DNA from: Linnemannia elongata
Taxonomy: Eukaryota; Mortierellomycota; Mortierellomycetes; Mortierellales; Mortierellaceae
NCBI GenBank assembly: GCA_036320915.1
Contig: JAXBDG010000025.1
Coordinates: forward strand, 1 to 64,000
DNA length: 64,000 bases
Direction: 5' to 3'
The notes under the pieces were generated by a model. The model made no database searches and was not told the DNA's origin. It worked only from the letters and a program-made list of their open reading frames with translations. How positions within the stretch are numbered: the stretch's first letter is position 1; each line of letters begins with the position of its first letter. Below are positions 1 to 64,000 of this stretch, one piece after another. A program made the position numbers and the translations under genes.

Positions 1-323
1 CCACCCCCTACTCTATGTTGTCCCACAGTAGGAAAAGTCTATTTGCCCATGCTCCTTTGCTCTGTTTGTTTTATTTTGCATCTCTATCCGTTGTGCGACA
101 TGAGAGACTACTTGCTCTCCCTCCCTATGTACCTCTTTCCTCGACGCCCACTTCTTTGCCCTTCCGCATCTCTCTTCCCCGTTGATCATTTTTTTTCCTT
201 GATCTACTTTTTTCTCCATTCCCATCGCTCATCATCCCCACCACACGACATCGACTCTCCCTCCCGGCATCCTTCATTCTCTCATCTCGCCGCTTCAGAT
301 CAGGAAAGTAAAACGTCATCACC

Positions 324-2399
324 ATGGAGATCAACCCCGCCGTCACCTTTAAGCATGACCGTTCTATTATGTATGCCAAACGGCCCAAGGTCCTCATCGT
401 TGGCGCAGGTCTGGCAGGTCTGACCCTTGGCATGCTTCTTCACAAGGCCGATATCCCCTTCGAGATCTATGAGCGTGCCGCTGAAATCAAGCCCCTTGGT
501 AACACCCTGTTCATGGATTACTCTATTGATTGATCACTGATAACTCTATTTGTCTCAGAAGAACGTCCATCATCTAACCCACACTCTTTTTGTGCTATAG
601 GGTCGGCGATGTACTTCAACTGCACCACCGCCAACCTCTTTAAGCAGTGCGGGATTTATGAAGAGTTTCTCGCCCTGGGCAAATACGTCTCTGCGATCAA
701 GATGTGTAACGAGAATAGAGAGCTCGAATTCTCAGTGGATTTCGAGGGGCACGACGAAACTGTAAGATAACGGTGCCTTTTTGATTCGCTCTTCTTGAAC
801 AAAGAACGCCTTGCCAATTAGAAACTAACATACATCTCTCGTCTACCCTAATAGGTATGGTGCCAACGGATACATTGTTTCTCGACCTCAGATTTATGAT
901 TTGCTTCTCCGCCAGATTCCAAAAGAGCGCGTTCACTTGGGAAAGAAGGTTCTCTCCATGGACCAAGGCGGCAACGGCGTCCTTATTCGCTTCAGCGATA
1001 AAAGCGAAGCTGAAGGCGACATCCTCGTCGGAGCTGATGGAGCCTACAGTGCTGTTCGCCAAGGACTGTACGAAAAGCTGAAGAAGACGAACAAGCTCCC
1101 AGCATCTGATGCACTCCCACTTCCCTTCAGCACAGTCCGCCTTGTTGGCCAAACTCGACCTCTTTCTCCCGAAGAGTTCCCTGATCTGGCAATCAAGAAT
1201 TCTCAGTTCCGCAACTTTATCGCAACTGACAAGATGTACACGGTAGGTACTGATTTTTTTTGGATAGGTCCAACCGGCTCCTACTTTTTTCGCCTCTCCA
1301 CCCTAACCCCTACATCTATGTTTTATTGTTCATGCTAGTGGTCCACAGCAACAACAGTCCAGAATACTGTGTGTTGGGGTGCTATTCTCTTCCTTGATGA
1401 GGAAACCAGTAAAGACAATGACGCTTTTCGTAACTCAGAGTGGGGACCTGAGGCTGCTGCGGCGATGTGCGAGCAAGTTAAGGATTTTCCTATTATCAGT
1501 GGAGGCGACAAGATCCTCACTCTTCAAGACTTGATCGACCGCTCTCCTAAGGAGTTGATCTCCAAGGTCATGCTGGAGGAGAAAGTCTTCAAGACCTGGT
1601 ACGACTGTCGTACAGTTCTCATCGGTGATGGTATGTTCATTTTTCTGTTTGAATTGCACATACTTGCAAGTATTCACCAAAATATGGATGTTTCTTCATC
1701 GTGCCTAACCTTTTCCGCCCGGTTCTCCGATTATACACTTTTTCTATGGATTTTGCATTTTAGCATGCCATAAGGTAGAGCCAACGAATGATGTTGTGAA
1801 ATGAGTAAGCATATTGCTACAGTACTGTAAACTATTGTGCGTACTTATCATACTCTCTTTTTGCACTGTGTCTTAGTTCAATCCTGCTGGAGGTGTGGGT
1901 GCTGCCAACGCCATGCATGATGCCATAGCATTGGCGAACCGCATCAACGGACTCCCCTTCCATCCTATCGCGGAGGAGATTGAAGATGCATTCAAGGCCT
2001 ACCAAGAGGAGCGCATCGATTGGGTTGAGAAGGCATTCGAAAATAGCAAGGCCTTTAGGACCATGGCGGGTCAGGTAAGAGATGGCTTTCTCGCTTTTTA
2101 TCACATTTTGCAATATTTAGGCCCAACGACCAGCGATTGATTCTGTTATTGATGTTGTCCCGGTCCCTCCCTATTGTACATAATAGTCTGTCTCGTCCAA
2201 GGCCACCCGGTATATTGTGAAGAATATGCCTGCATGGGTCGTGCGGAAGTTTGAGCGTCGCCAGTTCACCAATCGTCCCCAGGCTGCCTTTTTGCCAGCA
2301 GCTGAGGACAAGGGTACTATTAAGACTGCTCCTCAGCCTAGTTTGTCTATCAAGGCTCCTGAGGAGACTGAACCATCGAAAACAACTCAAGTTGTATAA
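324..2399 (+). CDS. FAD-dependent monooxygenase, tandem copy A (one-base frameshift)
   Basis: Predicted exons are 324-498, 601-761, 855-1242, 1339-1630, 1764-1774 (11 nt), 1877-2074 and 2187-2399, all with GT-AG introns. The N-terminus has the Rossmann FAD motif VLIVGAGLAGLTLG. The middle has the DG motif GADGAYSAVRQ, and exons 4-6 join into the FAD ribose-binding motif GDACHK-NPAGGVGA. These are hallmarks of the PHBH-fold class A flavin monooxygenases, which hydroxylate or epoxidise small substrates using NAD(P)H and O2; the substrate is unknown. The ATG at 324 matches the start of copy C. Exon 2 is 161 nt, against 160 nt in copies B, C and D, so exon 3 falls out of frame. Copy A is therefore a recent pseudogene or carries a sequencing error. 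About 479 codons would be expected. Confidence 0.8.
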
Positions 2400-2995
2400 A
2401 GGGAGCGAGAGAAAGAGAGACAGCCGGAGAGAGAGCAAGCTTCTATTTTTTACCTTAATGCGCTGGATAAGATAGTATACATCAAGGTGTAATAATACAT
2501 CCACATACTAAATACACACACATTTTGCGGCCTACCTCACCAATGACTTCCACTACTTTGCGATGTGTGTTCTTTTATGAAAGAAAAGTAATTGAGAGCA
2601 GTTGTGTTTGCCGGACAAGCATGCACTGTGTAGTACACAGTAAAGAAAGGCAACGAACAATTATTACGGCCCTTGTCTAACCACGATACAAAACGACGGC
2701 AGCGCCTTCCATTTTCCAGGCGAATTAAAGTTTTCTGTCGTTCAAAAGGCGCAAATATGCTTCTTCTCTGGCAAGAGCATTCTGTGGTAAAAAAGACAGA
2801 GTGAACATCGTTTTTAACCTGTTTCCTGCCCATCGCCCTCATCTCCATTTTTATTACCTCTGCATCTCTCTTCGTTCATCTACCCTTTTTTTCCTTCTTC
2901 ATTCCTTTCTCCTTTACATCACTACTGTCTCTTGCACTCATCCACCCATTAAATTTCGGGATCGCGACACATTCACACCACACATCAGGAAAACC

Positions 2996-5068
2996 ATGGC
3001 AGAAACCTTAAAGCAACTCAATCAGTACCCAGGTCAGGGCGGGCGTCCCAAGGTCCTTATCGTCGGAGCGGGGTTGGCTGGACTCACCTTGGGCATGCTC
3101 CTTCACAAGGCTGGCATCCCCTTTGAGATCTATGAGAGAGCTGCTGTTGTCAAGCCCCTTGGTAAGTTCTCACCCCTTTCCCTCTGATCATTTCTGAATG
3201 TGAACATCCTTTGCTCTTTGCTCGTTTCATTTTTCCCTCGATTTATAACAGACGAACTATATCCTTTGGATCTATGTTATATAGGATCGGCGATGTACTT
3301 CAACTGTACGACAGCCAACCTCTTCAAACAATGCGGGATCTACGACGAGTTTGTCTCTCTCGGCAAATACGTGTCCTCGATCAAACTATGCAACGAAGAC
3401 AGGGTAGTCGACTTTTCCATGGACTTTGGGGGACATGAAGCTCTGTAAGTAAAACCTTTTTTCGAAAGAGGTGTGGAAAAGAAAGCGAATCATCTTTGAC
3501 CTTTGGGCGTTTATGTTATTTGCAGGTACGGTGCGAACGGATATATTATTGCTCGTCCACAGGTGCATAGCCTGCTCACACGCCAGATCCCCAAGGAGCG
3601 CATCCATTACGGTGCCAAGGTCGCAACAACAGAAAGTAACGATAACGGTGTCTTGATTCGCTTCACGGACGGTTCAGAGGTCAAGGGAGATATTCTTGTC
3701 GGAGCTGACGGCGCCTACAGCGCGGTTCGGAAGGGTTTGTACGCCAAATTAAAAGATGAGGGCAAACTTCCTCCCTCAGACAACCTCCCCCTTCCTTTCA
3801 CCACTGTATGCGTTCTTGCACAGACCCGTCCTCTCACACCAGAGGAGTTTCCCGACGTTGCACAGGAGGAGAGTCAGTTCCGCAACTTCATCGCCACAGA
3901 CAAGATGTACACGGTAAGAGGAATGGATGTAGTAACTATGCATGATATTAATTGCAATCTACTTTTTCTGATGTAAAACTTCCCTGTCCTCCGCGACTTT
4001 ATTAGTGGTCAACACTTACCACCGCGCAAAATACCGTTTGTTGGGGATCTATTCTCTTCCTGGATGAGGAATCGAGCAAGGAGGACAATTCCTTCAGCAA
4101 CTCGGACTGGGGACAGGAGGCAGCGATGGCAATGTGCGAGGAGGTCAAGGATTTTCCTATCATTGGCGGGGGCGACAAGAAACTGACTCTTAAGGATTTG
4201 ATGGACTTGACACCCAGCGGTCATTTCTCGAAGGTCATGCTCGAGGAGAAAGTCTTTGAGACCTGGTACAGTGGCCGAACAGTTCTTGTAGGAGATGGTA
4301 GGGTATACACTTTCTGGTCATCCATTAAGGAGAAACATGTGCAAGGATAGGTGCCGTTGTCCTACTTTCTAATCCACAATTGCTTTATTCGCTTCACCTC
4401 TTGTACATTTCTCCTAGCATGCCACAAGGTATAGTTTGCTCGTCTTTCACATGCCTCGGAGTGACGCATTGTGTATCAACCGTTCATACACATAACATTT
4501 TCCTTCATTTTTTTTTCATTGTTGCTGTGCATTCTTCAGCTTAATCCTGCTGGAGGTGTCGGAGCTGCTACCGCTATTCACGATGTCATCGAATTGGCCA
4601 ACCGTATCAACGGTCTCCCCTTCCACTCCACCGTCAGCGATATCGAGGACGCTTTCATGGCCTACAAAAGCGAGCGCATTGGTTGGGTCACCAAAGCGTT
4701 CGTGAACAGCAAGGTTTTCAGGACTATGGTCGGCCAGGTAAAGTCTTTCCCCAGTCATGGATCCCAGCAAGAGTTTGCACAATCATTTTGAATGGCAATT
4801 AATTATGTTGCCTGTTCTCTTGCTCTTCTTCCTTCGAATTTGCTGGGATATCTAGTCCACATCGTCCAAGATCACACGATTCCTTGTCAAGCATACTCCT
4901 CAATGGGTGATGCTGAAGATTGAACGACGACAGTTTACACACCGCCCTCAGGTAGCATTCTTGCCACTGGTTGAAGATAGGGGGTATGTCAAGGCAGCTC
5001 CTCAGTCTAGCGTGGCTATCAAGACCCCTGATGAGACCGAGAGGTCAATAATAACCCAAGCTGTTTAG
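2996..5068 (+). CDS. FAD-dependent monooxygenase, tandem copy B (open)
   Basis: Seven exons: 2996-3161, 3285-3444, 3526-3913, 4006-4297, 4418-4428 (11 nt), 4540-4737 and 4856-5068. They join to 1,428 nt (475 aa) with no frame break. Visible motifs are the Rossmann FAD fingerprint VLIVGAGLAGLTLG near residues 20-33, the DG motif GADGAYSAVRK, and GDACHKLNPAGGVGA built across the microexon. The N-terminus (MAETLKQLNQYPGQGG) differs from copies A and C, so first exons have diverged more than the core. There is no signal peptide or C-terminal membrane segment, so it is probably cytosolic. The family is class A flavin monooxygenase; a specific reaction cannot be assigned. The ATG follows a CT-rich leader and sits in an AAACCATGG context. 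Confidence 0.85.
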
Positions 5069-6020
5069 AATGTCTGAACTATGCTAGATGCTCCTAAAAA
5101 TAAGTTCACTAGAGATATTTTGTTTAGTGTTGTTATATCCAGAGGTAAAATATCCTTCGTATTGCAGCTGGTTAGATGGCGCTCTCTGCACTTTTTTATT
5201 CATTTTTTCTCCAAAGGTGCATGTCCATACATGTCAATGGTTAACCCACAAGGTGTGCATGGTCGCAGCTGACCAGTGCATTGAGCCGTGAACACGTGTG
5301 GAGGAACGCCAGTGAAAAATGACAAGATATGAGAGCAATTGAGATCATAAAAAGGATAGGCAAATGACAGACAGAGAGTAAGACAACTTACGCCAGACCT
5401 GGTCCATGTAAGTTCTTAACACAACCCTTTTCGTCTTTTGTGGAAATGGCATAAATCTGTCTGTATGAACGTTCAACGCAATTGTATTTCTTGGAGGAGC
5501 TGGTCCGAGCAAAGGACGTTTTCTGCCTCCTCTCGTCCGTTGACGAAAGGAGGATGTGATGCGACAGTCCTTCCCCTTTGAACTAGGTTCTCGACCCTCC
5601 CTTCGCGCAACCTTTTGCCCGTACTGACTGGTAATTTACTCACGTCTGTATTACTTATCTCGTACTCCCATCCTCCCTCCATCTTTGTCGCCCTTTGGCT
5701 CATTTTGTTCATTAATCCTTTCATTCGCAGAACAGGTCGTTGTCGTACAAATGCGAAATACAAAAGGCAACAACACCACGATGTCTGAAAGTAAGACAGA
5801 GGGAGAGAGGTAGAGTGAGCTTTTTCGACTTATTTCTCCATCCCCCACCTCTTGTCTGTACTCGGCATCTCTCTTTTTGTGCATCATTCTCTTTTTTTGT
5901 GCATCACTTCTTTGTCATCACCACCTTTCTCTTCCTTCTTGATCGTCTCCATCCCTCCATTCGAAAACCAATTTCCTTTCTCTTCAACCTGCCATTTCGA
6001 CTTTTCTACATCAGCACACC
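5069..6020. other. Intergenic spacer between monooxygenase copies B and C
   Basis: No convincing coding region is seen. The last 350 bases become strongly CT-rich, like the leaders of the other copies, so the promoter and 5' UTR of copy C probably lie here. Confidence 0.5.
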
Positions 6021-8157
6021 ATGGAGATCAACCCAGCTGTCACCTTTAAGCACGACCGTTCTATCATGTACGCCAAACGACCCAAGGTCCTTATTGTAGG
6101 AGCTGGTCTGGGAGGGCTTACCCTGGGCATGCTCCTCCACAAGGCTGGTATCCCCTTTGATATCTACGACAAAGCTCCTGAGGTTAAACCCCTCGGTAAG
6201 ACCTTTTGTTCCTGGATCCTTCTATTCAATTGGCTCTTGATCACTGTTGACTGATTGGTGACCTTAAAAGTCTTACTAGAGGGCTTCAAAACCCATATCT
6301 AACCTTTTTATTTTGGTAGGTGCGGCGATGTACTTCAATTGCACAACTGCCAACCTCTTTAAGCAGTGTGGGATCTACGAAGAGTTTGCTGCACTGGGAA
6401 AATATGTTTCTGCGATCAAGATGTGTAACGAGCAACGGGAGGTTGAGTTCTCTATAGATTTTGAAGGGCACGAGCAAGAGTAAGCAAGGAGTGCTTTGAT
6501 CATCCCATGCTTTGATATCCCTCACTGTTAATTCCTGGCAATTAAACACGCTGTTTCTATTTTTCTTGCCTGTAGGTTTGGAGCAAGGGGCTACATGATC
6601 ACTCGCCCAGCGTTGTACGGCCTGCTCATGCGTCAGATTCCCAAAGAACGCATCCACCTTGGCAAAAAGGTGCTCACCATGGACCAGGGAGGGAATGGCG
6701 TCCTTATCCGCTTCAGCGACAGGACAGAGGCTGAGGGAGACATTCTTGTCGGAGCTGATGGTGCTTACAGTGCCGTGCGCCAGGGGCTCTATGCCAAGTT
6801 GAAGAAGGCTGGTACTCTCCCTCCATCCGACCTACTCCCTCTCCCTTTCAGCACAGTCTGCCTTGTGGGCCAAACTCGTCCCCTCACACCCGAAGAGTTC
6901 CCTGATATCGCACAGGAGCAGTGTCGAATGCGCCGTACCATCGGCACGGACAAGATGTATTCTGTATGTATGAAGGAGGTGAGACGGAAAGTGTGGGTGA
7001 AGAAAAAATAATGCTCTCATAAATGTATCCCGCAAAATCACCAATACAACTGACACCCACTGATGCCCTTTTCTTTTAGTGGTCGACATACAACACCGCC
7101 CAGGGAACCATGGCATATATGGTTATTCAATTTCTAACAGGTGAATCAAGCAAGGAAAACGATGCTTTCCGTAACTCGGAATTTGGACCCGAGGCAGTAC
7201 TGGCGATGTGTGAGGAGGTCAAGGACTTCCAGTCATCAGCGGAGGAGACCACAAGTATACAATGGCGGACTTTTTTGCTTGGTCAAACAAGGAGCACATC
7301 TCCAAATTTATGCTGGAGGAGAAGGTACTCAAGACTTGGTACCATTGCCGCACAGTTCTCATTGGAGATGGTATGTGTGAACAGAGGGGAGGGCAGGGGA
7401 GAGAGGAAAGACAATCGAGACTGTGATTGTTACATGTCTTGCATTCTTGCATTCTTGTTTATGTTTGTTGTTTTTATTCTTTAACCGAACGTTTTTTTTT
7501 TGTTTTTCGTTTTGTTTAGCGTGCCACAAGGTAGATTTCACGCTTAGTCTCCTAGAAGAGAATACAGACATGTCCTAACTCAAGAACATCTTTCCTAACT
7601 CGCCTCTTTTATAACTCTTTGAATTTTCGTTCCTGTAGCTGAATCCTGCTGGAGGAGTTGGTCCTGCGAACGCCGTTCAAGATGCCATGGTGCTCGCAAA
7701 CCTGATCAACGGTCTTCCCTTCCACCCCATCGCCGAGGAGATCGAGGCAGCCTTCAAGGCATATCAGGTAGAGCGTATGCCATGGGTCAAGGATGCACAC
7801 AAAATCAGTCAGACTCACCGAACCATGGTCGGGCAGGTAAGAATAAGCAGAGCACTCTGGCGGGCTAATTGGGGACTACATTGTGAACAACATGTATGAG
7901 CGCTTCTTTCTTTAACTTTATTTCTCCTCTCGTTCTGGGAATCTCAGTCGTTCGCCTCAAAGTCAACCAGATATGTCTCAAAGCACATCCCTCCATGGCT
8001 CTTCAATCGCATCCAGGCACGCGCATTCAGTTACCGCCCTCAGGTTGCGTTCTTGCCTCTTGCCGAGGATAATGGTCGTGTCCGCCCTGCTCATCAACCC
8101 AGTTTGTCTGTCAAGGCACCCGTCGGGCTTGAGACTGTGATGACCCGCATTGTGTAA
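6021..8157 (+). CDS. FAD-dependent monooxygenase, tandem copy C (one-base frameshift)
   Basis: Exons are 6021-6195, 6320-6479, 6576-6963, 7080-7370, 7520-7530 (11 nt), 7639-7836 and 7948-8157. The first exon encodes the same start as copy A (MEINPAVTFKHDRSIMYAKR), so A and C are the closest pair. The FAD motif VLIVGAGLGGLTLG and DG motif GADGAYSAVRQ are intact. The microexon reads CHK after a valine-type codon, giving GD-(V)-CHK in place of GDACHK. Exon 4 is 291 nt instead of 292. One C appears to be missing after the codons for KDF near 7,229, which shifts the frame until the end of the exon. Fungal class A flavin monooxygenase; likely pseudogene or assembly error. Confidence 0.78.
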
Positions 8158-8917
8158 ATAGTTGATACCCCCTCCCTTTCCCTTCCAAATAGTTCGACGT
8201 AGGTCAAAAGTAGTACTTCTTGAGAAAACCTTTCCACGGCTCCTTTATATACGTCTCTCTCCACACCCTTGCACTCCTCTCTCTCTCTCTCTTTTCGTTT
8301 GTGTCTGAGAACTAAAAGCATGAGTGTGGGTAATTTTCGAAGACAGGTGATGAAAATGTGAGCAATTGGATTCAAGGGAATGCAAACAAACCAAACGCCC
8401 ACACCCCTAGCTACTGTCAGTTCATACATGACACCAGCTGGCTGCAAACAGCATGCATTGGTGCATGGGCATCCTTGCTGGGGCAGGATAACAAGCATGC
8501 GGCCATTCTGATGCAGCTTGATGTTCTGCCAACCTGGGATTACCTGTTTGTGCTCCTCTCCTTTCCATCCTTTCCATCCGACCATGGCTCTCTTTTAGTT
8601 TTGTTTATTTTCCACTTGCCCGAAGACGTGAGGATGTCAATGTCGTACAAAGGAAAAATAACAAACGGGATCCATCCATGTTTCTAAAGACAGAACATTG
8701 TCTCTTCCTCTCCTCTCCTTTGCCTCGTCTTTCCCTTCTTTTTGTTTTCGACATCTCTTTCTTCTAATTCTCACCTTTTCTTCTTCGCCTTCTCCATCCT
8801 CATCACCTCTTCCTTCCTCGTTTTTTCTTTTTACATTCAATCTCTCCCCTACTTCTCATCCTCATCTAATCGCCACCAACTCGAGATCTCGACAACTGCA
8901 CAACAACCATCACCTCC
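8158..8917. other. Intergenic spacer between monooxygenase copies C and D
   Basis: No gene recognised. The half nearest copy D is a long CT-rich tract (about 8,695-8,890) typical of the leaders in this array. Confidence 0.5.
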
Positions 8918-11101
8918 ATGTCAACAACTTCAACACAACAGAGCCATAGCGAAGGGCGACCTAAGGTCCTTATCGCCGGAGGAGGACTGGGAGGTCTTAC
9001 CATGGGCCTGCTCCTTCACAAGGCCGGTATCCCCTTTGAAATCTATGAGCGTGCCACCGACGTCAAGCCCCTCGGTACGTCTCAACTTGGACATACCCCA
9101 CTCTGTCTCTTCCTCTCTCTTCCCCTTTCTCCCTTCTCCATCTCCATCACTGTCGCCCGTGCCTGAATATGATGTGATGATCGCCATTCGATCGATTTAT
9201 ATTTTTTGTCTCACTCAGACATAGAGTACCCTTCTGACCCATACATTTTTCTTTTTGCATATGACATCCAAAGGCTCATCGATGTTTCTAAACAGCACGA
9301 CGGCTCCTTTTTTCAAACAGTGCGGGATCTACGACGATTTTGTTGCCATCGGCAAATATGCTGCCAATATCCTGATGTGTACCGAAGAACGCAAGGTTGA
9401 TTTCACCATGGAGTTTGCACAACACGAGACAGAGTACGCAACCACCCCAGAGTAACGGATGCGCGACGCTTCATTTGCGGAGAGAATATCGTTTCGTGAT
9501 TTGCGAACAAGACTAACAAAGTTCTTCCTCCTCATATGTAATCATAGATTTGGCGCAAAGGGTTACATGGTCACTCGCCCACAATTTTACGGCCTACTCC
9601 AGCGCCACATGCCCAAGGAACACATTCATACCGGCAAAAAGATCGTCGGTATGGACCAAAACGACAAAGGCGTCGTCCTTCGTTTCAGTGACGGAACCGA
9701 AGCAAGAGGTGATATCCTTATCGGAGCCGACGGAGCTTACAGTGCCGTGCGTAATGGTCTTTATGAGAAGTTGAAGGAGGCTAAGAAACTCCCACCATCT
9801 GATGCGTTGCCTCTCCCATTCAGCACAATCTGTCTTGTCGGCCAGACTCTTCCTATTACGACGGAGGATTTCCCCGATCTCAAGCACCAGGAGTGTTTGT
9901 TCCGTCGTATTATTGGTACCGAAAAAATGTACTCTGTAAGTCTTGAAAAAACGTTCATGTGGGTAGGGAAATGTCAATTGTAAGTTACACAACACCAAGG
10001 TGGCTGACACACCTTTTTTTTTTGCCTCTGTATCTAGTGGTCAACGTACACCACCTCAGAGTCAACCGTAGCATACTTTGTCATTCGTTTTCTCGAAAAT
10101 GAGACCAACAAGGAAGACGAGGCGTTCAAAAACTCTGACTGGGGTCCCGAAGCAGCCAAAGCAATGTGTGATGAGGTTAAGGATTTTCCTGTTATGGGCG
10201 GTGATGGCAAAGATCTTACTCTAGGAGACCTGTTTGCCTGGTCTTCGAAGGAGTATATTTCTAAAGCTAGCTTGGAAGAAAAGGTGTTTGAGACGTGGTA
10301 CGACGGTCGCACTGTCCTCCTTGGCGACGGTAAGCTACCAGGCACAGCATAACCAGCAAACGATGGAGGTATCAAGGTGCCCAAGCATTCCCTTGCTAAT
10401 TTTTTTTCTTATATCCCCTCCATTTCCTGCTAGCATGCCACAAGGTAGGATTGGATTCCCTTTCAAAAGGACAGGAGGTAATGTCGACCCTCAATATGCA
10501 CGCAATTATTTACTCACTGGATTTGTTTGTCTTAATCTTGTTCATTTATAGTTCAGTCCTTCTGGAGGCGTGGGGGCTACCAACGCCATGCACGACGCCA
10601 TTGTCTTGGCAAACTATCTCAACGGAATGCCACTAAACCCTACCACCAAGGATATCGAAGCCGTTTTCAGGGAGTATAAGAACGAGCGTATCAGCTGGGT
10701 CAACACTGCCTTTGAAAGCAGCAAGGTCTTCCGTACGATGGTTGGCCAGGTATGTCTATCAAAAGCATCCATGCAATATGCTAGTTTTCGTTTGTTCGGT
10801 TGGTATAGTGTATTTTAATTAATTGCCCATCCCCTTTGTTCCTCCGCAACTTCACTCTATGTGCAATATATAGTCGTTTAAGTCAAAGATCATTCGACAA
10901 TTTTTCAAGCACATCCCTGGATTCGTTATGCGGAAAGTAGAGTCTCGTCAGTTCTGCTATCGTCCTCAGGTTGCGTTTTTGCCGCCGGCCGAGGACAATG
11001 GCGCCATCCCACGGGCACATCAACCCAGTTTGTATATCAAAGGACCTCAGGCGAGAACACAGGCGGACGGATCATCAGAGCAGCCTGTCGCTGCAGTTTG
11101 A
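8918..11101 (+). CDS. FAD-dependent monooxygenase, tandem copy D (open)
   Basis: Exons 8918-9074, 9274-9433, 9548-9935, 10038-10329, 10434-10444 (11 nt), 10552-10749 and 10874-11101 join to 1,434 nt (477 aa) without a frame break. The N-terminus is MSTTSTQQSHSEGRPK followed by VLIAGGGLGGLTMG, a slightly altered FAD fingerprint. The DG motif (GADGAYSAVRN) and GDACHKFSPSGGVGA are present. Exon 2 lacks one tyrosine-type aromatic seen in the paralogs (SSMFLNSTTAP versus SAMYFNCTTAN). The C-terminus is longer than in A-C. Same family and unknown substrate. This is the most diverged copy and closes the array. A poly(A)-like AATAAA lies just downstream at about 11,163. Confidence 0.85.
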
Positions 11102-11844
11102 AGGACAGGGATACTCCACCCATACTCGCCCGCGAGAATGATACTATGTACAAAAAAAAACTCAATAAAAGATACGCGAACAACGACAATGGTCCCTTTC
11201 ACTCATGAAGTACATTCTTCTCCCTATTCAGTGTGTGTTATCTTTCCCGTTTGTTTTTGACTAGAAAGGAAAAGCTGGATGATTTTGCATGTTCACACCA
11301 TTGCAAAATTGAAAAATGAGAGCCCCTTTCAGGATCACCGGGAACAAACAGAACACAGACAGCACAGACGACACATCTCTGCCACTGGCAAGCGTGCACC
11401 TTGTGTTTGCGAGTACGTCGGGGCGTAGGTTTTTGTTCGTATTTTCGTATTAGAGGGTCTGCGCAGTTGACAGAAAAATGTCAAATGCGCAGTTTGACGA
11501 CTCCCTTTGCTTCGCCAATCGACCGCTGTGCAGAAGACTTTTGACGAAAGGCGTGGAAAATATCAGCTGAAAAAGAAAACAGCTATCAGAGCATGGGTTG
11601 TTAGATGTAACATTTGCTTCGCCATTTTCTACAAGGATTAGTACACGATTTGTGCTCAACATTGGCATTCGGCATCGATCACGGTTGTATAAAACAAATT
11701 TTAAGGGAACTGAAGAAAACATGGAGTGTAGGGTAAGAAAAACAACTACATTAGAGGTTAGTTTTTTTTGCTCATTATGGTTGAAAGGCACAATAAAACT
11801 ACTTTGTCTGGTCCAGGTGTCGACGACAGTGTTCAAAGGCGGAG
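11102..11844. other. Non-coding stretch downstream of the monooxygenase array
   Basis: No supported gene. Around 11,693-11,715 there is a short sequence (AAGGGAACTGAAGAAAA) that recurs imperfectly near 63,547, just before the 28S fragment. Its meaning is uncertain. Confidence 0.4.
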
Positions 11845-12000
11845 TGCTGAATCTTCTGGTATTATATGAAGTGCTTGTTTCTCTTGACAGATTCTATGCT
11901 AGGGCAATGTTTTGACAATATGACAGATTTGTAGAGTGGCGGTGTAAAAGAGTCGTTCCAATCCTGACTCACATGCGCAGAGGATGTAAGGTCTTGAGGC
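11845..12000 (-). pseudogene. F-box gene relic
   Basis: The minus-strand sequence aligns by eye with the F-box-proximal part of the broken F-box/LRR gene at 43.7-43.8 kb. Shared stretches include the region coding for NDSFTPPLYNSVVLSKHG and for SVERNKHFI. Here it has stop codons and indels and has lost both ends. It lies just outside the left end of the 27.5-kb element. Confidence 0.6.
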
Positions 12001-12128
12001 CGAGTCTACTGGCATATATTGTGTCGCATTCATGTAAGGGTCAAATGAACCCAAGTCAATCTCCTTATTTGGTCACACTGCCACACGAAAACAAATACTC
12101 TCCATTTGCCACTTCTTTTGCCACAGTG

Positions 12129-12215
12129 TCGCGCAGTGTAGTCTCGCTTCCATCCCCTCCCCTCGTGGGTTAGAATCCAATTCCTTCGCGCAGCGAAGAC
12201 CTCACGCAGTGAGGG
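12129..12215 (+). other. Element tip: tRNA-like B-box and two GCA-loop hairpins
   Basis: Just inside the tip, GGTTAGAATCC (12,168-12,178) resembles a pol III B-box. The TSD plus the first element bases (CGCGCAGTGTAG) resemble an A-box at normal tRNA spacing. Next come two small hairpins with GCA loops: CTTCGC-GCA-GCGAAG and CCTCAC-GCA-GTGAGG. The hairpin centres GCGCAGCG (12,188-12,195) and ACGCAGTG (12,204-12,211) echo the TSD GCGCAGTG. The B-box and hairpins recur at the right tip; the A-box does not. Confidence 0.45.
12131..12138. repeat. Target-site duplication, left copy (8 bp)
   Basis: GCGCAGTG directly abuts the outer tip of the left inverted arm (which begins TAGTCTCG). It is found again in direct orientation at 39,686-39,693 immediately after the right arm tip (CGAGACTA). 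No base separates either copy from the arm. Confidence 0.85.
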
Positions 12216-12620
12216 TCTGGGTCAAAATTTTGAGTTATTGGCGGAGCGGGTCGTAAAACCAAAAAGGAAGGTTGTTAAGGGTTTCTCCCCCCAATAGCAA
12301 GGCAGTTAAGGGTCTTTTACTCCCCAAAAGCAAGGCTGCTCGTTCTCACACTCGCACTGTTCATCTCTCTTCATCATCTGATTGCCCTCATCAACGCTTG
12401 TCATCTCTGTAGTTCATCCCCCTTTCTCTCTGCTTCCCTCAGCCTAAGTAAATAAACCTTGCTTCTCTCTCCTTTCATATCCCCACTAGCCATATTTACA
12501 GCTCTCTCTATCCCTACCAAACACCGCTTCAAAGCCAGCGCCTTCCGACTGTTCTCTCTCTCTGCCGTCGCCTTTTGCTATTGTCACTGCCCCTTTCAGT
12601 TCTCTCGCCCCATTGTCAGT

Positions 12621-14414
12621 ATGGCTATCGGGAGAAAGGCTATCGTGAGGAAGGCCACTCAAGCAGTGCGTAGACGCAAGAAAAAAGGAATGACAGCTCG
12701 ATTAGGCTTTGCAACAATCCAGTCGCACCAGAGCATCGAGTCGAACCCGTTCAAACAAGTGTGTGTGTATCCAGCGAACGCCTCAGAGTTGTGTCAAGAA
12801 TACTTTGGATTTGAGCCCAAGAAGCAACAAGAGGCCGTCGTCAAGCATATAGGTCGGGGAGAGGATTGCATTCTTATTGCAGGCTGCGGCTGGGGGAAGA
12901 CGTTGGCTTATTTCCTTCCTTTGGTGTTATGGAAAAGCCGTGTCATTGTCGTGATCTCGCCCTTGATTGCACTTATGGAGGAACAACACCGAAAACTTCA
13001 CTCAGTAGACATCAAGAGTATCTGCATTCATAGTCGTGTGGACCTGCCGAGTACCTTGGAGAGCGCGCTGTCGGCCGGAGAGTATCAAGCTGTATTTATG
13101 TCCCCGGAGACCATCTTTGGGAACGACCGTTTTGTGTCCCTTTGGGAGAATCCAAGATGGCGAACGCGAGTACAGGCAGTAGTTATTGACGAGGCGCACT
13201 GCATAAGTACCTGGGGCTCGGACTTCAGGACGGACTATGCTTTGATAGGAGAGCTGCGTTGTAGAGTCCCGCCCGGTGTGGCATTTATCGCAGTCTCGGC
13301 AACGCTACATGGTCAGATTCTGGATGATGTTATTACGAGTCTTCATTTCAGCAAGGATGTCCCAGTCGTTAGAGGGAATACCGATCGCCCAAATATCAGA
13401 TATGAGGTCAGACAATTCAAGGACAACAACACTTGCATGGAGAGCTTAGACTTTCTTCTGGATTTCAAAAAGTCAGTCGTCTACTTCGACTCCACCGCAA
13501 CTCTGGTCAGAGTTTACAAGCGACTTATTGAAAAAGCCAGGACCAGCAATAAAAACCCGCGTTGGATCGGCTATTATTATGCAGGGCTCACATTCGAAAC
13601 CAAGGAACTCTACATGTCGAGATTCAGGAAGGGCCAGATCCGGGTACTGTTGTCTACGGAGGCCGCAGGCATGGGATGTGACATTGACGACATCATTCGA
13701 GTGGTTCAAGTCAAGTGCCCGACTAATATTACCACGCTCGCTCAACGTCTTGGACGTGCAGCTCGATCTTCAGCACTTCGAGGCGTTGGTATTTTATGCG
13801 TGTTGCGTGGTACCGCTAAACAAGCCAGCATTGATCACAACCTCAGGGATTACATCAACACCGACGACTGTCGCAGAAAGATATTCAACCGAGTCTTTGA
13901 CAACAAACATAAAGAGGTCGACAACTGCTGTGATGTTTGTGATTCCAGGCTCAACAAAACTCACGCAGGCTCTGCCGATTCCAATAATGCCGGAACAACA
14001 GCTCTCCAAAAGCTTCCGTCAAACTCAGCCCCGAAGCGCTCACGTTCCCGTTCTCAGGCACAAAAGTTAGAGGCAAAAAAATTGATTGAAGGCTGGAGGC
14101 GCAAGGAGTTGAGAGGAGTTGCAGGAGAGTCAGAGAGCTATGTTCTTGAGACAATTATGGATGATAGTAATGTCAACAAACTTTCCGCCAAGATTGGTCG
14201 CATCTCCACCTGCGACAGTATCGACAACATGATAGACTGGTCGGAGTGGATTGTTGGCTCCAAGAAGCGACTGGTTGACATGCTCATTGCCTTAAACGAC
14301 AAATTCAACAATCCCCCACCCAAGGACATTGACAGTCCTCCGCCCAAGGATATCGACAATCCTCCGTTCAAGGATATCGACAATCAAAAAAGAATTTCTT
14401 ACAATACTCTGTAA
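12621..14414 (+). CDS. RecQ-type ATP-dependent DNA helicase, left arm copy
   Basis: A single-exon 597-aa protein. I chose the ATG at 12,621 (MAIGRKAIVRKATQ); the open frame extends upstream but only with non-ATG starts. Superfamily 2 motifs in order are the Walker A GCGWGKT (about residues 87-93), SPLIALMEEQ, DEAH (190-193, motif II), SAT (about 224-226), and RLGRAARSS (about 376, motif VI). A RecQ-type zinc region follows, with CRRKIF (about 416) and CCDVC (about 436). The C-terminus has three tandem PPxKDID repeats. RecQ helicases unwind DNA 3' to 5'. It lies wholly inside the terminal repeat and reads inward. The leader has an imperfect repeat around GTTAAGGGT (12,271-12,330). It is identical in translation to the right-arm copy. 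Telomere-linked RecQ genes of other fungi are a known parallel, but no telomere is seen here. Confidence 0.9.
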   Translation: MAIGRKAIVRKATQAVRRRKKKGMTARLGFATIQSHQSIESNPFKQVCVYPANASELCQEYFGFEPKKQQEAVVKHIGRGEDCILIAGCGWGKTLAYFLPLVLWKSRVIVVISPLIALMEEQHRKLHSVDIKSICIHSRVDLPSTLESALSAGEYQAVFMSPETIFGNDRFVSLWENPRWRTRVQAVVIDEAHCISTWGSDFRTDYALIGELRCRVPPGVAFIAVSATLHGQILDDVITSLHFSKDVPVVRGNTDRPNIRYEVRQFKDNNTCMESLDFLLDFKKSVVYFDSTATLVRVYKRLIEKARTSNKNPRWIGYYYAGLTFETKELYMSRFRKGQIRVLLSTEAAGMGCDIDDIIRVVQVKCPTNITTLAQRLGRAARSSALRGVGILCVLRGTAKQASIDHNLRDYINTDDCRRKIFNRVFDNKHKEVDNCCDVCDSRLNKTHAGSADSNNAGTTALQKLPSNSAPKRSRSRSQAQKLEAKKLIEGWRRKELRGVAGESESYVLETIMDDSNVNKLSAKIGRISTCDSIDNMIDWSEWIVGSKKRLVDMLIALNDKFNNPPPKDIDSPPPKDIDNPPFKDIDNQKRISYNTL

Positions 14415-15411
14415 ATTAAATGCTTACAAGGGTGTATGCATGAAAGTGTACTATGAGTAAAGATTCGATGAAAGGGGGTCTTTTACATTAGTGTAAGACG
14501 CACTCAACGAGTGAATAAACACACATAGGTAAGCATTTCATAAAACGAAGGTCGAACAACCCAGTAAGGCTCTGGTTTTTTTGGAATGTTTACAATGGTG
14601 TATCAATTAGCCCCAAATCCATTTTTTACATACTTGTAGGAACATACGGCATCGCCTTTTCTTACCCCATTGTAAACAAAACTCGATTCTGCTTCCTTTA
14701 CAACTGAGTAAGGATTACAGCAGAAAGGAGGCGGTTTTTATTTGCCGACAATTGGTCTAATCCTGGTTTGACCAGCGCTGCTGGATGCCTTAAGTCATTT
14801 GACTAGGCGACGCCCTTATCTGTGAATTGTCCATTTTTTTTGTTTTTGCCTCATTGATTTGACAGAAGGCAACAAAAGGTGTTTGACGCCTTGAGTGTCC
14901 ATTTTGCTGGCGAATTTTTTTTTGTCTTCAGGATGCCGGCCATCTTGACCTGACTTTTACATCCTTGTTACACTCATTTTTACACCCGTTCACACTTGAA
15001 CCTGGCCAGAGTCGAAACACAAATTAGCCTCATCTTTCAGGCCATTACTGAACATGAACCGTCATTCGCTTTGTCTTCTTTTCAGATCTCGTCTCTTCAA
15101 TCTCTCTTTATATTCAAACACAAGGAAACAAGGCTAAATCAAGCTCCACCAAGCTCAGGATCCTACACAGTCCTTGTTTGCTCGTTTGTTTCTTTGTCAA
15201 ATATGTCATACAGGACGAATAAAATAAGCAAAATATAGTTTATTCTTCGAGGTATCTTATGCCTTGCCGTCCGTGTAATTCTGCACTCAAAGAGGAAGTG
15301 ATTACAGGGAGAGGTGCCAAGGACCTGATTGTGCATCTAAAGGTAGAAGAGAATAAGAATTGGTGAGAGATGAAAGGTAGAAGGAGAGGCTAAAGGAGGG
15401 CAGAGGGAAGG
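14415..15411. other. Non-coding part of left arm
   Basis: AT-rich, with scattered CTTACA/TGTAAG words (for example near 14,423, 14,487 and 14,960) and no convincing ORF. The same sequence lies in the right arm at about 36,413-37,409. Confidence 0.5.
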
Positions 15412-15616
15412 TGAGGAGGAGTAGAGGGAGCAGCTAGAGGGGAGTAGAGGGGAGCATCTAGAGGGGAGTAGAGGGAAGCAGCAAGAGGGGGGTAGAGGGG
15501 AGCAGCTAGAGGGGAATAGAGGGGAGCAGCAAGAGGGGGGTAGAGGGGAGCAGCTAGAGGGGAATAGAGGGGAGCAGCTAGAGGGGAGTAGAGGGAAGCA
15601 GCTAGAGGGGGTAGAG
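15412..15616. repeat. Purine-rich minisatellite in left arm
   Basis: Roughly ten tandem imperfect copies of a unit close to GAGGGGAGCAGCTAGAGGGG, with TAGAGGGGAG spacers. The long minus-strand ORF here is a product of the repeat. It is mirrored in the right arm near 36,205-36,412. Confidence 0.85.
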
Positions 15617-15947
15617 GGAAAGGGGGAAGGGTGTTAAGAAAAAAGAAAAGAGCGAAGGAGAAAGGGAGACAAGGGATAACGTGCGTGGAGGGAATGGGGG
15701 ACGGATGGAGGGATAAAGAGGAAGAGGAGAATTGAGTGTCGTGAGGCGGTATAATAATACGAAAGAGAAAAGGAAAATGGAACAGAAGGGAGGAAAAGTC
15801 CAATTCGGACTGTAGCTCTTTTTAAAACGTTGTAAGAATTCTCAACAGCTGAGCTGTGTACAATGAGTCGTTTTTCTAATGACAGTCGTCCATTGCTCCC
15901 TCTCTCTCCTTCCTCTCCGCTCCCTGTATCTCTCATTTCGTAAACTT

Positions 15948-15965
15948 GCACCCGTGCACGGGTGC
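15948..15965. repeat. Perfect 18-bp palindrome, left arm
   Basis: GCACCCGTGCACGGGTGC is its own reverse complement. It is conserved exactly in the right arm at 35,858-35,875, so it could be a protein-binding site of the element. Confidence 0.75.
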
Positions 15966-16265
15966 TTCGAAAAGATAGAAAACAGGAAGCAAGCGATACT
16001 AATCACCTGCATGCTCTTTTCTTACCCACACGATTATACATAAGAAAAACAGTTAAGCAAAAACAACAACGATGAGGTAGCAGGAATGAGTGATTAAGTT
16101 AAGGAACAACCACCTCCACCATCAATCCAACAGAAAAACAAAAGATGGTGAGGGGCAGAACGAGAGGAAGCCAAGGAGGAACGATACAAGCTTTCAAGTA
16201 GACAACTTCCTCCTACTCGTGTTATAAAAAAAGAGAAAATTGGGCAAAAACATGTGCCTACGTCG

Positions 16266-16297
16266 CTTTCTTTTTTTTTTTTTTTTTTTTTTTTTTT
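16266..16297. repeat. Poly-T tract in left arm
   Basis: A run of about 30 T, mirrored as poly-A near 35,522-35,548. Its length differs between arms, as expected for slippage or sequencing error. Confidence 0.8.
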
Positions 16298-16649
16298 GTT
16301 TTCTTCTTTTACAAAGTGGTCAAAGCATAACGGCGCGAATGGGCCTCCATAACCTTATACTTTTCTTAGGCCTGGATCTTGATAGAAACAACAAGGTGTA
16401 CAACCAAGGACGAATATCCCCAAATAAAAAGCTAGCGTGGGGTGAGAGAGAGGGCGAAAGGCAAGCTCGTGAGAACTCAGAATACGAGCCTTGCAAAGAC
16501 TGACCTGGGATCAAAGGGTGCATGATGTGACGTATGCCTCTCCCCCTGTTGCGGTACGGGGTTTTTTATTCTATTTTACCCCGTCTTTTTATTTAACGAA
16601 GAAGTGCTGCTAGCGACCACATCACCACATGGCAGATGGTCGCTTCTCA

Positions 16650-16760
16650 ACTACCACCTCCGTGATTGTTTATAATAATCATCATCTCCGTGATTATTTA
16701 CCACCTCTGTGATTAACTATCACATCTGTGGTTAAATATCACTCCAGTGGTGTAAAACAA
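16650..16760. repeat. Short tandem repeats (CTCCGTGATTA type), left arm
   Basis: Four to five degenerate copies of a unit of about 20 bp, near ACCTCTGTGATTA. Each can partly pair with the next. Mirrored at about 35,070-35,180. Confidence 0.7.
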
Positions 16761-16879
16761 TAAAACAACTCTTTTTTCTCGTTAACTTAGACTGCATACT
16801 TTTCACCCCTTTCTTTTCCTTGACTCTGGTCCAGCAATTGCTTGGTCGATATAGGCGATACCAACCTCGCAATCACGTG

Positions 16880-16931
16880 CATAACACGCTCGGCCTCGAC
16901 CCTCCATGAAAAAGGAGATAGAAGTGTGTGC

Positions 16932-17017
<86 letters not shown>

Positions 17018-17840
17018 AAGAGACAGAGAGTACAAGAATGACTGAGGGACTCGAAAATGAAAAGAGTGTGAGAAGTATGGGTAGAATTAACGAGAAGAAA
17101 GAGTGCGTTTTCTTTATTTTGCATCACAGAGCAGATAATAAGCAGTATCGGCTCGTGTGGCTTGATCGGTTGAGCGTTTCTTCGTTAAAAAAACGGATAA
17201 ATAAAAATAAACCCGTACCACAACAGCTGCACATGTTTGCACGGGCCTTTCATTGATTTTCCTTCCTCTTTTTTTGACCACATCCTCTTCCCTTTATTCC
17301 CTCGCTTGCCTCTTTTTTTTTCTTGGATTCTGGCGAAGCGAATGCTTGACCGATATGAATAATACCCAATTAGTATAGCCATCTATTTACCCACAATCAC
17401 TTACGTAACACGCTCGTTCGCGGCTCCGTGAAAAAGGAGATGGAGGTGTGTGCGTGTGTGCGTGTGTGTGTGAGAGAGAGGGCGAGGCAGAGAGGACAAG
17501 CATGACTGAGGGACTCGAAAGAGAAAGGGTGCACATGTTTGCACGGGCCTTTCATTGATTTTCCTTCCTCTTTCTTGACCACATCCTCTTCCCTTTATTC
17601 CCTTGCTTGCCACTTTTTTTATTTCTTTGATACTGGCGAAGCGACTGCCCGGCCGATATGAGTAATACCCAATTGATACTGCCATCTATTTACTCATAGT
17701 CACTTACGTGACATGCTCGAGCGCGGCTCTCCGTGAAAAAGGAGATGGAAGTGTGTGCGCGTGTATGTGTGTGAGAAGGCGAGACAGAGGCGAGACAAAG
17801 GGCGAGACAAAGAGGAGGAATGTGACATAGACTTGGAACA
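16880..17840. repeat. Subterminal cassette repeats with GT/GA microsatellites
   Basis: Three diverged copies of a cassette start near 16,885, 17,410 and 17,725. Each has GTGAAAAAGGAGAT or a close variant, then a (GT)n and (GA)n run. Copies 1 and 2 continue with GACTGAGGGACTCGAAA and TTTGCACGGGCCTTTCATTG. The left arm's homology to the right arm ends inside the last cassette, so the arm boundary lies within a repeat. Confidence 0.75.
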
Positions 17841-18218
17841 CGATATCGTGTGCATATTTACATGTATCTCCCATTGATTCTACCTTCTGTTTTAAAAAAT
17901 AGCCGTGGCCATTTTTCTCATTCTATTCCATTTTCTATCGGACATATTCTTTATTCTGACTCTGCATCCTTCACATTCTTTGAGCCCTATCAGAATTCAA
18001 ACCTACATGCGGCGCAAGCATATGGCGTTTAAGGCAGCTGCAATTTTACAACACCGTCGATTCATCTAGTAGATTGACACCGACAAAAGACACTTTTGCT
18101 CATGCACATACCTCCCCTATTGTTTTCATAATTGATAGTGATGTAGTACAAATAAAAAACACCTGCAGTTTATTCATGCAAACTTGCTCATTTCACTGAT
18201 GTTTTGGTCTCTTCACAT
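17841..18218. other. Core spacer next to left arm
   Basis: AT-rich, with nothing recognised. Confidence 0.4.
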
Positions 18219-18803
18219 TCAACAAGTCTTGCCTTGCAATGTAACTAGTGGGATCCATAAAACAAGGTCTACTGTTCTTCGAGCGGGTTCCTTGAGGGAT
18301 ACGACGTTTTCTATTGTTTGTTCTTTCCGATCGGCGCCTCTTGACGAATCTTGGAGAGGAATTGCGAACCTCATTGGTATTCGATCCACGCATGTCGTAA
18401 AGGTGAAGAAGGGATGGTCGAGTTCTTGACCCGCAAGCTGAAAAGGCTTTTCGAACGATAGGCTTGGTGATTGAATTGGAGGCAAAGTAACATCGGTGTC
18501 GTCTCCGGACAACTCCTCGGAAGTATCGTCCATGTATCCAGGAGACAGGGGGGATGTTTCATCGCATCGACGTAGGCTACCAATATCAACATCCCCCAGC
18601 GACAGACCAAAGTGATCAGAGGGGTGTGCTTTTGGCTTGGTGTCGACCAGTCCTTCGTCCAAAAACGCGTCTAATTCAACGACCTCCGCAGGCAAGAGCG
18701 AGAGGATAGTCATATCAGGGGCTGGCATTACACAAGACGAGCGATGAAGCTGAAGGACTGATCGACCTGGGCTGGAGGCACCACAATAGCAAACAAACTC
18801 CAT
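18219..18803 (-). CDS. Small acidic zinc-finger-like protein of the element
   Basis: 194 aa from an ATG at 18,803. The N-terminus MEFVCYCGASSPGRSVLQLH continues to a Cys, giving a C-x-C then H-x3-C arrangement that could bind zinc. The rest is Ser/Asp/Pro-rich and probably disordered. No family is recognised. It has the same plan (N-terminal Cys/His cluster, low-complexity body) as the gene at 32.8-33.9 kb at the other end of the core, and both are on the minus strand. It may be a DNA-binding accessory protein of the element; that is inference. It could continue through unrecognised introns. Confidence 0.5.
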   Translation of the reverse strand: MEFVCYCGASSPGRSVLQLHRSSCVMPAPDMTILSLLPAEVVELDAFLDEGLVDTKPKAHPSDHFGLSLGDVDIGSLRRCDETSPLSPGYMDDTSEELSGDDTDVTLPPIQSPSLSFEKPFQLAGQELDHPFFTFTTCVDRIPMRFAIPLQDSSRGADRKEQTIENVVSLKEPARRTVDLVLWIPLVTLQGKTC

Positions 18804-19963
18804 TGATTTGCTAGCCTTGCGACAAATATCTCAGTACGTGGAGATTGCGCGGTGGGGTGGTTGTTTTTGAGAGACAGTGAGTAGGGGGTGTGATAGTCGT
18901 GAAAATGAAGCATTTTTTTTTCAATGATGAGAGGAGAATGAGGTCGCGCTGGCCACTTCATAGCGCAGTGGTAGTATGTGCAGGTGGGGAGGATGTTGGC
19001 CATATTTTTTGTTTAAAAAGTGAAGGACCAGAAGAAAAAAAAGTTGATGGTATCTACATGGAATGAACATTGGTCTCTTTATACAGTCCTGAAAAGCATA
19101 GACATTCAGGGCAGCGTTATTCTTCGTCTTGTCAAGTGTTAAGTATATCCTTAAACAACACTTTCTGGGTTTTTACTGTTCCTATTGCTTAAAGTGCTTG
19201 CGTTAGCGCAAGTGTAATGGTCGATGTACTTAGGTAATCAAACCCTCATATTCAATCCAATTCTGGTAAGTAAGAGGTACATCCTGTTGGTTCCTGGGTA
19301 TTGGCCTTTTTGTTCCTATACCGGTACAATGCAAGCTATTTAAAAAAATGCAACTGCATGGTAAGTCAACGCTCGTGGAAAAATCGATTGCTAATTACTG
19401 ATCAAGATTTTACTAAATGCCCAAGCGCACAATCCTTCCGAAGATTTTTTTGGATAAACTAAAGCCAGATTGACTTTTTCAGGCCTAGAGTTACTTAGGA
19501 CAAGGGTCATATTCGGAGTCACCCTTGCCGTAAAAAGGAGCTTCGCCTAGTCAATGAAGGATTATGTTTGTTTGCTTATTTTAAAAAAATGAATCAAGTG
19601 CGAGTTGCTATTATACCTACCTCAAATGAATACAACCTTAGCACGACAATGGTGTTTCTCACATTGCAATCTGTGAAGAATAATAGAGGTGTAAGCCCGC
19701 TTGCCTCTAAAACGCCAAATTTTGGATATCATTGGGTAGACTATAAAAACAATGATTCATAAGTAAAATTCCTCATTTGTAAATTCTTACAACCATAACA
19801 ACACCACCACTATACCAACACCACTGCTAATCCTACCATTAGTGCTACCACTCCCACCATTCATGTAATGATTCTCTGCAGTTTTTGGTACTTCACGTTT
19901 GAAACTAATTGTACATGGCAATCGTCTGATATCCCTACCCTTGCATCTTTCATTACCAAAAGC
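18804..19963. other. Core spacer upstream of the MULE gene
   Basis: AT-rich with only small ORFs. The MULE promoter presumably lies at its right end, near the ACCACCACTATACC-type repeats at 19,800-19,860. Confidence 0.4.
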
Positions 19964-22900
19964 ATGCCCTCGATTATCAACACCGCTTCGACCCCAATCG
20001 ACGTTGACGCCTTGCCGCGGTTGCAGTCTGATGCGGCTTGGATTTATGGAAAGATCTGGCGAAACCGTGTTCCTTGTGCCCAGCTCCTAGAAGTGAACGA
20101 TTTCCCTCAGTTTTCCTCGACCCGTAACACGGGTGAGCTACCGCATTGCACTACTTTGCCGGCAACAGTCCTTAACCAAGAGAGCCTTGCAGCTTTGAGG
20201 ACCATTCCCAATCTCCAGTCCTATACCGCGACCTATAACAAGTTCAAGGACAACAACAACAACCTCGGCCTCTGGATTAACATTGGATCGACCTTTGTCC
20301 CCTTCCGCGTCTCCGAAGAAATAGACTTTGTCTTCTTGAAGGAGGTTGTCCAGTCTGGCTGCCTTATTGAGCATCTTCACCGAGCGCGCCGTTGGATGAG
20401 GAACTCTGTTGCTGCGTTGAACCCATCATTTTTTGAGTGGTACCAGCAACAGATGAAGATTATTCGCATTGATGACGCGCTGTTTTCTCTTGGTCCGGAG
20501 TCGGTTTCCCTCGCTTCCCTTCTCCCTCTCGCCGGCCAAGAGTGGATGACCTCAACCATTCTGGATGCAATCATGTGCGATTTTGAGGTCCGATACGGAT
20601 TGTACAACAGCAACACCAACCTGTTTATTTCGCCTTGTAGGCTGTCTGATTGGATGCGGGAGCACCCTAACTTAGGCAACAAAACCTTTCACAACTGGAA
20701 TGTCGATGGTCTTAGAAACGGAAGCTATGACGCCGTCTATTCCATAGTCTACCTAGGCCGCCACTGGGGAGTGATCAAGTTGGATATGGTTTCGTGCGCA
20801 GTTTATGTTGGAGACGGAATGCGTTATTCGGACAACGGATACTCCACCGCCGTCCATGTCCTCAAGGCCTGGGTTAGTTTGGGGATATCCAGCCTTAAGT
20901 CAAAAAATGGACTAGAACGAATATTCAACGCTTACACCAACCTCGGCAGTCGGACGGCAGCTCGTGTGGCGTAATTGCCGCACATATGATTGAGAACGAT
21001 ATCACAGGTCAGGAGTCTATAACCATCTGGACTGAAAAAGATAACGTTAAACACCGTGCCAAGTATTTGGCTCGATTGATGGGCTTTGACAAGGTACACA
21101 AATGAGAATTTAGCCTGTGCCTTTTGTAGTTGTAAACGAAATCAAAATGCTTGTGTACTCTTGTTTAATAGACCTTGAATTTTTTGTAGCCTAGGATTTC
21201 TCTTGATACAAAGGATGGCCAACTCAAAATGGAAAAGACGGCTATGGAAGCCGCGTTTGCCGAGACTCCCATTTGTAGCAAGAACAAAGCCGAACCCTCA
21301 TCTGCTTCCTTTGAGGCCTCTCCGGGCACAGAGCAACAACCAGTTCCTCAGTTCAAGGTAATGAAAAAAAAAAATCGCGACAAAAAAGATAATAATCAAG
21401 AAACCAAGAAAAAAAACACCTGGGCTCACTCTTTTTTATTTTTATTTCTGAAAAATGTAACGTGCTTCTCAACGTAGAATCTCTCCCCGACCTCTAGCAG
21501 CTCAAAGAACAGTGATAAGTCGTTAGACTCTTTCATCGCCCCCCCTAAAACACCGCTGACTACGCTTCCCAGCCCTTTGCAGCAAAAGGTACCTTAATGT
21601 CGCTCAAAACAATAACCCAGAAGAGTATGAAGTGACGTGGCCCATTTTGCTAACTTTTTTTTCATGGTTTTTTTAGGCTAAGGAACTTGGCGACAAATTC
21701 GAGAGCATGTTCTCTCATAACAACCTCGAAAAGGAGGTAACATAAAATCAAGACGGTGCTTTCATTACATTTTGGCATCCTGCCCTATTGCATTTGTGTA
21801 TTCAATGCCTCTACCACTTTCTCCTCTATCATTCTTTTTTATTAGGGTGAACATTGGTCGGACAATGCTTTTGCTGACTCGGATGAACAGGAAACGTTCA
21901 AGGACGATGACGAAGACGATGACGAGGCCGAGGGCCAGGACCAGGACGAGCTGTATGACGTTGAGACGGAAGAAGAGTTATATTCGTCGTTCAATAACAA
22001 CGCCTCATCAACCACTCTTTCCAGTAATCAAAACAAAAATCACTTCGTCTTACAATCACGCAGCAGCTGTCAGTGCCGTTCTTTACAACACATCCTCAAC
22101 ACCTGTATTTTCCGCTCGGGAGCGTATGAGGGAGGATGAGAGCATGGATGAGATCGACGAGGACGAGTGCAGATATGAAGAGGATGGGTCGGTTCATGTT
22201 CCGGTCAAGGTTGGCGATGTTGCTAGTGAACTGCTGGTGGGCTGGGTGCCCACCTTTCACTATTGTCTTGGATCAAGGTCGGCTGCGGACGTATTTTTGA
22301 GGTCTTGGGCACTCAAAAAGGGGCACAAGCTTATAATTCGCACCTCGACTGTCAATGCCGGTAAGCAATATTGGTTTGTACATGTTATATCAAGTGTGAG
22401 ATAGAGTTGAGCAAGAAATCGAAATCGCGAACCTTATCGTCTTTTTCATTTTTCTACCTCCTTATCCTCTTTCCTCACCACTAAATAGTCAAGTACGTTT
22501 GCAGCTTCTTTGGGTTCTATACATCCAAGAAAGTTGCTGACGAGGATCGACAGCACAACAAGCGTGAGAGTCCACGTTGTGGTTGCCCATTCGCGATCAG
22601 CATATCTTCCCCTCTGTCCATCGCTCCTGATTACCACATCACCTCCTTCAACCTCGATCACTGTGAGCACCAGTTCGATTTTAATCTTGGCCGAACCAAC
22701 CCCTTGACGGCCCCTATGATCGCTTCTATTGGGAAATGTGCCCAGATTCGACTGTCCTACAAGCAAACACTGGACATTTTGCGTATCGAATTTCGGGATG
22801 CAAAGTTCTGCAAATATCAGGTATTGTTGTGGACAGTTACGGTTTGAGTGACAACTTTACATTTCGACTCAAATCAATTTTCTCATACACATTTTTTCTC

Positions 22901-23144
22901 TACACACAAAAAAAAAAAAAGGTCCTCAACCGTCTTAAGGAGTTTAGGACTTTACTCCATGCCATCCAGATCCCTCAGACGGTCCAGCTCCTAATCGCCT
23001 TATGTATGAGAGCAAATCAGGAGAAGGGATGGTATATTGCCACCGATGTTGATGACAAGAACCAGCTTGTCCGGGTCTTTTGGATGACCCCAGGACAGAG
23101 GGATCTTTTCCGTCGCTATGGTGATGTGCTAGTGCATGACAATA

Positions 23145-24313
23145 CAGTCAAACCTCCCCTATAGCATACTCTCATATAGCATAAACCTCCCCTATAGCAT
23201 ATTTTTTTTTTGAAAAATGAAATTTAGACTGGGCTTATAGCATACCATGTGGGTATGCTATCGACCTCTCCTATAGCATGTCGACCTTGTTGCAATATGC
23301 TATAAGCAATTGAGTAGTGTATTGAGTATTCGCATATTTATTCCAACTCTGTTGACCTATATCCTACTGGAGCCGAAAGAACGAATGGAGGGCGGGTTGA
23401 GTCATGCTCGAAAGGATGCTCTTGTGCAGGGCTTCACGCCAACCCTTCAATTTCTTGAGTGTAACTGCAAAGGTGTCTCCTTCTTCAGGGTATTCAATCG
23501 GGCCAAGATCTCCATCGATGTACTGCATAGTGAGATCGATGGCAGCAAGAATCTCTGCCCTGCTTGGCAATGGGGGTTCATCATCTTGCTCCTCGTCCTC
23601 CTCTTCCTCCTCTTGCCCCTCGTCCTCTCCGTTGTCCTTATCCATCCTGTCAGTTCCGTCAACAGGGCAAGGCCAACAACTCAGTGTCGCTCAGTTGGAT
23701 ATGTATGCTCCCGTTCTCGCCCACTGGATCAATGAACGCCTCTCGAGGAATCCGCAGGTCCTTTGGAAGTAGGCTTAGGTTATGATCGATATCATCAAAG
23801 GCCTCCTGCAAATGTTGGTCGATTGAAGGGATCTCGTTGCTGGGACCCATCAAGTTGGTGTGGTTGAAGCAGTTCCTGATCTTGGCCGACTCAATAGAAG
23901 CCCACGCTCGTCTGCTCCAAGCCATCGCTTGCAAAACATGGACCTTGTAGATGTTGCGTTCTCCTCGATCTGCTTTGTTGACAGCGCCCCTGGGAGTGGC
24001 GACGACGATAATGACATTTGAAAGCAGCAATAATCCCTGCATCCATGGGTTGAATTTCTGACGTCATATTTGGCGGAAGCATCAATATGGTGATATTGTT
24101 GAGGGTCAATCCTGTGTAGTTGTGGTCCATGGTAGAATGAGCGATGTCATCTCCGTGCAGGTGGTGCGCGCGCACCTCATTTAGAAAGTTGTTAAGGGGC
24201 GTATTCAATTTTATTAAGGGCTATGTGATTGCGGCTTAGCCTTGTAGCATATCCTCTCCTATAGCATATCAACCCTTGCGGCAAAAGCGTATGCTATAGG
24301 AGAGGTCTGACTG
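23145..24313 (-). mobile_element. Pogo-type (Tc1/mariner superfamily) element nested in MULE exon
   Basis: Its ends are inverted repeats of about 25 bp: CAGTCAAACCTCCCCTATAG on the left and the reverse complement of CAGTCAGACCTCTCCTATAG on the right. It is flanked by TA at 23,143-23,144 and 24,314-24,315. CAGT tips and a TA duplication are typical of pogo/Fot1-like elements. Removing the element and one TA rejoins the MULE reading frame exactly (HDN-T-YRTNRLG). Subterminal copies of CCTATAGCATA lie at both ends. Confidence 0.9.
23364..24208 (-). pseudogene. C-terminal half of a pogo/Tigger (DDE_1) transposase
   Basis: Minus-strand reading gives TGLTLNNITILMLPPNMTS followed by EIQPMDAGIIAAFKCHYRRR. 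This is the characteristic end of the DDE_1 domain (LPPN.TS.IQPMDAGII..FK..YRR). It continues through an IPSIDQHLQEAFDD segment into an acidic tail, with one or two frame changes. The N-terminal HTH/CENP-B part and the first catalytic Asp are absent, so the copy is internally deleted and non-autonomous. Confidence 0.8.
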
Positions 24314-25599
24314 TACTTACCGCACCAATCGCCTTGGCCTCCCGCTGCACAACTTTGTGGTCGTCGATTGCGAATTCAAGACACGACTCGTTGCGACCGC
24401 TCTATCTCGTCATGAGACAAAAGAGGACTACAAATGGGTTCTCTCCAAGCTTCAAGACGCAACCGAAGGACTACTGCCCAAGGTTATGATGGTTGATCAA
24501 GATGCGGCAATGGATAGAACGCTTCCTTTGGTGTTTCAGGGTGTCCATGTGATTAACTGCATATGGCATATCCAGGAAAATCTGAGGAAGCATTTGTCTT
24601 GTAGATTGAATGACAGATACAGTCAATTTTTCAGTATGTTCAAAACCGCCTGTTGCGCCTTAACAGCCGGCGAGTTTGAACGCATCTGGGCACGCATCCT
24701 TCAAAACTTTGGAGGAGACGGCTTTGGCATCTCTATCACCTCTACTATTACTCCTAGCATCGATACCACCACCATCGCCACTACCATCGTCGACGAAAAC
24801 GACAGCAACAACAACCTCAACACTCTACCCAGCCTCTCCACTCCACCCAACCTTTCCACTCCAGTAAATGTCGCCACTTCCCACATCGCTGCTGACCCCA
24901 TCTTGTCCGTACAGGAGCGTGATACTCTCGAATCTGGCGAAGTTGGAGTACATCTTGCAAGGCTTTACAACCGTCGTCATTTCTGGGCAGGACCATGGGT
25001 GCAAGCCTCTTTCACCGCAGGGATGCGCTCCACGCAGCGCGTTGAAAAGAACCACGATGTGCTCAAGATGTTTCTGCACAACAGCAAGACTTCCCTATCG
25101 GATCTGTTCAAAGCGATCATGAACAAGATTGAAGATGAAATCGATCTCTTCACCATTTTGTCGAATGATCCGAATGACGCCAAACCGATGAGACGCTTAG
25201 GCGTCAGCGATACGACCTACGATATCTTTGGTCAAGTCCTCGATGCCAGCAAGGTATTCCTCAGCCAGTGGGCTCAAGGTCAGCTGCGAACCGAGATGGA
25301 TTATTCCTTTGGCCTCAAGTTCACAGTCGTTAATTTCGGAGCGGTTCCTTATGTCCAGGATGGTGATTTTTGCTTGGTGAGTTTTGTAATGATCCTTTGC
25401 CTTATTTTTACTAGGGCGTTGCCACTTGAATTGTTCTCTTCCTGGGGGGTTGCATTATTGTGTCCATTTATTCTTGGAAGTGTACTGTACAAAGTAAACA
25501 ATGAACGGTTTGCTGTATGATCGTTCGATTGAGTGGGTGCTGGTTAAAGTGCTACCTTGAAAACTATGTTTCTGGTGTAATTTCCTTTGGCTGTCGTAA

Positions 25600-26050
25600 A
25601 GGGTTGTTGTTGGCGTGTTTGAAGGTCGAAGAATTGTTAGAGCGTTAAGGCTAAGGATTTGTTGTCAAGGTCTGAACATGATAGTGCAACATAAAGTTGC
25701 CCATATGAAAACCCAGCTTGGTGTAGATAGACACCTGTTGTTGTTATTGATTTTCATTGCGCCTTGTTGATGGTAAGTGCGAAAGCAGGTCGGGGATTAG
25801 AAGTTGCAAGCGTGTGAATTTAATTAGTGTGGTGCCGTCGTCTTTTGAGGAGAGTGGCTTTCGTGTGATGAGAACGAAGTTGAATGATACTATAACGATC
25901 TTTGCTTTTAAGATGTATTCGTCCAGTTTTGATACTTGAAGTTGTGTACCATTGCACATTCCTCTTCTCGTTGAAAATTGCGTAAAAGGATGATTGGCTG
26001 ACCGACATTTAGTTTAATGATATGTTGTGGGAGGCCATTGTCGTCTAGTG
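25600..26050 (-). pseudogene. Pif1/Helitron-type helicase relic (C-terminal part)
   Basis: Minus-strand translation gives GLPQHIIKLNVGQPIILLRN, then in other frames RPAFALTINKAQ and GFSYGQLYVALS-like remnants. These match the last motifs of Pif1/Helitron helicases (L..H.L.L..G.PI.LLRN; FA.TINKAQGQ; GQLYVALSR). Several stops and frameshifts are present. The minus-strand frame continuing to 26,574 may be its upstream part, but that is less certain. Confidence 0.7.
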
Positions 26051-27209
26051 TGCTATAATTTGTCCGCTCGTGCGAAAGGTGAATGCGCCCTTCTTAGTGT
26101 TGGCAAGAGTTTGGTCCAGACTGCATCGTAGAGGCAAACGCCATTGCTGAGTTGTATTTTCTGATTTTGCGACAGAATGTTTTGCGTCGCAACAGATCCA
26201 TAATTTTGTCGTAAGGCGTGATGTGAGGGAGGATGATTTGTCCCTTGCTGTAACATATCGAGAAGACTGGGTTGGTCCTTTGAGCCGGATGAGCGTACTT
26301 TTATCCATACCAAAGCGTAGCAGTGTGGCCCCTCTGTTATTGCCTGGAAGTTATGGGGCATCTCTTTCTCGTCAAATTTTGGTCCGCAAATGAGATCCTG
26401 TGTGAATGGCCGCCAAGCAACTGATATATTGTGAACTGTGTTGGAGGGATATTGGCGACTTGCTTTTGTGAGGTGTGATGTTTTCCCGCAAGTGGCGTAA
26501 ATACCCCGGCTTTGTTGGACAACGGGTAAGATACAGGTAGGGGAATGTCCTGGGCATAGCTGTATAGATGTCACAGTAAAAAAAAAGAGCTGTATTAGTG
26601 CCTCATATGTTCTACCAACTTGGCACGATGTTGCTTTTATTTATGAGCAACTCATTATGTTCCTCACATTGCTGCCACAAATTGTTCTCTCCTTTTCATT
26701 ATCCCACACCGAGATAAGAATTTGGCCGCAGTTCAGGTTTGGTTATTGTGTCGCTCCATATTGTCGTTCATGTCACTTACTTAACGGCTCTGGAAAATAT
26801 TCTCCTTGTTGCTTTCCTCATTTTCACCATCATTTCATTCCTCTCTCGCCATTCCTCTCTTCTTTTCCCTTCTCTTCCATCATCGCCTCATTCCCGACAC
26901 TTATCGTGGCAGAAGATATAACATCCATGACACTTTTTTCTGTTAGTCGTCCTTTGCTCATTAGCTGTATTCCTTGTTCTTCCTTTGTTCTTTTTCTTTT
27001 TTTGACCTGGCCTTACACATTTAAATACTCTGCCCTCCTGTACCTTATTTATCTCCTTCCTTGCATTCACCCCGCAGATCTCTATCATCCTTATGCCCAT
27101 TCTTGACGCCCTGTTAAACTCCAAACCGTTCTGGATATGATATCAAATTCATCTGGTTTCTTAATGCTTATTGATCAATTGTGGCGTGGCCGATTAATAT
27201 TTGGTGTAC

Positions 27210-28170
27210 CATCTTCTGTTTCGGACCCCCTTCTTCATGCGTCTGGGCAAGTTCTAGCATAGGTCATACAGGCAGTCCTCCTGGAGAGTTGCTCAAATAT
27301 CCTGCACGCGCTCCCAGAGATCTTTCATGCTTCTCGGCGCCAGCTCTTGGGCGAGTTTATGCTTGATAGAGCCTCAGACGTGCTAGATGATGTTGAGGTC
27401 CGGAGAGTTGGCTGGCCCCTCAAGAACAGTAAACTACTGCTCGGCAAGCCATTGTTGTACGACGTTTACAGTATGAACCTGAGAGTTGTCTTTCTGAAGG
27501 TTTGATTCCGCAGGATACATGCCGTGCCAAATGTATGAGATTAGAACATAATCGTTGACGATGGTAAAGAAGAATTCCAAATCCAACAACCCATGTACTC
27601 GGAAAGGTCTCCTGGTTCAAAAAGAGTAATGCATCCCCTGATCAGCATTTCCCTCTTCCACCTTGTAGCGATGTGCAGATTTGATGAAGCTGCAGACAGC
27701 TGTGCTCTCGGTCGCTGTACTTCCTGATAAAGGAGCCCACGCAACTGATCATGCCCTCATCAGTGAACATGACTCGCTTCCAGTCAGCCACTGTCCAGTC
27801 TATGTGTGACCGGACAAATGCAAGCCGATCCCACACATGGATTGGGTTGGAGATCAAGCCTCCTTTGTTGCACGCGTGCCCGGATTCTTTCGCCTCGCAG
27901 ATTCCGTCGGATCGTCTCGACATGCACCTGCACGCCTCCCGTTTCTTGAATGAACCGTTGGCCATCGTACATGGTTTCAGTCGGCCTGTGTTGAATTGAT
28001 GGAAGAGCGCTTCCTTTATTCTCGGGGGAGATCTCGTTAAGTGGACTTATTTTTGGAGGAGAATGTTCTCTTGTTCCTGTTCCTGATATTAATTGTAGAT
28101 CCGAGCGAGATCCTGTCTGAGTTGACCACTTCTCTGATGGAGTGTCCTTAAATGAGTTGCTGGGTATCAT
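27210..28170 (-). pseudogene. Tc1-like transposase relic
   Basis: On the minus strand, ETIRRNLRGERIRARVQQRR resembles the Tc1 HTH. DWKRVMFTDEG holds the first catalytic Asp. GCITLFEPGDL follows, then LQKDNSQVHTVNVVQQW (second Asp) and SPDLNII before a stop. Motif order is correct but spread over several frames. I could not find convincing terminal repeats. Confidence 0.75.
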
Positions 28171-30244
28171 GGACGACAGTTGCTAGTGGAGTTCGTTTGC
28201 CTCTCTTATTATTGTTTTGTCCTGCCGGTGGCGTCTAACAGGTGATTGGAGGAGCGATAGAAAGAATAGATGATGAAAGAGAGAAAAGTGAAGAAAGGTG
28301 GATTAAAGAGCGAACGATATATGAACTTGATTTTATTTATGTGATCAAACTGACGCCAAGATGTTCAAAGCGCGTTTGTTCGTGATCGTCTCCTCTAACG
28401 TTAATGGCGATGTGAGAGCAAAAAGTTAGAAATAAAATACAGGCGAAAAAGATCTGGGGGATGAACGTAAGAGTTAGGATGAGCATTTCAAAACAAAGTC
28501 GAAATCACAAAAGTATTATCACTCATGCTGAACACTTTAGTTGGGCATGTGTGCAAAGTAGAGGGAAATGGCCGCACTGTCGAGGGAGAAGAAAATGGGC
28601 GGTCGGATGTCCTGTGGTTAGTTTATGCGTATTGACATCACCGTCGTAGTGTAGTCTTCTTCTCCCGCCTTTAGTTCCTCCACGCCCTCCATACCATCGG
28701 CATTTTTCTCATCTTCCACACCTTTTCCTCCTCTGTCTTTGTCAAGCTTCGAGTGAAGTGATTATTTTTAGAGGGAATTACATGACGCGTAGACGATACC
28801 TTTCCCCTGGGAAAGGCAGAAGGAAGGGTATTAATTGGAAAAACAGAAATGGACAGAAAACATTAGTATGGAGTGAACTGAAAAAAAGCAATAAACTTAA
28901 CAATCAGTATAGCGCATAACAGACAGTAGAGAGCGTAAGTGTCTTCCAACCTACGTCCTATCGCGAAGTATAATTGGAAACCTTGGTTCAGAAGGAGGTT
29001 TATTATTTCCTTTGGGTGCTTTTTCCATTGTTAATTGATTAGTAGAGATAAAGATTGCAGTTCTGAGAGAAATGGGAATAAGGAACATAATAAGAGAAAA
29101 AAAAGGAAAAAAATATGGTGTAGGCCTCAAGGCATTTATTTTATGGCACGGGTGTATTTTAGTTACCTTTTTTTTTCAATGAAGTGCATTATATGAGACG
29201 TCAGCCCCTATGTACTGATGTCCCTAGCTGTATGGCTGCTCCTGTATATTAACCATATAGCCGTGCATAATAGAGAACGGTCTCTTTCTTCACATTGACT
29301 ATCAAGTTCATATACACTAACATTTTCAATATAAAGTTAACTGACATGGTTAATAATAAGCTGGATTGCCAATGCATCCACTGAGAATAAAGCAGTATTT
29401 ACAATGGACAATGCATTGGTGCAATAAAAAAAAAAAAAAAAAAAAAATGTTAATCTTCAATTGGCAGAAGGAGGACGCGAACAAAAGGCTAAATTCGCAA
29501 TGATCGACCATCAACAGACAGTGGGGCACTTGGAGAAAAAAAATAGGTCCAGTCAACGCACTCTAAATACAGGAACATGGTGGTCAGAAACGAAAAATGA
29601 AAAGGCATCGGGAAACTGGAACAACAGTAAGGGCCGCGGACGATCAGAGGCAACAATAGAATTGGACAATCAGAAAAAAAGGGCAGTCACAACATCGCCT
29701 TGCATAGATGTCATCACAGAAGTGAGAACGACTAAGCCCACCCAAAAATAAGATACAAAACAACGGTGAGCCGCACACCCATTGCATGGCACATTAACAG
29801 CCAAACCAAGCAAAGAAAAGACAGGAATGAGAAAGGAATAAGAAAGGAATAAGAAAAGAATTAATAAAAAAAAGTAAAGGTTTATGCGCGAGTGTTTAAA
29901 AAAGTCTATTCAATATGTAATGATGCGATTAAAAAAAGGAAAGAGGGAACGTTCAATCACAATGCTTGAGAAACGAATCAATCGCCATGCCAACGACAGC
30001 TGCTTCCAGCACCAAGCATCGTCGACTTCTCATAGTCAAGAGCCTGCTGGCCATTCTCAAGGTCAACTTACTCAAGAGAGCTAGGATCTTTACACAATCT
30101 GTCGCCTCTGATAACGCGGTCTCTAAATAAACGGTTTATAAAACCGCTTGAGACGTTGCCGCAACGACATCCAGAAGTACCAATAGGCTCCCTACCATCC
30201 ACAATAAGGAGTGACGATAGAAGCAGTAGTAGGAACATGATACA

Positions 30245-30600
30245 ACATTGTATGAAGTGTAGAGAGAGAATGATGAGTGAGAGGAAAGAGAGAGAGTGAT
30301 GAGAGGGAGGTAGAGAGAGGGAGGAGAGGGAGGGATGAGAGGGAGGGATGAGAGGGAGGAAGAGAGGGAGGAAGAGAAAGAGATGAAAGAGCGGAAAGAG
30401 AGGGTGAGGAAACGAAACACAAAGGAGGGAGGGATTTCAAGAAATGCAACGAAAAATAAGTAAAAAAAAGGAGAGGGTAGAAAAAAAGAAGAGAGAGAGA
30501 ATTGTCCGAAAACAAAAAAAAAAAGAGATAGAATTGTCCGAAAAGAGGGAGAATTGTCCGAAAAGAGGGAAAACAAAAAAGAGAAACGTAAAACCGTTTC
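30245..30600. repeat. GA-rich tract with a 20-bp minisatellite
   Basis: GAGAGGGAGG-type repeats (30,250-30,420) are followed by about four copies of GAATTGTCCGAAAAGAGGGA (30,500-30,575). The long minus-strand hydrophobic ORF over it is an artefact of the TC-rich complement. Confidence 0.7.
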
Positions 30601-31711
30601 AAAGTTCATAAGTCCTGTTAAATCACGTGAAGTGGGCAAACTCAAAGATTCCTTTAAGAGTTTAGAGAATCCTCTTTGCTACTTTTTTCATTCTTTTTTA
30701 CGAGCATTTTTTCCTTGGTTTATGTAACACAAAGGAAAATGCACTAATCGCCGGTTTATTCCATTCATTCCCTCCAGTCAAAACTATCCCGCGCCGAACA
30801 ACTTCAGCGTGGCTCGGTTCATGCTTTGCTCGCGTCCATCCCCAGGCACACATCGGAAGGGGTTTTCCGTGTCTCTTCTATGGCTGACACAGGAAAAAGC
30901 ACGCGCCCAGAGTATGTGATCTTACGAACAAACCGCACCTACTTCTGTACCTGCGCATTGCAACAGAATAAGGGCAATTGTTTGTAGGCATTTCTTTTGT
31001 TTGATGATGGAGGATGCACGATTCCTTTTTCACCCTTGCATGATTCTGCCACGCTGGTACAAAGTGGGGAAACAATTTGATCCGAACCTCAAGCAACAAC
31101 TCTCCGACAAACCTTTCCTCCGCGCACAGACGGTAACAGTCAACGAGGGTGACAGCAAAGACCCGGTCGGCACGGATCTATCCATCGATACCTTTATGGA
31201 CGACTCTAACTCTATCCTTCGACCTCCACCTGTTGCTCGTCATTCAACACAACCCAAAGCCCCAGGGAACAGGATCCTTATCTCCGCCAAAAGTCTCGTC
31301 AAAAACACCAGTAAGCTGGACGGGATCGCGGAGACGATGCAAGCCCTTGAAGAGGGTGCTCGCCTTCTAGTTCAACAGTCACAAGTGCCTGGAACAGTGG
31401 GCGCAGATTTGAGCAAGGGATTGGATCTAGACAGTATAGTCGATGGAACCGAAAATGACCTGAAAGGAGAAGGTCGTCCACGTGGAGTCAGCCTTCCGCA
31501 CGGTTGGAAGTCCAAGGCCATCAAGAAAGCAAGCAAGACTATTACCACTGGTGCAGCAATCCAAGCGACCAAAGCGACCAAGGCGACCAATGCGATCAAG
31601 GCAACCAAAGCAATCAAGGCGACCAAAGCGACCAAGGCGGCCAAATCTACAGCAGCCAATGGAAATGGTGTTCGCGTTTGCTGTCAAACGAACAAGAACG
31701 GGAGACGATGA

Positions 31712-32762
31712 TGTCAGCGACGGCGGTGATGTTGAGGAGGTAGACTTGCCAAAGAAGATGCAGAGAGGGCCAAAGTCAAAGTCCGGCGAGGGGCGAGGTT
31801 CAAGAAGGCAGAGAAGCGGGAGTATGGATGCCCCTGGCCAGTAATGGTGCATGTGAAGGGAGAGAAAGGGTTGAGGAGGAGGCGAAAAATGGTAAAATAT
31901 GAAACAAGAGAATGGAGCCTGAAAAATACTCAATTAAAGACATATGATATTATGTGATTTTTTTTTTATTCAAATACAAAGTCTTTGACGTGGTCTAAAT
32001 TGAGGTTGTAAGATGGTAAAAGAAGGGAGCAAATCATGGATGTGTATCGTGCTGCGGGTGTTAACAGATGGGTAAAGAATGTGCCTACGGTCGTGTTTTG
32101 GCAGCGGGAGAAGGAAAGAAATGAAGAAGGGAAGGGAATTTAGGCGAAAAGTAACTGGTTTGTGGACGACTCTTTCTTTGCAGGCCCTTTACTCTCGTAG
32201 CTGCGCGCCCACCCGATAAAGTATGGTTAGGGAAACTCTTCTTTCGACGGTTTCATATGTGCTGCTTTGTGTGATTATGAATAAAATAAGACACCGTTGC
32301 CGATCGTAGTTAAGGGATGGGTTGCACATTGCTTGCTACGTTTGTACTGTGAGGGACACTATCTTTTCTTTGTGGTATTCTCCACCACCCCCCACCCCCC
32401 CTCCCCGGCCCAAGTAAAAGTAGGCATGTGTCCCTTTTGACTATCTTAGACTCGTAGCACGCACTTGTAGACGGGTAAGGCCTGTTGATCAACTGTGTTT
32501 ATGTGTCAGTAAGTGTAATTTTGACCGAGTGGTTGGCGTAGGTCGGGAGTGAGTACTAACGGGTCAACGGCACAGAGAAAGAGAACCATCTGCAATGTGT
32601 AAAGGCGTTGGTGCCAAGGGCTTTGAAAGGGGGGTTTACATTGTATACTATGGTCAAACGTAATCAGAAAAATAACGAGCATGATGGTGGGGTTCAGGAC
32701 GACTCTTGTTGTTTGCATATAGCCTTCTCCTCCTTTACACTCTCTCCTTTGCGCACCTCCTT
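31712..32762. other. Core spacer between MULE gene and zinc-finger gene
   Basis: No gene recognised. There is a C-rich run at about 32,384-32,407. Confidence 0.4.
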
Positions 32763-33872
32763 TCACTCCTCCGCCTCCTCCTTCACATCCTCATCCTTAT
32801 GCACTTCTCCCATCTCCTCAGCTGCATCCTCCATGTCCTGTGAGTCCTTCTTCGCTATCTTCATTTTATTCTCTTCTCCAGCCATCCCACGCGAGAATTC
32901 CTCATTGTGGTGTGCAGTAACTTGAGCCTGCGCCATGTTTCTTTCCAAGCTATTTTCATACTCTGGGGACTCGGACTCTGAGATAACTTGATCGTGGTCA
33001 TCAAGATGCGGGATGTAGCGCCTCAGGTCGACACCAAGCCTAAAGTGTCCATCGACAGAACTTCCTGGCATGGTGAATCTTTCCTGTGAATCTAAGAAAA
33101 AAAAAACGTAAGAGTTATGTTAATTTGAGAAAACGCACAGCCACATGCATAAGGAGATCAAGTGTTTACCTGTCTGCCACCCAGGCTTCTCAAATGTGAA
33201 CCTCTCGATCCTGTTAAGCAGTCCCTCAGTCTTGTTCATCAGTTTCACAATATTTTCAATGATCTTGTTTTGCTTGGCGGAAAGGTCCTTGTTATTATCC
33301 ATCAGTTGTTTAAACGATGTCGAAAGGTCGGCCTTGAGACTATCGATGCTGTCCTCGATCTGATATAACCGCTCAGACCCCATCTGACTGTACCCAAGAA
33401 GGGCCATAACGGTGTTCTGGAACCGAACTATGCCTTGCACTTGCTCCTCGTTGGAGCCGTCCATGTCGATGTCGGGCTGTAGAAATGGACTCATGGGAGC
33501 TCGATGGCCTGAGCTTGCACTTGAAGAGGCACTTGTCGCTGGGTAGGGAGCCTGACGCGCCCGCTGCTGTCGTCCTAGTTGTTGGCGGAGTAAACGGAAG
33601 CGAGCGGTGTCATCGGAGCGTACAAAACGGCAGACAGCAATATGCTTCAACACATTCTGACGAACATTGGTGGTTACTTGGCATTGGGTCGACGGACATG
33701 GATAATGATTATCGTGTTCCTCGCTGCGTTCAACCATGATATCGGGGAGTCCAGGTCGTTGAACAAGAACCGCAATCTTCTCATGGTATCTCTTGTTATG
33801 CTCCTCGGTTTGTTCCTCCGGAGGGATCCGGCAAAGTCTTCGATCAAAGTGTGGGCAGAGGACGGTAGGCAT
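32763..33872 (-). CDS. Element-encoded protein with Cys/His cluster and coiled coil
   Basis: Two exons on the minus strand, 33872-33170 and 33091-32763, join in frame to 343 aa (WQT-D-SQERFTMPG across the splice). The N-terminus MPTVLCPHFDRRLCRI with later EEHNKRYH, and YPCPSTQCQ with LKHIAVC, gives paired Cys/His groups resembling degenerate zinc fingers. A Ser/Ala/Pro linker follows. Residues of about 140-230 are rich in L/I/K/D at heptad spacing (YQIEDSIDSLKADLSTSFKQ and on), suggesting a coiled coil. The tail is acidic. It resembles in layout the gene at 18.2-18.8 kb. It faces away from the right arm and lies within 250 bp of it. Function unknown; DNA binding or dimerisation for the element is a guess. 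Confidence 0.6.
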
Positions 33873-34800
33873 CGAGGGAGTTATGAGTGGAAATGTGTCT
33901 AGAATACTTTTCTGCTGTTGTGATATGGAAGTGTTGGAATTGGTTTGCTTATGAACAGTATGCAAATAAATAAAAAGAAAAAGAGATATAGATGTCGTTA
34001 TTGTACGAGATTTATTTTGTGGTTCGTTGGGTGTGCATTGCAAGGACAAACGCAATTCTGCTTCTTCTGATGTGGTCCTGTTGGCTTCGGCGCGGACGGG
34101 CGTATCATGTAAGTGACTATGAGTAAATAGATGGCAGTATCAATTGGGTATTACTCATATCGGCCGGGCAGTCGCTTCGCCAGTATCAAAGAAATAAAAA
34201 AAGTGGCAAGCAAGGGAATAAAGGGAAGAGGATGTGGTCAAGAAAGAGGAAGGAAAATCAATGAAAGGCCCGTGCAAACATGTGCACCCTTTCTCTTTCG
34301 AGTCCCTCAGTCATGCTTGTCCTCTCTGCCTCGCCCTCTCTCTCACACACACACGCACACACGCACACACCTCCATCTCCTTTTTCACGGAGCCGCGAAC
34401 GAGCGTGTTACGTAAGTGATTGTGGGTAAATAGATGGCTATACTAATTGGGTATTATTCATATCGGTCAAGCATTCGCTTCGCCAGAATCCAAGAAAAAA
34501 AAAGAGGCAAGCGAGGGAATAAAGGGAAGAGGATGTGGTCAAAAAAAAGAGGAAGGAAAATCAATGAAAGGCCCGTGCAAACATGTGCAGCTGTTGTGGT
34601 ACGGGTTTATTTTTATTTATCCGTTTTTTTTAACGAAGAAACGCTCAACCGATCAAGCCACACGAGCCGATACTGCTTATTATCTGCTCTGTGATGCAAA
34701 ATAAAGAAAACGCACTCTTTCTTCTCGTTAATTCTACCCATACTTCTCACACTCTTTTCATTTTCGAGTCCCTCAGTCATTCTTGTACTCTCTGTCTCTT

Positions 34801-34888
<88 letters not shown>

Positions 34889-35857
34889 GCACACACTTCT
34901 ATCTCCTTTTTCATGGAGGGTCGAGGCCGAGCGTGTTATGCACGTGATTGCGAGGTTGGTATCGCCTATATCGACCAAGCAATTGCTGGACCAGAGTCAA
35001 GGAAAAGAAAGGGGTGAAAAGTATGCAGTCTAAGTTAACGAGAAAAAAAGAGTTGTTTTATTGTTTTACACCACTGGAGTGATATTTAACCACAGATGTG
35101 ATAGTTAATCACAGAGGTGGTAAATAATCACGGAGATGATGATTATTATAAACAATCACGGAGGTGGTAGTTGAGAAGCGACCATCTGCCATGTGGTGAT
35201 GTGGTCGCTAGCAGCACTTCTTCGTTAAATAAAAAGACGGGGTAAAATAGAATAAAAACCCCGTACCGCAACAGGGGGAGAGGCATACGTCACATCATGC
35301 ACCCTTTGATCCCAGGTCAGTCTTTGCAAGGCTCGTATTCTGAGTTCTCACGAGCTTGCCTTTCGCCCTCTCTCTCACCCCACGCTAGCTTTTTATTTGG
35401 GGATATTCGTCCTTGGTTGTACACCTTGTTGTTTCTATCAAGATCCAGGCCTAAGAAAAGTATAAGGTTATGGAGGCCCATTCGCGCCGTTATGCTTTGA
35501 CCACTTTGTAAAAGAAGAAAACAAAAAAAAAAAAAAAAAAAAAAAAAAAGAAAGCGACGTAGGCACATGTTTTTGCCCAATTTTCTCTTTTTTTATAACA
35601 CGAGTAGGAGGAAGTTGTCTACTTGAAAGCTTGTATCGTTCCTCCTTGGCTTCCTCTCGTTCTGCCCCTCACCATCTTTTGTTTTTCTGTTGGATTGATG
35701 GTGGAGGTGGTTGTTCCTTAACTTAATCACTCATTCCTGCTACCTCATCGTTGTTGTTTTTGCTTAACTGTTTTTCTTATGTATAATCGTGTGGGTAAGA
35801 AAAGAGCATGCAGGTGATTAGTATCGCTTGCCTTTCTCTGTTTTCTATCTTTTCGAA

Positions 35858-35875
35858 GCACCCGTGCACGGGTGC
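35858..35875. repeat. Perfect 18-bp palindrome, right arm
   Basis: The exact counterpart of the palindrome at 15,948-15,965. Confidence 0.75.
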
Positions 35876-36204
35876 AAGTTTACGAAATGAGAGATACAGG
35901 GAGCGGAGAGGAAGGAGAGAGAGGGAGCAATGGACGACTGTCATTAGAAAAACGACTCATTGTACACAGCTCAGCTGTTGAGAATTCTTACAACGTTTTA
36001 AAAAGAGCTACAGTCCGAATTGGACTTTTCCTCCCTTCTGTTCCATTTTCCTTTTCTCTTTCGTATTATTATACCGCCTCACGACACTCAATTCTCCTCT
36101 TCCTCTTTATCCCTCCATCCGTCCCCCATTCCCTCCACGCACGTTATCCCTTGTCTCCCTTTCTCCTTCGCTCTTTTCTTTTTTCTTAACACCCTTCCCC
36201 CTTT

Positions 36205-36412
36205 CCCTCTACCCCCCTCTAGCTGCTTCCCTCTACTCCCCTCTAGCTGCTCCCCTCTATTCCCCTCTAGCTGCTCCCCTCTACCCCCCTCTTGCTGCTC
36301 CCCTCTATTCCCCTCTAGCTGCTCCCCTCTACCCCCCTCTTGCTGCTTCCCTCTACTCCCCTCTAGATGCTCCCCTCTACTCCCCTCTAGCTGCTCCCTC
36401 TACTCCTCCTCA
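36205..36412. repeat. Minisatellite in right arm
   Basis: Mirror copy of 15,412-15,616 (CCCCTCTAGCTGCTCCCCTC-type units), with at least one single-base length difference. Confidence 0.8.
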
Positions 36413-37409
36413 CCTTCCCTCTGCCCTCCTTTAGCCTCTCCTTCTACCTTTCATCTCTCACCAATTCTTATTCTCTTCTACCTTTAGATGCACAATCAGG
36501 TCCTTGGCACCTCTCCCTGTAATCACTTCCTCTTTGAGTGCAGAATTACACGGACGGCAAGGCATAAGATACCTCGAAGAATAAACTATATTTTGCTTAT
36601 TTTATTCGTCCTGTATGACATATTTGACAAAGAAACAAACGAGCAAACAAGGACTGTGTAGGATCCTGAGCTTGGTGGAGCTTGATTTAGCCTTGTTTCC
36701 TTGTGTTTGAATATAAAGAGAGATTGAAGAGACGAGATCTGAAAAGAAGACAAAGCGAATGACGGTTCATGTTCAGTAATGGCCTGAAAGATGAGGCTAA
36801 TTTGTGTTTCGACTCTGGCCAGGTTCAAGTGTGAACGGGTGTAAAAATGAGTGTAACAAGGATGTAAAAGTCAGGTCAAGATGGCCGGCATCCTGAAGAC
36901 AAAAAAAAATTCGCCAGCAAAATGGACACTCAAGGCGTCAAACACCTTTTGTTGCCTTCTGTCAAATCAATGAGGCAAAAACAAAAAAAATGGACAATTC
37001 ACAGATAAGGGCGTCGCCTAGTCAAATGACTTAAGGCATCCAGCAGCGCTGGTCAAACCAGGATTAGACCAATTGTCGGCAAATAAAAACCGCCTCCTTT
37101 CTGCTGTAATCCTTACTCAGTTGTAAAGGAAGCAGAATCGAGTTTTGTTTACAATGGGGTAAGAAAAGGCGATGCCGTATGTTCCTACAAGTATGTAAAA
37201 AATGGATTTGGGGCTAATTGATACACCATTGTAAACATTCCAAAAAAACCAGAGCCTTACTGGGTTGTTCGACCTTCGTTTTATGAAATGCTTACCTATG
37301 TGTGTTTATTCACTCGTTGAGTGCGTCTTACACTAATGTAAAAGACCCCCTTTCATCGAATCTTTACTCATAGTACACTTTCATGCATACACCCTTGTAA
37401 GCATTTAAT

Positions 37410-39203
37410 TTACAGAGTATTGTAAGAAATTCTTTTTTGATTGTCGATATCCTTGAACGGAGGATTGTCGATATCCTTGGGCGGAGGACTGTCAATGTCC
37501 TTGGGTGGGGGATTGTTGAATTTGTCGTTTAAGGCAATGAGCATGTCAACCAGTCGCTTCTTGGAGCCAACAATCCACTCCGACCAGTCTATCATGTTGT
37601 CGATACTGTCGCAGGTGGAGATGCGACCAATCTTGGCGGAAAGTTTGTTGACATTACTATCATCCATAATTGTCTCAAGAACATAGCTCTCTGACTCTCC
37701 TGCAACTCCTCTCAACTCCTTGCGCCTCCAGCCTTCAATCAATTTTTTTGCCTCTAACTTTTGTGCCTGAGAACGGGAACGTGAGCGCTTCGGGGCTGAG
37801 TTTGACGGAAGCTTTTGGAGAGCTGTTGTTCCGGCATTATTGGAATCGGCAGAGCCTGCGTGAGTTTTGTTGAGCCTGGAATCACAAACATCACAGCAGT
37901 TGTCGACCTCTTTATGTTTGTTGTCAAAGACTCGGTTGAATATCTTTCTGCGACAGTCGTCGGTGTTGATGTAATCCCTGAGGTTGTGATCAATGCTGGC
38001 TTGTTTAGCGGTACCACGCAACACGCATAAAATACCAACGCCTCGAAGTGCTGAAGATCGAGCTGCACGTCCAAGACGTTGAGCGAGCGTGGTAATATTA
38101 GTCGGGCACTTGACTTGAACCACTCGAATGATGTCGTCAATGTCACATCCCATGCCTGCGGCCTCCGTAGACAACAGTACCCGGATCTGGCCCTTCCTGA
38201 ATCTCGACATGTAGAGTTCCTTGGTTTCGAATGTGAGCCCTGCATAATAATAGCCGATCCAACGCGGGTTTTTATTGCTGGTCCTGGCTTTTTCAATAAG
38301 TCGCTTGTAAACTCTGACCAGAGTTGCGGTGGAGTCGAAGTAGACGACTGACTTTTTGAAATCCAGAAGAAAGTCTAAGCTCTCCATGCAAGTGTTGTTG
38401 TCCTTGAATTGTCTGACCTCATATCTGATATTTGGGCGATCGGTATTCCCTCTAACGACTGGGACATCCTTGCTGAAATGAAGACTCGTAATAACATCAT
38501 CCAGAATCTGACCATGTAGCGTTGCCGAGACTGCGATAAATGCCACACCGGGCGGGACTCTACAACGCAGCTCTCCTATCAAAGCATAGTCCGTCCTGAA
38601 GTCCGAGCCCCAGGTACTTATGCAGTGCGCCTCGTCAATAACTACTGCCTGTACTCGCGTTCGCCATCTTGGATTCTCCCAAAGGGACACAAAACGGTCG
38701 TTCCCAAAGATGGTCTCCGGGGACATAAATACAGCTTGATACTCTCCGGCCGACAGCGCGCTCTCCAAGGTACTCGGCAGGTCCACACGACTATGAATGC
38801 AGATACTCTTGATGTCTACTGAGTGAAGTTTTCGGTGTTGTTCCTCCATAAGTGCAATCAAGGGCGAGATCACGACAATGACACGGCTTTTCCATAACAC
38901 CAAAGGAAGGAAATAAGCCAACGTCTTCCCCCAGCCGCAGCCTGCAATAAGAATGCAATCCTCTCCCCGACCTATATGCTTGACGACGGCCTCTTGTTGC
39001 TTCTTGGGCTCAAATCCAAAGTATTCTTGACACAACTCTGAGGCGTTCGCTGGATACACACACACTTGTTTGAACGGGTTCGACTCGATGCTCTGGTGCG
39101 ACTGGATTGTTGCAAAGCCTAATCGAGCTGTCATTCCTTTTTTCTTGCGTCTACGCACTGCTTGAGTGGCCTTCCTCACGATAGCCTTTCTCCCGATAGC
39201 CAT
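37410..39203 (-). CDS. RecQ-type ATP-dependent DNA helicase, right arm copy
   Basis: A 597-aa protein from an ATG at 39,203, identical in translation to the left-arm helicase. It includes the Walker A GCGWGKT, DEAH box, SAT, RLGRAARSS and the RecQ zinc cysteines. It is intact and reads inward. Full identity over the coding region, with changes only in low-complexity DNA nearby, points to a recent duplication or continuing gene conversion between arms. Either copy could supply helicase activity. Confidence 0.9.
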   Translation of the reverse strand: MAIGRKAIVRKATQAVRRRKKKGMTARLGFATIQSHQSIESNPFKQVCVYPANASELCQEYFGFEPKKQQEAVVKHIGRGEDCILIAGCGWGKTLAYFLPLVLWKSRVIVVISPLIALMEEQHRKLHSVDIKSICIHSRVDLPSTLESALSAGEYQAVFMSPETIFGNDRFVSLWENPRWRTRVQAVVIDEAHCISTWGSDFRTDYALIGELRCRVPPGVAFIAVSATLHGQILDDVITSLHFSKDVPVVRGNTDRPNIRYEVRQFKDNNTCMESLDFLLDFKKSVVYFDSTATLVRVYKRLIEKARTSNKNPRWIGYYYAGLTFETKELYMSRFRKGQIRVLLSTEAAGMGCDIDDIIRVVQVKCPTNITTLAQRLGRAARSSALRGVGILCVLRGTAKQASIDHNLRDYINTDDCRRKIFNRVFDNKHKEVDNCCDVCDSRLNKTHAGSADSNNAGTTALQKLPSNSAPKRSRSRSQAQKLEAKKLIEGWRRKELRGVAGESESYVLETIMDDSNVNKLSAKIGRISTCDSIDNMIDWSEWIVGSKKRLVDMLIALNDKFNNPPPKDIDSPPPKDIDNPPFKDIDNQKRISYNTL

Positions 39204-39685
39204 ACTGACAATGGGGCGAGAGAACTGAAAGGGGCAGTGACAATAGCAAAAGGCGACGGCAGAGAGAGAGAACAGTCGGAAGGCGCTGGCTTTGAAGCGG
39301 TGTTTGGTAGGGATAGAGAGAGCTGTAAATATGGCTAGTGGGGATATGAAAGGAGAGAGAAGCAAGTTTTATTTACTTAGGCTGAGGGAAGCAGAGAGAA
39401 AGGGGGATGAACTACAGAGATGACAAGCGTTGATGAGGGCAATCAGATGATGAAGAGAGATGAACAGTGCGAGTGTGAGAACGAGCAGCCTTGCTTTTGG
39501 GGAGTAAAAGACCCTTAACTGCCTTGCTATTGGGGGGAGAAACCCTTAACAACCTTCCTTTTTGGTTTTACGACCCGCTCCGCCAATAACTCAAAATTTT
39601 GACCCAGACCCTCACTGCGTGAGGTCTTCGCTGCGCGAAGGAATTGGATTCTAACCCACGAGGGGAGGGGATGGAAGCGAGACTA

Positions 39686-39693
39686 GCGCAGTG
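39686..39693. repeat. Target-site duplication, right copy (8 bp)
   Basis: GCGCAGTG flush with the right arm tip. Joining the flanks at one copy gives an empty site in which TTTTGCCAC and GTGGCAAAA form an imperfect hairpin around the insertion point. Confidence 0.85.
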
Positions 39694-40116
39694 GCAAAAA
39701 CGATCCCATACTCACTCGCCAACAAATAATCTCATTTGACATATACAGCAACACCATCAAATCTGTTATATAAGTAAGGAGTTAGCCCTCCCCACAAAGT
39801 TTAGTTCTTTACCTGTTAACTTGAATACACTCTTTCATCCACCTTTAACTCCTGTCCCCCTCCTTGAACATTTCCCTTGCTCTCCCTTGCACTGTTCCGT
39901 CTTGGGAAGATCAGTCTGTCTTGCCTAGTTCACAACACGCCGCTCCTTTCGTCTCTTTCTGCCACCACTCGAACATCCTCGCTCTCAGCGCACTCCCATT
40001 ATCCCCTCACCATTATAAGATTACGCATTACTCGCATCGTCACTCTGCTTTCCCCCGTCATTCCATCATTCCCTGCACTTGAACTGGTCTTTTTAGTTCT
40101 ACGCACATTCACCACA

Positions 40117-41832
40117 ATGTTTGACATCCCGGAGCTCGACGAAATGGTCTATTTGCAGCTAGACCGGCGCACTCTCGCGCGGTGTGCACGCGTCAACAAG
40201 AAATGGCATCGTGTCGTCACTCCCTATGTCTGGCACAATCCTTGTAAAGTTCAATGGAATTACGGGAGGGCATTCTACAAAATGGTTTTGCGCGACTATC
40301 TTGAAGAGCAAGAACGCCAGCGGCAGCCACCAAAGGAGGACCCCGGTTTGGAGCAACTCCTCCAAACACGATCGTTGCCTCCTTTGTCACTCCTGGCCAA
40401 ATACGGTGCTTATATTCGACTCATCCCAAAGGACTCTTCACGACTTCTGGCCAATCTTACAAGTGAGCTGTCCTATGTGTCAAGAGAAGAGGCTATCGAC
40501 GTTGCACCCCAGGACTTGTTCCGCCACCTGCTCAAACATTGCACCGCTCTTAAAGTACAGCACCTGCGCCTGCAAGGTGATCTCCTCAAGTCCGACCACC
40601 TGTTAAAAACAGTCGCCGACTTCATACTCCCTCATGCCCGCAGGATGGTTATTGACCGTGGTCCTGTGGAGTCTTGGAGACTCAAGTTTCTGCTGGCTCG
40701 ATGTTCAAGCAAGTTGGAGGAGCTGACTCTTGAAACCGCTATTACAGGCCCAGAAGACGGGAGGTTGAATGAGGAAGAGTCCAAAGAGGAAGAAGTATTG
40801 AGCACAGGAGCGCAACCCAGGTGTCTGACGCTGAGTTTTTGGGGAGACACATCGGAGTCAAAGGCATTCTGGCCATGGTTGTGGAGGCGTTGCATGCATG
40901 TCGAAAGATTAGAGGTGCTGTGTGCCAATGATACCGTCCACAGTCTGGCTGAAGGGATGTTGTCCCACATGTCCAATCTCGACAGTATTAAGTTGGGATC
41001 AGAAACGTGCGCCTTTCCGGACGAGGACGGATATGCTACCTATTGCATGGAGCTGGAGGACGAGCATGTCGCAACAGTGTTGTCGAGTTGTCGCAAAGGA
41101 TGGAAGGCGGTGGAATTGCGGTCCAGTGCGTCCATTGAGGACGCTGCATGGAAATCCCTGGCCAATCACTTTTCTACATTGGAGAAGATTGTCATCCTTG
41201 GAGGTGTATCCATTGGCAGCGAATGTCTGAGGCGTATTCTCTCTTCCTGCCCCAACCTCCACACCTTGGTCACCATCGATGACGGGAATTACCTCAACGA
41301 TGACAACTTTTCTACTACAATGTACGCCAAAGAGTTTGTTGATCTGGATCAGGCGACAGGAGAACTCAACCCATGGGCATGCGAGAGGTCTCTCAAGGTT
41401 CTCAAGGTCTTAGTCGCAAGCGTGTCTGACAACCCTAACGCCTACCGCCCAGCGACTCAGAGACAAGTATACAAGCGTCTTGCCCGATTTATCAATCTGG
41501 AAACGTTATGGTTGGGACACGACCCGCGCATTAGTATCGAACGTAAATCAGATACCACAGCGGACACGCAGGACAAATGTCTGCAGATGTCGTTGGACAG
41601 TGGATTGGACATGCTTCAAGGACTGACAGCATTGCAGGAATTGAGCGTCTCCAATATGCGCACATTGATCGGTTGGAAGGAGCTTCAATGGATGACCCAG
41701 CACTGGCCCAGGCTGCGTATCATCATGGGGATGGATGGGAAGGGCCGCGACAAGGAGGCTGCACAGTGGCTACAAGACTACCATTCACGTATTAAATTAC
41801 GCGCGGAATGGCGGAAAGACGATCGATATTAA
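40117..41832 (+). CDS. F-box protein with leucine-rich C-terminal region
   Basis: A single-exon 571-aa protein from ATG 40,117 (MFDIPELDEMVYLQLDRRTL). The frame is open upstream but without a better ATG. Residues 1-50 fit an F-box-like domain (IPELDEMVYLQLD, LARCARVNKKWHRVV, YVWHNP), which would bind Skp1 in an SCF ubiquitin ligase. The rest has irregular leucine-rich segments (LRLQGDLL, LDSIKLGSE, LHTLVTIDD, LQELSVSNMRTL) of the kind fungal F-box proteins use for substrate recognition. It starts about 420 bp from the end of the big element. The target is unknown. Confidence 0.75.
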   Translation: MFDIPELDEMVYLQLDRRTLARCARVNKKWHRVVTPYVWHNPCKVQWNYGRAFYKMVLRDYLEEQERQRQPPKEDPGLEQLLQTRSLPPLSLLAKYGAYIRLIPKDSSRLLANLTSELSYVSREEAIDVAPQDLFRHLLKHCTALKVQHLRLQGDLLKSDHLLKTVADFILPHARRMVIDRGPVESWRLKFLLARCSSKLEELTLETAITGPEDGRLNEEESKEEEVLSTGAQPRCLTLSFWGDTSESKAFWPWLWRRCMHVERLEVLCANDTVHSLAEGMLSHMSNLDSIKLGSETCAFPDEDGYATYCMELEDEHVATVLSSCRKGWKAVELRSSASIEDAAWKSLANHFSTLEKIVILGGVSIGSECLRRILSSCPNLHTLVTIDDGNYLNDDNFSTTMYAKEFVDLDQATGELNPWACERSLKVLKVLVASVSDNPNAYRPATQRQVYKRLARFINLETLWLGHDPRISIERKSDTTADTQDKCLQMSLDSGLDMLQGLTALQELSVSNMRTLIGWKELQWMTQHWPRLRIIMGMDGKGRDKEAAQWLQDYHSRIKLRAEWRKDDRY

Positions 41833-42401
41833 AACTGCGGGCCATTGTACAACCCAAAAATGGACTCTGTCCTGTCTCTCGCACACTGTTGGGTCAGGGT
41901 AAAAGAATAAAGGGAGAGTATGAACGATATGTCGGAGAGTAGAATAACGAGACGAAAGTTTTTTCTTTTTCTTTTTCTACAACATCGCCTCCTGAAGGCT
42001 TTCAAATTTTTTTTGTTACACGACATTATAATTATCGAAAGTCATAAGAAAGAAGATGGTTTAGGATATTGGTGCCGTCCCAGACTGAAGAAGATATTTA
42101 GAAAGGATTTGATCCCTACTCACTTGCACCAAGTGGCGAGGTGGAAGAAAGAAAGGGGTTAATATCTGGGAGCTTGTCTTTCCTTTTTGTCTTCGACAAC
42201 TAAAAAATAATGGAGGGTGAGCATAGCAATCCAGCACTCACACCACTTACATAATGTGACCAAATAAAGAGATTGACTTGAGTTTGTTTGACCTTTGCAT
42301 GGGCGACTACACTTACTTAGTCCGGAATCACAGCACTCACTCCTTCATCTCTTATTGAATTCTGTCAATCCATGTGAAGAGCTATGACCGATCAATTCAA
42401 G
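41833..42401. other. Intergenic
   Basis: No supported gene; AT-rich. Confidence 0.4.
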
Positions 42402-42476
42402 GATAGCTGCCTTGTGACAGTCAAGCGATCATAGCGACGTTGCTTTTTAATCTTTCGATGTCGGCTCTTGCAAATC
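42402..42476 (+). pseudogene. Degenerate 28S rRNA fragment (domain V), copy 1
   Basis: GGATAGCTGCCTTGTGACAG is followed by TCAAGCGATCATAGCGACG and TTCGATGTCGGCTCTT. This matches the near-universal 28S stretch GGATAACTGGCTTGTGGCAG through GATGTCGGCTCTTCC, with several substitutions, and then stops abruptly at GCAAATCC. Confidence 0.75.
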
Positions 42477-42833
42477 CTTGCTTCAGCAGGAGTTTCGAGG
42501 TCGCGTTGTCGATGCTTTTTGTTCACTTGTCGTAATTCCCTTTGAAATAAAAAAGTAATTAAGTACTAAACCAAAAAAACAAGTTAATTTCATGAAAATT
42601 GGCATATTAAAATCCATTCAGGACATATGATTTAGATCCGTGCCAAGACTTTTGGTATTTGTTTATTGAAGCAATGTTTTGGATTTAATAAAGGCCCACT
42701 GAGCTAGAAATGAAAGGAGTAGATAAGAGTAGGCAGAAGTGTGTGGATAGGAGTCGGTGAGAAAGGTGGGGGATCTTTACTAAATTCACTATAAAATAGC
42801 TACACACACTCTCTCTCTCTCTCTTCATCACTG

Positions 42834-43892
42834 TTAATAAGGCACGAGGATTCTCTGAATTAAGGTGCCCACAATGGTCACAGTCGAATTGGTCTTTTGT
42901 ACCTCAGACAGCACATCAATACCGCTGGCTGCGAGTGAGTTTTGCCCCAAGTTCAAAGTGGCCAGAGTCACGTTGGTCTTAAGTGCCTCAGACAGCGCAT
43001 GGGCTCCGTCGGGTCCGATCCAGTTGGTGTTCAAGTTCAAAGTCGTGAGAGTCGAGTTGGCCTTAAGTGCATCAGACAGCGCTTTTGCTCCATTGTCCCC
43101 GATCGAGTTGTCTCTCAGTTCCAGAGTGATCAGAGTCGAGTTGGTCTTGAGTATCCCCGATCCAGTTGGTGTCCAAGTTCAATGTTTCGAGGGTCGAATT
43201 GGTCTTGAGTGCCTCAGAGAGTGAAATAGCTCCATTGTCCCCGATGAAGCTGTCCCCCAAGTCCAAAGTAGTCAGGGTCGAGTTGGCCTTGAGTGTCTCA
43301 GACAGCGCTGCAGCTCTGTTATCTCCAATCGGGTTGCTATTCAGCCAGAGTCGAGTTGGTCTTGAGTGCCTCAGACATCATCTGTGATCCGTTGGGTCCG
43401 ATCGAATTTTTTTTTTAAGTTCAAAATGGTGAGAGTCGAGTTGGCTTTAAGTGCATCAGACAGCGCAATAGCTCCATTGTCCCCGATCGAGTTGTCCCTC
43501 AGTTCCAGAGTGATCAGAGTCGAGTTGGTCTTGAGTGCCTCAGATAGCGCAATAGCTCCGTTGTCCCCGATCGAGTTGTACTGCAAGGCCAAAGTGGTTA
43601 GGTACGAGTTCGCCATAATGCGAGAAACCACTTGGCCTTGCTCAGATGTTGATGGTTGGTTTTCATAGGCATAGCTGTTAATCGTTAGGTGTTGTATAAA
43701 GTGCTTGTTTCTCTCAACAGACTCCATGCTGAGACCATGTTTCGACAACACAACAGAGTTGTAGAGTGGTGGTGTAAATGAGTCGTTCCATTCCTGACTC
43801 ACACGCGCACAGGATGCGAGGTCTTTAATTCCAAGGCTGCTGGTAATTCTTGAGCGAATCTCAGGTAAATCGAGGGGATGTGTTGGGAACAT
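42834..43892 (-). pseudogene. Broken F-box protein with ribonuclease-inhibitor-type LRRs
   Basis: Reading from ATG 43,892 (MFPTHPLDLPEIRSRITSSL) gives an F-box-like start (IKDLASCARVSQEWNDSFTP). A series of about 28-aa LRRs follows, of the type NSIGDNGAIALSEALKTNST, similar in repeat style to NLRC3/RNI proteins. The first frame ends near 43,371 at a T-run (about 43,407). Later LRRs read in other frames down to 42,834 with at least two more shifts and a deleted repeat near 43,155. The DNA repeat is about 84 bp, so unequal exchange is easy. A 21-bp minisatellite sits at the 5' end. A relic of the same family lies at 11.85 kb. Confidence 0.75.
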
Positions 43893-43929
43893 CCTTATCC
43901 TGCAGGATGAAGAATATGACAGGCGTGGC

Positions 43930-44095
43930 AGGAACGGAATGGGATAAGAGCGAGAGAGGAATGGGAGGAGAGTGAAAAAAGGAATGGGAGGAGAGTGAGA
44001 AAGGAATGGGATGAGAGTGAGAAAGGAATGGGATGAGAGTGAGAAAGGAATGGATGAGAGTGAGAAAGGAATGGGAGGAGAGGAGGAATGGAATG
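43930..44095. repeat. 21-bp minisatellite upstream of the F-box/LRR gene
   Basis: About seven copies close to GGAATGGGATGAGAGTGAGAA, varying by a few bases. Confidence 0.8.
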
Positions 44096-44356
44096 GGACC
44101 ACGAAAATAGTGTCGAGATTTATAATTAACGCCTCAAAACTTTATTTCCATTTGCTCTGTCGATGCAGACCACTATCTCTTGGTGTCGAGTTTACTCCGC
44201 CCTTTCATTATGTTGGAGGCAAAGCACTTACTGAATGAGTAAAAGAGTAGATTCGATTGACCCATGGGCTCCTTTGATTTGTAATCATGCTGTTGACGCT
44301 TTGTTCGCGTGAATGAATTTTGTTTGTATATTCTAACTCGGTCAAAACCCCGCCTG

Positions 44357-44495
44357 CATAGTTGACGATGTTGCTTTTTGATAATTTGATGTCGAGTCTT
44401 CCTATCATACTGAAGCAGAATTCTGCAAGCTTTGGATTGTTCTCCCACTAAAAGGGAAACAAGACCTACGGTTTGGACCATCGTGGAGAGAGATG
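44357..44495 (+). pseudogene. Degenerate 28S rRNA fragment (domain V), copy 2
   Basis: CATAGTTGACGATGTTGCTT is followed by GTCTTCCTATCATACTGAAG, then CAGAATTCTGCAAGCTTTGG, ATTGTTCTCCCACTAAAAGG and GACCATCGTGGAGAGAG. This is in the order and spacing of the conserved 28S region beginning CATAGCGACGTTGCTTTTTG. It is diverged at positions invariant in working rRNA. It overlaps copy 1 in rRNA coordinates and has the same orientation. Confidence 0.8.
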
Positions 44496-44934
44496 ATGAG
44501 GCTGAGGAAGAAAAGGAGGCGGACGAGGTTGATGAGAAAGGCATCCGGGAGAATATTGGAGGCGGTCGGGTTAAGAGCATGTCGTGCGCTATTCAGAAGA
44601 ACACTTCTGGTACTCCTGGAGGAAGGGTGCGTGTTAGTGGAGATGAACACTGCACTTGAGGATAAGATATTATCACAGTTGCTGCAAAGGGCATGGTCTA
44701 CCCGAAAAAGAAATAAATAAGAGGTGAATTATGTTTGCTATACATTTTTTTGAGACGCTGCCAGTCACTGTTGAGAGTCTGCAAATCACCTTGTACCATA
44801 AAACCATGCAGATGGCGGCGCATGAACAAATGGCACTGCCATGTTCCTGGTCTTTTTCTGTTTCTCACTTACTCTTCGCTCTCTTCTCTTTCCTTTACCT
44901 CTTTCTCCCGACAACTCACCATTCATACAATGGA

Positions 44935-45085
44935 ACAAAGAAAAGCAAGAGAAGAAAGAAGAAGAGAAAGGGAAAAAGAGAGAAAGAGAAAGAGAGAAAA
45001 AGATAAAGGAAGGGACAGAGAAAGAGATAAAGAAAGAGAGAGAGAAAGGGAGAGAGAAAGAGATAAAGAGAGACGAGAAGAGAGG
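44935..45085. repeat. GA-rich microsatellite upstream of the sacsin-like gene
   Basis: GAGAAAGAGA-type repeats. The ORFs across it (runs of R, K and E) are artefacts. Confidence 0.75.
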
Positions 45086-45455
45086 AGAGGAGATATTAGT
45101 AGGATCTCTAATTGACAAACACTAGATAATTGCACATTCCATTGGAGCTCATGTGCTTCTTGACTGCTTTTTTTAGGCCCTCCTTTCAATGCAGCCCCTG
45201 TTTGCATGTCTCTGCTGACCACAGCAAAGTGGACGACATCTCTCTCCTGTTTCCTCTTCGCCATCATCTTTCTTCTTCCCTCTCTTTCTTCCTGTTTTCG
45301 CTTCTTCGCGCACACATATACCTCTATTTTTCCTTCTCGCACACATACACTCCTATCAACATATATATACATTCATATCTTTGTACACTTACAAACATCT
45401 TACCCACACTTTAAGAGCCCCAAACACACAAAAAAATATCTCCACAGTTGCCACG

Positions 45456-48400
45456 ATGCTAAAAGAGCACAAGTTAAAGGATTTCAAGTCCCATGGCATT
45501 CGAGAACCCCTGACGACCCGTATCGCCGGTATCCTCAGAGCCTACCCCGACAGCACCCAAATCGCTCGGGAACTCCTCCAGAACAGCGATGATGCTCAGT
45601 CGACTGTTCAGTGGTATCTCCTTGACCACCACCATCACGCCAATTGTGCTAACTCGAACGATGACTCCAAGCTTCAGCTCTTTCACGAGGATTTTGAGGA
45701 ATACATGGGTCCTGCTCTTCTTGCCGGAAACGACTCTGTCTTTGAGGAGAAGGACTTTTTGTCGCTAAAGAACCTGGCTTCTTCCGAGAAGAAAGGCGAC
45801 GAGACCAAGATTGGTCAAATGGGTATCGGCTTCAACAGGTGCGTGTGTGTATCTTTCTCGTGTAAATGATGTGAAAAGGGCTTAATTCCATCAGTAATGC
45901 GTGTGTGATTTATGCAGTTAGAGCTCACATACATGCTTTTCATAACTGTCTTTCTCTCACTCCACAGTATCTACCACCTCACAGACTGTCCCTCCTTCAT
46001 CTCGGGAGACCAGCTCATGATGATCGAGCCCCACGAGCGCATCTTCAACGGCTTGAGATCCGAGTTTAACGAAGGGGCTGTCCTTGGTAGCTTTTTGAAG
46101 GAAAACCAAGGCGTGAACAAATTCCCAGATCAACTAAAGGTCTTCTCTGTACTCGAGGATATTGACTTTACAAAGTCGTACAATGGCACCATCTTCAGGC
46201 TCCCTCTCAGAACCCCCGAGCAGGCCAAAACATCCTTGCTGAGCAAGTATTCTCACACTCCACAAGAGGTAATAGCATTCACTAGTGCATTAATTAAGAT
46301 GATAATTATCAACTGTGCACGCTTCCCTAGCATCGAACTAATCACCTAACCGCGCATCTGAGTTATTTTCGAACAGGTGTTGGAGATGTTAATGAGGTTG
46401 AAAGATGAAGCCTTGAAAGCTATTCTCTTCTTGAAGCACGTCCAAAAAATCCTTATCTACGAGCGCAAGGAGGATCAGGATACACCTATCAAGTTGTTTG
46501 AGATCGATATCGTCAACGCCGCCGAGGTCGGTGCCCAGCGGTTACAGCTGATCAATGCTTTCAAGCAACATGTCCAGTCAGCTGGTTCACTCGATCAGGA
46601 CGCCGTCCTTCAATGCTCTGTTCGACCCACGTTCAGAATGGCCCATTGGGGCGGTCTCACGACCGAAGAGACCTGGCAAATCACCACTTGGATCGGCAAC
46701 ATTGACAAGACTCGCACTGCCATGCTGGAGGATTCCAATGGCGATGTCAACATTGCTGAGCACAAGTTGATCCCATGGGTAGGCATCGCTGCTCCCACTG
46801 ATCCTGGCGTCAAGCTCGACGTGTCTGGTCTCTTTTGTTTCTTGCCAGTCGGAGACATACGGCTTCCGTTTCCTGTCCATGTCAACGGCCACTTTGCAGT
46901 CGAGCAGAGTCGGCGCGATATTTGGACCAACACCGACAAAAAGATCAAGGTCCAGTCCTCAGCGGGAATCGAGTCACTCTGGAATACCCACTTGTTCGAC
47001 AAGCATATCCCTGAGGCCTATGCTCTGTTTCTCGAGAACATTGGTATTGATCACGGCACGACCTACGATCTCTGGCCCCTCACCTGTGGTCATGGAATCG
47101 GACGCGACGCTGTATGGAAGGGCATGTTGAATAAGACGCTATCGGCTGCTCTAACCCATGACCGCCCAGTATTCATTTGCGGATCTGAGTCCAGCGGCGA
47201 CATAACTATCAAGCCCTACTCCAAGGTCTACATTGCTGGGCGAGACATTGACAGTTTCCCCTTGCTCAAGAAGGCCATTCAAGCGGTCGTGAACCTGGCA
47301 GAGAATGTCCCTGATGTTGTTCTGGCGGAGCTCCCCTCTGTGGCCAAGTCTCTTGGACTGGCCCCTCGTATCCTCACATCCTCTTCGCTGATATCCATCC
47401 TCCACGACACCAAGAAGGAATGGTCCTTGACAGCCGATGCCGCCACCCGGGTTGAAATGATCAAGTATTGTCTCAAAGGCAACAATTTTGCATCCTTTTC
47501 CGGTCTTCCTCTCCTTCCTCTTGCCGACGGAACTTGGGTTGAGCTAATTCATGAAAAGGCCTGTGAAAGGTACTTGCTATGAGTACTAGCTTTTGTTGCG
47601 ATCATAGATGCACTGTGGACCAGTTGGACAAGATAATAACCTACATTGCTCCTTTTGACTAATAGGTTTCGCGTATGCCAGAATGTATTCCAAATACTCT
47701 CGATGTCGAACAAGGGTCTGGTAGACCTTAATGTCGAGGGCTATCCGTTTGACGAGATCGAGTCTGGATGCAGGGATGAATCCAAGTTTAGCGGCGAAAA
47801 CAAGATGTATTGGTCAACGATGTCATCCTCATCATTGGGCAAGCGGATCAAGAATGTTTTTGAGCAAGAAGTCTATCAACCTGGAGTTACCCCTACAAGA
47901 CGCGTCTTTAGGACCCCTGACCAGTTTCCTTCGGACAAGTGGCTGACAGACTTTTGGAACATGGTCCATTCTCTTCCGTCCGAACCAAACCAGAAGGACT
48001 TGTTGAACGAACTCGTCGGTGTTCCCTTAATCCCACTCAACCGAGGATACCTGGCACCTCTCTCCGAGGATCAACCAGTTCTCTACCTCAACGCTGACAA
48101 GAGTAGTAACGCTTCCGTCGCTCAGAAGGCACTGGAAATCATGGACCTTCATCTCGAGTGTGGAGTCTTCCGAGAGATTTCTATGGATTCCATGCAGCCC
48201 CTGCGTAGATACCTTGTCGAGGCATCGGCCGTTCCACGAGTTTTCAACGTCTTGTCCAACATCGACCCCAGCCTGTACCAACGGCTCTCTCCCGAGGATT
48301 GTGGCCACATTCAAAGCTACGTAACAACATACCTGACTCCCATATCCGACCTTAACCCTCATCAGTGCAAGGTCTTGAGGTATCTACCCGTCTTCCAGAC

Positions 48401-51400
48401 ATACGACGATCCCCGTCTGGTGCCATTAGACACATCTTCCGAATCCATGCCCAAGACATGGTATCTTGCTCGTGGGTACCGCCACTCAGATCAGCCGTGG
48501 TTGCCTATCTCTGCCAATCTCCTGGCCGAAGATCAGCCCATGAAGAAGCACATCCACACTACCCTCAACATCCCATATCTCAGCAAAACCGATTACCTGC
48601 ACCATCTCGTCTTGCATCTCGAAAAGCGCCCTAAGAGAGAGTGGGATCCTATTCTCTCCTACTTGTTCTCTGTACTCTACTACCTCAACAAGGCGATTGA
48701 CTTTTCTCCTCTGCTTCGTAACCTGGAATTTGTACAAGTCAAAACTCGCACTATCTCTGAGGTTGCGATAACCCCAGCTCGGATGAAGCCTGGATCTGTT
48801 GTGGACCCGGGCCTGTCGATGTATTTCACGGATGAAGAGGCTGTTTTCCCCGGGGGAATTTACGCCAAGCCTGCTTTCCGCGTTCATTTGGACGAGCTGG
48901 GTATTATACGCGAATTCAGCCCTGCCTTTGCTGAGGAAAGATTGTCGGCTCTCTTTGGTGCTTCTTCTCATGAGCGTGGTGCCTCCCATAAAACGACTTC
49001 GTTGGCCTTTTACAACCGTCTGGACAGCGTGTTCTCCAAGAAGTTTATGTCCAAGGATCTTCTGTTCAAGATATCCTCCCTGTCTTGGCTGTATGTTCAC
49101 TCCGGTGAACTGTGTTGTCCACGCGAGTGCCGACCCAAGAAGGACAGATGCTTGGTAGGTGATCGAATGCCAATCTCTGATTTCAATCCTTCCAACGAGC
49201 TGCTAATCGAGCGCATGGGTTGGAAGTCTGGCCCTCCGTTGGACAAAGTTCTGGCACACTTTTTGTCGCTGCTTGAGCAAGAACGTACGGTCACCAACCT
49301 TCCTTCCAAGCTCGAGGATCGTGAAGTTGCGCCGATCTACGAGTACCTTGCCGAAAAAGTTCAGGACCGTGGCTCCCTGGTCGCTATTAGGAAAGCATTG
49401 AATAACACTCCCTGGATCTTAGTCTCAGGACGGATGTACACCGTTGACCGTGTCGCGTTCAAGATGGACTGTAATCTGTCACCGCATTTTGTCCAAGTAC
49501 CCTCGTCCAGTCTGAAAAACCTATATCAATCGCTCGGAGTGCGAGACAGCATCCTTTGCCACGATATCGAGTCCAACCTGGCGACTGTCTCTTCACGCTA
49601 TCAACACGGCAAGCGTCTTAGCGATGAGGATGCCACTCTGGTCCGTCGTCTTCTTTTTGCCCTTTCAAAAGAGACAACAAGAACCTGGTCCCCTGAACTC
49701 CTCGTTTTGACTAAGGATGGATCCCTCAAGCGCAAGGCGGATGTTGTGTACGATGACAGGAGCGCTCGTCGCGGGAGACTGGAGGGTGACCCGACGTCAT
49801 ACTCCTTTCTCGATGATGGGATCCCCAAGGACGTTGCCCAACGACTTCAGATCGATATGTTCTCTGACCGCACATGGCAAGAGAGCAAGGACACTGAATT
49901 CAAGCCATTTTTCCAGCAAGAGGACATCGTCGACCGCATCAAAGGCATCCTCAACGACTATGACCCCACTGGTATTTTCAACGAGTACCTCCAGAATGCT
50001 TCCGATGCTGGCGCCACAAAGTTTTCTGTCATTCTGGATACAAGATCGCATGACACGACCAAAGTTTTGAGCCCGGAGATGGAGGCATGGCAAGGACCAG
50101 CTCTGGTGTTCTACAACAACGCCACGTTCACAGAAGAAGAATTCTTTGCCTTGTGCAGGTTAGGCGTCGGAAACAAGCGTAAGTTGGATACATTACTTTC
50201 TTCCTGTTAAACATGTTGCAAATGGGCCAGGCCTTGATCTTCACCTTGTGCATTTCCTCACAACACCACCTCATTTGCTTTGGTTTACTTGTGATTAGGG
50301 GAGGACACCTCCAAGATTGGACGCCATGGACTTGGATTCAACTCTGCTTACCATTTTACGGACGTCCCCAGTGTTGTCAGTGGAAACTCCCTTGTGTTCT
50401 TTGACCCACAGATGTCCAGCCTCCCCAAGAGCCGCGACGCCTACGGTAACCTCGTCGCTCAGGGGGGTCATCGATATGACATGCGCGGACTGAGTACAGA
50501 GTCTCTGGCCGATCAGCTGCAGCCTTACAAGGGATTCTTTGGATGTGACATGGAGTCTTACTTTGACGGCACCATCTTCCGACTTCCACTTCGGGTCAAG
50601 GGTGGACATTCGGCTAACAGTTCGAGTTTCGGGGGCGATGGGTGGACACTTAAACAGGTCCGAGACATGTTTGCCTCATGGATTGAGGATGCCAAGATTG
50701 GGATGCTGTTCCTGAAGAACATTACGACTATCGACTTGTCCGACGGAGACAGTCTAAAGGTATCGGTGACCAGACGCGATAACTCCAACACCCCCGCCGA
50801 ACATATTTTCACCAAACCTATTTCTTCTGAGGCCTGTCAGGTGTCTGTTGTGGACATCATTCTGACTTCGGACGGCATTGATAGCCCTGGCTCGCAGAAA
50901 TGGTTGGTGTATATTGAGGATGCACTGTCAGCAGAGGCTCCCCAACACATCCGTAGCCTCGTGCAAGAGAAACTCTGGGACACACAGTGCGGAGTCGCGA
51001 TTCCTCTCGGCAACGAGCAATCTATCAAGTCATGTCGAGGACGACTGATGTCCCATCTACCTACCCCGATCGAAACCCAACTCCCCTTCCACCTGCATGG
51101 CGGTTTTGCACTAACGACGAACCGCAAGACTCTGGCTGGCGGAAACGACACCGGCAACTATATGTTTATCTGGAACAAGTACCTTCTCGAGACTCGTTTG
51201 CCTCTGACCGTCATTCAGGCCTACAAGCAACTACTCGCATGGAGTTTCCGCCCTACAGCAGTCGGAGGACCTCCCACGCACGATTTGACTGATGCCATAC
51301 ATCTGTATTTCAAACGATGGCCGATCGAGGCCTATTATGGCTTCTCAGTATTTCTCCGAGAGTTTTTCCAGCACACATACACCAGCCTGGTATTTCCTTG

Positions 51401-54400
51401 TCGTGGACATCCACCTCAGCATCCGATCATTGCAGTCGCTGGAAGGGAGGTGATTCTGAAGGGGGACATTGTGAAGGAAATTGTGGAGTCGAGATTGTTT
51501 GCATGGCTGAGAGAGGGGGGGTTATCCATCGCTGAGACACCGAAAGAACTCCAAGACTGTCTCAAGCGTGAATGGGGTCTCGATGCCTGTTATACTGAGA
51601 TCGATTGTAGTCTGCTCCGCAAGTGTCTCCGAGAGGATCCTGGCTTTATACCTAGCCAAATGAAGACGAAGGAAGACAAGCAGTGGATCCTGGAGGGGAT
51701 CTTCAAGTCGAAGGCGGATGAGGTTCAAGTGGAGGAGCCTTTGGAAGGACTTCCTATTTTGCCCATGATGAATGGAGAGTGGAAACAGCTCCTCCCATTG
51801 CCGTTCTACTACATCGCAGATACCGAGGCCAAGGAGGTGATTGACGGCAAGAACTTTCTGGTGGACACGGAACTCTTCGACACTCCGGTTCTCAAGCCGA
51901 TCCTGGATATACTTGTCAAAGACCCATCTTTTGGTATTAAGGACTTACCGCTGGATGTGCTTGCGTCCATCTTGTCGTCTGAAAACCCGGATGGCATCCC
52001 AGAGGACAAGCGCGAGAGGCTCTGGAGGTACCTGAAGAAGTTTGAGGATCTCACACCAGCACAAGAGTTGCCGATCTTGAAAACGACATCTGGAACTGTG
52101 GTGACGCTGGCGAGGGCGGGTGAAGGCTTGGACGTGTCGAAAGCGACCCTGGATGAGAACGCCTTGCACATTACGACCGATCTGTTTCGGAGACTGGGAG
52201 TGGTGGTATTTGACACGGCCAAGCATTGTGACCACAAGTACCTTCAAGCTCTTCAAGTAGGCTATACTGACCGTCGACTCCTTGAGCTGATAGCCACGCA
52301 ATGGCCGAAGTATTCCTCGCTTTTGATCTCCCAGAAAGAAGCGGAATTTCTCCAGACCATCATCCGTTCCTCAATCGACAGTTTAGATGACGAGTCTATC
52401 CTCCGCAGTCTGGGTGACCTTCCTATCTGGACATCCTACGATTGGTGTTCCACTCTTCGATCCGCCAAGGACTCTCTGTACGTCAATGACCACGAAAACC
52501 TACAGTGTTTGGGCTATCATTCCAACATCCTCGTCGGGTACAAGAACCGACCTTCGTTCAAGAAGCTTGGCGCCACTCCTATTCAAGCGGCAATCGTTCT
52601 GCGGGATCACATAATGCCGATGTTTGCGTCCAAAGATCTGCTGTATGAAGGCAGAACCGAGGATGCCTACCTCAATCTCTGCCGCAGCATGATGGACACC
52701 GCCAGTCTCGATACTGACTCGTATGATACCGCGGTGACCAAGCTGGTGATTAACCACGATCCATGTTTCCTGGCATGCGATGGATCTTTCCAATCCCTTG
52801 CCTATATGTTGTTACCTTCGGAGGAGCTGACAGAGGCGATCTTTGTGAACGAGCAGGACCGGTTCCTCGACAAAAATCTCTACCCCATTCTCATGGAAAA
52901 GAAATTCAAGCCCGAGTTCCGAGGTGTGGAGACCCCTGGTGTAGTTGAAGAGTGTGCGATCCATATGCTGAAGGAGATTGCAGATGGTATTGAGAACCCG
53001 GACGAGATTCTTTCGAGAGCCAAGCAACTTGTGAGATACATTTATGACCACCCAGGAACCACAGACTGGATGGATCCCATGTGGACGATTGTTCCACGCG
53101 AGCTCACCCCCGAGTACCCTTACAACCAGTACACGCCCGCCCTACGCCGATACATGTCTTTTGCCAGTCTGTGTCTCCCATTCGATCGCGACTACCTCTG
53201 GACCCAACGAGGCTTCTTTCCGCAAGACCTGGTCCCCCCTGAGTCGTTCAAGAGCAAGTTTCCCGCCATTGGCAAGAATACCTGTCTCGAGCGTTGTCAG
53301 CACCTCGAGGTCTTGGTCAAGCATTTTGCGCCTACACTTACAACCACCGAGCGTCAACTCGCCTTCAAGGCCATCTTATTTAAGATCTACAAGTCGTCTG
53401 AGGATTACTGTTTCGAGAATGATATCGCGAAAAACGACTTGTCATACTCGCTTCGGGAGGTCATGACGGTACCCTACATCCTCTACGGTGACGACAAGGA
53501 TCCCTCCGAGATCACATCATGGATCTCGCCACAGGACCTGGTTTTTGGGATCGACCACAAGATCGGTGCGTATAAACCGGCCCATCAGTCATTATTGATG
53601 TATCGCAACTTTTTGGTGACTGCCGGGGCCAATGAGATGAAGCATGTCGAGAGCCAGGTCGAATTGCGTGCGAGACGTAGATCCGGTCAGGTGGAGGAGC
53701 TTATTACAAAGTACTTCGAGGCACAGAACGAAAAGAGCGGCTTTATGGATGTCCGGTTTGAGTTCGAGGATGGCAAGTCGATTCTGGCGCACAAGGTGCT
53801 TCTGGAGAGTACGAGCGAGTGGTTTAGTAAGGAACTCACCGGTCCTTGGGCCTCGTCAGCTCGTCGTGATCCTGTAAACCCTGCGATCGACATCATCAGC
53901 AAGGAGGACGACTATACGGCGTTCTGGGGTCTGTTGTACTTCTTCTACACCGACGATTTGATCACCACCAACGGCCCGACTGCCACACCACCAATCACCA
54001 CACGATCCTCAATGGATCAAGGCCCAGAAGACCAGCTCTCCGAACGCCTCGAGTACCTCATGGCCCTACAACGCCTTGCGCACTTGTACTTGGCCGACCG
54101 ACTCAAAGGTCTAATCGCTCAAGAGCTAATGATGCCCGGAAAAGTCATGTACAGCAACGTTTTCCAGATTCGCAAGCATGCGGAAGAAAATCAGGACGAA
54201 AATGTGTTCAAGTACTGTAACCAGTTTATTCAAGTCAAGGAGAACGCGCGTTTGATCAAGAAGTATGTTGAGGATGAGATTGATGATGTCGTGGCCAAGT
54301 TGACAGTACTCGAGACATGCCTAGAAGGAGGAGGAGGAGGTGGTGGTGGTTGTGAGGGTGATGAAGTGGAAGCTAAGAAGTATTTGAAGTTGGAGTTGGA

Positions 54401-54449
54401 GGACTTAAAGGCTCATTTGAAGGAGCTGGACAATAAGCAATGTGCATAG
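45456..54449 (+). CDS. Giant sacsin-like protein with two HSP90-type ATPase regions and a BTB domain
   Basis: Five exons: 45456-45838, 45968-46268, 46377-47569, 47666-50178 and 50299-54449. They join in frame to 8,541 nt (2,846 aa). The start MLKEHKLKDFKSHGIREPLT leads into an HSP90/GHKL-like domain: RELLQNSDDAQ (about 38-48) and GQMGIGFNS across the first splice. A second such region begins near residue 1,378 with FNEYLQNASDAGATKF and continues to IGRHGLGFNSAYHFTDVPSV across the last splice. This is the sacsin repeating-region architecture, known in animal SACS and plant paralogs as a chaperone-type ATPase. A BTB/POZ domain follows from about 2,612 (MDVRFEFEDGKSILAHKVLL), then an eight-glycine run and a coiled end. 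Coupling BTB to sacsin repeats suggests a cullin-3 adaptor or oligomerisation role (inference). The leader is CT-rich. Confidence 0.88.
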
Positions 54450-57449
54450 ACCAGTCAAGCGTTGGGGCGGTATGAAGAGAAAGAAAGTGTGAAAACCCCG
54501 AGGAAATAAAGAGAAGTCCCAAATTTCTCTGGTTTGTGCAACACAGCGCCCTGCAATAGGTTTTTAGTCGTATTTTTTTCCTCGTTACGCGACAAAGGAA
54601 TTCTGGAGATGTTAGCGATCATTTGTGTGGAGAGAAAGCAAAAAATAGGAACAGTTCTTGAAATGACGTGTTCGTTCAGATTCTCAAACGAGTCATAGCG
54701 CTTATTATGGCAAGTGGGAAAAAAGTTCGTGGGTCTGCCGTTTAAGGTTGTCATGCGGATCTCTACATTTTTTTTTACCTCTTCGCGTCATTATGCTTGT
54801 GTGTTCACTTCGCTTGCCCCAAGTGTTGGTAGATAATAAAGCCTGTCAAAATAAAGTAAATTTTAGAAAAAAATATTGTTTTACGTTTTTCGCGTCAACT
54901 GTAAACAATCACCATCACTGCTTCATCCCTAGTCTCCGTTCCATACTTCTCTGTCCCTGCCCTCGCCTGTTGCACAACAACACGGAAAATGGCGGACTGA
55001 AATCATGCGTTCGCTCTGAAGTAATTTTAATGCAAGGCAATGGCGAAGCAGATCTCATACGGGTATCAAAAACTCTCTAAGAAAAGCTTCGGACTGATTT
55101 ATGCTTGCAGTTTTTGGTGTACACATGAACACAATTTATTCCAAATGACTCCATCTTTTTTGACTGCGTCTTTTTTGACTGCGGTATATTCATATAGTCG
55201 GTCGACTCCTGGAACGATCAGTCGACTCTAGGCATGATCAGTCAACTCCAGGTACTGTGTGATCGGGCGGCGTAATACTCAGATGCTTTCGCCCTGAATT
55301 TTACCCAAGTCACACCCGCACATATATATGGTAGTCCGCAATATTCCGAGTATACTCTGTCAACACGTTAAACACCATCTTCTAGTCCCTATTCCCTGTA
55401 TCTTCTCTTCACCCTCCTTCATCTCACACAGCCTTGAGAAAAGAACAACTCTGCCTTACTCATAGTTCAGATTCGCGATATCTCCTACTTGTCTTCATTG
55501 GTTTTTCCTTCATTCCCTTGTCTTGTTTCTGCTGCAATGATGTACGTGAAGTTCTGTCTATACGCTCTTAATATTGCTCGTGATTTCATTTGTGTTGCTA
55601 ATCAATTCTAGCAAATACTTCTTATTTCACAGTGTATCTCACAAAATAACGCCACGAACAGACCTCAAGGATCCGCCGTTTCATTATTAGCGAATATTAA
55701 ATCGACTTTTAAAAAGGACCCACAACTGTTGTTTGATATGCCATGTCTCATAATTTGAGATTACATGAATTCAGGAAAAAAAGGGTCGATGTTCAAGTCA
55801 AAATGACTCCTTATGCTTACATTGAGCAGTGATCTCCTTATACTTGAAAGATAATCCAAAAAAAAAGGCAAATCAGCTTTCGCAATTCCCGAACAAAAAC
55901 ATGTGTGTATACTATTATTGTGCTGTCTGTTCTAAATACCTAGTGTACTTGGACTGTGCACCCAGACAGCGTGGAAAGTCACTCTATAATAGGACATCAC
56001 GTCGGTGCCATGGATGCTTCTTAAAAATCCGTGATATTTCATCATTTTTTATTGAAAACAATCAAAAATATAGATACCAAACTGATAGAACAGTCAGGAT
56101 AGAGTAATAAAGGCGTTCGGAAGGGAGGAGGAGACAACTCACAAATGAAGCGGAAGTTTGTGTCACAGATCTCGATTATTCAAGTTCTAATTTATTCAGG
56201 AGCAAGGGACAAAACTGTCATCCCGCTTCGTCCATTTTTCGGGTAGGGATAGAGTTAATCTAGAGAGAGATTCGAGTTGGAGAATAATAACCCAGGGTTG
56301 TGACAACAAAAGTTATAGAGAAAAGGAAATAACGATCTATTTAATTCATGGAGGAAGAGTGCGCATGTTCTCTTCGTCCCCTATGTACATGTGATTATAG
56401 CTCACGAGGGATGAATGAAACACTGGAGAACAAAAAGGCAAGAGGGAGGAGAGAGGGGGGAAAAGAGCCCCAGTCCAGGTGACGGGTGATGGGTGGTAAT
56501 TAAAGGACAAAAATGATAGCCGCACAATGAAATGGTAACATAAAAGGGGAGGGCGGGATGGAGGAGGGGAAAATTCTTTCTTGTTTTCTTGTATTCCTAC
56601 GCTTTATGAAATCAAAAAGCGGAAGGTAGTGCGAGAGAAGCTATAAAATATCAAGTGCGTGAATGAAAGAAAGGAGAAGAGAAGAACGACAATTGGTTGT
56701 AGGAAAAATGAAGAAAGTGTACGGCAACACACAACGTAAGAATGCACCTACTGATCTTAACCCAACATAAAATAAGAAAGACAATGGCAGAGTCCTATTA
56801 ATCTCCTCTTACCTATTCCCAATCAATTCAATGCCAATGCGACGATGTAGAGTCAACGATGCATGTTCATTAAACATCAAGATAAGAAGAGATCATGAAA
56901 AGGTCTAAACTGTTTAACATGAAAAGCATGTTCATGTTCAGCACGGTCGTTACCAGACAAACCATTCCACACACACCAAAATGCATTGGCATACCGATAC
57001 CGTTTTTTATTTCCCTCGTCGAATGATCTCAAAGAAATAATAAAAGTGAACAATGGAGTAGTTTATGAGGGTGTTGTTATGCCAATTTCCTGTGAGCTTG
57101 AATATCAGTTGCGTTAGAAGGGTATTGCTAAGCTCAACCTTCTGCTGAATTCATTGTGAGAAGGGCCTGAGATGTGGTAACGCGTCAAGAATGAGGGCCA
57201 ACTCCATCCATGTTCATGTGACTGCTATATTTGGAGGCCTGGCATCATAATTCACCTTCGGCATAATTTCGCCTCCCACAGAAAAATAACAGGCTATTGC
57301 GCATTTCATAAATTTTTGTTGTGCTCTTGACGAGGAGCTGTCGTCACGTCACCAAGTGTCAAAAATTAAAGTGTCACATTGCATTGGTGAAGTGTTGTTT
57401 CTGAGTGTTGTGTTGTTTTCGTTTTTTTGGCGTGCTCATCCATACCCCA
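54450..57449. other. Gene-poor 3-kb region
   Basis: No long ORF. There are three imperfect copies of GATCAGTCGACTCTAGG near 55,200-55,260. A gene-like leader follows (CT-rich, 55,380-55,530), then ATGAT and a GTACGT donor at 55,542. An acceptor at about 55,611 would give a 27-codon spliced ORF (MIKYFLFHSVSH...). This is too short to call a gene. Confidence 0.4.
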
Positions 57450-58664
57450 ATGTCTTCCTCGCCCTCTCCCTCAACTTCCTCTCGCCGGTCAGCCAGCCCA
57501 ACGGCGAGAGCGACTACCACCTCGACCTCTTCATCCCAGGGCCTTTCTTCATCAGTTACAGTTGTGACCGTGACCTCATCATCTCCATCTGCCGCGACAT
57601 CCTCTTCATCTACGGTGAATGTTGAGTCCGCCTCTTCACCTTCTGGATCCAGATCTACTGTTCGCACCTCAACGACTTCGCAGGATAATACAGTTAATAA
57701 CAGGGGTCCCTCCTCCTCAAATACAGTTGATGATGGGGCTCCCTCTTCTTCAACAGCTCCTGTACCAGCAGCCTCACGACCATTGCGCTCGATGCCACTT
57801 GTAACCCAGCCCAACTATCGGTTTATATTGCACTTTCGAAAAGGTGTACGAGGGAACTACAAGCGCAAGTCTGTCAACAGTATCCCCTCCACTGCCGAGT
57901 GGACTTTCGAGAGTAGACACACTTTCGACGCCCTGCTCGCTCTTATCAGGTCGTACTCCGCTGTACATGCACCGTTGGTCTGGCCTCAGGATGATCTTCC
58001 CGATATCATACCATCACCAAGTAAGGGTGCAAGACTACAAGCCGCTGTGACCCTGAACGAGGACAACTTTCTGCAGTTAATCGACAACTCATGGAGAGCA
58101 TGGACAAGGTCAGGAAAGCACGATGGAGTTCTCCAATTGATCATCTACCTGGCCGAGCCTGTTGCCCCTGGTATCCCTTCTTCCTCCAGCAGCAATATAC
58201 TCCACCGATCAACTGCCGCAAGAATTACTGAGGCTAGTCGGCGTCTTGACGAACAAGAGGATGCGGATGAGCTTGGAGACATGGAGCGCCCCTACCATGT
58301 GCACTATCTATCCAAACGGCCGATGCCTCCGCCAGGAAATAATTTCACCCTTCCAAACAACAACACGTCTCGACAAGCCCGTCACTTGGATAATATTGCG
58401 CGTCGGGTGCATGAGAAGAGAAGAGCGGACGATGTCGAGGGTCTGGAGGACGACGAGTTTATCCCAGTTAGAGTCAAGGTGGATTTGGAGGTCACGGTTA
58501 AAATGTCTAGACAGGACTTGGCAAAAGCGCTTGGCTTGCCTCCAGGGTTCAACCTTTCTTCCTTCAATTTTTTTGGTAGAAATCATGCAGGAAATCCCCC
58601 TGATGCCCCTGAAGACGACATCCCTGATAGAGACCATATGTCCGATGATGATGACGATGAGTAA
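57450..58664 (+). CDS. Unrecognised protein, convergent partner of the IS630-type transposase
   Basis: 404 aa from ATG 57,450. Residues 1-110 are almost all Ser/Thr/Pro/Ala and likely disordered. The middle (NYRFILHFRKGVRGNYKRKS to LQLIIYLAEPV) looks like a folded domain with regular beta/alpha spacing, but I do not recognise the family. The C-terminal part has a basic/acidic helix and ends in a run of Asp (DDDDDE). It ends 5 bp from the end of the transposase gene on the other strand. Shared context suggests a second gene of the same transposon, for example a DNA-binding or assembly partner; that is inference. Confidence 0.6.
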   Translation: MSSSPSPSTSSRRSASPTARATTTSTSSSQGLSSSVTVVTVTSSSPSAATSSSSTVNVESASSPSGSRSTVRTSTTSQDNTVNNRGPSSSNTVDDGAPSSSTAPVPAASRPLRSMPLVTQPNYRFILHFRKGVRGNYKRKSVNSIPSTAEWTFESRHTFDALLALIRSYSAVHAPLVWPQDDLPDIIPSPSKGARLQAAVTLNEDNFLQLIDNSWRAWTRSGKHDGVLQLIIYLAEPVAPGIPSSSSSNILHRSTAARITEASRRLDEQEDADELGDMERPYHVHYLSKRPMPPPGNNFTLPNNNTSRQARHLDNIARRVHEKRRADDVEGLEDDEFIPVRVKVDLEVTVKMSRQDLAKALGLPPGFNLSSFNFFGRNHAGNPPDAPEDDIPDRDHMSDDDDDE

Positions 58665-58669
58665 ACAAT

Positions 58670-59756
58670 TTATTTTTTTTCTTTTTGTTTGAACATTTCA
58701 TCTCGAAGTACTCCTTTCTGCTCGTACCCACAGTGAGAAAAAAGATTGACAGAAGTAGTCTCCCCTTTAGTGCAGGCTGGCAAGGCAACATCAAGCACGT
58801 TTTCCGGCTGGTGTGGGAAAATTAAATTGTCATATCGTTCTAACCATCTCTTCAACTGTGAGAAGCCAACCTCGATGGAGTTGAGCTGAGGTGAGTAGGG
58901 CGGGAGATAAAATAATAAAGCGCCTCGGGTAGCAATTGCCTCTTCCAATTGACTGTACATGTGGATTCTGGCATTATCCATAATAACAATCGAATTGGGC
59001 AAAGGGTAAGGATTAAGGAGAGGAAGGATGTTTTGAAGAAAAGCTTGATGGAAGGAGGTACGAGTGAACGTGCCAGAGGTGGTCGACCAGCCTTGAAAGC
59101 CGTTCTTGTCCATCGCAGCTAATAGAGAGACTCGTTTGCCACGGGAAAATGGAAGGATAACAATGGCTGGTTCTCCTTTTTTGGACCAGGCATATCGACG
59201 GAGGGCCGCTCTGCCATCCTTGCTTGACTCATCAATGAAGACCAGCTGCTCGGGATAGTTATAAAAGACTTGAAGGCGTTGTTGGTAATCGACCAGCTCT
59301 TGTGGGCCAGCTTCGCGCGCTCTCTTCTGGAGTACCTTTCTAGTAAGACCCAAATCATGGCGGAGTGCTCGACAAATGGTAGGGAGAGAGGTGTTTGTCA
59401 AGGTTGGAAAGGATGCTCGAAGTATGTCTCGCAGTTCCTCCATCAAAAAGCAAGGGTGTTCCTTCACATAGTCGCGGACATATTCGTTCACAATGGGTGG
59501 CCAACGAGAACGAGTGTTACGAACTTGGACTTTCATCACGACTCCCTCTTGATTGAAAAGTTCTATCAAAGAGTGAAATGAATTAGCAAACGTACCAAAA
59601 GTGTCAAGGATGATTTTGCAGTCGAAAAGAATACATACCAGCCCAGACCGAAATAGTTCGTGGTGAAACTCCCATAAGGTGGGCAACGTGTTCCTTCTCA
59701 TAACCTTGAAAGCAATAAAGGTTGATGGCAACCCAGCGTAAGTCTTCGGAATACAT
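58670..59756 (-). CDS. IS630/Tc1-type DDE transposase (intact)
   Basis: Two exons on the minus strand, 59756-59639 and 59562-58670, join to 1,011 nt (336 aa) without breaks. Exon 1 gives an HTH (MYSEDLRWVAINLYCFQGYE to GVSPRTISVWAE), and a second helix-rich region follows (YVKEHPCFLMEELRDIL). The DDE_3 catalytic core shows QLVFIDESSKDG (first Asp), SIVIMDNARIH (second Asp) and SPQLNSIEVGFSQLKRW (Glu), the arrangement of the IS630-Tc1-mariner group. The single long ORF reads through the intron in a wrong frame at its N-terminus, so the spliced model is better. TA-flanked terminal repeats were not found with confidence. Confidence 0.85.
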
Positions 59757-60502
59757 TTTATGAAATCCAAGGAGAATAGGGAGGACGACGAGGGAGGAAG
59801 GAGGGAGGAAGGAGGAGTGAAAAAGAAAAGAAAAGTACCGTTTTACAGGCTTACTGGCCCTTCCTTTGGCTCACATGATCAGGATAACACTTAATACTAC
59901 ACTTCAAGAAGCACTACTGGTTTTTACACTTTTAAAAGTGCAAAAGCCAGTAAGGTCTTCAGCGAGGAGGTGTCATTGTTTTGTTTTTGAGCAAGCTACG
60001 TTGTTTTTTAGCTATTTTACAAATGACACTTCACACGAAGTGTTGACATTTCATTTTGAGGTGTCATTACCCTTAAGTCACCAAAAAATTGAAGTGTCAC
60101 CCTTCACACCCCGTTCAAAGATTTTGGATGAAATGCGCAATAATTGTAGCGAACAAGGGGGGGATTTGGATAAACAAAGGACCTTCTAACCTTCTCCAAT
60201 GAAGCATGCACAGGCAAAGATGTTTATGTGTATTGCGTTGTGAAAACAAAGCAGACACGGTTAAGTGTAGGTTAAAGTAAATCGATGATATGCTGGTAAT
60301 TTTCAATTCCAGAGGCTTCAACGACAAAGTTCGATCCTTCGACTAATGGGACGATTGATGAAAGAAGGAAGTAACAAAGCAGAGATTAGAAACCTGCTTT
60401 TACTTAATATTACCATACACTTTTCTTCCATCTCATGCTTACTACCTTTTTTTTTTTACCTCTTTTTTTGTATTTTAGGCAGAGAGGCTGGTACTGTACT
60501 TT
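59757..60502. other. Spacer upstream of IS630-type transposase
   Basis: No gene. GTCACC...AAAATTGAAGTGTCAC at about 60,078-60,098 resembles GTCACC...AAAATTAAAGTGTCAC at about 57,346-57,376 in direct orientation. The two repeats bracket the transposase pair. Confidence 0.4.
59916..59951. repeat. 36-bp near-perfect palindrome
   Basis: ACTGGTTTTTACACTTTT is followed directly by AAAAGTGCAAAAGCCAGT, with 2 mismatches in 18 pairs. Outer bases CTTACTGGC (about 59,850) and GCCAGTAAG (59,946-59,954) form a second inverted pair. It lies 160 bp upstream of the transposase start, so it could be a regulatory or terminal hairpin of that element. Confidence 0.55.
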
Positions 60503-61743
60503 TTACAGGCGGGATTTTGTGGGAGAATCATCCGATCCGTTACTGACAACACTTCTTTCCGTCGGTTTGTACTGTCTCTGAATGGATTCCCAAGTGTAAT
60601 CGACTACAACTCTTCGATCGACCGTTTCTTTCAAGATGTGCTTGTGGATACCCATGTTGCCCTTGTGGAGATACTCTGGCCAGTCGATCCCCAAACTCAT
60701 ATCACCACAAAGGACCGCAGGTGCAGCCTTGTCCAGGGCAAGGGTGTTGGCGGCACTGAAATGGCAATCGTACTTGTACATCTTGCCGTACAGCCGCGGG
60801 ATCCGGTATGCGTTCGCAAGGAGTCGTCGTAGGTCCTCTTCATTCTTCTTCAGAGCCAGAACCAACTCCTCGGAAAACCTTTGACGGAACCGAGACTCGA
60901 AATCCTGGATGCTGTACATGTGGGCTCGAATGTCGGTTGAGATCCTCCCTCGAGGTGGGGGGTTTGCCGACTGCCAGTACTTTCCATAAGAATGAAACAG
61001 GACATCAATCGGTAGTCGAGCAAAGGAACTGGTACAACTGTGAAAGACAGGAATTCTTTCAAAAGTACAATCGGCTGTTGTGGCAGCCATCAAGATCGTT
61101 TTGCAGAGCCAATCGACTGGAATCACATCTATGGCATTCGTCTGGTAGTTCCCCATCGAAAAGTAGAATACCAGATATGCGGACAAAAAAAAAATAAGAA
61201 GATAACAGGAGGGAGAGGTCAGAAGAACTTAAAGTAACCAGAAAAGGAAAATGTCGCGGTCAGGTGAAAAAATTGACAAACGCGAAATCGTACCGACTTG
61301 CCCGCCCACTCCTGAATGACACCTAAGCCGCATAAAACCGAGCAGGCCGCAAGCCCTGTCATCCCTTCCACCCAACCAGCAACTGGCTCCGATAAAGCAC
61401 CTCCAATCGCCGAGGGTCTCACGATTACTATCGGCACCTGCCACTGCTTGTACCGGGAATGGAAAAGCGACTCTGTAAGGGTCTTGCTTGCAATGTACGT
61501 GTTCTCAAAGACCCTCAAGACCTCGCACTCGTAAGAATCAAAATCCTCTCCTCTCTCCATCATCATTTCGATCTTGTCAAAGACTGTTTCGGTGTCCCCA
61601 AGTCGAAACGGGTAGATTTTTTCTCCAACCACCTGACCATCCATATGAATGTTAACAAACGCTGTCGAGAGATGGACAAAAGCTGAGAGATGTTGCATCC
61701 CTTGAGCGACCTTGATCATTCGAAGGGGTCCATAGCAGTTTAA
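60503..61743 (-). pseudogene. Fatty acyl-CoA reductase-like gene, 5'-truncated
   Basis: Two minus-strand exons (61743-61294 and 61141-60503) join in phase to 362 aa. The sequence LNCYGPLRMIKVAQGM, FVHLSTAFVN, NTYIASKTLTE (the Tyr-x3-Lys catalytic pair of short-chain-type reductases), VIVRPSAIGGALSEPVAGW and IDVIPVDW match the NAD_binding_4/FAR fold. FARs reduce fatty acyl-CoA to fatty alcohol with NADPH. The first exon starts at a splice acceptor. The expected upstream exons with the GxxGxxG nucleotide-binding motif are not visible before the next gene, so about 130-150 N-terminal residues are missing. Relic or partial duplicate. Confidence 0.75.
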
Positions 61744-61950
61744 CTATCGAATTGAAGTCACGATAATAAAAAATAGTTATGTATGTTAGAAACTGTGAGA
61801 TGCTTCGTCACTGTTCTTTGGATGCGAGGACTCTTACTGCTTTTCGCATGTTTGCTGGCGAAAGAAAAAAATATTGTTTGCCGCTTCTAATACTTACATA
61901 CATACACTCGCACTTATCTACCTTCCTTTTCCGCCCGCCACTATTGAGTT

Positions 61951-62148
61951 ATGCCCACCAAGACTGCCGACGCGTCCACGAATACAGAGGTTGTAGGGGT
62001 GGATTCCTCATTCCCCTCTCCTTCTTCTTCGTCAAGCAACCCTGCCACACTGGGAACTCACGCCGACGACTTGGCCAACCTAGGTGACCTCCCCTTAAGA
62101 ACCATACATGATCCGGTAAAGTTGGAATGGAACGCGGGTGACGATTAA
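61951..62148 (+). CDS. Small hypothetical ORF
   Basis: 65 aa from ATG 61,951 after a CT-rich leader. It is Ser/Asp-rich (MPTKTADASTNTEVVGVDSS) with no family recognised, and ends in GDD. It could be real because its leader resembles those of neighbours. No other support. Confidence 0.3.
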   Translation: MPTKTADASTNTEVVGVDSSFPSPSSSSSNPATLGTHADDLANLGDLPLRTIHDPVKLEWNAGDD

Positions 62149-62284
62149 TAGGGAATTTTATGTGTTTCGTATTTTCTACTAGTTTGTTTAAATCCTTTAG
62201 AAGGAAGGAAAAGATATCATATATCTGCAAAGCCCAGTTTATTTGGTGTGTATAGATAATAATGCGTCACGCCTTTCTACGCGC

Positions 62285-62638
62285 TTACTCGGAGCCGTGG
62301 CACCAGATGACGAACTGGTAACCCGCAGGAACAGACCCGTACTGGAAGTAGTAGCTGCTGGACCTGTCCCACGCTCTGGTCCTGACATAGTTGGTGTCAT
62401 AAAGCGAGACTGCGTACTTGGACCCGACGAGGACGGACTTGTAGCTGAATCCATAGCTTTTGGTGTCGCCAATGGCCTCATGGTCGTAGTCGCACTGAAT
62501 GTGAAGCGTTCTGCCGGAGCAGTCGTCGTTCTCGAAGACCTGGACGTCGTAGGGCATGCTCTGGGCGGCGGTTTGCGTGCATGAGGCTGCCGAGGCGCCA
62601 ATAAGGGACAGGATGCCGAGGTAAAACTTGATGTTCAT
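62285..62638 (-). CDS. Small secreted cysteine protein, beta/gamma-crystallin-like
   Basis: 117 aa from ATG 62,638. The N-terminus MNIKFYLGILSLIGASAASC is a typical signal peptide with likely cleavage after ASA. The mature part has four Cys (SCTQT, DDCSG, IQCDY, IWCHG), enough for two disulfides. It has the pattern VQVFENDDCSG...SYKSVLVGSKYAVSLYDTNY, which recalls beta/gamma-crystallin Greek-key repeats found in small secreted fungal and bacterial proteins. That family call is by eye. Size and secretion fit an effector-like or cell-surface role. The open frame extends upstream of the ATG, but the signal peptide fixes the start. Confidence 0.65.
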   Translation of the reverse strand: MNIKFYLGILSLIGASAASCTQTAAQSMPYDVQVFENDDCSGRTLHIQCDYDHEAIGDTKSYGFSYKSVLVGSKYAVSLYDTNYVRTRAWDRSSSYYFQYGSVPAGYQFVIWCHGSE

Positions 62639-62829
62639 TGCGATGCCTTGTGGTGGGAAGGGGATGTCGAAGGTGGTGTCGATAGGGAACTTGAACAGAG
62701 GACAGGATCCTTTCTCTTTTATAGTACGGAGGCTATTACTATTGTCATGTTTTACTGAGTACTCTACATTCTTTCGACTTTTGGCATTATTGTACATGGT
62801 TGTTTTGAAGAATATGCCGCATATGTGAT

Positions 62830-63062
62830 CCTTGGAGACGCCGCTTCATGGATACGTTGCCACTGAACGGATAAGACGCCGCTTCATGGATAAGACGCCG
62901 CTGAATGGATACGCGGCTGTATGGATAAGACGACGCAGAGGTGAAAAATATCGCAGAGGTGATAATATGTCGCAGAACTGACAAGAGGTCGCGGAATAGA
63001 CAAGATGCCACTGAACAAACAAGATGCCACTGAACAAACAAGACGCCGCGAAGAGAGCTGGA
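62830..63062. repeat. Degenerate tandem repeat
   Basis: About eleven diverged copies of a unit of 17-21 bp close to GACGCCGCTTCATGGATAA or GATGCCACTGAACAAACAA. Two adjacent copies near 63,005-63,042 are identical. Confidence 0.75.
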
Positions 63063-63520
63063 GGCGACGAATCTTGTCCAGCGGGTTGATTTGTGACCGA
63101 ATATGGACTATTGCGCAATAGTCTATTATGTTTTCTGTAACCACAAATGCTCTCGTTTTCCACTCTTTCGACTTTGAAAAGCAACTTTTGTCCCTGCGCC
63201 GCCGTGAACATGGTCCGTTTTTTTAAGTTTTAAACCCTGAAGACCATATGTAGAGTCATGCATGAAAACACTTTTAGTGCACTAGTCTAGGGCAACAGAA
63301 AAGGAAATGGTTGTGTTTTCTTTCTTGCACCTATCGGACTATTGTATAGCGTCAAGTGAGCGTGGCTCTTAGTTATTTTTTGGTGTCTTTGTTTTGCATC
63401 GTTTGCGCGGCGCTTGTAGTCTATTCGTTGAAAGGTAACAGAGCCTCCCTCACCTCTAGCTAATCGAACATGGCTCTTCCATCGACTCGAACAGCAGTAG
63501 GGTTTTCCCGTCAAATCAAT

Positions 63521-63541
63521 TTGCTTGTGCTACACAAGCAA
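63521..63541. repeat. Perfect 9-bp hairpin
   Basis: TTGCTTGTG, loop CTA, CACAAGCAA. It lies about 90 bp before the 28S fragment. Confidence 0.5.
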
Positions 63542-63630
63542 AATTTCAAGGGAACTGAGGAAAAATTCGAGGGAATGGTAGGACAAGATCATGATTGAGC
63601 TATCCCTTTTTCGCTTCTGAGATTTCTGGG

Positions 63631-64000
63631 TAGATATAACTGGCTTGTGGCAGCCTAGCGTTTATAGCGGCGGCGCTTTTTGAACCTTCGATGTCGGCTC
63701 CTCCTATCATACTGAAGCAGAATGTAGTACGCGTTGGATTGCTCACCTACTAATAAGGAACAAGACTTGGAGGTTTGACCTTCCTGATAGGTTAGTTTTA
63801 CCCTCCTTGTGAAATGTTGTTGCAAAAGTAATTTACCTTAGTACGAGAGGAACTGCTCATTCGGATAATATGTGTTTGGGCCTGCCTGAGCAGGCAATGA
63901 CCCGAGGTTATCGTCCGGTATGCTATGGCTGAACGCCTCCAAATCATAAGGCGTGCTAGAACGCCACTATTACCACCTTTCTCCGATTTTTAGTCGAACA
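63631..64000 (+). pseudogene. Degenerate 28S rRNA 3' fragment (domains V-VI), copy 3, runs off the window
   Basis: The order is that of 28S rRNA: ATAACTGGCTTGTGGCAG, then TTCGATGTCGGCTCC and CCTATCATACTGAAGCAGAA, GGTTAGTTTTACCCT, the sarcin-ricin loop TTAGTACGAGAGGAAC (about 63,838-63,853), then TATGGCTGAACGCCTCCAA and GTGCTAGAACGCC. Several normally invariant positions differ (an extra TA before ATAACTGG; GGCTCCTCC for GGCTCTTCC), so it is probably not a working rDNA unit. No 28S core lies upstream of 63.6 kb. Confidence 0.85.

What the first reader, a model, noticed from the sequence alone, without database searches (positions are those of the whole stretch)
12131..39693. A 27.5-kb transposon-like unit with 5.6-kb inverted ends and a flush 8-bp duplication
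Seen directly: inverted arms 12,139-17,707 and 34,109-39,685 start and stop exactly at GCGCAGTG, present in direct orientation on both sides. The core encodes MULE transposase parts. Known: MULEs make 8-11 bp duplications and some have long terminal repeats. Inferred: this is a giant MULE-type element whose terminal repeats have engulfed a RecQ helicase gene. I know of no described element with this combination.
Basis: partly seen in the sequence, partly recalled or inferred. Interest (0 to 1): 0.92.

Follow-up and report, generated by a model that had tools for sequence, protein, structure and literature searches.

The report
Jumping gene nested inside mirrored jumping gene
A mobile DNA element carrying a RecQ helicase gene was invaded by a second, unrelated mobile element, and one half of the result then appears to have been copied over the other half in mirror image, which would explain the very long inverted ends and shows how such ends may grow.

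Summary
In detail: inverted arms 12139-17725 / 34091-39685 and a flush 8-bp repeat GCGCAGTG. The outer 2,247 bp of each arm belong to a separate 6.1-kb DNA transposon (457-bp inverted ends; RecQ helicase gene facing a DUF6589 gene; 8-bp duplication at one of its two full copies). The inner 23 kb is a MULE (16.7 kb in four of five complete copies; 9-bp or slightly longer duplications in five of five) that inserted into the RecQ gene and took two insertions. The 8-bp duplication belongs to the RecQ transposon. Both MULE ends here are type 2, whereas the five complete copies have one of each type; the DUF6589 half is missing, replaced by a mirror image of the RecQ half. Best explanation: copying that entered through the MULE inverted repeats and closed in the RecQ-transposon repeats. 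Similar end-to-end copying is clear in one of four MULE copies tested and in a RecQ/DUF6589 relative. Warning: three other contigs carry the left 25.4 kb without a difference in the parts compared and end at the window's first base; this looks like assembler extension, so the palindrome's interior needs spanning long reads.

The parts
12131..12138 (+). left copy of 8-bp target site duplication GCGCAGTG (of the RecQ transposon)
12139..14385 (+). left RecQ half of the RecQ/DUF6589 transposon, begins TAGTCTCGC; its first 457 bp are the terminal inverted repeat
   Evidence: 99.8% to C2 copy, 99.6% to C28 copy over 2247 bp
12456..14414 (+). RecQ-like helicase reading frame (652 aa stop to stop), 3' end cut off by the MULE; 723 aa in the C2 and C28 copies
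14385..17725 (+). left terminal inverted repeat of the MULE, with a type-2 end (CAAAAAAGAATTTC)
14385..37439 (.). MULE, 23 kb here, inserted in the RecQ gene (about 16.7 kb without its two insertions)
22685..23144 (+). MULE transposase, first part of the split reading frame (uninterrupted in copy A, inside a 542-aa open frame)
23145..24313 (.). insertion 1 in the MULE transposase, CAGTC...GACTG ends, TA on both sides; repeated elsewhere in the genome
24316..25410 (+). MULE transposase, part with the MULE domain (PF10551)
25411..30670 (.). insertion 2, 5.3 kb; its left part is a high-copy repeat
34091..37439 (-). right terminal inverted repeat of the MULE, type-2 end
37439..39685 (-). right RecQ half of the RecQ/DUF6589 transposon, mirror image of 12139-14385
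37410..39368 (-). RecQ-like helicase reading frame, right copy
39686..39693 (+). right copy of 8-bp target site duplication GCGCAGTG

Best explanation
Two nested DNA transposons made symmetrical by inverted-repeat copying. (1) A 6.1-kb RecQ/DUF6589 transposon inserted here and duplicated GCGCAGTG (supported by the flush repeat and by an independent copy with its own duplication). (2) A MULE with ~3-kb inverted ends inserted into its RecQ gene (shown by the uninterrupted copies of both), and it also received two insertions. (3) The locus then held two nested pairs of inverted repeats: the MULE's inside, the RecQ transposon's 457-bp ends outside. A break or excision gap was repaired by copying the RecQ side onto the DUF6589 side, entering through one pair and leaving through the other, so that the DUF6589 half and one MULE end were replaced by a mirror image (inferred). 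The unit has two intact transposon ends but no DUF6589 gene, so if DUF6589 is the transposase it could move only with a protein from another copy, such as C2 or C28 (inferred).
For: Outer arm = half of a stand-alone 6.1-kb element found complete twice (C2, C28; 99.6% to each other), C2 with duplication GGGTGTCC. RecQ-like sequence lies tail-to-tail beside DUF6589 at 9 of 10 DUF6589 loci of this genome, the tenth being a 60-position fragment. MULE: 5 of 5 complete copies read have duplications of 9 bp or slightly more and one type-1 plus one type-2 end; the window has type 2 at both. Arms are each other's closest relatives: RecQ halves differ by 1 base in 2,247 but by 3-4 from C2 and 8-9 from C28; the two MULE repeats share 12 variants absent from both repeats of copies A-D. 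Copying between inverted ends is seen independently: in MULE copy B the 4 sites at which B alone differs are changed in both of its repeats; in the C5 RecQ/DUF6589 element a 332-bp insertion lies at the same site of both inverted ends in mirror image (320 of its bases checked in the second) and is not seen in either end of C29. Joining the two flanks over one GCGCAGTG gives a perfect 9-bp stem TTTTGCCAC/GTGGCAAAA, as might be expected if they were once contiguous; this was noticed afterwards and has no control.
Against: Copies C and D of the MULE keep 5 and 4 differences between their two repeats, and copy A, though without differences, has no variant of its own, so only B is a clear case. No intermediate (MULE in RecQ with the DUF6589 half still attached) was seen. 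Window 1-25448 recurs at other contig ends without differences in the parts compared, so the core path in the window may be an assembler's choice. The C28 copy has no target duplication, and none was found for the relatives C28:2231 kb and C31, whose left ends were not located.
Confidence: 0.6

Rival explanations
1. The palindrome is an assembly join: the 23-kb MULE was not resolved, and the assembler walked out of the right flank, through the repeat, and out again into the left RecQ half.
For: C18 begins, and C1, C17 and C20 end, at window base 1; C1, C17 and C20 match the window without one difference in the parts compared up to 25448, and all three break at that same base. C1 and C20 hold the two halves of one MULE target duplication, CAAGGTAACG, as if C1-MULE-C20 were really contiguous. 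C13 carries the left part with 48 single-base indels and only 2 substitutions, a long-read error pattern. The core runs in the same direction in all five contigs although two have a type-1 and three a type-2 proximal end.
Against: For the window's own contig both outer junctions carry GCGCAGTG, and the right arm is not a verbatim copy of the left. If C1/C20 and C13/C17 are paired, the left-flank RecQ end and the C18 RecQ end are the two left over, and they carry the matching duplication. No DUF6589 locus or 457-bp transposon end lies beside a MULE end in the assembly as an alternative (coordinates).
Confidence: 0.25
2. The palindromic 27.5-kb unit formed elsewhere and inserted here as one piece, moved by a protein acting on its intact ends (the DUF6589 protein is the candidate).
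For: Flush 8-bp duplication and intact TAGTCTCGC ends on both sides.
Against: No donor copy was found: apart from the right arm itself, every near-full-length arm hit outside C2 and C28 has the same left neighbourhood, though cut-and-paste would leave no donor.
Confidence: 0.12
3. The other four contigs are real: chromosome ends exchanged by recombination between MULE copies, so several chromosomes share one end. (Not exclusive of the main explanation.)
For: Exchanged duplications at long-repeat transposons mark real rearrangements in Drosophila (Galileo, PMC2775673, passages).
Against: No differences in the compared parts of 25.4 kb in three contigs plus a shared last base. The telomere repeat TTAGGG x4 was not found anywhere in the assembly, so no contig end could be shown to be a chromosome end.
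Confidence: 0.12
4. One giant MULE whose terminal repeats grew to include RecQ.
For: Geometry alone.
Against: MULE copies elsewhere end at the equivalents of 14385/37439 with their own duplications; RecQ belongs to a separate transposon.
Confidence: 0.02

Closest known systems
AcademH DNA transposons (animals and fungi)
   Same: Helicase-bearing; reported from fungi including Mucoromycota (PMC10799480, passages); a RecQ helicase is reported in Academ (PMC3627910, passage); 9 or 10 bp duplications (PMC10045372, passage), close to the 8-9 bp here.
   Different: Duplication of 8 bp at 2 loci (9 at C29 and at two short inserts with similar ends). Whether DUF6589 is the AcademH transposase could not be tested: the original AcademH paper is not held and no AcademH sequence was at hand.
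KolobokH (fungal, RecQ helicase)
   Same: Fungal DNA transposon with a RecQ helicase (PMC9587614, passages).
   Different: Kolobok makes TTAA duplications; here 8-9 bp without TTAA. KolobokH has RecQ downstream of the transposase, here it is on the opposite strand (the same passages name one red-algal Kolobok with RecQ on the complementary strand).
Mutator-like elements (MULEs) with long inverted ends
   Same: The inner 23-kb part: MULE domain, ~9-bp duplications in its other copies, ~3-kb inverted ends.
   Different: The outer unit and its 8-bp duplication are not the MULE's.
Galileo / Foldback elements
   Same: Long inverted ends that recombine; chimeric copies and exchanged duplications (PMC2775673, passages).
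   Different: Here the copied tract appears to run through two different, nested families and to replace a gene.

Membership tests
MULE (inner element) | MULE transposase domain | tested here: met
   PF10551 E 2.4e-18 in the window fragment; uninterrupted 542-aa open frame in copy A
MULE (inner element) | 8-11 bp target duplications | tested here: met
   5 of 5 complete copies elsewhere, 9 bp or slightly longer, read by eye; not testable in the window, whose MULE flanks are mirror images; unpaired ends on C4 and C10 were not read
MULE (whole 27.5-kb unit) | unit ends are MULE ends | tested here: not met
   ends at 12139/39685 are RecQ/DUF6589 transposon ends; MULE ends at 14385/37439
AcademH | helicase gene in the element | tested here: met
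   RecQ-like helicase
AcademH | 9-10 bp target duplications | tested here: inconclusive
   8 bp in window and C2, 9 bp at C29, none at C28; not found at C28:2231 kb and C31, whose left ends were not located; right end of C5 not reached; two short inserts with similar ends 9 bp
AcademH | Academ transposase | not testable with these tools
   no Academ model or sequence at hand; DUF6589 (PF20231, E 5.8e-84) is listed as of unknown function
KolobokH | TTAA target duplication | tested here: not met
   GCGCAGTG, GGGTGTCC
DDE transposase (DUF6589 protein) | conserved catalytic acidic residues in an RNase H fold | tested here: inconclusive
   acidic positions D176, D211 (AGD), D292, E293, D360, E366, D375, E401, D440 (numbering of the 595-aa C2 frame) are the same in 5 of 5 relatives aligned; no fold computed, catalytic role not shown

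The most novel reading that the evidence does not exclude
RecQ/DUF6589 elements are a DNA-transposon lineage not yet described under that protein family, and the window shows a one-step route to giant inverted ends: copying between nested inverted repeats of two different transposons replaces one half, with its DUF6589 gene, by a mirror image while leaving a flush target duplication that mimics a single huge transposon.
Probability: 0.35. Interest if true: 0.68.

Novelty: new variant of a known kind. Interest (0 to 1): 0.5.

Why it matters
How transposons come by very long terminal inverted repeats is rarely visible. Here the unmirrored forms (plain RecQ transposon, plain MULE) and the mirrored one lie in one genome, so the copying model can be tested. 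It also warns that a flush target duplication around a long palindrome need not mean that the whole palindrome jumped. And it ties a protein family without known function (DUF6589) to a RecQ helicase in a transposon with its own ends and target duplications.

Tried and rejected
Giant-MULE reading: rejected, see membership test. Composite transposon with two complete outer elements: rejected, neither arm is a complete element (the DUF6589 half is absent from both). Telomere-linked helicase region: TTAGGG x4 was not found in the assembly, so a position next to a telomere could not be shown. Possible giant relative on C10 (842121-860516, similar inverted ends 18.4 kb apart): the 8 bases outside the two ends do not match by eye; left open. 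Literature (open-licence library only): DUF6589 alone, 0 papers; DUF6589 with transposon, 0; RecQ helicase + target site duplication + terminal inverted repeats + Mortierell, 0. Further listings. Passages were read; no paper was read whole. The likely host group (Mortierella-like fungus, from gene content) is recalled, not tested.

Full report
What is there. The inverted arms and the flush GCGCAGTG are in the sequence as described. The window is the start of contig C18 of a 51.1-Mb, 32-contig genome, so copies could be compared inside the genome.

The arm is two things. A search with the outermost kilobase gave 16 matches: 8 over its full length, 2 of 457 bases, and 6 weak ones at 73-83%. At C2:1016386-1022484 and C28:4126-10223 the outer 2,247 bp of the arm are the RecQ half of a complete 6.1-kb element with 457-bp inverted ends; the two copies are 99.6% identical. 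The other half encodes a DUF6589 protein (PF20231, E 5.8e-84 for the C2 copy). The C2 copy is flanked by GGGTGTCC on both sides; the C28 copy has no duplication. DUF6589 was found at 10 loci here (12 matches, two loci in two pieces each), and 9 of the 10 have a RecQ-like match next to it, all 9 tail to tail; the exception is a 60-position fragment on C6. The reverse does not hold: several weaker RecQ-like matches, for example on C32 and C6, have no DUF6589 nearby. DUF6589 rings in 0 of 14 control genomes. RecQ identity rests on solved structures, best 1oyw at E 8e-41 (that it is E. coli RecQ is recalled); the Pfam RecQ zinc domain itself is below its cut-off.

The inner 23 kb is a MULE. Complete copies A (C13:893 kb), B (C8), C and D (C2) and E (C4) end where the window's RecQ sequence begins, at 14385/37439. 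A-D are about 16.7 kb long, E 20.7 kb (ends). All five have one type-1 end (CAACGCGGAAATGC...) and one type-2 end (CAAAAAAGAATTTC...) and a direct duplication of 9 bp or slightly more (read by eye: CTCTTGATC(A), ATGTTTGTC, ATTCACTCC(CC), AGAGAAGGG, TTGTTTGAG). Copies A-D hold window 17005-23145 and 24308-25410 without the intervening 1.2 kb (in which 35 of 123 candidates were scored), and copy A lacks 25411-30670 as well: the window MULE has taken two insertions, the first with TA on both sides, the second with a high-copy repeat at its left part. Both interrupt its transposase, which is uninterrupted in a 542-aa open frame in copy A. Genome-wide 8 type-1 and 15 type-2 ends were found with up to 2 mismatches.

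The mirror. In the window both MULE ends are type 2, and both are flanked by the same RecQ half. The halves differ by 1 base in 2,247, against 3-4 from C2 and 8-9 from C28. Left and right MULE repeats share 12 variants that neither repeat of copies A-D has. So one side was copied from the other. In normal copies the part matching window 32600-34100 lies near the type-2 end, which suggests that the right arm is the original and the left the copy; this holds only if the core orientation is assembled correctly.

Copying between inverted ends happens elsewhere in this genome too. Over about 2.7 kb of the MULE repeats (columns without gaps, beyond the outermost ~40), the two repeats of B have no difference, and the 4 sites at which B alone differs are changed in both: a clear case. 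A's repeats also have no difference, but A has no variant of its own, so it is only compatible. C and D keep 5 and 4 differences between their repeats, which argues against constant homogenisation. The outermost ~25 bases differ between the two ends in all 4 copies, as expected if unlike flanks stop the tract. In the RecQ/DUF6589 relative on C5 a 332-bp insertion (duplication CTCCTCAGG) lies in both inverted ends in mirror image (320 of 332 bases checked in the second, where the fetched stretch ends) and was not found in either end of C29, while a 371-bp insertion lies in one end only. The window case differs in that flanking homology existed: the RecQ transposon's own 457-bp ends lie outside the MULE, so a tract could run through the MULE end, across 1.8 kb of RecQ gene, and close in those ends. 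This explains without coincidence why the arms stop at the transposon ends and why the duplication stayed flush.

The empty site. Joined over one GCGCAGTG, the flanks read TTTTGCCAC-AGTGTCGCGCA-GTGGCAAAA, a perfect 9-bp stem. This fits the view that 12138 and 39694 were once neighbours, but it was noticed afterwards and no control was run. The right flank (39694-41500) matches nothing else in the genome.

Assembly doubt. C1, C17 and C20 match the window without a difference in all parts compared up to base 25448, and all three break at that base; their last 235-242 bases are the window's first (the stretch from about 240 to about 1937-2034 was not compared, and one base near 12 kb was skipped in each). 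C13 carries the same stretch with 48 single-base indels (29 in runs of one base) and 2 substitutions, all between 7229 and 15898, and goes on 7 kb further. Beyond 25448 the four contigs differ from the window mostly by the same variants. C1 and C20 have the two halves of one MULE duplication, CAAGGTAACG. The simplest reading is that three near-identical 23-kb MULEs were not resolved and contigs were extended through the tangle: C1 with C20, C13 with C17 (no shared duplication, so less sure), and C18 with the left flank, the pair with the matching GCGCAGTG. On that reading the outer structure of the window is right, the inner path unproven, and the extra four 'copies' do not exist. Real exchange of chromosome ends is the alternative, and read depth would decide. 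That assemblers can extend contigs through unresolved repeats is recalled knowledge, not tested.

Place among known things. RecQ- or helicase-bearing transposons are known in fungi (KolobokH and AcademH; passages). TTAA rules out Kolobok's target; the 8-9 bp here is close to AcademH's 9-10. Kinship with the Academ transposase could not be tested. I therefore file the outer element as a RecQ transposon of uncertain superfamily, most likely AcademH-like, and the whole as a new variant of a known kind: nested transposons symmetrised by inverted-repeat copying.

Noticed in passing
C1:4772171 and C20:82470 (L046, L044): Two contigs carry the two halves of one 10-bp MULE target duplication (CAAGGTAACG): a probable missed join or a real rearrangement.
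   Followed up: partly
window 1-25448; ends of C1, C17, C20: C18 begins and three contigs end at exactly the same base; the three match the window without a difference in the compared parts up to base 25448.
   Followed up: yes
window 598-9427: Four direct repeats about 2.7-3.0 kb apart (64-83% like the first); the reading frame near base 324 looks like an FAD-dependent monooxygenase (by eye, no search): probably a tandem gene array.
   Followed up: no
L067 1192-1523; L068 1431-1801: Short elements of 332 and 371 bp with TAGGCTCG/TAGTCTCG ends and 9-bp duplications: probable non-autonomous relatives of the RecQ/DUF6589 transposon.
   Followed up: partly
C10:842121-860516: Ends about 80% like the RecQ transposon's, inverted, 18.4 kb apart, without matching duplication: a possible second large unit.
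   Followed up: partly
window 58670-59842 (-): DDE_3 endonuclease (Tc1/mariner-like, recalled), open frame of 390 aa.
   Followed up: no
window 50295-54449 (+) and 39868-41832 (+): Sacsin-domain protein with BTB domain (1384-aa open frame), and an F-box-like protein directly right of the unit.
   Followed up: no
window 42865-43662 and 43371-44141 (-): Direct repeats mostly 84 bp apart, overlapping a frame with leucine-rich repeats and a weak F-box-like match.
   Followed up: no
C1:4029197-4036000 and C14:345424-352227: A RecQ/DUF6589 locus lies in a stretch of at least 6.8 kb that is 100% identical between two contigs in the 3.6 kb compared; one end of the shared stretch was reached, the other not.
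   Followed up: no
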